Below, in pieces: positions 1-64,000 of a stretch of 64,000 bases of DNA (within the stretch, counting starts at the first letter, position 1; each line of letters opens with the position of its first letter). The notes below the pieces were generated by a model. It did not search any database. It was not told where the DNA came from and saw only the letters and a program-made list of their open reading frames with translations. Source of the DNA: Taiwanofungus camphoratus. Taxonomy: Eukaryota > Basidiomycota > Agaricomycetes > Polyporales > Taiwanofungaceae. Location of the stretch: the NCBI GenBank assembly GCA_003999685.1, contig CP021221.1:3038001-3102000 (forward strand), written 5' to 3'. A program made the translations under genes and the position numbers.

Positions 1-38
1 ACACTGAACTTTTCACCAATACTTGTATTGGCCTGTAG

Positions 39-657
39 GCGAGCGCCTCTATGCGGGTGCACCTTCTCTGCTCGAAAGGGTCGTACCATCCACAGCTCCG
101 GACAAACTCCGTGAAAACTTTCAGCTAGTGGGATACAATCTACCCCCTGGAACTATTGTCGCGACGCAGGCATGGAGCATGCATCGTGATACCGAAGTAT
201 TTCCATTTCCCGAAAGCTTCTCGCCCGAGAGGTGGTTGCCAGTTGAGGGAGTTGAAGGGGAGGATGACAGGTTACTAAGGTAAGGTTCTGGAGTCTTTGG
301 TATCTCAGTAGGAGTGGATTGAGCTTCCCTAATTCGTGACGATATTCCGACCTGCATGAATACTCACCGAGAAACACCGGCAGAATGACGCAGCGTATGA
401 TGCCGTTTGGGCTTGGGACGCGGCTGTGTGCCGGCCGAAACCTGGCGCAAATTGTATTGCGGATTGTTATCGCTGCCATCGTCACCAACTTCGACGTTGC
501 GGCGAATGCTGCAGAGACCAATGAGACGAGCATGACGATGCGCGAAGCCTTCGTGGGTACATTCGTGAACCGTCGTCGTGTGATGATGAACCTTGCTTTC
601 CAGATCATTTTCCCTGCCTCGAAGGAATGCAGACTCAGCTTCCACCCTCGCAAGTAA
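39..657 (+). CDS. Cytochrome P450, C-terminal exons (5' end outside window)
   Basis: Haem-thiolate monooxygenase, C-terminal third only; fungal members are normally ER-anchored and use a P450 reductase. Seen: exons 39-279, 384-552 and 604-657, joined by introns 280-383 (GTAAGG...CAG) and 553-603 (GTGGGT...CAG, 51 nt), all in phase. The first exon has the meander region with the PERW motif (FSPERWLP). The second has the haem-binding loop FGLGTRLCAGRNLA, with the axial Cys and the expected F-G-x-G-x-R-x-C-x-G pattern. The end reads IFPASKECRLSFHPRK then stop, as in fungal P450s. The window opens inside an upstream intron: a branch-point-like CTGAAC lies near position 4 and a TAG acceptor at 36-38. 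No break is seen in the visible part. The substrate cannot be inferred. Confidence 0.9.
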
Positions 658-2393
658 TGATTTACATCGTCCAAACGTTGACATCGTTTGTCTTTGTGCC
701 GTGGCTTCAAGAGATCCCACTTAATGCCTATCGAGTGTTGTCGTTTGGAGTTTCTGAACATTGATGAAGCCCATGTCTCCTTGCTAACTCTGCCCTTGGC
801 TCAAAATATAGGTCTCGTCGTTGTACTTGTTCCATGTGGCCTTGTGCCCCGCCGCCATTATGTTTTTCCATCTTCTTTTGTACAAAAGCTTGGTTTCCAA
901 ATCCTGTACTATAGCGACTCTTAGCCCGTTTCTGTACTCGTCTCCTGTTTGTTGGAACACGCGATCGTGGCGAGCTCGCAAGCTCGGCCGTGATCGTGCC
1001 CTGCCGAGAGCAGGGGGGAGTTATATAAATGATTGATTTTTTATGTATTTACCTCACGCGATTGCCTTCGTTCGCGCCCGTGGACAAACCGCGCCTGCCG
1101 TCGATTTTTTCGCCTGTTATCACACTGTTATATTTACGAATATATCGGAGCTCAATACATGCAGAGCCTCCTCAATGATCAGGCGTTGCTTACACTGACT
1201 CGAAATCCGCACATCATGCAAGCGCGTGACGTCACCACGGTTAAACTGGCGGCGGGATATTTACTTTCATCCATTCTGCGGCCTTCCTAATTTCTAGCAT
1301 GACAATACATATGGAAATTCCGTCTCTTAGAAGACATCATGCACACATGTACGCTTCAATCGCTCTCATTTTAGACTACGCTAATCTCAGCTCAGGAATA
1401 CATATTGTTAAGGTCGGCTGCATGTGTGTAATAGTCTGCTGTAGCAGCGGTGACGCAACCGTCTGGAATATGACAGTTTTCGCTGAATATGATTGTGGGT
1501 TAAATAACCTCAGATAAATATAGACTAGCTGAGTGCTTGCGGGCTTACTGGCGTCACTGTTATGCGACCGCCGTACAGGGAGGGCAAAGCGATTAAACCC
1601 GCTGAACGTCGCATCAAGACAGATTGGACGGTATGGTGCAATGTAGGGGTTTTGCACTATACACTAGCGGACCTCGATGCAATCCGGGGCCACCCCAAAA
1701 GTGAGTAGTGGAACAAGATAGACGGGCCGGCAGGCAGGACTAGTTGCGGATGTGAATTAGGCTACCTGGAAATTCCATAGCCGACAGAATAAGATGAGAC
1801 ATTAGACATGAAGCATGCTCAGTAATCATAGGCAATGATGAACTAGCTCTAGAGCAAGAGGGTAGCTTGGCGGACGGAATAGAGGTGAATGCGGATGACA
1901 GGCAGAAAGGAAAGGGCAGTTCAACGGTGCTTGTCCCCATACACAGAGGCTGCTGCTTGCATGAGCGGTCCTTGGCTAGCGAAAGCTGGCGTTGAATGAC
2001 AGGGTGGTTGAGATGATCATGTTTTCAAGGGAAACCAGTCTCCGTAGAATGCTACAAACAATGGAGGCAAGTAACCTCGAGACGAAGGTGGTCCTCCCAC
2101 ATGACGGCACCGAGACGAAACGGACAAGATCATCGCACTCGGGTAGCCAAGAAATGAAGAATCTGGAAGGAACCAACCCACGAGGTCAGCCCAATGTCTT
2201 CGAAATTCGAGTACTCGTTTCTGTACATTGGCAGTGATTACTCCTTCGGCTACAAGCTAGTTGAACATCAGGATATCTTCAATATCTTGGAAGACCTAGT
2301 CACTTTAACAACACTGGTACTCACCATCACACAGCATTTGTAGAATAAAACGGCATACGAGGATGCTTTCCATACCCCAGCTACGCACGACTT
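658..2393. other. No recognisable gene
   Basis: Only short ORFs without recognisable motifs on either strand. A TATA-like stretch (TTATATAAAT) is near 1021. I see no RNA gene or mobile-element ends. Confidence 0.4.
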
Positions 2394-3330
2394 CTACCTA
2401 CATACGGCCCTACTTCGATCCATAGTGCTCCGCCAGGTCCATGCAATAAACGAGATACTGGGTAAACGGATTGTGTCTCCCGAGAAAGTATCAGCAGCTA
2501 CCAGAATCAGAAGAGTCAGAATTATGCGGGTTTCACATTTACACAATCGAGGAACATGATGCTCCCTTGCTATAATGCCCAGCAATAGAACAAAGAGGAG
2601 TACAGGGTCTGATATTTTGGCTCTTGCACATGACCAACGTCGTAGTATAGCTAGGTAGTGTTTAGTCAGCAATGATATAGAGAAGGCCCAGGCCAGACAA
2701 TTCGGCAGGAGGACAGTAGGAGATTGCAAACTTGTCTAACATTCCATGATTTGGCAAATGATTGATGAGAAGTACGTAGGAGCACCACACAAATGAATTC
2801 AGGGGCAACGCTATGGCAACCAGTGGCGACAACCATGTGTGCGATCCGGCGGTGAAAGCATCGAATCCGGGAAGGAAGTGTACTGAAGCGTCTATAGAGA
2901 ACACGACCAACGACCTGTATTCATGTGATAAGTGGGTAGATTTGGGGTTTTCGTCGGGGGACGTCCGAGCGTCAGGGATATGAGACGGAACAAAGTGCAT
3001 CCGGAGTTGATGGATAACACAGACAAGGCCATCCAGCGGCATGCTGCTATGCGAAATAGACTGCCCGCTGATGTGGACCCAGGAGCCTAGAGCTAAGCTT
3101 TAAGAATAGAAAGTCAACGCATTTGTATTGAGTACGACGTTGCGTTTGCACAAAATCATCCTGCGGCAAATGAAGAAACATAAAACACGCAGAAACGTAC
3201 TCACATGACTGGAGAAAGGTTTGGATCCGCTGCCAGCCGGTAAAGAACAAAAACAAGACCAGAATGCTTCTTGACCGTCTCTACAATTGTCTCGCTGGCT
3301 CCAAACTGGCGCAGAAGATCCAACCTGTCA
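2394..3330 (-). pseudogene. Possible multi-span membrane protein remnant
   Basis: Unrecognised. On the minus strand several hydrophobic stretches follow one another in possible exons. From about 3290 to 3200 a segment ends in LFLFFTGWQRIQTFLQS, directly before a GTGAGTACG donor. From about 2937 to 2662 a second segment contains SLVVFSIDASVHFLP and a longer hydrophobic stretch after a possible ACAG acceptor. A third, VLLFVLLLGII, is near 2590. The spacing suggests a fungal multi-pass membrane protein, but no family motif is clear and the exon chain is not continuous. It could be a decayed gene or chance hydrophobic ORFs. Confidence 0.25.
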
Positions 3331-3676
3331 AAATGTTTGGAACGCGCCTCGGAAGACGTAAGGTCCGAGAACAAGATGTGCGATTACAGCATTAAGCATT
3401 CTGGTCATTGGCGTGCGAAGCGGGGCCTTACTACCGTGCAGCACTTGTCGAACCTCCCGGGTTTCTAGCCCACCACTTCCCCAATCGTCGCAGGCCTTTG
3501 TTCTCTTGCACCGATCCTCTGCCGTTGGCGTCCATTCTCCCACAGCTTGATCGATCCACCAACTTTGCTCCTGTGTCCACCAAACCTGCTTCTAGTGCTT
3601 GTTGTTCTTCTGAAGCGCCGTTTGTCCACAAGGACCCATACACGATGCCAGCAAGACGGCCATATATAAGTAAGCT

Positions 3677-6240
3677 ATGGGCTGCTGCGCCCTGTCGGCA
3701 TCCAATTTTATGTCTCAGTCGCGCGCGCTGAAGGGCGGGGAGGCGTTTGGGGCTCCGCGGCCAGCTCGATCTCAACGATCTCAGCTCAGTGATCAAGGCC
3801 GGATTCAAGTTGACCATCGGACTACAACCCCTGCGATATCCTCGGATCCGACATCGTCCACATTCTCGCCTCCCAACAGCTTTCTCTCTGTTGTCAACTC
3901 CCAAAATGACTATCAGACTGGCGACAAGGCATCATTCAATGCAGGAATCTCAACGACGTCTAGTGTTTTCTCGACGGCCTCGATGAGCAGCAATGGCGTG
4001 CAAGGCGAGAGTCGGTCCGCGTCTGGTAGCAAGGAGTGGAAGGGGCCTTTCTCGGCATTCAAGTTCGATCCCGTTGATGTATCGAAATCGCTCTCCGAGA
4101 TAGCATTCCGTTCCCCTATGTCGATGCTGCCTATACCTCTATTTCCAACCGCAGCACAGTCTCAGCCATCGGTCGCCCTCACTCCTCAGCCTGAAGATGC
4201 AAAACTCGGCTCTAGTTCTTCGTCTATGACCGCGACTTCTCCAGATGGTCCTTCTCCAGTGACCGATCATCTTAATGGCGGGATTCACCCGCGAAGAGTG
4301 GAGGTTATAGAAAATGGGTACGACCGCCAGTGATCCATATCACTAATCATGCGGTGCTGACGGGTAATCCCCAGAATCAAATCATACGACTGGATGGAGA
4401 TGCTTCACTTGGACGGCAGTATCTACTACTGGGATCAGAAACGGCGGGTCGTAACCCCGGATGATATCCGGCAGTCGGACATTCGCAATGCCTTGGTTAT
4501 GGCCGTAAATAACCTACGGTTGCACATGTACTATTCTGGGCAGGCTCCCGGGAAGTACATGACAGGCGAAGAAGACCTTATAGTAAAAGGCGCGGGCACC
4601 CCGTCGGGTCCGATGATGTTCTTTCTGAACCATGAAAAGTGCTGGTATATAGAGCCGATTTGGCGTGGTACTCTAGACATCATGCAGGAGTTTTCCTTTC
4701 CTTCTGGAGGCATCAGAAAAACGTACAGGCCATTCGACCTCCGCCTAGAGGAGAGAACTGGACGGTATTGGTCAGAGCTGGAATCCTTTCCGATGCATCT
4801 ACCTCGCTTGTCCTCTGTCGCGGAGGCAGAGTTCTTGGGCGCTCTTACTTACGGTGCAAATGGTGCGTTCGTCATGGACTATGTTCTATCTAGACCAACC
4901 ATTCGCACTAGAGCGCATACTGCAGTGGACGGAAACGCCTTTCCCCCTTAGCGAGCACCAGGCCGAGCGCCTGATGCAGGTCTACCGAGATACCACAGGT
5001 GAGCATTGCCACCCTCGCACTACCACGCGGCTGACGTAGCGCATCGCACGGGCTAGACGCAACAGCCGATGGGCGGCTGATGGCCCCGGCGCAGGCATGG
5101 CTGATCGCGCGCACGATGAAGAGGATCGAGGTGAGCCGGCGGGAGTCGAAGCACGGCACGCGCGACGCGCAGCTGTACCGCCCCGTGGTGGTCGCGCCGC
5201 CCACCTGGCGCGTGAAGGCGGCGGACTTGGCGCTCGCGCCTGTGCTGTTCGGCGTGCAGCGGATGTACCGCGTGCGGCTGGAGGGCGTGCGCGTCAAGGG
5301 CGTGATGTACGAGCCTGACCTCAGGGACCTGTTTGAGAACTTTTTAGCGGAGTGGTCTGGTGGGTGTCGTGTTGTCGCACGCTTGACAAATGGACGAGGC
5401 TGATGTATTGTTTCTAGATTCCAACCTATTGGTAAGGACACTTTGGTTGGACAATGCGGCGATACTGACGTATGTCCCTCCTAAAGGCCACTGTCTTCAT
5501 CGGGTACGTCCAGAGATTGTTCCTGCCTAACATATATAATGACTATGTTATGCGGATAGAGCGAACATAGGTTTTTTAGCTATCGCTGTAAGTTCATCAG
5601 TCGCTCAGAAGATTCTGCATCTGATGGATGCGAGTAGGACATTACGAGCATGCAACGGACTGCGCTGTTGGCCTCTTCCGTTTTCGCGGTTACAAGTGTT
5701 GTCTCCGGCGTGCATCATGTGTGGCAGCATAGAACAAAAGTAGATGCCAGCCCAGAAGAAGCAGTACGTTGGTATAGTCACTGCTCTCACTACGACGTAT
5801 CCTGACCAGTGCTACAGCAAGAGTACATGAGCGACGAAGAGTCCACGGGGAAGGATGAGCACCTTGAGGTCATGGCGTGCTTCCTCTCGATTCCCGTGGC
5901 GGCGCTGCTGTGGTCGATCCTGAGCTTCACAATCGCGCTTGGCGCATTCTGCATACAGAACACGGACGTGCAGGGCAAGGTGCTGCTTGCGGTGGCTCTG
6001 GGCATCGTTGGCTTGCTCAGCTTGGCGACGCTGCTGTTCTTCTGGCACATCTGGCGCGGCCCGCGGAGAGTAGAGATTGGGGACCAGGAGGTGCAGGTTG
6101 AGAACGCTAGGGGCTGGGTGGATGCTTTCCGGCGGCTGTTTAGAGAGGCGCGAGACATTGTTCGCGGTAGGAAGAGCGATGAGGAGAGCGATTGGGTGGA
6201 CACTCGTTCCGGTAAGCGTGCTCGTGTGGCGAGGGGTTGA
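3677..6240 (+). CDS. Agaricomycete membrane protein with WW-like segment
   Basis: Member of a mushroom-specific family, as I recall it, that has a WW-like fold near the middle and membrane spans at the C-terminus; function unknown. Supported exons: about 3677-4317 (start uncertain, Ser/Thr-rich low-complexity N-terminus), 4375-4853, 4894-4998, 5066-5359, 5418-5431, 5487-5503, 5560-5587, 5638 to about 5738, and 5810-6240. Phase is kept through the first eight; the junction into the last exon is unresolved. Exon 2 reads LHLDGSIYYWDQKRRVVT, WW-like although only one Trp is obvious. Hydrophobic spans: GANIGFLAIA (exons 6-7), LLASSVFAVTSVVSGV (exon 8), and two in the last exon (VAALLWSILSFTIALGAF; VLLAVALGIVGLLSLATLLF). 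The C-tail is basic and acidic. Three exons are only 14, 17 and 28 nt. Confidence 0.6.
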
Positions 6241-6599
6241 TATAAATGTGGGGATCATGGGGCCAAGGATTCTTAATTATTGATACCACTCTAGTAATAC
6301 ACTGTATTTCGGTCTGTACTAGATATCATGAGTTGTCTAGAAAGCTCGTACTGATCAGGTAAGGAGTTTGTACTGGCAGATCATGTTGACATTGAAGGTG
6401 AAGCTCTTAGCTGAATGCTGTTTGTAGAACGCAGGCTTTCACAAAAGGTAGTGTCTGAGAAGACGAGATACAGATTTTCACGACCTATCATGATTCATGG
6501 AGCATATCTACATGATGCCAGCATGTGTACAATCATTAACAGGCCAGCCTGTCGATCACAGGGTGCAGACAATCTAAGAAATACTATCATCGCTTATCA
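6241..6599. other. No recognisable gene
   Basis: Downstream region of the membrane-protein gene. Only short ORFs are present and no motif is seen. The right part (from about 6545) begins to match 8870-8940. Confidence 0.35.
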
Positions 6600-7320
6600 A
6601 GCTCAGAGCCAGCCGTGAACGAAAGGTATGTTGAGGTACGCATAGGGAAGATTTTGGTCATCATGCGGCCTCATCACTTGCAAGATCGGCTGGTAGCTCT
6701 CCTTCGAAACATGACGGAGCTCAACGAGGAGGAGGTTGTTAACGGTAATATAACCATCTCCGACTCTCCACTTATTGTCGGCGAATCTCCGTGACGCATT
6801 TTCCTAGGATAATTGTCAAAACTCATAATCCCCAAAGTTATCATTCATACTCGCCTTGATGAATGTCTCGACTTCCTCAGCAATTTTAGTTGCAAGCTCA
6901 CCGATGGTTATGCCTGCTCTAAAATTGACCTGACGTTTGTAGTCAAGATGCTGACCCTCCGGACTTGGCCACTGTTGTGCGTGCCCGTCAAACATATTAT
7001 TCCACACCACAACAAACATCGTACCAGCAAGCGTATCGACGGCTTTGATCTCGGCGCATCAGGGAACGCGGGCTCGTTCCACCGCTCGAGGCCTCTATAA
7101 TTTCGATCCAATGCATGTTGAAGGGGAATGTACGACCCATTCAAGGAAAACGTAATTGGAGGCCGCGGTACGAAATCTGCTCTGCTTTCGTATGTACGCT
7201 GCGGCACCTCAGGGTACTTCAAAAGCAATAAGGCCGCGAACACGGACAAGACGATGAGAGAGGATCGCATACCTGGAAAACCCTCGCCAAGGCCGAGTCC
7301 ATGGGTGACCTGTCTTGAAT
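6600..7320 (-). pseudogene. Unrecognised gene remnant, minus strand
   Basis: Three coding-like pieces lie in order on the minus strand. The first is an N-terminal stretch with a membrane span (SLIVLSVFAALLLLKYPE, about 7270-7215) followed by SLNGSYIPLQHALDRNY. The second is a middle piece with FVVVWNNMFDGHAQQWPS (about 7020-6960) and an amphipathic helix-like tail. The third is a C-terminal piece containing DGYITVNNLLLVELRHVSK (about 6765-6710) that ends in a stop near 6616. The pieces are in different frames and I could not place clean introns between all of them, so this is either a multi-exon gene or a decayed one. The last piece recurs in altered form at 8880-8940, pointing to local duplication. 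Family not recognised. Confidence 0.35.
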
Positions 7321-7785
7321 GAAATACTTGAAAGAAGATAAAAGAAGTTCGTTAACCCGCTGGCGAGCGATGTGCTGCTTTTTGAGAGTGGCACAGCGGT
7401 GTATGTGCCGACCAAGGCTTCTTATAAGACATTGAAAATACTCATAGCTATCCGTTTGCTTCGCATCGTTTGTAGGCAGTCAACGGATGTTGGGAACCCA
7501 TACTCCGGCGTCATAGCTATCCATGATTGATATCTAGCGGGCCCTCGCGCTAACAGACGACGGTCCTCGCGGAAATTGTCCCTCCATCTGATAGCTATGA
7601 AGGTAGTCGGTCGTCAGCGGTCAGGTGCGAGCTTGATAGGGCCTTGTCTAAACTCTATGTGGGCAATCGCACGTCGTGGCGCGTCTAGCTCGAGACGCTG
7701 TCTGAATGGTCAGAAAAGCGATGTATACCCAACCACGTTTTCAATCTTCGGACACCTACCAACATACGATATCCCGCGCTCTTGA

Positions 7786-8512
7786 CGTATAGCTCCATCT
7801 TCTATCCAGTTATCCATTGCGGCCGCTGCATCATGGTGAGTTTCCTCCGGATGTCAGAAAACCGGTAGCGGATACCGCGGATTGTAACCAAGAGCATTCT
7901 GTCCGCTGACCGATCGTTTGTCTAGAACCGTTGTAATACCTTTACTAGACCTTGCGTGATATGTTATCAGCTTGAGTACAAGGGTGAAAACGAAGGTTGA
8001 GGGCGTGAGGGCGAAGATGACATACATACCGGAATGCAGTTCACATCGACCAGCGCTCGTTTTAACTTTTAAATGCGATATGCATGTCAAGACTTATTTG
8101 TTGTGCAATGTGTTAGAAACTCAAATCCCAGACTCAAAGAGGCTGACCTGCCTGTAAACATGTTTCTCTGCGAGTACATCGGGGTGAGAGGGAACATGCA
8201 TTTCGGGCGTGAAAGGAAGGACGCAAATATATATCATGTTTGGTTCGTCATCGCCACTTGGGCTGTACACTGAGGCTAGCCACAACGAACTTTGGAACCT
8301 TGTAACACAATAGATGGGTCCATAATAGGTGGCAAAGGTTGCAATCATGATCTGCTCATGAGTTCGGTGAGCCACGGCCAGCTGACTTTGGATGGTAGTT
8401 GAAGACATCCAGTGTAGAAATTCTCAACGCACTTGAATGCCTCCCTCACTGATTGTTGTAATCTGGATCGGACGATGAACGTACTGCTTGCAGAACATAG
8501 TTTTGGGGGTGC
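7786..8512. repeat. Duplicated unit A
   Basis: This stretch matches, with many substitutions, 10247-10641, then 11971-12108, then 46522-46740. Unit B is therefore the same segment split by two MITEs and by the 34-kb nested LINE. Shared landmarks are the stretch ATTCTGTCCGCTGACCGATC (7898 and 10359), the stretch around TATATATCATGTTTG (8227 and 12005), and GATTGTTGTAATCTG (8451 and 46656). Minus-strand ORFs in it (8090-7854, 8408-8121) have coding-like text with a hydrophobic segment (IFALTPSTFVFTLVLKL), so the unit may descend from an unrecognised gene. Confidence 0.6.
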
Positions 8513-8704
8513 ACCGACAACCACAACGTCTACGCCTTTAGGACCACGAGGTTTGCTGTAAGTGGTCTACTCGCTAGCGCCATTGCTTTTTGGGACCATT
8601 GATCAACGTTCACCGTGTAAGCGTCGCACAACGTACGCGATTACCATAAATGGGATCTACATAACCGCATGATCTCGATCCTCAAACCACAACACTAATC
8701 ACTC

Positions 8705-8940
8705 CTTATGAGACATAGATATCCTTTTACTCCGCATGGTTTGCAGACAGTCAACGGATATCAATAACAACGCATAGACCAACGTCATATCTGTCCATAA
8801 TCGACACCTAGCAGAATCTCCGCGACAACGGACGGGCCTCGCGGAACTTGTCGATCACCGGGTGCAGAAAGCTGCTATCAGTGAAAATGAAGCTCTGAGC
8901 CAGCCACGAGCGAAAGGTATGTCGAAGCATATCCAAGGAA
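8705..8940. repeat. Degenerate duplicate of 7430-7560 and 6550-6660
   Basis: 8705-8840 resembles 7430-7560 (shared core CAGTCAACGGAT, then a CTAGC..CTCGCG stretch). 8870-8940 resembles 6550-6660 (GAGCCAGCC..GAACGAAAGGTATGT-like). The order of blocks indicates tandem duplication with later loss. No intact gene. Confidence 0.45.
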
Positions 8941-10013
8941 GGGTTTAGTCGCTCAGGCCAAATGTGATTGAAGGCTATGTATGAAATCTTTCTGCTCTTG
9001 TAGTACAGTTCAGCTTAGGATTACATACAATTTCATAGGAGCAGGTTTGGAATGACAAGGCGTTGACAACGGATTTGCGCACTTGATGCTGATGGGTGGC
9101 AATCAAGCTGTCGTCTGAGCGTCACAGGCATGATGCCACTCGATATGAACTATGACAATATGACAAGAAGCTCACACGGAAGGCACTCTGCGCGTTGTCT
9201 ACTCTGCTTGTTGAGCATGCTTGATACGCTGCTTTGTGTGGCGATTGGTTGCAATGCGTTCTTGTTCAGTTATTTCTCGATGTTGTTCTGGATCTCGGTC
9301 AGGACGCTGCGGGTCCAGCCATTGACTCGCCAGAGACGCAAAATGCCGACTGATCCCTTGGAAGTGGTGAGACTGTCTTCGAGTGCGCGGTCAAAAGCGC
9401 CCGAGCCCTTGTCCGCTGTGTCGTTGATGTGCTTCACGAGGTCCTCCACACGCTTGGCGAGACTGGCAGTACGTTCCTCGGTGTCTCTGACTTTCTCTTC
9501 ATTGTGAAGTATGGGCGCCATCATAAGGGGCACATTTATCTAGCTCGCGCCAGCGGTGAAACCATGCGATACGTATGAGTGGTGGCTGTTCTGCAACGCA
9601 AATTGTATGGCTTTGCAGCTCATCGGTCTCTGTGACACGTTAGAGGCTAGCTGATGTTCTCCAATAGCACATGGAGAGAATTGTCGGTGGACAGGCACAC
9701 GTGCAGACTGCCCAGGCGTGCCTTTGCCTCGATATTGCCAGTGTATGCAATACAGGCTGCCTTCAATTGAGATTCTGTGCTACTGGCTCCCAATAGCTGT
9801 ATGGCATGGGACCAGATGATATGGTAGGGGTGTGGGATAATGGGCGTAGCTGAGACCGAACGCACCGTTGCACGGACCAAACCTTCATCCTGATACCGGA
9901 GGAATTGCGTGTGTCTCGCAACCAGTACAATGACAGAGGTGGATGGAAGGTGGCATTACGGCAATGTCAGACTCGGAGACTCGCCTCCAGGATGGAGTCA
10001 TTGGTTTCGTTTG
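8941..10013. other. Unrecognised region with a coiled-coil-like ORF piece
   Basis: The minus-strand piece at about 9533-9270 reads like real protein (EERTASLAKRVEDLVKHIND, heptad-like), but it has no start, partner exon or family match that I can recognise. The rest shows nothing identifiable. Confidence 0.3.
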
Positions 10014-10246
10014 GGCGTACTCATTGGCGTATTGTGGAATGGCTGTGGCCAAGGGAAGATCAATCCGAGCGGTTGAATGAAATGAACGACGAGGAGAAGA
10101 TCCACCCACGGGCGGAATAAAAGTCATGAAGCAAGGCGCCATCGACAAAGCTCGACAGATGAAGGGGGAGTACGTCATGTGCACGCCAATATGAGGCAGG
10201 ACGCGTCGTGTCGCTGCGATCTTGTTTTGTGTGCGCGCATTGATTG
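10014..10246. repeat. Repeat d, copy 1
   Basis: Matches 46846-47010, sharing GCAGGACGCGTCGTG and the TGCACGCCAATATGAG stretch and ending at TCGCTGCGATCTTGTTTT. In the second copy this sequence lies just upstream of the alpha/beta-hydrolase start, so copy 1 may be an orphaned duplicate of that promoter region. Confidence 0.55.
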
Positions 10247-10641
10247 GCGTGAAGCTCCACCTTATATCCGGCTACCCATTGTGGTCACTGCAGCATGCTG
10301 AGGCGCCTTCGGATGTCAGAAAAACGGTAGTGAATGCCGTGGATTGTACCCAACAACATTCTGTCCGCTGACCGATCGCTTGTTTGGAGCCGGTGGGGCT
10401 CCTTTACTAAACCTTGCGTGATATATTATTAGCTCGAGCACGATGGAATACGAACGTTCCGGGTATGAGGGCGGAGACGACGCACACACCAGAATGTAGT
10501 TCACATCACTTCAACTTTGATCCGATAAGCATGCCAAGACGTATTTCTTGTGCAATGTGCTAGGACTTGGATCCCAGATTCGGAATCGGACCTGCCTGTT
10601 GTGATGCTTCTTGCGAGTGATTGGGGCGAGAGAGAATACTG
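10247..10641. repeat. Duplicated unit B, first part
   Basis: Left part of unit B, homologous to unit A from 7786. It is interrupted at a TA dinucleotide (10642-10643) by the MITE pair and resumes at 11971. Confidence 0.55.
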
Positions 10642-10643
10642 TA

Positions 10644-11368
10644 CTATGGTTTTACTAGCTTTGTAAAATGAACAGGCTTTGCAAAATAGTCTCCTGAGCA
10701 CAACCCTCACCAAACCTAAAGGAACTTGTTGGATATATGTATCTAGCAATACTCTATTGTACTATCAACTTAAAGTATAAAACCATTCACTGTAGCCATC
10801 TTACGAGACACAAATGCATTGTTGTGAGTCTCAGATAAGGCCATGTATGATGAGCAGATCTAGTCTGATCCTGTCCATGGTTCTTCCTAAAAATTTCAGT
10901 GCATCAGGGCTTCATTCCTTTCATTCAGGCCCTCCACTGAGTGAAATATTAAATTAGCTCTTTTTCATGTAGAAAGCAGGACATTGTGCAAGAGTGACAA
11001 ACGACAGCCACATTGCTCAGAAAGGGAATCACGCTAGATAACTCCGATTTGGCCAGTGGCGGCAGCAGCACTAACTGAAAGCTATTGTGTTTGCAAAGGT
11101 TGAACTGCCGAAGAAGCCGAGAATTGGCCGTGCGCCGGCATACCGTGACACAGTGTGACAAAATTTTGCAATATGTGTTAGACATTCCCTTTTTTTATTG
11201 GCACCACTCTGCCTCCTCCCTATCCTCATTTTTTCAACATGTTAGCAGATAGAATCGTAGTGAGGACCTTCGGCCATGCATTGCTGAAATTCTGAGACCA
11301 GCACATGATGTTGTTGTGAAGTTATTCAAAAATTCGCTGAAAATTTTTCAAAGCTAGTAAAACCATAG
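10644..11368. mobile_element. MITE-like DNA element M2, TA target site
   Basis: About 725 bp with perfect 20-bp terminal inverted repeats starting CTATGGTTTTACTAGC. The left end follows TA (10642-10643) and the right end precedes TA (11369-11370). It has no transposase-like ORF, so it is non-autonomous. The TA duplication is typical of Tc1/mariner-type elements. Its right TA is also the left TA of the next element. Confidence 0.75.
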
Positions 11369-11370
11369 TA

Positions 11371-11968
11371 CTGGCATGACCATAGGTTCAGTCACATGTC
11401 ACAGGCCCCCTTGAACTGGGCAGTTAGTTCAAATGTCACGTGTCCCAAGGGGGTCTGAACTGGGGTCCAAACCATTGGTCACACAGGCAAAAAACACTGG
11501 CTGTTCAGCCTTCAGTTGAGACTCAAAACAGCTTGTAAACTCTAGTGGTGTCCTATAGAAGTAACAGATAAGACAATTGTAATGAAAACTACTGTAATTT
11601 TTTGTCTTTTTGCAGGTGGCTTGGATGTCTTTTGGAGCCTGTTTGCAAACAGTTTTGCAAAGGCTTCCAGCTCCTTAATGACATTACACAGATATACCAA
11701 GAATGCTGCTCACTCACCTTGATCTATAGTTGCATTTCAGGTACCAAAGTCATGCTTGGCGGCAGAGAGTAAGTCTGTATTGTTCAAGTGTGGCTTGTAA
11801 ATTACTATATATGTAAGTTGGGTCTTATGATTTATGCTGTTTTTCTCCACATTGCGATAAGTGACCTGAACTAAGGGCTCTGTTCTGCGTCACATGGGCC
11901 CTTGAACTAGAAAAAATGTGGTTCAAGGGTGTCACACATCACACTGGCTGAACCTATGGTCATGCCAG
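11371..11968. mobile_element. MITE-like DNA element M1, TA target site
   Basis: About 598 bp with terminal inverted repeats starting CTGGCATGACCATAGGTT (at least 21 bp, perfect), flanked by TA at 11369-11370 and 11969-11970. Subterminal parts hold further inverted repeats built on CCCTTGAACT. It has no transposase ORF. It directly abuts M2. Together they explain the 1.33-kb gap in the alignment of unit B to unit A. Confidence 0.8.
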
Positions 11969-11970
11969 TA

Positions 11971-12108
11971 CAGTATGCTGCTCAGATGAGGAAGGGGAAG
12001 CAGTATATATCATGTTTGATCCGTCATCGCCACCTGGGCTGTGTGAACCGAGGGTAGCCACAGCGATCTTTGAAATCTTGTAAGACCAGTAGATGTGTCG
12101 ATGATAAG
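11971..12108. repeat. Duplicated unit B, middle part, ending in LINE-2 target site
   Basis: Continues the match to unit A (8216-8330). It ends with GTCGATGATAAG (12097-12108), the left copy of the LINE-2 target duplication. The right copy is GTCGACGATAAG (46522-46533). Confidence 0.65.
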
Positions 12109-12460
12109 TTTTTTTTTTTTTTTTTTTAAATTCTTCAGGTTTATACTCCATACATCGTAGGTACATGTAGAGTAATAATGATAGTGAGTAGGCATCCACG
12201 CCCACATGAGCGGCACATCTACAGTTTTCAGTGGCCTCGTTATATGGCGTGGGCATTTAATCCAGCTAGGCCTGCAAAAGGAAGGGTACAGTCATCTATA
12301 GGAAGCCATACCCGACCCCCACCCTACCCGCTTTTCACGCTCTATGTGTTTACCCAGCCCAGTGATCCTGTTCCATCAGTAATACACCCTATGAACTGAG
12401 TGTAGCCCTACAGGTTTCAGGCCTCAGTTATCGTTCGGGTATACAAGGGGGTCATCGCGG

Positions 12461-13440
12461 TGTTGTGGACTATAACACTCTAACCCCTACTGGGTACGAC
12501 CTAGAGAAGCTGGAATGCTATAGAACTAGTTAGTGTGGAGGGGAGAGTCAGCAGCAAAGGGTTCCCGATCTCAAATGGGTCGAGAGACGTCTACGAAGGT
12601 TTTCGACGACCCTCTACGTGTGTCGCGACTGCTCGACGTAGCTTCGATGCGCTACTATGCTGTACTATACTAGGGAGAGGCTTAAACGTGAGAACTTAGC
12701 TGATATACAGCCCTTCAAATTTCTGTAGAAGGCGGACTTGGGTTAGAGAGAGATGCTAGCGCAACCCTTCGATGTGGCTCGAAGGTGGGCGTAAGACTGA
12801 ACGCAACTTCTTCGACTGATGTCGAAGACGGACGAGACGCAAGCCTTCAAGATACTGTAGAAGGCAGATAGTAGACGCAACTCTTCGAACGTAATCGAAG
12901 ACGGAAGGACGCAGTAGAACGCAGTAGGTGACTAAATCGAAGGTGCTCTTCTTGAGCTCTGCAGGATAGGGGAAAACTTCTCTGTTGTTCCGAGACACCA
13001 TACATCGCATTTATACTACTGTACTATAATGTAAGGTGCACCGGGAGTGGCATAGTACGAGTGGCATCCTAACTTCTTGCGTACTACGAATTATGGAGTG
13101 GCATGAAATATACTAAGACAAGACCTGGGGCCGTAGCGTTATCGAGTACATCGAGTGGCGCATCGTAGCAAATCGAGCGATATCGGAGTGGCGAGACCGG
13201 TCACGTGCGAGGACATTGAGTGGCAACTGCGCGTGGCGTATTGTGCGTAGAGGGATCGGTACACCGGAACATCAGACCGGAACTGGCGGAGTGGCGGTGG
13301 CGTGATTCGAGGCTATCGGAGAGTCCCGCGGTGGCTTTTCGGGCTGTATCGGACATGTCGAGTGGTGTCGAAGCCATGACTAAGGTCCTAGGGTCGAGTG
13401 AGGGCGCTCCACGGGGCCTAGAAGGGCCTGGCGCCTATCA
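12461..13440 (+). mobile_element. Solo LTR, family LTR-1 (copy 1)
   Basis: 980 bp, beginning TGTTGTGG and ending GCCTATCA, with the 4-bp duplication GCGG at 12457-12460 and 13441-13444. It sits in the LINE-2 3' end, between sequence matching 56225 and 56230 of the intact LINE. No internal retroelement region is present, so this is a solo LTR. It contains a tandem set of small hairpins (12709-12915) and a run of GAGTGGC repeats (13038-13370). It is a retroelement fossil of unknown superfamily. Confidence 0.9.
12709..12915. repeat. Array of five small hairpins inside LTR-1
   Basis: Five modules of about 40-50 bp each follow the pattern CAACcCTTCGA-N5-7-TCGAAGgCGGA, so each can fold as a short stem-loop. 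The same array occurs in the other three LTR-1 copies (near 15590-15790, 24690-24900 and 41480-41690). Confidence 0.7.
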
Positions 13441-15329
13441 GCGGATACTAGGTTCCGCTATCCCCTCATCTACCCAATTGTGGTATAGTTCAAACACCTT
13501 TGCTTCAGCGTCATACCATTCACAGAACTCACGGAATTTTCCACCCAGGGCGGTGATCATTCCAGGATCTAAATGTTGGTTCATATGGAACCGCTGCCAT
13601 GCTGCTTGTCTTCCGACAGTGTGGCACATAAGACGGGCACAAGTGAATGTTCTCGTGCACGCAGCTTTGGCTTCAAGCAGAGATTCCGCCAGAATCTCCG
13701 CCCAATCAAATGTGGAGACCATCGGGTTGAGCCAAAGAAACTCCATAATGTCATCTGGGGTCCAACTCCTCTGTTCAGGGGGCCCCATCAGAAGCGGGTC
13801 TCGAGGACCCTGTTGGCGCTTCGTCCTGACCCAGAATGGGCAGTCGAAGAGCATATGTTCCCTTGTTTCCTCCGCTCTGCACAGGCAGAGGTGAGGTCCA
13901 GGGATATTGAACCTAGATCGGTATTCACCATCTGGGAAATGGTTGGTGAGGACACGGCATACGCGTGCCACCTCCTTGTTGGACTTGCCAGCTGCCTTCA
14001 GGACCCACGTGCCCTTAGCTGTGGTTCCGTGCAGCGGTAAGGCGTCTTCGGTTACATTCCATAACCGGTGACCGCGATAGCTGGGATTGTCGACTAATGT
14101 CCCCCAGCGCTTTTTGACCCTTGCTTTGATGTGAGCAAGGGCCATTGATTGTGAGATGAATTTCGGTTGGGGATCGTCCAATGCTTTCTTCACGAGTTCA
14201 TTGACGAACTCGTTCTGAAAAATGCCTTTATGGAATGGAACCCAAAAAAGGACTATGCGTTGTCGTTCATCCGCATCGAGGAACACTCTTACGTGTTGAG
14301 AAGCCATGACCGCCGCCATTTGCGACGGCCCTACCTCCGGCTGGAAGATTCGGTCGAGTGCCGATTGGTTATCAGAACAGACTATAAGGGTGGTGATGTG
14401 GGCAGGGACATCACTGATCACTTCCCGCAGCCCACGCGCCAATGCCAGCATCTCCACATTGAAGCTCTGGACCTTGCCGGCCCCGAACTTCCCATGGGCA
14501 ACGTGGTCTTCCCCGTCAATGACGAGCCACGCGCTACCGGATCTCACTTCTGGTGCATTTGCATACGACCCGTCGGTGAACAGCATTCGCCCTTCTGGTT
14601 GGGCCAACTGGCGCCGGAACTCCGGCCACCAGGTGAACTCCAACCAGTCGGCAAATTCAGGTGAGCGTTTATTTGGACCTTTTCCGTCCAAGAACACCCG
14701 CTCGAAACAATCAATGTACCGATCCATGACCCGGTCTCCGGGCCACACCTTCGGATGGAGTGGTGCAAAGTCTTCTGATGACTGCCGCCCGATGCGATCT
14801 ATGAACGTCATGGGGGTGACTTGGCGCAGTGATATTGGTGACGTTGGTTGCCCAATAAGGTGGAAGGGCAGCCCTCATTGGATGCCCTTCGTGAACTCGC
14901 CACACTCGAAGCGCAGCTTTCTCCATGTACCGGTCAACTTGAATGCGAATGGGGACCAACCCACCCAGCATCTCCATCGCCCTGATCAGTGTGGTTTTAA
15001 AACAGCCGGTGATCCACTGAGCTGCTCTAGACTGAGTAGTCTGCAATTCTTTTGCAGCCCATTTGAGGCCCTTCCACTGTGGGTTCCACCACAGTTGAGC
15101 ACCATATAGCATCAACGGCACAACGTGCGTGATGTAGAGCCGCCGTTTGTTGATGGGATGGAATCCGCATGCCAAGTTGCCGAGCATGCGAAGTGCGTTG
15201 CACGTGCTAGCCGCCTTATTGGCATAAAACTGCACGTGCGCATGGAAGCTAAGTTTGGGGTCTAGAAAGAACCCAAGATAGCGCATTGTGTCCTTTGCTC
15301 GCAAAGTGACATCATGTTCGTCAGTCCGG
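13441..15329 (-). pseudogene. LINE-2 piece 5: RT end, RNase H and C-terminal zinc motif
   Basis: Matches residues of the intact LINE from AKDTMRYLGFF to the C-terminus (VDEGIAEPSIR). It contains the RT thumb-like region, an RNase H domain (TDGSYANA, EMLALARGL, SDNQSA, GIFQNEFVNEL) and the C-terminal CLCRAEETREHMLFDC motif. A deletion of about 35 nt relative to the intact copy near 14821 shifts the frame, and the RNase H motif VPSHKG is VPFHKG here. The right edge is CCGG (15326-15329), the target duplication of the LTR-2 copy. Confidence 0.85.
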
Positions 15330-16765
15330 TGATATGATGATGCGCACTATAACACTCCAACCCCAACTGGGTATGACCTAGAGAAGCTGGAAGGCTATAG
15401 AACTAGTTAGTGTGGAGGGAAGAGTCAGCAGCAAAGGGTTCCCGATCTCAAATGGGTCGAGAGACGTCTACGAAGGTCTTCAACGACCCTCTACGTGTGT
15501 CGCGACTGCTCGACGTAGCTTCGATGCGCTACTATGCTGTACTATACTAGGGAGAGACTTAAACGTGAGAACTTAGCTGATACGCAACCCTTCGAAATAC
15601 TGTAGAAGGCGGACTTGGGTTAGAGAGAGATGCTAGCGCAACCCTTCGATGTGGCTCGAAGGTGAACGTAAGACTGAACGCAACTTCTTCGACGGATGTC
15701 AAAGACGGACGAGACGCAACCCTTCAAGATACTGTAGAGGGCGGATAGTAGACGCAACTCTTCGAACGTAATCGAAGACGGAAGGACGCAGTAGAACACA
15801 GTAGGTGACTAAATCGAAGGTGCTCTTCTTGAGCTCTGCAGGATAGGGGAAAACTTCTCTGTTGTTCCGAGACACCATACCTCATGTTTATACTACTGTA
15901 CTATAATGTAAGGCGCATCGGGAGTGGCATAGTACGAGTGGCATCCTAACTACTTGCGTACTACGAACTATGGAGTGGCATGAAATATACTAAGACAAGA
16001 CCTGGGGCCGTAGCGTTATCGAGTACATCGAGTGGCGCATCGTAGCAGATCGAGCGATATCGGGGTGGCGAGACCGGTCACATGCGAGGACATTGAGTGG
16101 CAACTGCGTGTGGCGTATTGTGCGTAGAGGGACCAGTACACCGGAACATTGGACTGGAACTGGCGGAGTGGCAGTGGCGTGATTTGAGGCTATCGGAGAG
16201 TCCCGTGGTGGCTTTTTGGGCTGTATTGGACGCGTCGAGTGGCGTCGAAGCCATGACTAAGGTCCTAGGGTCGAGTGAGGGCGCTCCGTGGGGCCTAGAA
16301 GTGCCTGGCGCCTATCAACGACCTAGGGGACCCTGGTACCTAGGGAGTGCTCCGCAACGTGGCTGTGATAGGTAGTGTGGGAACTGTGGGGGTGTGAGGG
16401 TAGGAGCTACAACCTGTATGTCTTGTTTTTGTAAGTAGGGGAGTAAGGGGTCAAGGGTCCTGCACAACAGGATCTTGTTCCTAAGTGCTATACGATCCCT
16501 AAGGCCTTGCGAGGCCCTCCAAAGTGCGTGAAGTCCTTCGAGGTTTTGCGAAGTCCTTCGAAGTTTTAGCTAAATTGCACGCGCTGACTTCGTAGGCTGT
16601 GTGGAGTTAAGGAGCAATAAGCCAATAGACTATAGTTTCAACTAAGCAGCAGGGAGTATGAGACTGCTGCGAAGTCTTTTAGCTAGAGTTAGCTAAAGGG
16701 CGTGAGGCTTAGAGGCTTGTTAGAACGAGGTGGGCGAGGTTTGACTAGTGTAGGAGACCTGTAGG
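15330..16765 (+). mobile_element. LTR-2 solo, 5' part, with LTR-1 nested in it
   Basis: LTR-2 sequence occupies 15330-15337 and 16318-16765. The first eight bases are cut off by a nested LTR-1. It ends at GTAGG (16761-16765), where an LTR-3 element entered. The remaining 3' part of this same LTR-2 is at 18764-19972 in inverted orientation. The outer duplication is CCGG at 15326-15329 and 18760-18763. Confidence 0.85.
15338..16317 (+). mobile_element. Solo LTR, family LTR-1 (copy 2), nested in LTR-2
   Basis: 980 bp, beginning TGATGCGC and ending CCTATCA. It lies eight bases inside LTR-2, with the duplication ATGA (15334-15337) and ACGA (16318-16321). The uninterrupted LTR-2 copies read TGATACGACC, so the original site was ACGA and the left copy lost its CpG by transition. 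Compared with copy 1, this copy has many C-to-T and G-to-A changes at CpG. Confidence 0.88.
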
Positions 16766-17878
16766 TGATACAATTTCTTTTATCGCATAGCTTATCGGTC
16801 AGACCTCGGATAGGTCCTGTGACCTTTCGCTCCTAGGACGGGCCTCGGGTAGGCCCAGCTTCTTCGCGCAGCATTTTGACTCATCGCTGCTTACGGTACG
16901 GGCCTCAGATGGGCCCCGGTTACTCATGGACACTGACTCATATCGGGCCCCGCTTACACATTCCGTCTTACGCTTACTGATTGCTAATACTGATACAAGC
17001 TGGTATCAACGACCGGAAGCCTCGAACGTGAGGACCTGGCTACTAGAGATAGTAGTGAGGCTTTATGGACACTGCGTATGTCCTTTCTGGGCGAAGTCGA
17101 TAGAGTCGAGCGAGTACTCAGGTACGAAGCGAAAGGTCGCAAGATACGAGTATAAGATTGCTAGTGGTAACTAGCTACTTGGTAACCAGATCGAACTTAA
17201 GGTCCGACCTACAAAGTACAGGGCCTTATATATGTATTCTACTCTGCGCACGGACCATGGCACGTGGTCTAAGAATCAGCATGAGTAAGCGTATGTAAGG
17301 CGATATGAGTCATCAGGCCGTATTAGCAATCAGTAAGTGTACGACAGAATGTGTAAGTGGGGCCCGATATGAGTCAGTGTCCATGAGTAATCGGGGCCCG
17401 TCCGGGGCCCGTACCGTAAGCAGCGATGAGTCAAGATGCTGCGCGAAGAAGCTGGGCCTACCCGAGGCCCGTCCTAGAAGCGAAAGGTCATGGGACCAAT
17501 CTGAGGTCCGACCGATAAGATATGCGATAAAAGAAGTTGTATCAAATACGGCCCGATGACTCATATCGCCTTACTTACGCTTACTCATGCTGATTCCTAG
17601 ACCACATGCCATGGTCCGTGCGCAGGGTAGAATACGTATATAAGGCCATGTACTTTGTAGGTCGGACCTTAAGTTCGATCTGGTTACCAAGTAGCTAGTT
17701 ACCACTAGCAATCTTATACTCATATCTTGCGACCTCTCGCTTCGTACCTGAGTACTCGCTCAACTCTATCGACTTCACCCAGGAGGACATACGCAGTGTC
17801 CATAAAGCCTCGCTACTATCCCTCGTAGTCAGGTCCTCACGTGCGAGGCTTTCTGGTTGTTGATACCAGCTTGTATCA
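16766..17878 (-). mobile_element. LTR-3 (inverted), split by a solo LTR-3; left edge of an inversion
   Basis: The reverse complement of LTR-3 occupies 16766-16990 and 17550-17878, from TGATACAATTTC to GCTTGTATCA. Its left flank is GTAGG (16761-16765) and its right flank is GTTGA (17879-17883). These do not match each other, whereas each matches the flank of a different LTR-3 end further right (19968-19972 and 40099-40103, read on the other strand). This is the signature of recombination between two LTR-3 copies. Confidence 0.85.
16991..17544 (+). mobile_element. Solo LTR-3 nested inside LTR-3
   Basis: 554 bp, TGATACAAGC to GTTGTATCA, with the 5-bp duplication AATAC at 16986-16990 and 17545-17549. 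It is inserted in opposite orientation in another LTR-3. Same family as the LTRs of E1. Confidence 0.9.
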
Positions 17879-18763
17879 GTTGAGACCAATCTCGGTATAC
17901 ATGTGCGGCAATGGCTGTGCGCATATTATAATGCTTGTCTCGACTTTGAGGTTTATCCAAGCGTCTTCAAGCGGTCTGTTACGGTGGTATTGCCTAAACC
18001 AAACAAACTGGATTACACGCTAGCGAAGGCTTACAGGCCTATCTGCTTGCTTAACTGCTTTGGCAAATTGTTCGAAAAGATCATTGCCAAACGAATGCAG
18101 TGGGATGCCCAGAAGCAGGGAATCCTACACCCATATCAGTTTGGTGGGGCTATGCAGCATAGCACCACCGACGCAGGTATCCAGCTGGTGCACAATGTCA
18201 AAGAGGCATGGGCACGAGACCTTATCCCATCAGTGCTGTTGCTCGATGTGTCACAGTTTTACCCATCCATCAATCATGATGCGCTGGTAGGAATAATGAG
18301 AAAGCAGGGCTTCAATAGCAAGCTCTGTAATTTCATGGCAAATTACTTGATCAGGTGAAAAACCCGATTCTTGTTCAATGGTACCCTGACCGATCCATCT
18401 GACTTCGATGTCGGAGTCGGCCAGGGCTCGAGTCTATCCCCGATTTTATCTGGGGTTTACATTGCACCAGTTATACACAAGTGGGCGCCTGTCCATTTGG
18501 TACAACCGGGCCGTACCAGGACCCAGTTCTATGTGGACAATGGTCTCATCATGGCGGCTTCGCCGAAAGCTGTTGATGACAGCCCGCAAGCCCTTGTGCT
18601 GAAAAACAATGCCATCCTGTCGGATGTCTTTCATAATCTAGTCGGCGATCTGAACCATTTAGGTTTAGATGTCGAAGGAGATAAGTTGGAGTTGATGCAC
18701 TTCTGGAAGCGCCAGAAGGGTTATTCAACTTCCCGACCCCTTGGTCCGGATCTAACCATCCGG
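17879..18763 (+). pseudogene. LINE-2 piece 4: reverse transcriptase core, inverted
   Basis: RT domain on the plus strand although the rest of LINE-2 is on the minus strand. It contains AYRPICLLNCFGKLFEKI, LLLDVSQFYPSINHDAL, VGQGSSLSPILSG and FYVDNGLIMAASP. The catalytic motif is YVDN (intact copy: YVDD), and an in-frame TGA lies at 18356-18358 where the intact copy has an Ile-Gly-Arg-Lys stretch. The left edge is GTTGA and the right edge CCGG, both target duplications of later LTR insertions. Confidence 0.9.
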
Positions 18764-19972
18764 TGATGAGTCCTGTAGCCTCCTAGGCCCCAAATCGCGA
18801 TTTTAGGAGCTTTCTAATCACTCAACCGACCATTCTAAGACTCTTCTACAGTCTACAACAGGTGGGATAGGTTCCTATAATATTCCTAACACCTCCTTTC
18901 CTTCCTAAACCCTTCTAACACTCTATGAAGTCCTGCGAAGTCACATGAGGTGCTACAAGGTTTTAAATGCTAGCCACGAAGTCCCTAACTCCTGCTAATT
19001 CCACTATCGGACACTGCCGGCCCTCCCATACTGTTCTATTGGATCTAGGTCCTACCTACTACATCACTCATCCTGGGCTTAGCTAAGAAGTCTTAGCTAA
19101 GTCTCTCCTAGCTCTTGTGATTGCAGCTACCTCTGATAGGCTCCGAAACGGTCCGAAGTTCCAGAAGCTGGACTTAGGAAGCCTTGCACACCCCATGGGT
19201 CTCGATCCTATGCCATAAGGTCATCCTAGGGCGCATCCATATGATCCTCCACCCATTTAGGACACCTCCTACCTCGATTAGGCCAAGTCCCGCTGCTAAG
19301 AACTTCATACGCTCTTAGCCCACTAAGATAGTTGATCACGGTGCATGGCTGCTCTCGGATAGTCATCCTGCCCTCGTGAATGAACTTGGTCACCTTTCTA
19401 CCGTACGTAGTTCCCCTGTTTCAGTTCCTATTTAGTTCCTATCCTCCTCATGTTCACTTCGGAGCCCATGCACTTTAGTACACATTTCGGACTCGTAAGG
19501 ATCACTTCATGCGAGAATAGTTTACCTCACGCTCCCCTATTTAGGCAGAGGTAGTTTACTATGTACGACAGAGACCCCTCAGTGCACGCTTCTCTCTTTG
19601 GAATACAAGTTCCCCTGTAGCTCTGATCTCAGGAAAGCGCCGCAAGTACAACCTTAGGAACAGTCCTAAGGCCCCTAAGTCTCCACCCCAGCTCCATTTC
19701 AGTACCTTTGAACTACGTCTACGCTTGCGATATATCTACGAACCACGTCTACGCTTCCCGAACTACGCACTACGATCCATGAAGTCGCCGTGACTTCGCA
19801 CCCTTCAGCACCTCATATAGCATCTATCCAGTGGGCCTCCGCCTTAGTTATACCCTTAGGCTTACGTTACACCATCTCTACAACCTACAAATAGCCCTAC
19901 AACTCTCCCATAGCCTTCATTTCAGGCTATAGTACATCTCCCTACGCCCTCGAACTCTCTGACCTCTCCTAC
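18764..19972 (-). mobile_element. LTR-2 solo, 3' part, inverted
   Basis: Reverse complement of the LTR-2 3' portion, beginning TGATGAGTCC and ending CTCTCCTAC. It continues exactly from the point where the plus-oriented piece stops at 16765 (GTAGG shared). The inverted state follows from the LTR-3 recombination. Confidence 0.85.
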
Positions 19973-20515
19973 TGATACAAGCTGGTATCAACGACCGGAA
20001 AGCCTCGAACGTGAGGACCTGACTATGAGGGATAGTAGCGAGGCTTTATGGACACTGCGTATGTCCTCCTGGGCGAAGTCGATAGAGTCGAGCGAGTACT
20101 CAGGTACGAAGCGAGAGGTCGCAAGATACGAGTATAAGATTGCTAGTGGTAACTAGCTACTTGGTAACCAGATCGAACTTAAGGTCCGACCTACAAAGTA
20201 CACAGCCTTATATACGTATTCTACCCTGCGCACGGACCATGGCACGTGGTCTAGGAATCAGCATGAGTAAGCGTAAGTAAGGCGATATGAGTCATCGGGC
20301 CGTATTAGCAATCAGTAAGCATAAGACGGAATGTGTAAGTGGGGCCCGATATGAGTCAGTGTCCATGAGTAACCGGGGCCCGTACTGTAAGCAGCGATGA
20401 GTCAAAATGCTGTGCGAAGAAGCTGGGTCTACCCGAGGCCCGTCCTAGGAGCGAAAGGTCACAGGACCTATCCGAGGTCTGACCGATAAGCTATGCGATA
20501 AAAGAAATTGTATCA
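19973..20515 (-). repeat. LTR-3 at left end of E1
   Basis: 543 bp, TGATACAAGC to AATTGTATCA. It lacks about 11 bp present in the 554-bp copies. The left flank CCTAC is the target duplication of the insertion in LTR-2 (GTAGG on the other strand). Confidence 0.88.
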
Positions 20516-20790
20516 TTACCCCCCTACTTATGATTGAACGCCTGGTCAATCAATTAAACTCCACTGGGGACGTGTCGAGTTTCTTCAAATCGAACTTTGA
20601 CGAACAACTGATGAACTCGACGAACTTCCAAGGATGAACTTGAAGAAATTCCTGGAAGTGGACTTGCGGGCGTTCCTCCGCGACCGATAAGGGATGACCC
20701 TTGAACCCATAGGGGATGACCCCTCCAACCGTGAGGATCCTTTCACCTCAAACTATACAGTTTTACGACATGTCGGTCGTATGTTGTAGT

Positions 20791-21087
20791 TTAACGACGT
20801 GCACGGTCGTTCCCTCGCAGTTTAACGACATGCAGGAACCACTCTGGATGATACGGCGGTACCGGGTCGTTGGCGAATGCGTAATGGACGGCGGGGCATT
20901 TACGCGTAAGGTGCCCAGGCGATGGGCGACTACAGCGGAGGCATTTGTAGTCGGGGCATGTCCTGTGCGAGTGAAAAGTGCTACCACAGAGGTAGCATGG
21001 ACCGTAGCGAGTGAACGAGGATGAGGGACCATTTGACTGAGACATGCGAGCAATGAGTGGGGTGAAAATGCGACTTATTGCCCTCAT
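20791..21087 (-). other. E1 small zinc-knuckle ORF after integrase
   Basis: A short reading frame starts at the end of the integrase/chromodomain frame. It holds two knuckle-like motifs, CYLCGSTFHSHRTC (C-x2-C-x4-H-x4-C) and CLRCSRPSPGHLTRKC (C-x2-C-x6-H-x4-C). Such motifs bind nucleic acid in Gag proteins; here they lie downstream of pol, as an extra ORF or tail. Part of a retroelement fossil. Confidence 0.6.
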
Positions 21088-24000
21088 CGTAAATTCTTGC
21101 GCTGCTTATAAGCGTTGAGCAGCTCGTCCACAGTACCGGCTAAGTTCTCTTCCGGTTTCCATGAGTCATCAGCGGATGAGTAACCTTTCCACCTGACTCG
21201 GTACTCTCGGCGATTCCTTCGGCGATTCTCACGATGTCCAACCAGAGCTTCGACTTCGTAGTTATCTTCGCCACTGATAAGCTCCGGTGGTGGTTCCGTG
21301 TAGTTGGGACCATGCGTGTCTGTCTCAGTGTATGGCAAAAGGAGTGCGGTGTGGAAAACGGGGTGCACTCGCCATGTCATCGGGAGTTTCAGCTTGTAAG
21401 ACACCGGTCCTAGAACGTCCGTGATTTCGAAGAGTCCCTCGCGCTTGGGAGCCAACTTCCTCGTCAGGTATGGCAGCTTTAGATTCCGTGAGTCTAGCCA
21501 TACCTTTTGTCCTTTGCGGAAACCCATTCCTTTGGGTTTCATGCGTCTTGCTAACACCACCTGTGCTAGCTCCATTGCTGAGTGTGCGTCTTCCCAAATC
21601 TTCTGCAAGTTCCGCAGTCGATAAGCGGTGCCCGATGTGTCCGATCCGGGGTGTACAACGGGAATCCCTCGAGGTTCATAGCCCATCATGACCTTGAAGG
21701 GTGACGCCTTGATCGTAGAATGCTCACGCGAGTTGTGAGCGAACTGTGCTGAACCCAGCAGCGACGACCAATTGTCCGGGTTGTTGCTCGTGAAACATCG
21801 CAGGTAGATCTTCAATTCCTGGTTGACTTGTTCTGTCTCTCCGTCCGTTTGAGGGTGGAACGCTGTGCTCATAGCTGACTTGACTCCAGTCATACGGCAG
21901 AGCTTCTGGAATACCTTTGATGCAAATTGTGGTCCTCGATCGCTAATGATCTTGTCCAGAAGACCAAACCACTTGTATACCTCACGATATAATGCCTCGG
22001 CTGTTCCTGATGCGTCAATCGTTTTGTTGCATGAAATGAAAATTACCCCCTTCGTAAGGTTGTGGTCCACAACGACCAAAATTGAATCGTAGCCCTCTGA
22101 GGTCGGCAAATCCGTAATGAAATCGCAGCAGAATGTGCTGAACGGAGTGGCGTGCTGCGCGGATTTGATCAGGAGTAGGGCCGATCGGGTGGGGTGCGTG
22201 TTAACTTTCATTTGCTGGCAAGTGCCGCAACCTTTGACGTATCGTGTGATGAAATCAGCCATTCCAGGCCACCAGTAGTCTCGTCGAATAGATGAGAGAG
22301 TTTTCTGAATTCCAGGGTGGCCGGCGAAGGGGAGGTCGTGATAATTCGAGACCGTTTGTCGTCGTAGATCCTCATCCAGGGGAATATACACCCGATTATC
22401 GTAGAGGAGATCTCCGTCTTGAATTGTCCAGTGGTCATTTGAGCCATTTTGTGCATTGCGTATCCCTTCCATATACACTGAGTCATTTACGCATGCTTTC
22501 GCGATGGAAGCCCTGAGACTCGTGTCGATTGCTGCTGCCCATACCTTGTCTGGTAGGACGGTTACATCCTGGTTGTCTGATGAGCCGTCGTCGTGGTCAG
22601 GGTGTCGGGAGAGCGCATCGCTTTGCACCATTTGCGTGCCCGGTACATGAATTAACCTATAGTCGAATTCGGACAAGCGAAGAGCCCATCGTGCTTGTCT
22701 TCGATTGAGGTTTCGTGCCATTTTCCAGTACGTCAGATTCTTGTGATCACTATAAATCGTGACTGGATACGGGCTTCCGATGAGGAGGTGACTCCATTCG
22801 TTGAGTCCTCTCATGACGCCCATGAGTTCTCAGTCATAGATGTCGTAATTTTGTTCCGCTGGCGTCATGCTCTGGGAAATATAACCGCATGGATGCCAAT
22901 CGCCGTTGTTGTCCTTTTGCCTGAGGACAGCGCCTGTGGCGAACTTCGATGCATCCGTTTCTAGCGTGAACGGCTTCTCCGGGTCAGGCATCTGTAAAAC
23001 CGGTTGTTCCAGGAAGGCTTTCTTCAATGCCTCAAAAGCTTCTTGCTGTTCATCGTCCCAGTGCCATTTGACGTCCTTTCGTGTAAGCGAGACCAGAGGC
23101 TGGGCCAGATGCGAGAAGCTGTGTATGAACCGGCGGTAGAAGTTCCCAAATCCGATGAACGACCGAACCTCCCTGAGGTTCTTAGGTATCAGCCAGTCCT
23201 TGATGCCGGCTACCTTGACTGGGTCCATGGCGAGTTGTCCGGGTCTGATGATCATGCCTAAGAATTCGACCTCTTGCACGTTGAATTTGTATTTCTCCGG
23301 TTTGAGATACAGATCGGTATCTCTGAGTCATTCGATAACTTGCTGTGTTCGCTTCTTATGCTCCTCGGGGTCTGTCGAGTAGATAAGGATGTCATCCATA
23401 TAGATTGCCAACCATCCTTCCTTGAGCATGTCTGCGAAGACCATGTTCATCATCCGTTGGAATGTTGCCGGTGAGTTGCACATCCCGAAGAACATTACCA
23501 GGGGTTCGTAGAACGAGGGAGGTCCTTCCCCAGCTGCTGGAACACCAAAAGCCGCTTTCCATTCGTCACCTTCCTTGATGCGAAGGTTATTGTATCCCTG
23601 ATGAAGGTCCATCTTTGTGAAGATCGTGGCGTTATTGAGGCGTTCCAGAAGTTCCGTTACGAGGGGAAGAGGGTATCTGTCTTTGATCGTTCCCTCGTTG
23701 AGTTCCCTGTAGTCCTGGCATGGTCGATATCCGCCGTCCTTCTTATCTACGAAGAAGAATGGGCTTGCGAGTGGCGATTTGGACGGTCTGATGTACCCCT
23801 TCTCTATATTCTCTTCGAAGAACTTGTCCAGTTCCGCTCGTTGGTCCCGATTGAGAGAATACGTCGACTGTTTGAAGTCCTTAAAATCCGGCTTGAGATT
23901 TATTTCGTGGTTGAACTCTGAATGTCTGGGAAGTCTCGCTGCCTTGGCTTTGTCGAACACCGGAAGGAGATCATGGAGGTACTCGGGGACGAGTTCCGTG

Positions 24001-24143
24001 ACTGGCTTCTCCTCTTTCTTGGTGTGTTCCTTGATAGCGAGTTCCGTTGATGTGGTGAGTCGACCGATGTCATGTGTGACCTGCCAGATGAGACCGTTTT
24101 CGAGACGACGATAGGTTCCGTCGAGAGGGTATTTCGTTTCCAT
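21084..24143 (-). other. E1 pol region: RT, RNase H, integrase, chromodomain
   Basis: Minus-strand remnants in the standard Ty3/gypsy order. RT shows YRPCQDYRELN, MDLHQGYNNLRI and the YMDDILIYS active site. The RNase H-like part contains FTLETDASKFATG and GYISQSM. Integrase has the zinc-binding HPGIQKTLSSIRRDYWWPGM...CGTCQQMK, then CCDFITDLP, SDRGPQFAS and the FHPQTDGETEQVNQ region. The C-terminal chromodomain reads YRVRWKGYSSADDSWKPEENL and targets chromoviruses to heterochromatin. Broken in more than one place. Confidence 0.9.
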
Positions 24144-24164
24144 AAGCGGGGCGTCTCGATACGC

Positions 24165-25144
24165 TGATAGGCGCCAGGCCCTTCTAGGCCCCGCGGAGCG
24201 CCCTCACTCGACCCTAGGACCTTAGTCATGGCTTCGACGCCACTCGACATGTCCGATACAGCCCGAAAAGCCACCGCGGGACTCTCCGATAGCCTCGAAT
24301 CACGCCACCGCCACTCCGCCAGTTCCGGTCCGATGTTCCGGTGTACCGATCCCTCTACGCACAATACGCCACACGCAGTTGCCACTCAAGGTCCTCGCAC
24401 GTGACCGGTCTCACCACTCCGATATCGCTCGATTTGCTACGATGCGCCACTCGATGTACTCAATAATGCTACGGCCCCAGGTCTTGTCTTAGTATACTTC
24501 ATGCCACTCCATAATTCGTAGTACGCAAGAAGTTAGGATGCCACTCGTACTATGCCACTCCCGATGCGCCTTACATTATAGTACAGTAGTATAAATGCGA
24601 TGTATGGTGTCTCGGAACAACAGAGAAGTTTTCCCCTATCCTGCAGAGCTCAAGAAGAGCACCTTCGATTTAGTCACCTACTGCGTTCTACTGCGTCCTT
24701 CCATCTTCGATTACGTTCGAAGAGTTGCGTCTACTATCTGCCTTCTACAGTATCTTGAAGGCTTGCGTCTCGTCCGTCTTCGACATCAGTCGAAGAAGTT
24801 GCGTTCAGTCTTACGCCCGCCTTCGAGCCACATCGAAGGGTTGCGCTAGCATCTCTCTCTAACCCAAGTCCGCCTTCTACAGAAATTTGAAGGGCTGTAC
24901 ATCAGCTAAGTTCTCACGTTTAAGCCTCTCCCTAGTATAGTACAGCATAGTAGCGCATCGAAGCTACGTCAAGCAGTCGCGACACACATAGAGGGTCGTC
25001 GAAGACCTTCGTAGACGTCTCTCGACCCATTTGAGATCGGGAGCCCTTTGCTGCTGACTCTCCCCTCCACACTAACTAGTTCTATAGCATTCCAGCTTCT
25101 CTAGGTCGTACCCAGTAGGGGTTAGAGTGTTATAGTGCACAACA
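24165..25144 (-). mobile_element. Solo LTR, family LTR-1 (copy 3), inside E1
   Basis: 980 bp in reverse orientation (TGATAGGCGCC to GTGCACAACA), with the 4-bp duplication ACGC at 24161-24164 and 25145-25148. It separates the E1 protease region from the RT region. Confidence 0.9.
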
Positions 25145-26458
25145 ACGCCGGGTGTGAATTTTGTCCATGCGTTGTAATTCGGTCATCTCCTTTGATGAAC
25201 GCTATGACCAGTTCATCGTCGTCGATTGTTTCCATTGCCTGATCCAATGTGATACCGTTGACCGATTCTTCTACCGGGGGTGCGACTGGGATGTCGTGGT
25301 GTGCTGTCTGCCTAGACATTTCTGTCGTCGGTAAGACAGGAGACATGGTGTCGATCACCTCGAAGTCTCCTTCGTCCTCTACCTCCTCAATGGTGGGCTG
25401 CCATTGTTGCTTGAGGCGTTTGTTTCGTTCAGCGAGGAATGCCGCTACCTGTGGACAAGAGGGTGCTGACCAGTCTACCTCATAGTCTAGCATGGGATCC
25501 AGGGCTTCTTCCTGTTCTCGTTCAGCTAGCTTCTTCAGCTTCAGTCGCGCTACTCGTTGCGCGATGATCCCTTTCTTCCACTCTCAAGACTCCTGCAGGG
25601 TCATGCGGTGCTTCAGTTCCACATGACCTCCCTTCCAGTCGATACTGGGGTTCTCGAGTTTGAGCCATGTATGTCCGAAGATGACGTCTTCGTTCCCTAT
25701 ACTGGCCACGTATGCTTTGACAAACCAGGGCTCATTTCCGATTTTGTATGACAGTAAGGCTCGTCTGTTGATGAGCGCTTGCTTGTTGACAGTGCCGTCC
25801 ACGTTGAACACCGGTATTGGGCATGGTAGTGCCTCAGTCCGTAACTTGTGTTCCTTAACAAATCGTGGATGCACGAATATTCCCGATGCGCCGCTATCAA
25901 TGAAGGTGCGGGCTTCGACGGCTTTTCGTCCCACAGTAATCGGAATATGTAAGGCTCTGTCATTCCGGACTACAAGTACAACACGGGACAGTGAAATGGA
26001 TACGGGCAGTGGTTGCATCGGCTCACCCTGTCCCTTTAAAAATCCTCCGTTCCTAACTCCTCGAACACCGCCCTCTTTTCATCTGCCGAGAGCGTTTTGA
26101 TGTATGAGCGGAAATCCATGGGGGATCGTGCCTCGGGTTCCTTCGAGGTATTCCTTTGGCCTGTCTTGGCCGTCTTCTTCGGACACTTGCGCACCGCGTG
26201 TCCTCCCTTGTGGCAGTAGAAACATAGACGATTGTCCATGTGGTACTTCCTTTCCTTCTTGCTGAGGCTGCATCCGTCCTCCCACTTCTTGGTGAACGGC
26301 GTGGGACGCAGGGTAATGAGCGCGTCCACCTCCATGGGTTCACCGTAGTCAACGTCGGTGGTGGCCGAGAGGGTTTGGTCGATCCCTCTGTAGACGGCGT
26401 CGAGGTGAAGAACATCGGTGTACCACTTCTCCATGGAGTTGGGTCGTTCCGTATTGGT
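25145..26458 (-). other. E1 gag zinc knuckle and protease region
   Basis: Minus-strand remnant. The Gag end has the knuckle CFYCHKGGHAVRKC. A retropepsin-like domain follows with FIDSGASGIFVHPRFV, whose DSG triad is intact. A Pro/Glu-rich linker leads toward RT. The right edge is the E2 target duplication GCGG (26459-26462). Confidence 0.85.
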
Positions 26459-26462
26459 GCGG

Positions 26463-28070
26463 TGATACGACCTAGGGGACCCTGGTACCTAGGGAGTGCT
26501 CCGTAACGTGGCTGGGGGTAGTGTGATAACTGTGAAGGTGTGGGGGTAGGAGCTACAACCTGTATGATACCGGGAAACCTGTATGTCTTGTTTTTATAAG
26601 TGGGGGAGTAAGGGGCCAAGGGTCCTGCACAACAGGATCTTGTTCCTAAGTGCTATACTAACCCTGAGGCCTTGCGAGGCCCTCCGAAGTATGCGAAGTT
26701 CTTCGAGGTTTTGCGAAGTCCTTCGAAGTTTTAGCTAAATCGCGCGAGCTGACTTCGTAGATGTTGCGAAGTCCTTCTAGCTAGAGTTAGCTAAAGGGCG
26801 TAAGGCTTAGGGGTGTGTTAGAGCGAAGTGGGCGAGGTCTGGCTAGCGTAGGAGACCTGTAGGAGAGGTCGGGGAGTTTGAGGGCGTAGGGAGCTGTACT
26901 ATAGCCTGTAACTAAGGCTATGGGCGAGTCGTAGGGCTATTGGTAGGACGTAGGGATAACGCAACGTGAGCCTAAGGGTATAACTAAGGCGGAGGCCCAC
27001 CGGATAGGTGCTATATGAGGTGCCGAAGGGTGCGAAGTCACGGCGACTTTCGTAGATCGTAGTGCGTAGTTTGGGAAGCGTAGACGTGGTTCGTAGATAT
27101 ATCGCGAGCGTAGACGTAGTTCAAAGGTACTGAAATGAAGCTGGGGTGGAGACTTAGGGACCTTAGGACCGTTCCTAAGGTTGTCCTCGTGGCGCTTTTC
27201 CTGAGATCGGAGCTACAGGGGAACTGGTATTCCAAAGAGAGAAGCGTGCACTGAGGGGTCTCTCTTGTACATAGTAAACTACCTCTGACTAAATAGGGGA
27301 GCGTGAGGTGAACTAATCTTGCGCGAAGTGATCCTTACGAGTCCGAAATGTGTCCTAAAACGCATGGACTCCGAAGCGAACACGAGGGGGGTAGGAACTA
27401 ATTAGGAACTGAAACAGGGGAACTACGAACGGTAGAAAGGTGACCAACTTCATTCACGAGGGCGGGATGACTATCCGAGAGCAGCCATGCGCCGTGATCA
27501 CCTATCTTAGCGGGCTAAGAGCGCACGAAGTTCTTAGCAGCGGGACTTGGCCTAATCGGGGCAGGAGGTGTCCTAACTGGGTGGAGGGTCATATGGGTAC
27601 GCCCTAGGATGACCTTATGGCATAGGATCGAGACCCATGGGGGTGCACAAGGCTTCCTAAGTCCAATTTCCGGAACTTCGGACCGTTTCGGAGCCTATCG
27701 GAGGTAGCTGCAATCACAAGAGCTAGGAGAGACTTAGCTAAGACTTCTTAGCTAAGCCCGGGATGAGTGACGTAGTAGATAGGACCTAGATCCAATGGAA
27801 CAGTATGGGAGGGCCGGCAGTGTCCGATAGTGGACTTAGCAGGAGTTAGGGACTTCGCGTCTAGCATTCGAAATCTCGTAGCACCTCGTGTGACTTCGCA
27901 AGACTTCGTAGGGTGTTAGTAGGGTTTAGGAAGGAGAGGGGGCGTTAGGAATATTATCGGAACCTATCCCTCCTGTCGTAGGCTGTAGGAGAGTCTTAGA
28001 GTGGTCGGTTGGGGGATCAGAAAGCTCCTAAAATCGCGATTCGGGGCCCAGGAGGCTATGGGACTCATCA
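26463..28070 (-). repeat. E2 3' LTR (LTR-2)
   Basis: 1608 bp, TGATACGACC to GGGACTCATCA. The sequence is rich in CGAAG/CTTCG and GTAGG motifs. It is nearly identical to 36936-38543. Confidence 0.93.
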
Positions 28071-28107
28071 CCTCCTCCCTATTGAAATCCTGACTGTCCT
28101 CAGTCAG
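28071..28107 (-). promoter_or_regulatory. E2 polypurine tract plus hairpin
   Basis: On the minus strand, CAATAGGGAGGAGG abuts the 3' LTR, the place for plus-strand priming. Just upstream is a perfect 7-bp stem with a 4-base loop (28090-28107). The same module recurs at 31591-31627. Confidence 0.75.
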
Positions 28108-28237
28108 TGTGCGCGACCGTGGGAATTTGTAGCCTATCGCGTCCGATCTGCAAAGCGGGCGATATCCTGATAGAAGCTAATCGTGGGTGCCTCTTATCTT
28201 TTTCTCCTCCTTCCCTTTTGCCTTTCCCTTCCCCATC

Positions 28238-29615
28238 ATGTTCGACGATATGGACTCTGATGGTGTTGGCCTGGCTCACAGCGATGTCCTGGCGCTCCTC
28301 GATTCTCGTCCGGAGGGCGTAGCGGAGGCCGAAGATTACCTGCGGTGGGCGAGGAACTTAGGACGTCGTGTGGTACGTACTCTCCTCGATCGCTCGTTAC
28401 ATCGTCTTCACTGCGTTATAGGGTAACTGGCGGGTCCTGTCCCAGGCTTCGAACGCTCCTGCCGATCCTACTTTAGAGGCCGCCATCGTCGAAGGTTTGA
28501 CGGCGATCCTCTCTCTCGCGGACTCGTCGTGGATCTCGTGGGCGCGTACCGGCTTTCCTCAGTTCGCCGCTATGCTTCAAGAGCGAGACGCGCAGCGCGA
28601 ACTTGCCCGCGCGACCGAACGACTTCGTGTGGAGGCGGCCGAGCGCGCTGCGCTTGAACGTGCTGCCCAACTTGCGGCTTCGTCTTCTGCTCCTTCGCCG
28701 GCCCCTAGTCGTACCTCATCGCGTACTCGTCGTCCCTCAGCTCGGGCCAAGGCAGCAGCTTCTACTCGCGCGGCTTCCCAGGCCAGCTCGATCATGGCCT
28801 CCGTTTCTAGCGGCCAAGTCGGCGAACTCGCCTCGTCCACGAGTTCGGGTGTCTTCGTAGGGGTCCCTCCTGCTCAGGGGAAGGACACTGCGAAGGCGAA
28901 GGCTCCTCCGACGCCCGAAGCCCTGGCTAACATGGCGAAGGCGGCGGAGCATAGGCGAACTCATGCGAAGGTGAGTGCACGTCCTTTTCGTGACCGTTCG
29001 CGGCTTATGATTGCTACCTAGTGCGATCGCTGCAGCACCTACACCGCAGACTTCGAGTGCGAACTCCCCGCGGGCGCCGTGAAGTGTGGTAAGTGCCTGC
29101 GAGAGTCGCAGGGGTGTTATTGGGGCGGATTCTCCGTAGACGGTAAGGAGCGCGGCGTGCGCGTTTCGAAGCGTGGTAGGGCTTCTTGTGCCCTCGTTAT
29201 CGCGACATTGCTGATGTTAAGACGTTCCCTAGCTGCGGGCCAACCTCCTCAGGTGTCCCCGCCTCGCGCCCGCGAGTCCAAGAAGGCGAAGTCGACCCCT
29301 GCGCCTACGATGTCGCTCGAGGCCTCGCTGGCCCTTAACGGCGCTGAATACTTGGACGGCCTCACCCCTGCACATCAAGCCGTTGTCGAAGGCCTCTGGT
29401 ATGACCGCGCGATGGCCGAGAGTCGCGCGATGCGTCTCGAAGACTACATCTCGGGACTTTATCGCGCCGAAACCGCCCTAACCGGTCGTACGCCTGCGCC
29501 GCTCGACTTGAGCTCTCTCCCCCTTCCTCGCCGTCGCGTCGCCGCCTCCTCTACCGATCCTGGTCCCTCTGGTGAGTCCGAGCAGGATGAGGAAGATGCC
29601 GAGGCCGAGGTTTAG
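28238..29615 (+). CDS. Antisense passenger gene in E2 with six-cysteine cluster
   Basis: Runs opposite to gag-pol. Three exons keep phase: 28238-28372, 28422-28970 and 29022-29615, with GT-AG introns of 49 and 51 nt, giving about 425 residues. The N-terminal part is acidic. The middle is a long Ala/Arg/Glu helix, probably coiled coil (ERDAQRELARATERLRVEAA), followed by a Ser/Pro/Ala-rich linker. The third exon starts with CDRCSTYTADFEC and goes on to CGKCLRESQGC, a C-x2-C-x8-C-x8-C-x2-C-x6-C pattern like fungal Zn2Cys6 DNA-binding clusters. The tail is acidic. A possible AATAAA signal lies near 29740. Because it is antisense to the element's genomic RNA, its introns would not be removed in transposition. 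Function unknown; a regulator or an RNA/DNA-binding helper is possible. Confidence 0.7.
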
Positions 29616-30151
29616 AAGGTGGGGGGGTTCGTAGTTCGTCATCTCGCCCGTTCCGTATCTGTCGCACCAACGTGCTGTATTCTCTCTCGTTGCGCGTCCC
29701 TTTGCTAGGGACCTTTTCCAATATGTGTACAGTAGTCTGAATAAAGCGGACGCAAACGTCGTCCTTGTGAAAAGGTTCCTAAGTGTGTGAAGTAACCAAA
29801 CAACACAGCGAAGAATTAGAAGACTTAGGGGGATAAAATGCGCTCATTTAGGCTCAGTAAATCATCATGGCCTTGAAGGGCTTAAGGCCCCTCGCGCAAT
29901 CTTCGCTCCGCTCGGCGTTTTTTTAGGAGCTTTTTAGAACGATATCGCGACTTCGTGAGTTGAATCACTATAGTAAAAAGTAGGAGATGTTGTAAGTAAA
30001 AATTCGTAGACATTCGGAACTTCGTAGCTGTCAAACTGAGTGGGGGCTTGTTGGGGAAAGTAAAACATGACCAAAAGGTAAGCGAAAAGTAAAATGGACG
30101 TAGCGTAATCTTAGCTAAAGTCGGGGTATCGTCGATTGCTCCTCTGATTCT
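29616..30151. other. E2 spacer between passenger gene and pol end
   Basis: Convergent 3' regions of the passenger gene and the E2 pol frame. Apart from the AATAAA-like signal, only TTCG-rich non-coding sequence is seen. Confidence 0.5.
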
Positions 30152-33100
30152 TTAGTGAGCTTCGGATGGACTAGAGCCGGACTTAGGAGAGTAGGGATAC
30201 GATCCTAGTTCTTCGTCATCGCCTTGGGTGGTAGTCAGCTCTAGTTCGCGAAGTCGCTCCGTCGACACGTCCAGGAGTTCGGTAGGAAGTTCGAGGGCTT
30301 TTCGCGCTAAGTAGGGGATGACTCGGAAGGCTGCCGTAGGCCTGTCGAGTACCGAACCATCCAATTCGCATAGGATATAAGCACCACCTTTGTTTCTAGA
30401 TACCACGAGTACCGGGCCGAGGTAGCGAGGTCGCATCTTTCGATTTAGGGACTTTTCTATCTGTGTGTTGCGAATTAGTACTAAATCGCCCTTTTTGAAG
30501 TTGAAATCGTGGATGGTGTGCTTATGCTTTTCTTCGAATCGGAGAGCAGCTTGTCTTCGCGCTTCGTAGACCTTCGAATGTAGTTCCGCTACCTGAGTCA
30601 CCCGCTTTTGCAATGCGATAGCTCGACGTGCGATAAGATCGGTCGTGGATAGCATGGAGGATGGAGGAGGAAGGATATAGGTGGCCTCTACGACATCCAA
30701 AGGGATAACAGGGTGGGTGCCAGTGACCGCGAAATAGGGCGAACATCCCATGCGCTTTCGAGTCGTGATCCTTTCGGACCAGAAGACTGAGTACGTTGCC
30801 TGAGACCATTTAGACTCTTCGCCATCCACGGCCTTGAATAGAGCCTGCCTAACATCGAAGTGAGGCCTCTCCACCAGTCCGTTGGCACGCGAATTGTATC
30901 CGCTAATTCGGATATGTCGTAGCTGGTACTTCTTCGCTATGTAGTTCGTAGCTTTTACGAAGGGAGCACCGTTGTCCGTGACTATCTCCGATAGCGCGCC
31001 CCACCTACAGACCAAGTCTTCGAAGAGCCATTCTGCCAAAGCTTTAGCCGTCTCCTTGCGAAGCATCCGAAATTCGGGGTACTGGGTTAGAGAACACCGG
31101 CCTTGCACCAAGTACCTAAATCCGTTAGAAGGGGGCATATGCATGGTATCTATGTGAACCTTTGCGAAGATCGGAGCGGGCGTAGCGACCGTAGGCGGGA
31201 TTAGGATCTGCCGCACTTGGCGAATCTGGCATAGGTGGCAGCTTCGAACATACCAGGCAATGTCGATATGATGGTAGGGCCACCAAAACCGTTCCGAAAT
31301 CAGCACCTTCGTAGCGTGTATTCCTCGGTGCGCGACTGCATCGTGACATTCTCGGAGGATTCGTAGACGATCTGCCTGCTTTACAACTAGTTTGTGAGCT
31401 CCTTGTGGATCTTTGCGCCATAGTATGTCCTCGTCGAGGAAGAATAGAAGGCAGTATTTTACGAAACCTTCGTATTCTGAATCCGATAGGTTGGCAGGTC
31501 TCGCGAGGCTTCGTAGGAATTTTGCTACTAAGTCAAGTCTTGCGTCAGCTTCCTTGGCCATTTCGGATCTTGGGACGCTATCGTAGCTCTCCTCCTCCCT
31601 ATTGAAACCTTGGCTGTCCTCAGCCAACTCGGAGGCGAAGGTTGGAGCTATCGGAGGTGTGGGGGTTGTGATAGGAATGTTAGAGGCGAATTCGTAAGGG
31701 AATAGGGTAGAAATCGATGGTATAGGATGGGAAGGGGGGGCTTGGATGTGATGTAGAAACGAGTGCATTTTGTCTATCCAGTCTTCGAAGTCTTCTTCGC
31801 TGCTCTCTTCTTGATCTCCTGGCTGGGGGGTTCGTCTTGATAGTCCATCTGGTCCATGCATCGTACCTGGTACATGTACTAGGGTGAAATGGAATGTTAG
31901 AATCGATACGATCCAGCGATTTATACTCGCGCTGGGTGCGATGTCCGGATTTTGCAACATCCCTTTGATATAGCGTGCGTCCACTTCCACTATAAGGTTC
32001 CTAACTCCGATTAGGTAGATTCGTAGTACGCGAAGTGCTCGAAACAATCCGTAGATCTCTAACTTCGGTTGCGAGAACCTCCGCTCGCGATCATTTAGGG
32101 TGATGGATCCGAAACGATTGTAGAATCGGACTTTAGGGTTGTCCTCATCGCATTGGCAAAGGTGATAGCCAACTGCAATATAGGAGGTGTCAACTGCTAA
32201 GATGACGGGCGCACCTGACAAATAGTTAATGGATCGGAGAGCTGGAGAGGACAGCAAAGCATCCTTAAGGTCCTCTTGCGCTGCGATTTGCGCTGGACCA
32301 AATTCGAAGGGTACCGCCTTTCGCGTTAGGCGTACTAAGGCATCTGCACGATGCGCGAAGTTTCGGATGAAGATACGGACCACTCCAATGGTTCCTAAAA
32401 AGGCTCGAACGTCAGATAGGGTCGCACAAGGTCCCCAGTTGCGTATGGCTGCAACACGAGACTCGTCCGGTAGGCGACCTTCTGGAGTACACCGATGCCC
32501 CACAACGGTGATTTCGCGGGCAATTAGAATGCTTTTAACTCCAGAAAAGGTACCTCCTGCGTAGCGCATGCGTGTGACTATCCTATTGAGGTTCGTAAAA
32601 TGTTCCCAAACAAACTTTCGAATGCCTTGGGTTCTCCGAAATAGGTACGAGATCGTACGAACTTTCAGGGCCTTTGACCGGAACATCGTCGATATAGGGA
32701 ACCGTTAGGTGAGGAATTTCGGGCTGTAGGATGTGCGTAACATCATCGTGGAAGATAGGGACCGAGTTGGTCCATCCCATAGGTAGAGTGACCAATCTCA
32801 TAGCTCCGAAAGGTGTTTGAAATGTCGTAAGATCGCGCGAAGTCTCCGCTATCAAGCGTTCATCATAGCCTACATATAGATCCAACATAGCACCACAAGG
32901 TCGTCCTCCGAACTGTTCTGCGAGGTGTTCGGGAGTCGGGGGAACGCCTGAGTGTTGAATCGTGACAGCGTTTAGGGGTTCCAGACTATGTACAAGGCGT
33001 AGGGACTTTCCGTCTTTCTTCACCACACAAAACCATCGTGAACGATAGGAAGAATTTGAAGGTTCGTAGACCCCAGCTGCGATCTTCTTTTTGATTATTG

Positions 33101-34007
33101 CGCACACTTCGTTGTAGATTCCGGGTGGGATAGGAATGTTCTTTTGTACCCATGGCGTGTGCGGTACTACCGGAAAGTCGATGGGAGGGAAGTACTCCGG
33201 CTTGAAGCACCCTCTTTCGGAATCATTCCAAGCGAACGCATCAGCATGCAGGGTCATAAAGTGATGTAGGAGGTCCCTCTCTGCTGGTTGTAGGAAGTCT
33301 CCACTGTGTAGCTTGTCCGTGAGATCGTGCCGTTCTTGCGTATATCGCGAAGTAGGTTCGAAAGGTGGTGGAGTCGGTGATAGGGTAGGCATTGTCGCTA
33401 ACGGGTCGCCTTTAATTTCGCGAATGATTCGGAATCGTTCGTCCAAAGCTCCCAGAATAGGGCGAGTCTTCAGCGCTACAGGCTTGTACTTCTTTTTCGA
33501 TGCTGCAAATGTAGGAATAGGGGAAGAATCTGACAACTTAGGAAGGGATACCATCGGATTAGGAGCAAGGGAGGGTCTTCGGGCTGACTTCGTGACCTTC
33601 GTAGCGTTCCTGGGACCTGGAATGGGGATAGAGGATATGTCTTTAGAGGCGGAAAGCGAAAGCATAGGGAGAGAATTCGGATTATCGTGTGAAAGGAAGG
33701 GAGCCTCGTGCGGTGTTGCTGCTGCTAGAAAGCCAGATAGCCACCTAGTATGATCAGCCGGACCTTCCGAGACTTTCGAAGTTTCGCTAAAATAGAGAGA
33801 CTGCAGATAGCTAGACACAGAGTTAGAGACTGATAGATAGAGCGCAGGAACAGAATTGTTATCTGCTGCATTTACAGCAGCGAAAGACACGATTTTAGGG
33901 GTATCGGATTCATACTCAATGACCAGGGCGACCTCTCCTTGATTTCTCAAATCCTCGAAGTCTAAAAACCCGATCGCAAATGATTCGAAGAGTTCGCGTG
34001 GGGGCAA
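30152..34007 (-). other. E2 pol region: RT, RNase H, integrase
   Basis: Minus-strand. RT has WFCVVKKDGKSLRLVHSLEPLN and a YIDD active-site motif (LTVPYIDDVPVKGP). RNase H-like text includes VILAVDTSYIAVGY. Integrase shows the zinc-binding HRGIHATKVLISERFWWP...CHLCQIRQV, the first catalytic Asp in VHIDTMHMP, and IVTDNGAPF further on; the tail has an SH3-like KGDLVLIRNTQI stretch. It overlaps the gag-protease frame slightly, as in families using ribosomal frameshifting. A linker between RNase H and integrase contains the internal polypurine/hairpin copy. Perhaps one break. Confidence 0.88.
31591..31627 (-). promoter_or_regulatory. Internal (central) polypurine tract plus hairpin in E2
   Basis: The first 17 bases (CCTCCTCCCTATTGAAA as read on plus) are identical to 28071-28087. 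They are followed by a 7-bp stem with TCCT loop at 31610-31627. The stem differs from the 3' copy by two compensatory base-pair changes. It lies in the linker between RNase H and integrase. Confidence 0.65.
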
Positions 34008-36895
34008 CTATGATGATGGGCTGGTAAGAACTTTTGACGTCCTCGAGGCATCGTAGGGATGGTCGCGACTTCGCTCGTGTTCGGGCATACGATCGTGATG
34101 GTCTGCTCCTCGTTTCCGAAGTTCTTAACCACACTCTCGGTTACCACATCGAAGGGACGGCCTAGAAGGATATCGTAGGAGGGATTGCGTATGACGTGCA
34201 TCTGTAGGTACAACACAATGTCGCCTACTTGGAACGAGACGTTTCGAACCAGTCCTAAAGAACGGTCAATACTGCCATTAGCAGACTGCATATTTAGCTG
34301 CACGGAAGGGTCGTAGATTAGCCCTAAGGCATGACAGACTTGCTCTGACATCGCAACCACTTGTGACCCAGGGTCCACGATGCATTCGATTCGCTCTTTG
34401 TTGTCGATTAGGGCTTCGATAGAACGGATAGAGTTCGAGTCGCGGGCTACTATGATTTCGGAGGGTTCTTCCTTTCCGGGTACGTGTCGTAAGTACGTTT
34501 CGTAGGGGTCTGGAATGATGGTCGAACCAGGGACAAGGGGTTCACCATGGCACGATAGTTCGGAGGTTGCTAGCGTCGTTTTAGAAGCGAGATCGTCTGA
34601 GAGTTCCGTAATTTGAGCCATATGAGTAGCCTTAGGATCCATAGGCACACGTTTAGGGGTGATAGCTTCGCGATATCGCGCACGAACATCCGGGGATATA
34701 GATAGTAGCTCCTCGGGCGTTAGTGTAACCACTGGTGTTCTCATAGATCGCGCGAATATTTCCTCTGTAAGTTTCTCCTGATGAACCAGTGTGATCGTCT
34801 TATAGGCTACGTCCTTGCCCTTGTCTGCTGTAGGCTTCGGAGCTGCTGCGAAATTTCGAAGATTCGGAGGTGCGTAAGTAGCATCTCGAGCGTTAGCGAA
34901 AGGATGTACTGGTGGAGTGGGCGGTGGAATGGCTGCCTGTGATGCTGGTTGGGCTGGTACGTTAGATGTAGACGCGGCATGCTCCGATGAGTTCATGGGT
35001 GGATCGGACGCATTCGCAGGCTTCGGAGGCGACGGCGCTGAATTAGAAGGATAATTGGATCGCCTTAGAATGGTAGGAGGGGTCTGGTTCTGCGTCTCTG
35101 CCACTGGGGCATCTTGGTTAGCAGGGGGATCCACTACCGGATGCCGATCGTGTCCTATCGGAGGTGCGTTGGCTATGGGTGGGTTTCTAGGATCAGACTG
35201 CGCGTTAGGAGCACCCTGCCTTCTGCGCTGGGGTACTTCCACACCATCGAAGACTTCGCGACGTCTCCGAAGTTGGTAAATCTCGTGTTCTAAAGCGGCT
35301 ATACGATCCTCGGCGGATAGTGAGAATGCGGGCACATTTAGGCGATTGTCGATTTCGAATAGGAGCTGGGGGGAGGAATTCGTGCCATTTCGTCGATGAT
35401 ATTCGTAAAGCCTATCGCGAATCGTACGTCCTGGGATCGTTCTGGGTACGAAATTTCCATTTGGCAGCACTATCTTTCCATCTGGGTTGCGCTTGCACTT
35501 GCCATCCTTGATGTCTTGCTCGATGTGCTTGCAACACCTAGTGCAGCAGTCCAAGTCCCCGCAATAGTGACAGTACTGGCCTTCTACATGAGTGTGCTCG
35601 CCGCGCGAGCTGTCCAATCGAGAGGGTCGCTGGTTCGCAAGAACAGGAGCTAGCGCACTGGTTACGGACTTCGTGAGGATCTCCGCGAACGTCTGTAGAT
35701 CCTCTATCTTTAGCGATGAGCCCCCCACGGGCACGGCAGTGGGCGAAGTAGTTACAGTCGTAGCAGAGGTAAGAGTCGTAGAAGTACCAAGGAGTACGAA
35801 CTTCGCCGCGCTATGTAGCTGGTCCAAGGTGTAGGGATCATCGGGTAAGTGATCAGGGAACTTTAGCTGTAACCTAGTAGACACGCGAGCCCATAGCGAA
35901 GGCTGGAAGGCCCTCGCGAAAGCACGGCTTTGCTCGATAGTAGACAACCTATTTTTCGAAATTAGATACTTCGTGATGGCATAAAACTCACGATAGAAGC
36001 TTCCTAAGTCTGCCGCATTGTTGATTCCAATTCTAGCACGTTCTCCTATCAACTGATCCAAGTCAGACATAGACCACATTCTATCGTCCTCTGTGCCTGG
36101 GTAGAGGCTTCTAATCTCCTTCTTGAAGTCTTCGTAGGTCTTCGTGACATCGGAACACTCAGGGAGGGACTCCCATAGGTCCGAAACATCGATAGGAGGG
36201 TAGCGAGTAGTCCAGTGTTTCTTCGTTGCCTCATCCGCTATCTGGCAACGGACAAAAAGTGACTCTAAGTCCTGGAAATACCTTCGGATGGTCCTAGGCT
36301 GGTCAGGATCGAAGGTAGGGGATGTACGATCTCCTCGAGGCGGCATGAGTGGAGGTGCGTTTATGGTTGACACAGAAATAGGATTTAGGGGATTAGCTAA
36401 AATGGGTGCGGTCAGAGATGGGTTCGAAGCTGAGTTGATGCTAGCCGAAGAAGATTGGGTCGTAGAAGCGTCGGAAAGTGTAATAGAAGGAATCGGAGGG
36501 GAACGCGAAGCTGATGGGAGCGTAGAGGATAACTGAGGAGATTCCGGTAAATGGACTAAGATAGGGTCAGACACTGAAGAAGGACCGCTTCCTTCGGAGG
36601 TGTTAGGAAGCTCAGGGGACGTGGACTGAGGTTCGAAGTCCTCAATTGGTGAGTCTTCGGACGTGGTAAGCGTGTCTAGAGACCCTTCGAAAAGAGCCTC
36701 GAAGTCGGGGGTCGATTCGGAAGATTCGAGTGTAGAAATGATATCGGAGGGGATAGTCGTAGGTGTTCGCGAAGAGGTGCTTCGTGGAAGGCCTGCTTGA
36801 GTATAGTAACGATAGCCGACCTGAAAGAACTCGGATAGTAACTGATCGCTGTTTCTCGGAGAGGACTGGTTAGACGTAGGATGATCTGAAGGCAA
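33962..36895 (-). other. E2 gag-protease region
   Basis: A 977-residue frame. It has a Ser/Pro-rich N-terminus, a retrotransposon capsid-like helical region (about residues 200-350, with RYFQDLESLFVRCQI), a Cys/His-rich segment HYCGDLDCCTRCCKHIEQDI, a long Pro/Ala-rich linker, and a retropepsin-like domain near the C-terminus (IECIVDPGSQVVAMSEQV, active-site DPG rather than the usual DTG/DSG, then ILLGRPFDVV). It is the structural polyprotein of a Ty3/gypsy element. Confidence 0.85.
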
Positions 36896-36913
36896 TGAAA
36901 TCTTGACTGCTCC

Positions 36914-36931
36914 CCCTCGCGGTGGGCTCCA
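36914..36931 (-). promoter_or_regulatory. E2 putative primer-binding site
   Basis: On the minus strand, four bases after the 5' LTR the sequence reads TGGAGCCCACCGCG. It starts with TGG, as expected for pairing with the CCA end of a tRNA. The tRNA was not identified. Confidence 0.6.
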
Positions 36932-36935
36932 GAAA

Positions 36936-38543
36936 TGATACGACCTAGGGGACCCTGGTACCTAGGGAGTGCTCCGTAACGTGGCTGGGGGTAGTGTGAT
37001 AACTGTGAAGGTGTGGGGGTAGGAGCTACAACCTGTATGATACCGGGAAACCTGTATGTCTTGTTTTTATAAGTGGGGGAGTAAGGGGCCAAGGGTCCTG
37101 CACAACAGGATCTTGTTCCTAAGTGCTATACTAACCCTGAGGCCTTGCGAGGCCCTCCGAAGTATGCGAAGTTCTTCGAGGTTTTGCGAAGTCCTTCGAA
37201 GTTTTAGCTAAATCGCGCGAGCTGACTTCGTAGATGTTGCGAAGTCCTTCTAGCTAGAGTTAGCTAAAGGGCGTAAGGCTTAGGGGTGTGTTAGAGCGAA
37301 GTGGGCGAGGTCTGGCTAGCGTAGGAGACCTGTAGGAGAGGTCGGGGAGTTTGAGGGCGTAGGGAGCTGTACTATAGCCTGTAACTAAGGCTATGGGCGA
37401 GTCGTAGGGCTATTGGTAGGACGTAGGGATAACGCAACGTGAGCCTAAGGGTATAACTAAGGCGGAGGCCCACCGGATAGGTGCTATATGAGGTGCCGAA
37501 GGGTGCGAAGTCACGGCGACTTTCGTAGATCGTAGTGCGTAGTTTGGGAAGCGTAGACGTGGTTCGTAGATATATCGCGAGCGTAGACGTAGTTCAAAGG
37601 TACTGAAATGAAGCTGGGGTGGAGACTTAGGGACCTTAGGACCGTTCCTAAGGTTGTCCTCGCGGCGCTTTTCCTGAGATCGGAGCTACAGGGGAACTGG
37701 TATTCCAAAGAGAGAAGCGTGCACTGAGGGGTCTCTCTTGTACATAGTAAACTACCTCTGACTAAATAGGGGAGCGTGAGGTGAACTAATCTTGCGCGAA
37801 GTGATCCTTACGAGTCCGAAATGTGTCCTAAAACGCATGGACTCCGAAGCGAACACGAGGGGGGTAGGAACTAATTAGGAACTGAAACAGGGGAACTACG
37901 AACGGTAGAAAGGTGACCAACTTCATTCACGAGGGCGGGATGACTATCCGAGAGCAGCCATGCGCCGTGATCACCTATCTTAGCGGGCTAAGAGCGCACG
38001 AAGTTCTTAGCAGCGGGACTTGGCCTAATCGGGGCAGGAGGTGTCCTAACTGGGTGGAGGGTCATATGGGTACGCCCTAGGATGACCTTATGGCATAGGA
38101 TCGAGACCCATGGGGGTGCACAAGGCTTCCTAAGTCCAATTTCCGGAACTTCGGACCGTTTCGGAGCCTATCGGAGGTAGCTGCAATCACAAGAGCTAGG
38201 AGAGACTTAGCTAAGACTTCTTAGCTAAGCCCGGGATGAGTGACGTAGTAGATAGGACCTAGATCCAATGGAACAGTATGGGAGGGCCGGCAGTGTCCGA
38301 TAGTGGACTTAGCAGGAGTTAGGGACTTCGCGTCTAGCATTCGAAATCTCGTAGCATCTCGTGTGACTTCGCAAGACTTCGTAGGGTGTTAGTAGGGTTT
38401 AGGAAGGAGAGGGGGCGTTAGGAATATTATCGGAACCTATCCCTCCTGTCGTAGGCTGTAGGAGAGTCTTAGAGTGGTCGGTTGGGGGATCAGAAAGCTC
38501 CTAAAATCGCGATTCGGGGCCCAGGAGGCTATGGGACTCATCA
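36936..38543 (-). repeat. E2 5' LTR (LTR-2)
   Basis: 1608 bp, same ends and length as 26463-28070. The right flank GCGG (38544-38547) is the target duplication. Confidence 0.93.
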
Positions 38544-38547
38544 GCGG

Positions 38548-39544
38548 CCCACGAGTGTGGTGTAGATCTGGCGGTCCAGACCTTTGATGAAGATCACCCT
38601 CAGCGTGGGGTAATCGTTCTTGGTGCGTTGGCCTTGGAGGCCCACGGAGGCGTCCTTTAACTTGGCCTTCTCTGCCAGGAGTCAGAACCTTTCCACGTAC
38701 ATCTTTGTACTGACCCTGGTCTTCTTGTTTAGTTGCTTGGCCGGCAACTCCATTAGCACCTGGTGAGCCCTCTGGACTCCTTCGTGCTCGGGGAACGCAA
38801 GTCGCAAGCTCGCCTTGAATACGTCCCAGCTAGCGTAGGGAGCATGCCCTCCCGCGGCCCGTTCGTAAAACGTATTGCGCCAGATACGTGTGTCCTGCCC
38901 TCCTTTCATAAGAGCAACTGTGTAAGCGATCTTTGCATCATCGCTTAACCCTTGGTTGTTGGTGGCAGTGAGGTAGTGCTCCACCCTCTGGAGGAAACAC
39001 TCCAGATCTTCTCCTTGCCCGGTGAATGGCTCCGGTGCAGGAATGTCGAGCTTAAGGGGTCGACTCCCTTGTTGCTGTTGCGCCGAAAGGTGCGCTATAA
39101 GCGCTTCAAGCTCCGCCCTGGTCATTGTTGCGATAGTAGCCATCGTGGTGGGGGTAGTAGGTGTTACGGGTGTGGAAGGAAGTGACGGGAATGTGGGAGT
39201 GGTCGGAGTGGCTATCAACGGTGTCGAAGGTATCGACGCGGGAAAGAAACCAGCTGGGTCTCTTCCGTCTGATGGAGGGTTACGTCTGAAGTAGGAGGCT
39301 AATTTCTCCTGTGCTCGTCGATTCGAAATTGTCCCTGCCCACGCTAGTGGAGAGTTCGGGTAGATCAGATCGAGGTTCTGGTCAACGAAAGTCCAACGAA
39401 GACGATCGTACAGAAGTGGCGCGTTGTTTACTTGAGTCGGCAATCCCCAAGCGGTGGGGTCGACTGTCTCGATGGTAGATGTGGTGTCTAACGGTTAGCC
39501 CTACTAGATAAGATTAGGGGCGACTTAGCGTAAGTTCGATCTTT
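38548..39544 (-). other. E1 gag N-terminal part and leader
   Basis: Minus-strand Gag remnant (about 39443-38682) with a Pro/Thr-rich stretch and a capsid-like region (LKLDIPAPEPFTGQGEDLE, then FLQRVEHYLTATNNQGLSDD). It is split from its zinc-knuckle end by E2. 39444-39544 is the leader next to LTR-3; I could not identify a convincing primer-binding site. Confidence 0.85.
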
Positions 39545-40098
39545 TGATACAAGCTGGTATCAATGACCGGAAAGCCTCAAACATGAGGACCTGACTACGA
39601 GGGATAGTAGCGAGGCTTTATGGACACTGCGTATGTCCTCCTGGGCGAAGTCGATAGAGTCGAGCGAGTACTCAGGTACGAAGCGAGAGGTCGCAAGATA
39701 CGAGTATAAGATTGCTAGTGGTAACTAGCTACTTGGTAACCAGATCGAACTTAAGGTCCGACCTACAAAGTACACAGCCTTATATACGTATTCTACCCTG
39801 CGCACGGACCATGGCACGTGGTCTAGGAATCAGCATGAGTAAGCGTAAGTAAGGCGATATGAGTCATCGGGCCGTATTAGCAATCAGTAAGCGTAAGACG
39901 GAATGTGTAAGTGGGGCCCGATATGAGTCAGTGTCCATGAGTAACCGGGGCCCGTCCGGGGCCTGTACCGTAAGCAGCGATGAGTCAAAATGCTGCGCGA
40001 AGAAGCTGGGCCTACCCGAGGCCCATCCTAGGAGCGAAAGGTCACAGGACCTATCCGAGGTCTGACCGATAAACTATGCGATAAAAGAAATTGTATCA
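39545..40098 (-). repeat. LTR-3 at right end of E1
   Basis: 554 bp, TGATACAAGC to AATTGTATCA. The right flank TCAAC (40099-40103) is the complement of GTTGA found at 17879-17883 next to the inverted RT piece. Confidence 0.9.
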
Positions 40099-41235
40099 TC
40101 AACACCCTCCTCAGAGCGCTCGATCCGATCCACCAACCACTTGATCCACATCCAGTTCACGTGATCAGGACCGGGTGCAGAGATATTGCTAGTGGATTTA
40201 AGATTCTCTCGAATCTCAAACTCACTAATGTCTGGTAAAGTCAATTCCTCCCTTTGAGGAATTTCGTCTACAAATGACATATCCACCAGCCTTGGGTTGG
40301 CAGGTGTGAACTGAGCTTGAAAGGCACAACTGAGATCAGCCGTGCTTTGGACTGGCGCACCATCAGCTTGGCGCAGCTGAATGGTGGCCTCTTGCCGTCT
40401 CGGCTTTGTCCAAGCGACAAAGTCCGAGATCAGTTGGGGATTGGATTCATCCATGATCCGATCAAAGTGTGTGCGCTTCGCCCGCTTTGTGGCAAGGCAA
40501 AGTGTTGCACGTTGTTTATGCCGTTCAGACTGAAGTTCGGCAGCAACATCATATGCGTCTGCAGTGGCCTGAGCTTCAGGTCCCATCTGATGACGTATGT
40601 GGTGATACTGCCCAGCTGCCGCACTAAGACGGTGCTGGGTGTTCGCAAGCTGAGTAGCCGCACAGGAGCATGCAGCATCCCACCATGACTTCGAGCATTT
40701 GGATGGGCACTTCACTGACGAATACTCCATTCATAATCTTTGGAGGTCTCGCTCAAGGCGGTCCCTCATCCGTTCAATGCCTTAGGTGCTGCTGAAATGT
40801 GTAGGGTAATCAGCAAATAGTTTCGCCGTTGCCATTACAAATTGTTGGGCCGCGTCACCGGTGCGAGGTATACCCCGCACCGGTTCTGGCTCAACCTCAA
40901 TTGGCATCTCCCATTGCAGGACCGCATGGTCGCTGTTATGGCGATGTGACATGAGTACATGAAGGTCTTGGCCTTCATAGTATACTGGGTCAATCCACAC
41001 CAAGTCAATGACTCCAGGCATAAGAGCGATATTGTGGGACCGCCAAGTGACTGGACCGTCCTGAGCATTCAGCAAGACCAGATCAAGTTCAGCCTGGGCT
41101 AACTCGATAAGGCGATTAGAATCAGCATAGTGTGGGGGCCACACCCGAGATCCTGCAGCACGTGCATCCCACAATGGGTGGCAGAGATTGAAATCCCCAC
41201 ACATGCACGCAATGGGTGGAAGCACATGGATACGT
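40099..41235 (-). pseudogene. LINE-2 piece 3: endonuclease end to RT start
   Basis: Contains CMCGDFNLCHPLWDARAAGS, VIDLVWIDPVYYEGQDLHVL and SHRHNSDHAVLQWEM of the APE-type endonuclease, then the linker up to SAPGPDHVNWMWIKWLVDRI. Compared with the intact LINE it has in-frame stops near 40782 and 40733. The left edge is the E1 target duplication and the right edge the LTR-1 target duplication ACGT. Confidence 0.88.
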
Positions 41236-42214
41236 TGATGCGCACTATAACACTCCAACCCCAACTGGGTACGACCTAGAGAAGCTGGAAGGCTATAGAA
41301 CTAGTTAGTGTGGAGGGAGAGTCAGCAGCAAAGGGTTCCCGATCTCAAATGGGTCGAGAGACGTCTACGAAGGTCTTCAACGACCCTCTACGTGTGTCGC
41401 GACTGCTCGACATAGCTTCGATGCGCTACTATGCTGTACTATACTAGGGAGAGACTTAAACGTGAGAACTTAGCTGATACGCAACCCTTCGAAATACTGT
41501 AGAAGGCGGACTTGGGTTAGAGAGAGATGCTAGCGCAACCCTTCGATGTGGCTCGAAGGTGGACGTAAGACTGAACGCAACTTCTTCGACGGATGTCGAA
41601 GACGGACGAGACGCAACCCTTCAAGATACTGTAGAGGGCGGATAGTAGACGCAACTCTTCAAACGTAATCAAAGACGGAAGGACGCAGTAGAACACAGTA
41701 GGTGACTAAATCGAAGGTGCTCTTCTTGAGCTCTGCAGGATAGGGGAAAACTTCTCTGTTGTTCTGAGACACCATACCTCATGTTTATACTACTGTACTA
41801 TAATGTAAGGCGCATCGGGAGTGGCATAGTACGAGTGGCATCCTAACTACTTGCGTACTACGAACTACGGAGTGGCATGAAATATACTAAGACAAGACCT
41901 GGGGCCGTAACGTTATCGAGTACATCGAGTGGCGCATCGTAGCAGATCGAGCGATATCGGAGTGGCGAGACCGGTCACGTGCGAGGACATTGAGTGGCAA
42001 CTGCATGTGGCGTATTGTGCGTAGAGGGACTGGTACACCGGAACATCGGACCGGAACTGGCAGAGTGGCGGTGGCATGTTTCGAGGCTATCGGAGAGTCC
42101 CACGGTGGCTTTTCGGGCTGTATCGGATGCGTCGAGTGGCGTCGAAGCCATGACTAAGGTCCTAGGGTCGAGTGAGGGTGCTTCACGGGGCCTAGAAGGG
42201 CCTGGCGCCTATCA
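41236..42214 (+). mobile_element. Solo LTR, family LTR-1 (copy 4)
   Basis: 979 bp, TGATGCGCAC to GCCTATCA, with the 4-bp duplication ACGT at 41232-41235 and 42215-42218. It interrupts the LINE-2 endonuclease at the place where the intact LINE reads CACGTG. Confidence 0.9.
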
Positions 42215-42668
42215 ACGTGTTTCCAGATATCGGACAGCATCAAAGGTGGTGCTGTCATTGTACACGTTCAGGACATGAAAGTCCCCAGACGGAAGCTTAA
42301 GTGCTACCAAAAGGCAATCCTTATGGGAGACACTATGGGTGACAACTTGTGGAGAGGCCACAGCCCACCGCTTGTTGACATAAACTGCAACCCGAGACTC
42401 TTTCGATGTCCTGAGGCACTTGAACGAGGCGTGGGCAGACATATTCTCATATGCCTCCCCGTCTCTTGACTTAGCTGAGGCCACATCTTTGATGCATCCC
42501 CAGTATATTTCTTGGATGCAGATAATATCAGCATCCTGATGTCGTTCTAGCAAAATACCAGTGTTCTTCGCCGATTTCTGGACATTTGCACTGATTATAG
42601 TGAGGATGGGCTGATTGTTCAGTTCATTTTCAAGTTCTTCGCCTCCAGCCGATGGGCTGGGTGTGCGG
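42215..42668 (-). pseudogene. LINE-2 piece 2: endonuclease N-terminal part
   Basis: Contains ISANVQKSAKNTGILLERH, IICIQEIYWG and VYNDSTTFDAVRYLETR. These match the intact LINE with scattered substitutions. The right edge is GCGG, next to the solo LTR-2. Confidence 0.88.
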
Positions 42669-44434
42669 TGATATGACCTAGGGGACCCTGGTACCTAGGG
42701 AGTGCTCCGCAACGTGGCTGTGGGGTAGTGTGATAACTGTGAGGATATGAGGGTAGGAGCTACAACCTGTACGATACCAAGAAACCTGTATGTCTTGTTT
42801 TTGTAAGTGGGGGAGTAAGGGGTCAAGGGTCCTGCACAACAGGATCTTGTTCCTAAGTGCTATACAATCCCTAAGGCCTTGCGAGGCCCTCCGAAGTACA
42901 CGAAGTCCTTCGAGATTCTGCGAAGTCCTTCGAAGTTTTAGCTAAATCGTGCGAGCTGACTTCGTAGGCTGTATAGAGTTAGGGAGCAATAAGCCAATGG
43001 ACTATAATTTCTACTAAGCGGCAGAGGGTACGAGACTGCTGCAAAGTCCTTTTAGCTAGAGTTAGCTAAAGGGTGTAAGGCTTAGAGGTTTGTTAGAGCG
43101 AGGTGGGCGAGGTTTGGCTAGCGTAGGAGACTTGTAGGAGAGGTCGGATGGTTCGGAGAGCTAATACTTGGAATAGGAATGAGGGAACGAGGTTGCTGGA
43201 AGCTCTGAAGTGTCTGATGACGTCGAGGTGTGGGTCGGAGAGTTCGAGGGCGTAGAGAGATGTACTATAGCCTGTAATGAAGGCTATGGGGGAGTCGTAG
43301 GGTTATTCGTAGGACGTAGGGATGACGCAACGTGAGCCTAAGGGTATAACTAAGGCGGAGGCCCACCGGATAGGTGCTATAAGAGGTGCTGAAGGGCACG
43401 AAGTCACGGCGACTTCGTAGATCGTAGTGCGTAGTTTGGGAAGCGTAGACGTAGTTCGTAGATATATCGCGAGCGTAGACGTAGTTCAAAGATACTGAAA
43501 CGGAGCTGGGGTGGAGACTTAGGGACCTTAGGACTGTTCCTAAGGTTGTACTCGCGGCGCTTTCCTGAGATCGGAGCTACAGGGGAACTAGTATTCCAAC
43601 GAGAGAAGCGTGCACTGAGGGGTCTCTTTCATACATAGTAAACTACCTCTGACTAAATAGGGGAGCGTGAGGTGAACTAATCTTGCGCGAAGTGATCCTT
43701 ACGAGTCCGAAATGTGTACTAAAACGCATGGACTCCGAAGTGAACACGAGGGGGATAGGAACTAATTAGGAACTGAAACAGGGGAACTATGAACGGTAGA
43801 AAGGTGACCAACTTCATTCACGAGGGCGGGATGACTATCCGAGAGCAGCCATGCGCCGTGATCACCTATCTTAGTGGGCTAAGAGCACACGAAGTTCTTA
43901 GCAGCGGGACTTGGCCTAATCGGGGTAGGAGGTGTCCTAACTGGGTGGAGGGCCATATGGATACGCCCTAGGATGACCTTATGGCATAGGATCGAGACCC
44001 ATGGGGGTGCACAAGGCTTTCTAAGTCCAACTTCCGGAACTTCGGACCGTTTCGGAGCCTATCGGAGGTAGCTGCAATCACAAGAGCTAGGAGAGACTTA
44101 GCTAAGACTTCTTAGCTAAGCCCGGGATGAGTGACGTAGTAGATAGGACCTAGATCCAATGGAACAGTATGGGAGGGCCGGCAGTGTCCGATAGTGGACT
44201 TAGCAGGAGTTAGGGACTTCGCGTCTAGCATTCGAAATCTCGTAGCATCTCGTGTGACTTCGCAAGACTTCGTAGGGTGTTAGGAGGGTTTAGGAAGGAG
44301 AGGGGGCATTAGGAATATTATAGGGACCTATCCCTCCTGTCGTAGGCTGTAGGAGAGTCTTAGAGTGGTCGGTTGGGGGATTAGAAAGCTCCTAAAATTG
44401 CGATTCGGGGCCCAGGAGGCTACAGGACTCATCA
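42669..44434 (+). mobile_element. Solo LTR-2 in LINE-2
   Basis: 1766 bp, TGATATGACC to GGACTCATCA. It is longer than the E2 LTRs because it has extra segments near 42985-43040 and 43150-43250. The flanks are GCGG (42665-42668) and TCGG (44435-44438), a 4-bp duplication with one mismatch. It splits the LINE between the Gag-like domain and the endonuclease. Confidence 0.85.
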
Positions 44435-46521
44435 TCGGATGGCCATAGAACCAGACCGGGTGTCGAATATGGCAAATATAAATAAGCCACTGCCGCCAGA
44501 GGCCGATTGGTACCGGGCCTTAGGCGAATGATGTGGGTGTAGGACTAATTCCTCCGCCCACTCATTGTTTCGCACAAGTTCTTGGAAAACTTCGAGCGGT
44601 GTGTATTCGACCCTAGTTCCGTCCCGGTACAGCGGGAACGCCTTGATCACCATCTGGGTGATGACGTGGGCCCAATCGAGCGATAGCCCAACCGGGTTCA
44701 TTCCATCCGGTGCCACATGAGGTGCGACTAGTCGTCCCATGCCAGCTCGAAGGGCGCCCAATTCCAGTGTGGTGGGGTGTTCACTGCATACCAAGTGTAC
44801 CTCCCCGTTTCCAGGTGGCACAATGGCATTTACGAGGTAGTTGATGGAGCCTCCCGCTCCAGCCAACAATTGTTGAATGACTACCTTGAGGCTGTCGATG
44901 TCTAGAAGATCGCCAAGTTCTAGAGCTCGGTCGAATCTAAGGACAACGGTCTTTGGGCTTGCACCCCGGGCCGGTTATGTCACGTGTTTGATCACGGGAG
45001 GGGGGCGGACAGGTAAAGAATCGCCAATTGTGATTAGTGGACGAGTAGGGTCCCATGCCATCATCGTGGGGCCGACCCCACGCCCACGTCCTAATCCAGG
45101 GCAGGGGCGAGGGTCACGTGTGTATCTGCTATCGCCCTGTCTAGATGACAATTGGGTGGGGGCAGCCATTCCTTGTGCGATGCGTAAAGCATCTGACAAT
45201 GAGATGTTGGGGGCGATTTGTGCGATCTCCATTGCTCTCTGTATGTCATCCCAATTAGGACCATCGTCTGAAGTGAGGTCGATTATGTTGGATGTATTCA
45301 CCTTCTTCGCTGCTGGAGAGGCCGCCCTACTCCTGGTAGGGGAGGGTGGTACCGCTCGCTTCTTTCCCTTATCTGCCGCTGCAGATTGGGGTCCTTCTTT
45401 GGGTGGCGATTGAATGCGCACCTGCTTGGGCATCTGTTTTGCAGACGACGAGGCTGTAGCTGAGGCGTAGCCTGGCACTGCAGCGGCCATCCCTTCAACT
45501 CTCTTGGATAATGCTCGGAGAGTAGAGGTGTTAGTAGTGACGGCTTGGATTAGCTTGCCACTATCATTAGTTGTGGAAGTCGCAATAGCTCCCAACGTTG
45601 TGCGTGCCCCTTCGAACCATTGATCAGATGGTTTAGGGAGCACTGCTGTGAGGACCGTTGACATTTCACCAATAGTCTTCCTTTGTTCGGCAACAGTGGA
45701 TTCCAACTCCGCCCTGATGTCCATTAGTTCGCGAACCCGGGTAGCCAGGTGACCTATTCCGTTAAGATCTGTGACATGTTCTGCCCCGATCAATGTGACC
45801 ATTTGACTGGCCACTTGAAGTGCATCTTGAGCAGTGTCCCGCCACTCAAGCCCATAGGCTTCAGCACGGTACTTATTAACATCCCTCCGAATGATGCACT
45901 CATAAGCATCCTGGTCGATGTGAAGAGTATACGAGATGTGTTGCAATGATTCCCTGATGGCCGCTAGCAGGGAATCTGGAGTTTCATCTTGTGATGAACA
46001 GGTGCCTTGAAAGACCTGCACTTTGGGGACCGTTGCATACATCGTGGCCTCAGGTAAAGCCGAGACATGTGGTGCAGGCCCCCCCTGTGGGAAATCGATA
46101 AACGTGTTGTCCTCGATGTCCCTCTGGGGGTTGCTCACCTCTGGTATGGGGGTGGGCATGAAAGGCTGAGTTGGCATGAAAGCCTCTGCAGCAATGGAAG
46201 GAGGTGGAGACGACAAAGAAGTAGTCTCCATCTCAAAGGAAGCTCCATGAGCAAGTCGTAGAGCCTCAACTTGGGCTTGGGTTTGAGATCCCCACGCATC
46301 AGGCGCAGGATATGGGGCAGGTCGCCCTGAAGATGTACTGCCAGACATCCTCAAAGATGACGTGCCAGTCGAGGGCATCCCAGTGACTTGAGAGTCACCA
46401 GTGGTAGAATGGGAGCCAGTTGGGTGAGAAGTGGGAGTGAAAGCAGGAGCCATTTGGACGACTAAGCTAGGGTGCCTAATGGAGATGGTGGTGGTACTGG
46501 TTCAAGAAGCGGTGATCGTTG
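44435..46521 (-). pseudogene. LINE-2 piece 1: 5' end and Gag-like N-terminal domain
   Basis: Starts with the same terminal bases as the intact LINE (AGATGGTGGTGGTACTGG as read on plus). A frame from 46453 encodes about 673 residues: a Ser/Thr/Pro-rich N-terminus, a helical part with coiled-coil look (RVRELMDIRAELESTVAEQR), a basic region (DKGKKRAVPPSPTRSRAASP) and a globular C-terminal part (YTPLEVFQELVRNNEWAEEL). One in-frame TAA lies at 44975-44977. Setting aside the LTR-2 insertion, the frame runs on directly into the endonuclease side (Ile-Arg-Thr-Pro-Ser-Pro). Probably an RNA-binding chaperone domain; no CCHC knuckle is seen. Confidence 0.75.
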
Positions 46522-46740
46522 GTCGACGATAAGTTGAGGTGACAAAGGTTGCAGTGACAAGCTGCCCCCAAACTCGATGAGCTACGGTCAGTTGGTAGTT
46601 GGAAAACATCTAGTAGGGAAATTCTCAATGCACTTGAACCCCTCCTTCGTTGATTGTTGTAATCTGAATCGGAGGATGAACGCACTGCCTGCAGACTAGG
46701 GTTTGGGATCTCCATCACAACACTACTATCCCTAACTACG
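46522..46740. repeat. Duplicated unit B, last part
   Basis: Begins with the right LINE-2 target copy GTCGACGATAAG, then continues the match to unit A (8330-8512) as if the 34 kb were absent. Confidence 0.65.
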
Positions 46741-46845
46741 TATTCGGGCCCCCCAAGTCGGCACTTAGGGGCTCGGGCAATAAAAATTTTTAGTATTTGC
46801 GAAATTCATCAAAAAAGTTTTTTTTTTTTTCATTCGGGCATGCAT

Positions 46846-47010
46846 ATTGGCATACATATTGTAGAATGGCTACGGTCGATCCGAGCAGTTGGATGAAATG
46901 AACGACGACGAGAAGATGCCAATGAAGGGCGCAGACGTCACGTGCACGCCAATATGAGGCAGGACGCGTCGTGCCATGGCCGTGTCGCTGCGATCTTGTT
47001 TTATATGCGC
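46846..47010. repeat. Repeat d, copy 2, upstream of hydrolase
   Basis: Matches 10014-10246 and ends about 50 bp before the hydrolase ATG. It probably contains promoter sequence of that gene. Confidence 0.55.
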
Positions 47011-47057
47011 GCGTGCGCGTTAATGAGCACGCACACTCACTCTCTACCCCACACGCG

Positions 47058-49158
47058 ATGCCCCCCTCGTCCGCGCTGCAGTGGACCCTCATCGCCCTGC
47101 CTCTTGCTGTCCTCCTCGCCTACGTCCTCACCGCTTTCCCCCCTGCCTCCTCTCCCCTCCACATCCACCCGTCCCTCGCTGCCCTCCCGCCCCACTCCCC
47201 CAGCTGGCACATCTACCCAGAACACTTCTTTCCCGGCGGCGCATATGTTGAACTTCCCCACGGCACCGTGCGTCGTCTCCCTTATCTCTGTCTCTGTGCT
47301 GATGACGATGTGTGGCGCCCCGCTGCAGGTCCGCTACTGGCTCGTCGGGCCCCACAACGGCACCCGCGTGCGTCCCTGTCTTCCCGCTGCGCACTCCTCA
47401 TGGCTCACCGCTTGCAGGTTGTTCTCATCCACGGTCTCTCCGTCCCCGCCATCATCTGGAAGGACGTCGCACCCGCCCTCGCCGCCTCCGGGTTCCGCGT
47501 CCTCCTCTACGGTGCGCCCGCTTGACACACGCACTCGCTCTGTGCACTCACTCTATTGACCCATCGGTCATCCCAGACCTCTACGGCCGCGGCTATTCCG
47601 ACGCGCCTCAGACGACGTACGACGCCGGCCTCTACACCACACAGCTCGCCCTCCTCATGCAGTACGTCGGCTGGGACCACGCCCATCTCGCTGGCGTCTC
47701 CATGGTACGCATTCTCTTCGTCTGCCGCTCTTCTCGTCGCTCATCTCGCCTTTGCTCGCCCCTTTCTTGCCTCTTGCTCCGACCTCCACGCACCGGCCCC
47801 GGGTCTCGCATCGCTCGCGCCAATCTGCCACGCCCACGCCACCGTGCCCGTGCCTCGCACACCGCATCACCCATCCCTCGCGCGGACCGCCATCCTCCTG
47901 ACCCCCTGCATACCTCGCACCTGCCGTAATCCCGCATTCTTCGGACCCGTATCCCGGACTCGCGCCGCGCACCGCAGGGCGGGGGCATCGCCGCCGCGTT
48001 CGCCGCGCACTTCCCGCATCTCGCAGGTGCGCGCATCGCGCTCGTCGCGTCGACGGGCCTGCTCGACGTGCGTCGTGTTCCACCTTGCTTCGTTCTTCGC
48101 CCTCTGTTCTCTGTCCCTCTCCTTTCTTTGCGCTTCTGCGTCCGCCCCATCCTGCGCATTCCGTCGTCGTACTCCTCTCCTCTCTACTCCCCGAGTGCTA
48201 GCGCATACTGACGATTGGCTCCGCCCGTGCACAGCCCAGCGAGATATCGCGGACGAGCAAGTTCCTCTCGTCGCCCCCCATGCAACTCCTCACCGCGAGC
48301 TACCCGTTCCGCGTGCGTGCTCTATCCATTCTTCTTCTGCATCCTGCGGTTTGCGGCGTCGGTACCCGGCTGACGCGTGCGTCCTATTTTTTTTTCTATC
48401 CTTTCGGTTCTGCTGTACTTCGCCTGCGACGATCCGGCCGGCTTTGCATTGCGCATGGACTATTGTGTCTCCGTGTGTGGTTGCCGCCGGACCGACTCCG
48501 CCACGTGCCCTCCGCCCGTCTCACGCCACTCTCAATTCTCAATCTCCCCCGCGCGCTCGGGCAGCTGTACCTCCAACACCTCGCGAGCAGCAAGCCGTCG
48601 GACGACCCCATCGCCGAGGTGCGTCGCGCTCGCGTCTCCTTCCCCGTCCACCCTCGCACGCTGACCTTCCCTCCCCCTCCCCCTGCATCTGCATCTGCAT
48701 CTACATCCGCAGCTCATCCGCATCCAGTCCGCGTACCTCCCCGGGTTCAACCCCGCGGTCGCGTCCTCGCTGCGCGATGGCCCCGTGCGCAACCTCGCGC
48801 CTGCGTTCAGGGCGCTTGGGGAGAGGGCGGAGCGGGAGCGGGAGGGCGCGCGGGTACTGCTGATCTGGGTGCGTGGCCTTCTCTTTGGCTTCCCTGCCTC
48901 CCACCGTCCTTCCTCCATTGTGTCAACGCCCTCCCTCCCGCCACCCGCCGCGCATACTTGCTGACTGCTCGCCTCTCGGGCGCGGGAACACAGGGCACCG
49001 CGGACCCGGTCGTGCCGCTCCCGAACGCCGCGCGCGTACAGGCGCTGGTGCCGCGCGCGCAGCTCGTGACGCTCCCCGGCGCGGGGCACGATGTGACGGT
49101 GAGTCACCCGGAGGAGGTGGTCCGGGAGCTGGTGCAGTTCTTTGGCGAGGGGGGATAG
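47058..49158 (+). CDS. Alpha/beta-hydrolase fold protein with N-terminal anchor
   Basis: Serine hydrolase of the alpha/beta fold, substrate unknown. Nine exons keep phase: 47058-47267, 47329-47367, 47418-47511, 47577-47704, 47978-48067, 48235-48312, 48565-48618, 48713-48868 and 48994-49158 (1014 nt, 337 residues). Introns are GT-AG, nearly all starting GTGCGT. A hydrophobic N-terminal segment (LIALPLAVLLAYVLTAF) suggests a membrane anchor or signal. Motifs: VLIHGLSVPAIIW (oxyanion loop), GVSMGG nucleophile elbow with the Ser split from the next Gly by intron 4, WGTADPVVP (acid) and LPGAGHDV (His). Intron 6 is long (about 250 nt) and could hide a missed exon. Intact. GC-rich introns give long false ORFs across the gene. 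Confidence 0.9.
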
Positions 49159-51459
49159 TGATGGTGAACTAAGGGGGGTGAGGGAGGGAAGATGAGGGGA
49201 GTGAGGGGAATGAGAGAAGGGGTTACAATGAGGAGGAGTAATCGGTGAGGGAAGGGGGCGGACAGGGCCGATTACTGGGGAGAGGAAGGAGGAGTGGGAG
49301 GTGGGAGGACGCTGGGAGCAGAGCGAGAGGTGCTGTGTGCATTGGTTACTGGGTACTGGGTATCTGGTCTTTGGTTTGGCCCGTTCCATCTACTTATTCG
49401 CTTCGTTTCGTTTCGCGCTTGGTTTGTCCGGCTCGCACTGTTGTGTTGCTGCGTTCCTTCTTGTTGTGTTTTTCTGTCTCTCCGTCCCTCGTGCTCTCAT
49501 TCGACCTGCAGCATCTATGCTACGTCACACTACGATACTCACGCACTCCCCTCTTGCATCCCCGCAGCGCTGTTTGTCCTTGTCCTTGTCACCTGTCTGC
49601 TGCACGCTCATCTACGACACATAACGCCGCATCATGCGTGCCCTCGTGCGCACGAAGACTTCACGCCGAAAAGTAGAAACATAGGATAGTTGTAGACCCT
49701 TCGCCGTACCGTACTGTACTTTCTTTTTCATTCTCCCGAGGGACGCAATCCTCGTGTTGGCTCATTTATCATACACAATTTATCGTCCATTCACAATCAT
49801 TTATGTTACAACTAATGCTCAACACAGAATGCCATCTCAGTTGGCGAACTATGTGCAAGTCGCCGTTCAAGGCAGAACACTTGTGTAGATGGATGGTCAA
49901 TGAGCAGTGTGACTGCTGTATATAAGGATTGCCGTCCCAAGCTCCTGAATGCGGGTGCTTCGAAAAGACTGGCTGCGACAACAAACTCAGCGGTTTCGTC
50001 ATCTCCACATTGGCCGAGAAAGACACGGCATTCTACCGATACGTCTTGTACCACCAATTAAGTTGCGAGACGATCGGTTTCATCTTCGACTTTGAGCAAG
50101 GAGATATTTGGTCTGATGTGAACCTCCATACCTTCCTAATGTAGCAACTCTCGCCGATCGAACCTCGGGCCCCGTGATATGAACGCGTCGCAAGGAGTCA
50201 GCAGTGGGCGCCTCCAGAAGTCGGCAGTAGCGCAAAAAGCAACACTGCTATCGCGCGTGCCGGCTTGAGGGATCGCTACGGAACAGTGCGAAAACCGCCT
50301 CGGATGCGTGACAACGGCCTGAAAATACTCAAGACAAAGGGGTACCACAACCACTCATCCGTTTGTCATCCGTTCGTCTTCATTCAAAGTGAAATCGGTC
50401 GCGTGAAACCCTATGTAAGTGTGAGATTACCAAACGATACGAGTGTGTTAAGTGTCATGCTTGGTAAGGCATACTATCATTTGACCAGTGTTTGAAGATT
50501 TCCGTCATTCGATTTTTAGCTCCACAATGACTAAATGGATTGCTCTCGGAGCAGTGTCATTTTGTGGTTATGGATCTTGGCTACATGGCCATATACTTAC
50601 TTTTTTAATTATTTTCATAGTGAGGTGCCCAAGGACGTTCCGGTGGAGGGGACTAGTGTTTGACGATTTTTCCGAGGAATGTCACGAAGAGTCACCATAC
50701 CAGGACAGTGCCGCAATGAAGCTCCGACGTGGCTTTTGGGCATCCGCCTGCAGCATTGCAATGACAACGAAGTGCGTCTGCTGGCGGAGTTCAAATCCAG
50801 ATTGAGGAAGTGTCACTCTTGCTCATGGATTGTAACGCACAGCAACACATTTGCTGCTGTACACTCATTGCGCCCACGATAAGCTTCGGAAAAATTGGGA
50901 GAGTGCATGTTATGGTGTGCTTGAGTTAGACACAAGTGCAGGAACTAAGCGGCCATGGTTTGGGATGAGGCGAGAGGGTAGAAGAACGGCGATCGGCCTA
51001 ATTAATAGATTTTCTGACACTCATATTGAACTTGTTCTCTACACACTCCCTCTCTTTAAAATCGGAGAACACAGTTGTGTTGCGTGATTTTCTAGACTAT
51101 TTTAGATACCGTCTGACCTTGAGAATATCCCAAGGAGAGTTTGCGATAAGCCATTCTCAAACACTGGGTCCTTCTCAAAGTGGTGTCACACGATAGTAGT
51201 AATGTTTGCAGACACATGAGGCACCGAGGTATCCGTGCGCGTGCCCATGGCAGCTCCAATCCTCAAATTGACACTAATATGCCGTGCTTCGAACGAAGAC
51301 AGAGCGAATGACATGCGTATAATAGGATGCGGATAGAGTAAACACAGAGCAGAACGTAGCGGTGTGAGCGTAGCAGTCGTAAAGAAAAACTAGTGCATCG
51401 GGGCAGGCGTGAAGGCGGAGGTATGCAGGGGGTAAAGCGTGTATCGACAAGCGCCGCAT
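49159..51459. other. No recognisable gene
   Basis: The 3' region of the hydrolase and the space before the convergent TMEM135-like gene. Short ORFs at 49245-49690 and 50265-51087 have no recognisable motif. No element ends or RNA genes are seen. Confidence 0.4.
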
Positions 51460-54068
51460 CTAGTTTGGGCCGACGAACTGGTATAGGATCCTGCGCACCA
51501 GTCCGGAGAGGTGTTGCGGGTCGTTCTAACGTGAAAACTTGGTCAGCAACCAGGCAGAAGTCGACGCGCGTTAAGGCTTACTTGGTATATGCTCTGCAGA
51601 GACAGGACTGGCGGTCAGCACATGCCACATCAAATTAAGGAGCCCGTATCGCGCACCATGACCATCCCCATCCCCACCGCCGTCAACTGCGCCGCGAAGT
51701 CACAGTCAGCCACTCGCCACCACGACACGGTGACCGCAAAACACTCACCAGCACCTCCCCGAACTGGCCCGTGCGGAACACCCAGCCCTTCCCCCGCGCG
51801 GTCAGCCACGCGCTCTCCATGCCCTTCGGCAGCACGTACATCGCGAGCTCCTCCCGCCGCCGCTTCTCCTCGACGAAGAGCGAGAGCCCCGAGAGCAGCC
51901 CGAGCACGTAGTAGCTCTGCCGCGCGATGAGCGCGTCGATGAGCGGCTGCGGGAGCAGGCGGGCGAGCCGCGCGAGGAGACTCCGCGCGGGGGCCGAACG
52001 CAGCGTTGTGAGGTCTTCATACAGGTTGTGTTTCAAGCAGAAGCACGCTGCGGGCAGAATACTCAGCATGCCAGATACACTCGCCACACGGCAAAGACAC
52101 GAGACCAGCGGACAGCCACGCACATTGGTATATGAACACGAACACGCCCAGGAACGCCGAGCTCCGCGCGGTGCCCCAGCTCGCGCGCAGCAGCATGTGT
52201 AGCGGGTCCTTCAACACGCGCTGCCGGCGGAAGAGCAGCATCGGGATGACGTGCAGCGCGCCGTAGATGGGCAGCATCCAGCGGAACACGGAGAAGAGGC
52301 GGTCGACCTGCGTTACAGTGCACGAGTCGAACCACGGGTGGAGCGCCGCGCAGGGGACGAAGTGCGGGCCATACGTGCGCTCCGGGGGCGGGAGCGAGGC
52401 GGCCGCGATGCGCGCGAGCAGCGTGGTGCGGTTCGCGGGGGTCGTTTCCTACGGGGCAGATGAAGGGAAAGCAGAGGAAACGGGTGAGCGAACATGCCTT
52501 TCTCGCTAAGAGCGCCTCCATGTCGGAAATTTTGAAGACGCCGTCGCGGACGAGGTCTCGTTGGATGGACAGGGTCTCGCGGTGCAACCTACTCGCGGAC
52601 GTGATCCTACAACACATCGTGTCATGTTCAAAACCGCGCGAGAAGCCGCGACGAGACGCACCAGTTGTCGTACGACCGCGGGAGCGTGTCCGGGCGGAGG
52701 AACCACGCGTACATGATCTGGCCGCAGCTTCACAACGGGGAAAAAGCTCTACCTGGGGATGCTCAGGGCACAACGCAGGCACGCACCACATCGCAAACAC
52801 GAGGACGTCCCCGTGCGGGATCCGCACGCGGCGCTTGGACGAAAACGCGTTGAACGAGCCCTGCAAGCCTCTGCGCGCGCATCAGCCGTGCGTCGGTGCG
52901 CGGACCCACAGGCGGGCGAGGAAGGGTGGGACACGCACCTGACGAACATCTGTTGCCCAATTGCAGTCCGCCGCCCGCGCTTCTCGAAGAGGATCGCAAG
53001 CGCACCGGCCAGCGCGCCCGCGAGTACGGAGTACCACCGCCGCGTGCGCTTGCGCAGCCACACCTGGTGCGCCTGCGCGCCCGTCGAGAGGCGCGCGTTA
53101 CGCGGGCCGCGGCCTGCCTCCGGCACGTCCTGCTCGGCATCGTCGGCGTCGTCGTCGGGGAAGGGAGAATCCGGGGAAGGGGACGCGGAGTGGAGGAGGG
53201 TGCGGTGGAGGAGCGAGCGTGAGCGGGTGGAGTTGGCGCGACGCGGGCTGGGCTCGGGGAGCAGGATGGGGAGCGCGTTGAGGACGAACTTGTAGACGGC
53301 GACGAACGAGCCTGGGGTTAGGGGCACGAGGATGATGGTGAGATTACGAGGCACCACGAGTGATAAATGGGGGCGCACCGAGCATGGCTGCGAACCTGAC
53401 TGAGTCGTCCCCGAATGCCGCGTGTTGTATGAGCGCAAGACGGTAATTTCTTGCACATCTCAGTCAGTACACGCGGATAGAGAAACGAGGAGACGTCGTG
53501 AAAGAAGTGAATTTTTCTGATAAGAACCCGACGGCTGCAAAGTCTCTCACTCTGCTTGGCGTAGGGAGCAAAGCGAGGAAAACGACGTAGTTCGCTTCAG
53601 CCGACGGCAAGTCCGCGCTGTACGGTAACGCTATGTGCAGATCCTCGATGCTTCGGGACACTTACCTCGGCACCTTCTTGATTCTAGTCATCAACAGGAT
53701 CAAATTGACACCCGAGCGGATAGCGAAAGCCAAGCCACTCGCCCCTGGTATTTGGCAGCTCAAAGACATTAAGATTCATGACACTGAAAAAGGCTCTGAG
53801 ACATACGGAGGCCGCCCCTCCCGCCGTGCTCGAGACACTCCCACAGATCCTGCAGCTCGACAGGCCGCTCGCCCCTGTCACGCCAGACGATCTTGCGGGC
53901 CTCGCGGAGGCGCTCCTCGTAGTTTGCGAGTGCGACGAGGTTCTCGAAAGAGGCCATGGCGCGCTTGGGGGCGAATTCAAGGAAGGAGGGCGTGCGCGAC
54001 AGGGCGGGAGCCTGGTCGGAGTCCGGGGAAAGCGGGGAAAGAGGCGTGGTCGGGTTCCGGGGCGCCAT
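51460..54068 (-). CDS. TMEM135-like multi-pass membrane protein
   Basis: Resembles fungal homologues of TMEM135, a peroxisomal/mitochondrial membrane protein linked to lipid handling; the role in fungi is not established. Twelve exons keep phase throughout (1776 nt, 591 residues): 54068-53807, 53744-53666, 53449-53379, 53311-52939, 52870-52787, 52727-52662, 52606-52498, 52448-52124, 52047-51749, 51686-51657, 51593-51582 and 51525-51460. Key text: FAIRSGVNLILLMTRIKKVP, CCGQIMYAWFLRPDTLPRSY, ITSASRLHRETLSIQRDLV, ALHPWFDSCTVTQVDRLF, LRASWGTARSSAFLGVFVFI, CLKHNLYEDL, EEKRRREELAMYVLPKGMES and the end HLSGLVRRILYQFVGPN. Exon 11 is only 12 nt (SIYQ). The seventh intron appears to have a GC donor (GCATGT...TAG). 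The gene looks intact and converges with the hydrolase. Confidence 0.88.
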
Positions 54069-55875
54069 GGTGCGCTTGGGGTGTCAGAGAACGTTGCGGC
54101 TCTATAGATAGGGGGGAGATGAGGAGCGCGAAGGACAAGATGGAATGGGAGCGTCTGTGGCTGTGTCACGTCTGCTTTGCTTGGGGCGCGACAACGTGAT
54201 GTGGGGATGTCTAGAGCTAATCTAGGCGTGGCTTTTGAATATGACCACTACGGTCTCTCTTTCTGCGGTGACAAGGAGGCTTATTGCCAAAGAGCGTTAC
54301 CAGACGCGAGACGTAAAATATCAGAGGTGGTCAAGAAAAGGTGTTAGTGCTGTTTGAGGTTCTTTGCCTATGTCTCCCTCCGTGCTGAGAGATGAGAGAG
54401 GATCAGCTGCATCCGAAAGCACAGTGCAAGGCTGCATCCGAGCACGCGGGTTGGGCGTCAACGAGTCGTGTTGAGGTCTAAAGCACCCGCCACTCCGGGA
54501 TAGAGCAGCGGAACCGGGCCGCTACAGGAGACTACATGTGGCTAGCTACGACGAAATGAGAAGGTAGCAGCAGAGAGAGGAAAAAACAAAATGGAAAAAA
54601 GAAAAGGGGAAAGGAAAGTAAAGATGTGAATGAGTACAGGGATGGAGCAAGGAGCGAAAGAAAAACGGCGAGCGCGAAGCTCAAATGCGAGCAGAGCGTG
54701 AGACGAGATCAATTATCTACTACGGGAATCTAGAATGTACCTGCGAGCAGAGCATGAGATGACAGAGTCCTAGCCCACTTGCAAGGGCTATATATATGCA
54801 GACGAAACAAACACTTTGACCTGATTGTGGACAAACTGACCCCTAGGCCTGACCCTGATAATGAATTCAACTATTCTCCTCCAAGCAACTCATCAATAAA
54901 ACCCACTAGTTGCTTTGAGCTACTTTTTCTTCACTTTTCATGTTTTTTATCTTGTCACAAGTAGAAAAAGTAGAAAAGTTGGTCAAGACAACAAGACAAT
55001 TATTTGTCTGAGATACATTTTGCTTAAATCGCTTTATTTTCCTCGCAAATTGCCTGCCACAAGAACTAAAAGCTTGCAGGTATATAAAATGAGTGTAAGG
55101 ATTGTGCTTGGGGAGTCAGAGAACAGGGTTGCGGCCGGATAGGAGCGTGAAGGGAGTGGGAGCGCCTGTGGCAGTGCGACGTCTGGAATATGGCTGCAGT
55201 CTCTCTCAAGTTGACACGGGGACAAGGACTGCAGCACCCTCTTATACCTTCATAATTATGTATGCCGTCATGCAATGGTTGCTATGAGTGACATTCCATC
55301 ATATTTTGCATAACATGCATAATGTATAGCCATTGTAAACTGTTTTTACGTCTGATCAAATCATTCATATATGAAGCGTGAACATTTCCGCCACCGGTTC
55401 TCGTGTGAATTTGGTTACTCTGGCGGTTTCGGCGGCGTCACCGTGTGACCGAGTCCATGATACTACCGACCCGACCGTTATCTTATCTGCAAGCAGTTCC
55501 ATCTCAAAACATGAGATGGAGCTGCAGACAATACTTATGTCTGAGAAAGAATGTAAATGGCTGTCTGAGAGTGTGCAGAGTGTCAGCCCACAAACTGACA
55601 TCAAGTTTAAGAAGGTAGTTCGTAGCAATTGCCTGCGAGCACAGAAGGTCGATTGGCCGACCTTCAATCGAGCTTTCTTGCTGCGCAAAGCTCAATCCTC
55701 GGGTTTCAAATTTTTGTATAGTAGTTGCAATGCAGATGAAGCTGTCTATTAAATTACATGTGCCCCCATTTGCAGTGTGCTACAATATACTGACTGACTT
55801 GAAGCCGTGTGCATGCCTTTGGCCTAATTTCGAGCACAAAACAACAGAATGTTGATGCAGCACTCGGAATTCAAT

Positions 55876-55876
<1 letters not shown>
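54069..55876. other. Upstream region of TMEM135-like gene; no gene recognised
   Basis: 54071-54290 is the 5' flank of the gene and is duplicated in diverged form at 55103-55240. 54540-54680 is purine-rich (AGGAAAAAACAAAATGG-like). A short direct repeat (GCGAGCAGAGC) occurs at about 54690 and 54753. The ORF at 55378-55752 has no recognisable motif. The region ends with GCACTCGGAATTCAATC (55860-55876), the left target copy of the intact LINE. Confidence 0.45.
55103..55240. repeat. Diverged copy of the TMEM135-like 5' flank
   Basis: Aligns with 54071-54290: GCTTGGGG.GTCAGAGAAC, TGGGAGCG.CTGTGGC.GTG and GAATATG, then CTCTCT and GACAAGGA, in the same order and orientation. No copy of the coding region follows. 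Confidence 0.6.
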
Positions 55877-55909
<33 letters not shown>

Positions 55910-58900
55910 CCTCAGGTTTATACTCCATACGACGTAGGTACATGTAGAGTAATAATGATAATAAGTGGGCATCCGCGCCCGCATGAGCGGCACACCTACT
56001 GTTTTCGGTGACCTCGTTATGTGGCGTGGGCATGTAATCCGACAAAGTCTGACAGGAAGCGTACAGTCGCCATATGACGCCATACCCGACCCCGACCCGT
56101 TTTTCACGCTCTGTGTGTTTGCTCGGCCCGGTACCCCGTTCCGTCAGCAAAACACTTAAGGAACTGAGTTTAGCCCTACAGGTTTCGGGCCTCAGTCATC
56201 TGTTGGTTAGACGGGAGGGTCGTCGCGGATACTAGGTTCCGCTATCCCCTCGTCTATCCAATTATGGTACATTTCAAACGCCTTTGCCTCGGCGTCGTAC
56301 CACTCACAGAAATCATGGTATTTTCCACCCAGGGCGGTGGTCATACCGGGATCTAAATGTCGGTCCGCATGGAACCGTTGCCAGGCCGCTTGTCTTCCGA
56401 CAGTGTGGCACATAAGACGGGCTCGAGTAAATGTTCTCGTGCGCGCCACTTCAGCTTCAAGCAGAGATTCGGCCAGAATCTCTGCCCAATCAAATGTGGA
56501 GACCATCGGGTTAAGCCGAAGGAACTCCATGATGTCATCCGGGGTCCAGCCCTTTTGTTCAGGGGGCCCCATCAGAAGCGGATCACGAGGACCCTGTTGG
56601 CGCTTCGTCCTGATCCAGAATGGACAGTTGAAGAGCACGTGTTCCCTGGTTTCCTCCGCTCCGCATAGGCAGAGGTGAGGGCCAGGGATATTGAACCGAG
56701 AGCGGTATTCACCGCCAGGGAAATGGTTGGTGAGCACGCGACATACGCGTGCCACCTCCTTGTTGGACTTGCCAGCTGCCTTCAAGACCCACGTGCCCTT
56801 AGCCGTAGTCCCATGCAGCGGTATGGCGTCCTCGGTTACTTTCCATAACCGTCGGCCGCGATAGCTGGGGTTATCAACTTGTGTCCCCCAGCGCTTTTTG
56901 ACCCTTGCCTTTACGCGGGCAAGGGCCATTGATTGTGAGATGAATTCCGGTTGGGGATCATCCAATGCTTTCTTCGCGAGTTCATCAACGAACTCATTCT
57001 GAAAAATGCCTTTATGGGATGGAACCCATAAAAGGACAATGCGTCGGCGTTCATCTGCATCGAGGAACGCTCGGACGTGTTGAGAAGCCATGACCGCCGC
57101 CATCTGTGACGGTCCGACTTCCGGCTTGAAAATTCGGTCAAGTGCCGATTGGTTATCGGAACAGACCGTGAGGGTGGTGATGTGGGCAGGGACGTCACGG
57201 ACCGCTTCTCGCAGCCCGCGCGCCAATGCCAGCATCTCCGCATCGAAGCTCTGGACCTTACCGGCCCCGAATCTTCCATGTGCAACGTGATCTTCCCCGT
57301 CGATGACGAGCCACGCGCTACCAGATCTTACTGTGGGTGCATTCTTATACGACCCATCAGTGAATAACATTCGCCCTTCTGGCTGGGCCAACTGGCGCCG
57401 GAATTCCGGCCACCAGGTGTACTCCAACCAGTCGGCGAATTCAGGAGAGCTTTTGTTTGGACCTTTTCCGTCCAAAAACACTCGCTCGAATCGATCAATG
57501 TACCGATCCACGACCCGATCACCGGGCCGTGCCTCCGGGTGGAGTGGTGCAAAGTCTTCTGATGACTGCCTCCCGATACGATCTATGAACGTCATCGGGG
57601 TGACAGCCTGTTTTTTGCCACGTCGCGAATTAAGCGGCCATGGCGCAGTAATATTGGTGACGTTGGTCGCCCAATAAGGCGGAAGGGCGGCCCTCATTGG
57701 GTGCCCTTCATGAACTCGCCGCGCTCTAAGTGCAGCTTTTTCCATGTACCGGTCGACCTGGATGCGGATGGGGACCAACCCACCCAACATCTCCATCGCC
57801 CCGATCGGTGTGGTCTTAAAGCAGCCGGTTATCCACCGAGCTGCTCTAGACTGAGCGGTCTGCAATTCCTTTGCAGCCCATTTGAGGCCCTTCCACTGTG
57901 GGTTCCACCACAGTTGAGCGCCGTATAGCATCAGCGGAACGACGTGCGCTATATAGAGCCGTCGTTTGTTGATGGGATGGAATCCGCGTGCCGAGTTACC
58001 AAGCATGCGGAGTGCATTGCACGTGCTGGCCGCCTTGTTGGCGTAGAACCGCACGTGTGCATGGAAGCTAAGCTTGGGGTCTAAAAAGAACCCAAGGTAG
58101 CGCATCGTGTCCTTTGCTCGCAAAGTGACATCATGTCCATCGGTCCGGATGGTTAGATCCGGACCGAGGGGTCGGGAAGCCGAATACCCCTTCTGGCGTT
58201 TCCAGAAGTGCATCAACTCTAACTTGTCTCCTTCGACGCCTAAACCTAAACGGTTCAGGTCGCCTACGAGATTATGGAAGACATCCGCCAGGATGGCGTT
58301 GTTCTTCAAAATAAGGGCTTGCGGGCTGTCATCAACAGCCTTCGGCGAAGCCGCCATGATGAGACCGTCGTCCACATAGAACTGAGTCCCGGTTCGGCCC
58401 GGTTGTATCAAGTGGACTGGCGCCCACTTGTGTATAACCGGTGCAATGTAAACCCCAGATAAGATCGGGGATAAGCTAGAACCCTGACCAACTCCGACAT
58501 CAAAGTCAGATGGGTCGGTCAAGGTGCCGTTGAACGAGAATCGGGTTTTACGCCCGATCAAGTAATTTGCCATGAAATTACAGAGCTTGCTATTGAAGCC
58601 CTGTTTTCGCATGATTCCTACCAGCGCATCATGATTGATGGACGGGTAGAATTGGGACACATCGAGCAATAGCACCGATGGGATAAGGTTGCGCGCCCAT
58701 GCCTCTTTGACATTGTGCACAAGTTGAATACCAGCGTCAGTGGTGCTATGCTGCATAGCCCCACCGAACTGGCATGGGTGTAGGATTCCCCATTTCTGGG
58801 TATCCCACTGCATTCGCTTGGCAATGATCTTTTCGAACAATTTGCCGAAGCAGTTTAGCAAGCAGATAGGCCTGTAGGCCTTCGCTAGCGTATAATCTGG

Positions 58901-61210
58901 TTTGTTCGGTTTGGGTAAAACCACCGTAACAGACCGCTTAAAGACGCTCGGATAAACCTCGAAATCGAGGCAAGCGTTATAGTACGCGCGCAGCCATTGC
59001 CGCACGTGTATGCCTAGATCGGTCTCGATGCCCTCCTCGGGGCGCTCGATCCGGTCCACCATCCATTTAATCCACATCCAGTTCACGTGATCGGGACCGG
59101 GTGCGGACGTATTGCTAGTGGATTTGAGATTCTCGCGAATCTCAGTCTCACTAATGTCAGGTAGAGTCAATTCCTCCCTTTGAGGAATTTCGTCTACGAA
59201 CGTCAGATCCACCGGCCGTGGGTTGGCAGGTGTGAACTGAGCTTGGAAAGCACGACTGAGATCAGCCGCACTTTGAACTGGCGCACCATCAGCTTGCCGC
59301 AGCTGAATAGTGGCCTCTTGCCGTCTCGGCTTTGTCCACGCGACAAAGTCTGAGATCGATTGGGGACTGGATTCATCCATGATCCGGTCAAAGTGTGCGC
59401 GCTTCGCCCGCTTCGTGGCACGGCGAAGTGATGCACGTTGTTTATGTCGTTCTGACCGAAGTTCAGCGGCAACGTCGTAAGCGTCTGCAGTGGCCTGAGC
59501 GCCAGGTCCCGACTGATGACGTATGTAGCGGTACTGCCCAGACGCCGCACTAAGGCGGTGTTGGGTGTTCGCCAACTGAGTAGCCGCGCGGGAGCATGCA
59601 GCATCCCACCACGACTTTGAACGTTTGGATGGGCGTTTTACTGCCGAAAACTCCATCCATAGTCTTTGGAGGTCTCGCTCAAGGCGATCCCCCATTCTTT
59701 CAACGCCATGGGCGCTGCTAAAGTGTGTAGGGTAATCGACGAACAGTTTCGCCGTTGCTGTCACAAATTGTTGGGCCGCGTCACCGGTCCGAGGAATCCC
59801 CCGCATCGGTTCTGGCTCAACTTCAATCGGCATCTCCCACCGCAGGACCGCGTGGTCGCTGTTGTGGCGATGTGACATGAGTACATGAAGGTCTTGGCCT
59901 TCATAGTACACTGGGTCGATCCACACCAAGTCTATGACTCCGGGCATGAGAGCGATGTTGTGGGAACGCCAAGTGACTGGACCGTCCTGGGCGTTCATTA
60001 GAACCAAATCGAGTTCAGCCTGGGCCAACTCGATGAGGCGATTGGAATCAGCGTAGTGCGGAGGCCGCACCCGAGATCCCGCAGCTCGTGTATCCCACAA
60101 TGGGTGGCGGAGATTGAAATCCCCGCACATACACGCAATGGGTGGAAGCGCGTTTACACGTGTTTCCAGATATCGGACAGCGTCAAAGGTGGTGCTGTCG
60201 TTGTACACGTTCAGGACATTGAAGTCACCGGACGGAAGCTTAAGCGCTACCATAAGGCAGTCCTTATGGGAGACGCTGTGGGTGACAACTTGCGGGGAGG
60301 CCGCAGCCCACCGCTTGTTGACATAGATTGCGACCCGGGAATCTTTCGATGCCCCGAGGCACTTAAACGAGGCATGGGCGGACGTATTCTCATACGCCTC
60401 CCCTTCCCGTGACTTAGCTGAAGCCACATTCTTGATGCGGCCCCAGAATATCTCTTGGACGCAGACGATGTCGGCGTCCCTATGTCTCTCAAGTAAAATG
60501 CCCGTATTCTCCGCAGATTTCTGGACATTTGCGCTTATGCATGTGAGTGCAAGCCTAGTAGGTTCGCCCCTCAGATTGTCGCCGTCAGCCGTTGGGCTGG
60601 GCGTACGGGAGGGGTCCGCTTCCACCTCCATGGGGGAATCGGACCGTTCATTATTTTGTGACTCCGGCGGAGTTCCAAACGGTGGGGCCGAAGCACCGTC
60701 GGAATTTTCCGGTTCACACACTGACTCATTAAGCCCATACGGGTTTATTGGCGCTCGGCCCGAACTGGAGTGCCATGCACTTCCAGCGTGGGCAAGGGGC
60801 GTGGAGACAGCATGGCTGCCTCCAACACCATTGTATTCGTTACCCCCTCCCTCAGAGGGAGAGGGCCTACGAATCCATTGTGAATCGTCTGGCACTATGG
60901 CCGTCGATTCAAAGAGAGGACCTCTCGAGAGAGAGGAACTCGAAGTGGAACTCTCCCCATGATAGGGTGAGTTCAAAGGTGTGTCCAGAGGACGAGATCT
61001 CGGGTGGTCCGAGTCAGCTTGAGTGCGATGAGCAGGGCAGCCGCCATGCACCGACATCGCACTCGACGAGGTGGGTGCACTATCAGTCCTAGGACCAACA
61101 GCGGCTATAAGGGCACCAGTATGGGGAGAATAGGGAAGGGAGCGATGGGATTTAGACATGCCAGACACGGGCGCTAAATCGAGATGGTGGTGGTACTGGT
61201 TCAAGAAGCG
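55877..61210 (-). mobile_element. LINE-1c: full-length Tad1-like LINE with intact pol
   Basis: 5334-bp non-LTR retrotransposon on the minus strand. The 3' end carries a poly(A) tail of about 27 bases (poly-T as read, 55877-55904). The 5' end is at 61210. The target duplication is GCACTCGGAATTCAATC (55860-55876) against GCGCTCGGAATTCAATC (61211-61227), 17 bp with one mismatch. It encodes one uninterrupted 1650-residue frame with endonuclease, RT, RNase H and a Cys/His motif. Same family as LINE-2 but without its Gag-like domain. The long tail, near-perfect duplication and open frame suggest a recent insertion. Confidence 0.93.
56207..61159 (-). CDS. LINE polyprotein: APE endonuclease, RT, RNase H
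   Basis: I chose the ATG at 61159 because it is the first inside the element; the frame stays open 59 codons further into flanking DNA (to 61336), which is not element sequence. Residues 1-190: Ser/Pro-rich, no domain. About 190-430: APE-type endonuclease that nicks the target (ISANVQKSAENTG, VCVQEIFWG, CGDFNLRHPLWDTR, VIDLVWIDP, NSDHAVLRW). About 640-900: reverse transcriptase (YRPICLLNCFGKLFEKI, LLLDVSQFYPSINHDAL, GQGSSLSPILSG, FYVDDGLIMA). About 1190-1340: RNase H (FTDGSYKNAP, AEMLALARGL, SDNQSALD, SHKGIFQNEFVDELAKKA). About 1470-1500: CLCGAEETREHVLFNC zinc-like motif. All catalytic residues I can place are present. Confidence 0.92.
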   Translation of the reverse strand: MSKSHRSLPYSPHTGALIAAVGPRTDSAPTSSSAMSVHGGCPAHRTQADSDHPRSRPLDTPLNSPYHGESSTSSSSLSRGPLFESTAIVPDDSQWIRRPSPSEGGGNEYNGVGGSHAVSTPLAHAGSAWHSSSGRAPINPYGLNESVCEPENSDGASAPPFGTPPESQNNERSDSPMEVEADPSRTPSPTADGDNLRGEPTRLALTCISANVQKSAENTGILLERHRDADIVCVQEIFWGRIKNVASAKSREGEAYENTSAHASFKCLGASKDSRVAIYVNKRWAAASPQVVTHSVSHKDCLMVALKLPSGDFNVLNVYNDSTTFDAVRYLETRVNALPPIACMCGDFNLRHPLWDTRAAGSRVRPPHYADSNRLIELAQAELDLVLMNAQDGPVTWRSHNIALMPGVIDLVWIDPVYYEGQDLHVLMSHRHNSDHAVLRWEMPIEVEPEPMRGIPRTGDAAQQFVTATAKLFVDYPTHFSSAHGVERMGDRLERDLQRLWMEFSAVKRPSKRSKSWWDAACSRAATQLANTQHRLSAASGQYRYIRHQSGPGAQATADAYDVAAELRSERHKQRASLRRATKRAKRAHFDRIMDESSPQSISDFVAWTKPRRQEATIQLRQADGAPVQSAADLSRAFQAQFTPANPRPVDLTFVDEIPQREELTLPDISETEIRENLKSTSNTSAPGPDHVNWMWIKWMVDRIERPEEGIETDLGIHVRQWLRAYYNACLDFEVYPSVFKRSVTVVLPKPNKPDYTLAKAYRPICLLNCFGKLFEKIIAKRMQWDTQKWGILHPCQFGGAMQHSTTDAGIQLVHNVKEAWARNLIPSVLLLDVSQFYPSINHDALVGIMRKQGFNSKLCNFMANYLIGRKTRFSFNGTLTDPSDFDVGVGQGSSLSPILSGVYIAPVIHKWAPVHLIQPGRTGTQFYVDDGLIMAASPKAVDDSPQALILKNNAILADVFHNLVGDLNRLGLGVEGDKLELMHFWKRQKGYSASRPLGPDLTIRTDGHDVTLRAKDTMRYLGFFLDPKLSFHAHVRFYANKAASTCNALRMLGNSARGFHPINKRRLYIAHVVPLMLYGAQLWWNPQWKGLKWAAKELQTAQSRAARWITGCFKTTPIGAMEMLGGLVPIRIQVDRYMEKAALRARRVHEGHPMRAALPPYWATNVTNITAPWPLNSRRGKKQAVTPMTFIDRIGRQSSEDFAPLHPEARPGDRVVDRYIDRFERVFLDGKGPNKSSPEFADWLEYTWWPEFRRQLAQPEGRMLFTDGSYKNAPTVRSGSAWLVIDGEDHVAHGRFGAGKVQSFDAEMLALARGLREAVRDVPAHITTLTVCSDNQSALDRIFKPEVGPSQMAAVMASQHVRAFLDADERRRIVLLWVPSHKGIFQNEFVDELAKKALDDPQPEFISQSMALARVKARVKKRWGTQVDNPSYRGRRLWKVTEDAIPLHGTTAKGTWVLKAAGKSNKEVARVCRVLTNHFPGGEYRSRFNIPGPHLCLCGAEETREHVLFNCPFWIRTKRQQGPRDPLLMGPPEQKGWTPDDIMEFLRLNPMVSTFDWAEILAESLLEAEVARTRTFTRARLMCHTVGRQAAWQRFHADRHLDPGMTTALGGKYHDFCEWYDAEAKAFEMYHNWIDEGIAEPSIRDDPPV

Positions 61211-61227
61211 GCGCTCGGAATTCAATC

Positions 61228-63505
61228 GACGCTCGTTCGTTCGCACTCTCTGGGACAATCTAATCAACGACGATCCCAGATAAGTCACGTCTGGGAGTCT
61301 CTCGCCATTTCGCCGTGATTCCGGGTCCACAACCATATCCTAGGGTGAGGATTTTTTTATTACAGGTATGCGAGTCTGAGGACAATATCTACACAATCGA
61401 GGTGAGTGCGCATACTTTTCCGCTGCATGAAACTCTATGCTAATCTATTCAATTTTGTCTTTTGCCCTTTTCTGCGGAGCTGCGCTTCTATCCTTACAAT
61501 ACTAGGTATTTACGGCCTCCCCGTTCCGTCATGGCTACAGCAGGGAGCTCCCTATCCATTAACGCAAATTGAGATGAAATTGTGTACCCACTGACTGTCT
61601 GTATTCCTGACACATTATTCCTTCACAAGCCCGTCATCTGCATGTACTCATCATTACTGCCATCAAGATTCCAAGTTGCAGGCAAGTTTACCCAGCCGCG
61701 TCGTTTCGTATTTTCGAAATACGAACTTTCGCGAGTAATAGCCGCCGCTGAGGTACGCGAAGGTTCGCGCGCGCAACGCTACGTTGCTTTCTCAGACTGT
61801 CTCATCTATTCTTACCCTTCCGTAGAATCCTGCACCGCCAGCGGCACACCACGGTTCTCTGCGCTGCAACGGAAGGTTTGCCGTTGCAGACCTGGACGAA
61901 GTTTCCTGGCCGTCTCGTATCTGGGGACCTTCTCGATCCTGCACTCGTTCATTCGGGTCCTCGTCATCAAACTATCCCCGGGCCTGTTCAAAAGCCTACC
62001 AAGGTATCCCGCTGACTGCAGAATTCCGGCTCCCGGGTATTTCGTGCATGAATTCTAGCGGCTAGGTGCGTGTTACGATCACGGTTGCGACGTACGATAT
62101 GTCCTGCTTACCGAACGATTTTTACTTTGATCCATCCTCTATGACCCTGCACGTCTACCAGTCTGAGCAGAATACGGTCAGGGTTATGCGGACAGGATTC
62201 GACTGTACGAGCGCAGACATACCTTCCAGGTACGTGATCTCTCGTCTCGCGGCGGTTCTCTTGCTCACTGTGGTGGGCATTCACCGTTTGTCTTCGCAGG
62301 TATGATGTTCCTTCGTTTCAGCGGGAGGAGACATCTTCCGCTCGTTTCGCTTGTAGCGAAGCTTCGCTAACGATTGCGCTTGGTCCGATCAAGTACGTAC
62401 GTGTGATTTCCCGTCTCCCGTGCGTCCTTCCCCACCCCATTCTCCGTTGCCCCTTCCGAGGCTGACGCGCTACGGAGATGCAGCGGCCACTTCCGCCCGT
62501 CTTCCCTGCAAGCGAGGACCCGAGCGTGGACAGCTCGCCGTCACCAGGGCACCGCGCCGCGTAGCCTCTAGCGGGATGACGAGAGCCGCGCAGGGACGCC
62601 GGGCGAGTGAATGCGAGATGGGCGGCGTTTCTCGTCTCTCGCCTCCGTGGGTATTCGTTTCGCCTGGTTGGATGGAGGATGGGGTCGGCGTACCGGGGCG
62701 GAGATGGAAGGAGGAGGATTGGGGTATAAAGCGGTGAGTGTTCTTGCCGTTCTCTTCTTCCGTCCCCTTTCCAGTCCGTCCTGTTTACCCTCTCTCTTCT
62801 CCTCCCCCCGTCTCTTCCCCGCATCTCGATCAGGCTTACCTCAATCATGCCAACACTCACCATGCTTCCATCATGGAGCACCTTCCACGCAGTTCACCGT
62901 CGATGAGGTAAGGAAGATACCTGTATTTCCGTCAATCTATGTACTGACATGTCTGCTACCTACCTGCACCATGCTCCCCATTCACGATGCGGCCGCATCG
63001 CTTGACTGCACTCGCCGTTCGTGAGCGTCCGAACGCGTTCATGGCACGATCCTCACGGTAGCGAGGATGCCAATGCCGTCGACCACCCGCCTGGCCACTC
63101 ACCCAACCGCTCGCCTGACCGCTCACCCCGACCGCTCGCCCTCGCTCTCCGTCACGTTCTCTGTCCGCTTCGCGCATCACAGTGTCAAGACTACAGGTAC
63201 GTACCGGTTCATCTGAGTTGGCCCGCTGCCGAACTCACCCTGCCGTTCCTCACATTCCAGACGTCGCGCTCGCCGCGTGAGCGGCTCCGTTGGCAGGGGG
63301 GCGGGCACAAAAGCACGGAGGAAGGCGGTGGTGGCAGTATCATAGAAAGAAGTAGATTACCGTAGCGTAGCGTAGTTACCCTCTCGGTCGTGCACAGGTA
63401 CGGCGGGTGGTGCGTTGCGGCACTCGCGCCGTGTTCGTTCTCGGCCAGCCAGCCGAGACCCAGTGGTGATATTTGAGGGGGAAAGTGGCCCGACTCACGT
63501 CGTAG
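61228..63505. other. Mostly unrecognised; possible small spliced gene near 62087-62391
   Basis: On the plus strand, text ending NDFYFDPSSMTLHVYQSEQ...CTSADIPS (to 62229) joins in phase, over a GTACGT...CGCAG intron (62230-62299), to RYDVPSFQREETSSARFACS (62300 to about 62391), followed by another GTACGTACG donor. This looks like two exons of an unrecognised protein. A TATA-like GGTATAAAG lies near 62723. CT-rich sequence follows at 62755-62825. The rest shows nothing recognisable. Confidence 0.3.
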
Positions 63506-63911
63506 GAAGGATTCGCGGCGGCCAGCCACCAGGAATACGCGCCGGTCCTGTCGGTCATCCTGTCGGAAAGCGTAGGTCGGTCTCGCGCCATCTCACACAC
63601 AGCCGGCACTCACGCACGCATAGGCCAACGACACCCTGGACGACGCGAACTGCCCGAACGCCGGGTCAGCGGACGCACAGGACGCGGCGTGGCAGGCGGT
63701 GTACGCGCCGAACATCACCGCGGCGCTCAACGCGTACGCACCGGGGGCGGACCTGGACGACGACGACACGGGGAGCCTGATGAGCCTGTGCCCGTTCGAG
63801 ACGGTGGCCAAGATGGGACGGAGCGGGTTCTGCGGGCTGTTCGAGCAGCTGGGGGCGTTCGCTGGGTACGAGTACGCGGGCGATGGAGGTGGAGGTGGAG
63901 TGGGGTGTTGA
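63506..63911 (+). pseudogene. Histidine acid phosphatase (phytase) remnant, two exons
   Basis: Phytases release phosphate from phytate and are secreted. Exon 63506-63571 reads EGFAAASHQEYAPVLSVILS. After an intron (63572-63623, GTAGGT...ATAG), exon 63624-63911 reads NDTLDDANCPNAGSADAQ, then SLMSLCPFETVAKMGRSGFC and GLFEQLGAFAGYEYAGD. This is the conserved middle of basidiomycete phytases. Upstream I find no N-terminal half with the catalytic RHGxRxP motif, and downstream the frame runs into a Gly repeat and a stop where the family continues for more than 100 residues including the HD motif. It is therefore a gene fragment, unless a distant exon lies beyond the window. Confidence 0.75.
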
Positions 63912-64000
63912 GGGGGCGTGGGATGGTTACGTTTCGAAGAGAGGATTGGTGTGCTTGGAGGTTAGGGTCAAAAACAGGTAAGTCCACGACGGTTTTTGGC

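Follow-up and report, generated by a model that had tools for sequence, protein, structure and literature searches.

A probable inversion by ectopic recombination between oppositely oriented LTR-3 copies in a retroelement nest of Taiwanofungus camphoratus

In the 64-kb stretch of T. camphoratus DNA analysed here (the window), a segment of 2,094 bp (17879-19972) lies inverted, bordered on the left by a solo LTR-3 in reverse orientation (O) and on the right by a full-length element of the LTR-3 family (E1). The segment was very probably flipped by ectopic homologous recombination between inverted LTR-3 copies. This origin is favoured because the target-site duplications (TSDs) of the two insertions are exchanged, the copies are in opposite orientation, no base has been lost or gained at either site and collinearity is restored when the flip is undone.

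Anatomy of the nest

The window was compared with itself (self-BLAST) and the junctions were read, revealing densely nested retroelements. One damaged LINE copy in six pieces forms the backbone, extending from 12109 to 42589, with 82-90% identity in the self-comparison to an intact LINE, the open frame of which (56207-61339) marks the copy used as the collinearity reference. The main features are as follows.

12109-15329, plus strand: left pieces of the damaged LINE copy, equivalent to 55886-58148 of the intact copy and split by a solo LTR-1
16318-16765, plus strand: 5' part of the disrupted LTR-2, the first bases of which precede a solo LTR-1 at 15338-16317
16761-16765, plus strand: GTAGG, left flank of O and final 5 bp of the LTR-2 5' part
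16766-17878, minus strand: solo LTR-3 O, reverse relative to the LTRs of E1
16991-17544, plus strand: inner solo LTR-3 nested in O, TSD AATAC/AATAC
17879-17883, plus strand: GTTGA, right flank of O, reverse complement of TCAAC
17879-18763, minus strand: LINE piece (RT region), inverted with respect to the remaining pieces of the same copy
18764-19972, minus strand: inverted 3' part of the disrupted LTR-2 (1,209 bp)
19968-19972, plus strand: CCTAC, left flank of E1, reverse complement of GTAGG
19973-40098, minus strand (coding): E1, full-length LTR-3 element of Gypsy/chromovirus type
19973-20515, plus strand: left LTR of E1 (L), the 3' LTR in the coding sense, with an 11-bp deletion
21084-22829, minus strand: RNase H, integrase and chromodomain of E1
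23328-24203, minus strand: RT of E1
24165-25144, minus strand: solo LTR-1 nested in E1, TSD ACGC/ACGC
26463-38543, minus strand: E2, full LTR-2 element nested in E1, TSD GCGG/GCGG
39545-40098, plus strand: right LTR of E1 (R), the 5' LTR in the coding sense
40099-40103, plus strand: TCAAC, right flank of E1 and opening 5 bp of the LINE piece in plus orientation
40099-42589, plus strand: right pieces of the damaged LINE copy, reaching position 60532 of the intact copy and split by a solo LTR-1
56207-61339, minus strand: open frame of the intact LINE (1710 amino acids) with endonuclease, RT and RNase H matches

In the self-BLAST, 17882-18763 matched 59026-58145 of the intact LINE in the minus orientation and was collinear to 59029. 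The plus-orientation LINE pieces bracket this gap, one ending at reference position 58148 (15329) and the next starting at 59031 (40105). Similarly, 18762-19972 matched 28072-26859 of LTR-2 in the minus orientation, while the 5' part (16318-16765) is in the plus orientation. The original prediction of a flipped LINE RT piece and a flipped half of an LTR-2 was therefore confirmed for both pieces but not for the fraction: the LTR-2 part covers positions 397-1608 of the 1,608-bp LTR, about three quarters. The disrupted LTR-2 is a solo LTR inserted in the damaged LINE, with CCGG flanking it on either side (read by eye).

The left LTR-3 consists of two nested LTRs, the reverse O being interrupted by the forward inner LTR-3, so that O predates the entry of the inner copy. 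O is 554 bp long once the inner LTR-3 and a single TSD copy are subtracted. The inner copy is oriented oppositely to its host. It was ruled out as a partner in the flip, being in direct orientation to the LTRs of E1 and having an intact TSD of its own. Among the four LTR-3 sequences it is the most divergent (31-36 substitutions) despite being nested, and on this ground it probably belongs to another subgroup, giving at least two LTR-3 subgroups.

The LTRs of E1 are forward and its coding strand is minus. Pfam matches above the cut-off were obtained for RVT_1, RT_RNaseH, Integrase_H2C2 and Chromo, and the match to the integrase core (rve) fell slightly under it (32.4 versus 32.6 bits). An RT, an RNase H, an integrase zinc-binding domain and a chromodomain are thus found between direct LTRs, as in Gypsy elements with a chromodomain. 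By coordinate arithmetic, E1 measures about 7.1 kb after subtraction of the nested LTR-1 and E2 with their TSD copies. E2 itself is young, its LTRs being 99.88% identical. A G-rich polypurine-like tract adjoins L. The expected primer binding site of E1 (39515-39544, adjoining the 5' LTR) reads AAAGATCGAACTTACGC in the coding sense and does not start with TGG, with which primer binding sites usually begin. A scan of viral contigs using the integrase region of E1 as the query gave two stretches that matched a pattern and no relatives.

Exchanged target-site duplications and restored empty sites

As present, the flanks read GTAGG/O/GTTGA and CCTAC/E1/TCAAC, with two mismatches in five positions in each pair; a TSD search that tolerated one mismatch returned none for either O or E1. 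These swapped flanks had been predicted and were found exactly where they were expected. A single exchange gives GTAGG/GTAGG and TCAAC/TCAAC, two perfect 5-bp target duplications. A failure of the pentamers to pair after the flip had been named beforehand as grounds for rejecting it; both pairs match at all positions (5 + 5). As a random control, sets of four junctions were drawn within the window, and none of 2,000,000 matched 5 + 5 after exchange.

For the empty-site test, the flanks were joined with one TSD copy and aligned to intact paralogues. The restored LINE site aligned to the intact LINE without gaps (40 of 49 positions identical), as did the restored LTR-2 site to both LTRs of E2 (38 of 44 each), whereas the un-flipped joins scored at most 27/48 around O and 26/45 around E1. 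Together with the exchanged pentamers, these gapless alignments bear out the prediction that undoing the flip would give two 5-bp duplications together with a continuous LINE and LTR-2, and they leave no base lost or gained at either empty site beyond the TSD. The intact LINE has TCGAT where the damaged copy has TCAAC, the copies being 88-89% identical around the site, so the evidence for the TSD at the LINE site is that its two flanks agree, and not that they match the intact LINE.

In a nest as dense as this one unrelated pieces could come to adjoin, and separate LINE and LTR-2 fragments might have been inserted in the minus orientation with no inversion at all. The probability of this is negligible. 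Both pentamer pairs would have to match by chance, which none of the random sets did, and the inverted piece fits the LINE gap (58145-59029) exactly with matching divergence: 94 of its 882 aligned positions differ from the intact LINE, which is not significantly different from the other five pieces pooled (Fisher p = 0.30), and divergence across all six pieces gave a chi-square p of 0.13. Independent insertion was rejected as contradicted by junctions, gap fit and divergence.

Ten LTR insertions (four LTR-1, three LTR-2 and three LTR-3) served as an internal control. Identical TSD flanks were found in six: the LTR-1 copies at 12461, 24165 and 41236, E2, the inner LTR-3 and the disrupted LTR-2, the right flank of which lies inside the inverted segment (CCGG is palindromic and hence no test of orientation). 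Two more, the LTR-1 at 15338 and the LTR-2 solo at 42669, have TSDs with one mismatch in 4 bp; for these the script offered alternative starts (15341 and 42662, respectively) and the family-homologous start was chosen. The two insertions lacking a TSD of their own are O and E1, and their flanks fit each other once exchanged. Since six of the eight other insertions have identical TSDs and two have a single mismatch, O and E1 are exceptional.

A separate observation concerns the seven LTR-1 and LTR-2 insertions, which have 4-bp TSDs centred on CG (coordinates include the flanks).

12457-13444: GCGG
15334-16321: ATGA/ACGA
24161-25148: ACGC
41232-42218: ACGT
26459-38547: GCGG
42665-44438: GCGG/TCGG
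15326-15329 with 18760-18763: CCGG

The form NCGN occurs in 13 of the 14 flank copies, against a CpG frequency of 0.068 in the window, a pattern noticed post hoc and with two boundaries picked from two offered. Three of the seven sites lie in the LINE, and the intact LINE likewise has NCGN at each of them. The sequences suggest that integration of LTR-1 and LTR-2 may be targeted to CpG. A preference for CpG-centred 4-bp TSDs is not named in the titles and opening lines of abstracts covered by a thin search, nor in the accessible portion of PMC3411680.

Origin of the inversion

Two LTR-3 retrotransposons would have inserted independently, in opposite orientation and about 2 kb apart, one into an LTR-2 (TSD GTAGG) and the other into the LINE in which this LTR-2 lay (TSD TCAAC). 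The inverted copies would then have crossed over on the same chromatid, either through repair of a break by homologous recombination or through template switching at these repeats, inverting the intervening DNA and swapping one TSD copy of each insertion. The anatomy, the exchanged TSDs and the collinearity are direct observations; that homologous recombination was the cause, in what order the events took place and which LTR was the partner are inferred. The solo O may have recombined with the left LTR of E1, giving a 2.1-kb flip. Alternatively, E1 may first have occupied LTR-2 and the solo LTR the LINE, in which case an exchange via the outer (right) LTR of E1 would have flipped the segment together with E1, about 22 kb in today's coordinates and a shorter stretch if E1 acquired E2 and LTR-1 only afterwards. 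Reasoning from the map, both routes yield the identical present sequence; the TSDs show one LTR-3 insertion per target, not which of them was full-length. The flip of 17879-19972 alone, as first proposed, is accordingly one of two equivalent routes, the flip through the right LTR of E1 being the other. No feature was found that places the flip before or after the arrival of the inner LTR, of E2 or of the LTR-1 copies.

A flipped unit bounded exactly by inverted repeats is also a classic weak point of assembly, and the real chromosome might be unflipped, the assembler having reversed the 2.1-kb unit flanked by inverted LTRs of 92-97% similarity. We regard this as unlikely. The window has no N; the assembly traverses both 1,608-bp LTRs of E2 contiguously in spite of their 99.88% identity, which suggests that long reads were used; and O is marked by its nested inner LTR and hence is not interchangeable with L.

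The LTR-3 copies were then compared. The two pieces of O (225 and 334 bp) are 92.4-97.0% alike to L and R, gap included (self-BLAST), and O, L and R mutually differ by 11-19 substitutions over 543-554 bp; identical runs of 87 bp (O/L) and 94 bp (O/R) are present. This likeness is in keeping with recombination between them. Relative to their majority state O has 13 changes, L five and R six. Nearly all are private, so the crossover cannot be placed. Chimeric LTRs were sought by comparing all four LTR-3 sequences with the inner copy as the outgroup, and none was found; the comparison gave one informative column (233, where L equals R, unlike O and the inner copy), which by itself does not place a crossover. 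Of the claim of a base-level record of ectopic LTR recombination, the recombination is supported, and a base-level record of the crossover is not. CpG positions account for 17 of the 24 changes in O, L and R (eight, four and five, respectively), a bias as would be expected of methylated, silenced elements.

Between L and R there are no differences across 295 alignment columns (55-349), i.e. an identical run of 294 bp, and 11 substitutions and the 11-bp gap lie outside it. This clustering gave a permutation p of 0.002, uncorrected for three pairs (O/R, p = 0.49; O/L, p = 0.84). The difference-free tract and the clustering of differences outside it suggest that gene conversion probably took place between the two LTRs of E1, separately from the inversion record.

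The TSD pattern seen here also results from adjacent inversion by replicative transposons. One LTR-3 element in LTR-2 might correspondingly have attacked the LINE 2 kb away through its integrase, leaving two opposite copies with exchanged footprints, either by hybrid-end insertion, in which sister or homologous copies share one TSD, or by strand transfer resembling adjacent inversion. The differences among O, L and R, almost all private and in similar numbers outside the L/R tract (O seven, L five, R six), agree with such a common source, while the CA/TG double change at columns 232-233, which separates O from L and R, is a weak hint of different sources. To our knowledge, no LTR-retrotransposon integrase acts on the ends of an integrated copy, which counts against this route, and we consider it very improbable. 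Hybrid element insertion is expected to end in nearly the same arrangement, its two copies deriving from one source, and chimeric copies are the criterion that separates it from ectopic recombination (PMC2775673, available text).

Relation to known inversions and significance

Homologous recombination between inverted LTR-3 copies would place this locus beside inversion 2z3 of Drosophila buzzatii, for which the criteria in the available text of PMC2775673 include opposite orientation of the Galileo copies, an exchange of TSDs and empty sites free of loss. At both loci the breakpoints carry two oppositely oriented copies with exchanged TSDs, each empty site has one target copy, and nested insertions show normal TSDs (PMC2775673). 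Galileo is a DNA transposon, the non-inverted chromosome was sequenced and chimeric copies were shown (PMC2775673), whereas here the copies are of an LTR retrotransposon, the empty sites are derived from paralogues and one column is informative on chimerism.

In HERV-K, as described in the accessible part of PMC4425911, the two TSDs of an LTR element disagree through recombination between copies, as they do here; unlike in HERV-K, a single window contains the two partners with all four of their flanks, so that the event can be reversed on paper, and what resulted is an inversion. Recombination between LTRs of different elements in nests is discussed in PMC2672092, in the part available. In Candida albicans, inversions arise by nonallelic homologous recombination (NAHR) between inverted repeats, for example a CEN4 inversion of about 3.1 kb (PMC6591007, available text). 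There too intrachromosomal inverted repeats flank the flipped unit, but the repeats mostly contain ORFs, and two inversions were checked by PCR, one of them also by Sanger sequencing (PMC6591007).

The signature is a textbook one, and the event is of a well known kind that is unusually clearly readable here; understanding of the process is unchanged by it. The footprints of a repeat-mediated inversion, namely both TSDs, both empty-site paralogues and nested insertions, are contained in one window, which makes the case useful for teaching and for benchmarking the reconstruction of transposable-element nests. It also carries two warnings: E1 and the solo O should not be annotated as insertions without TSDs, and it is risky to date elements whose LTRs may have exchanged.
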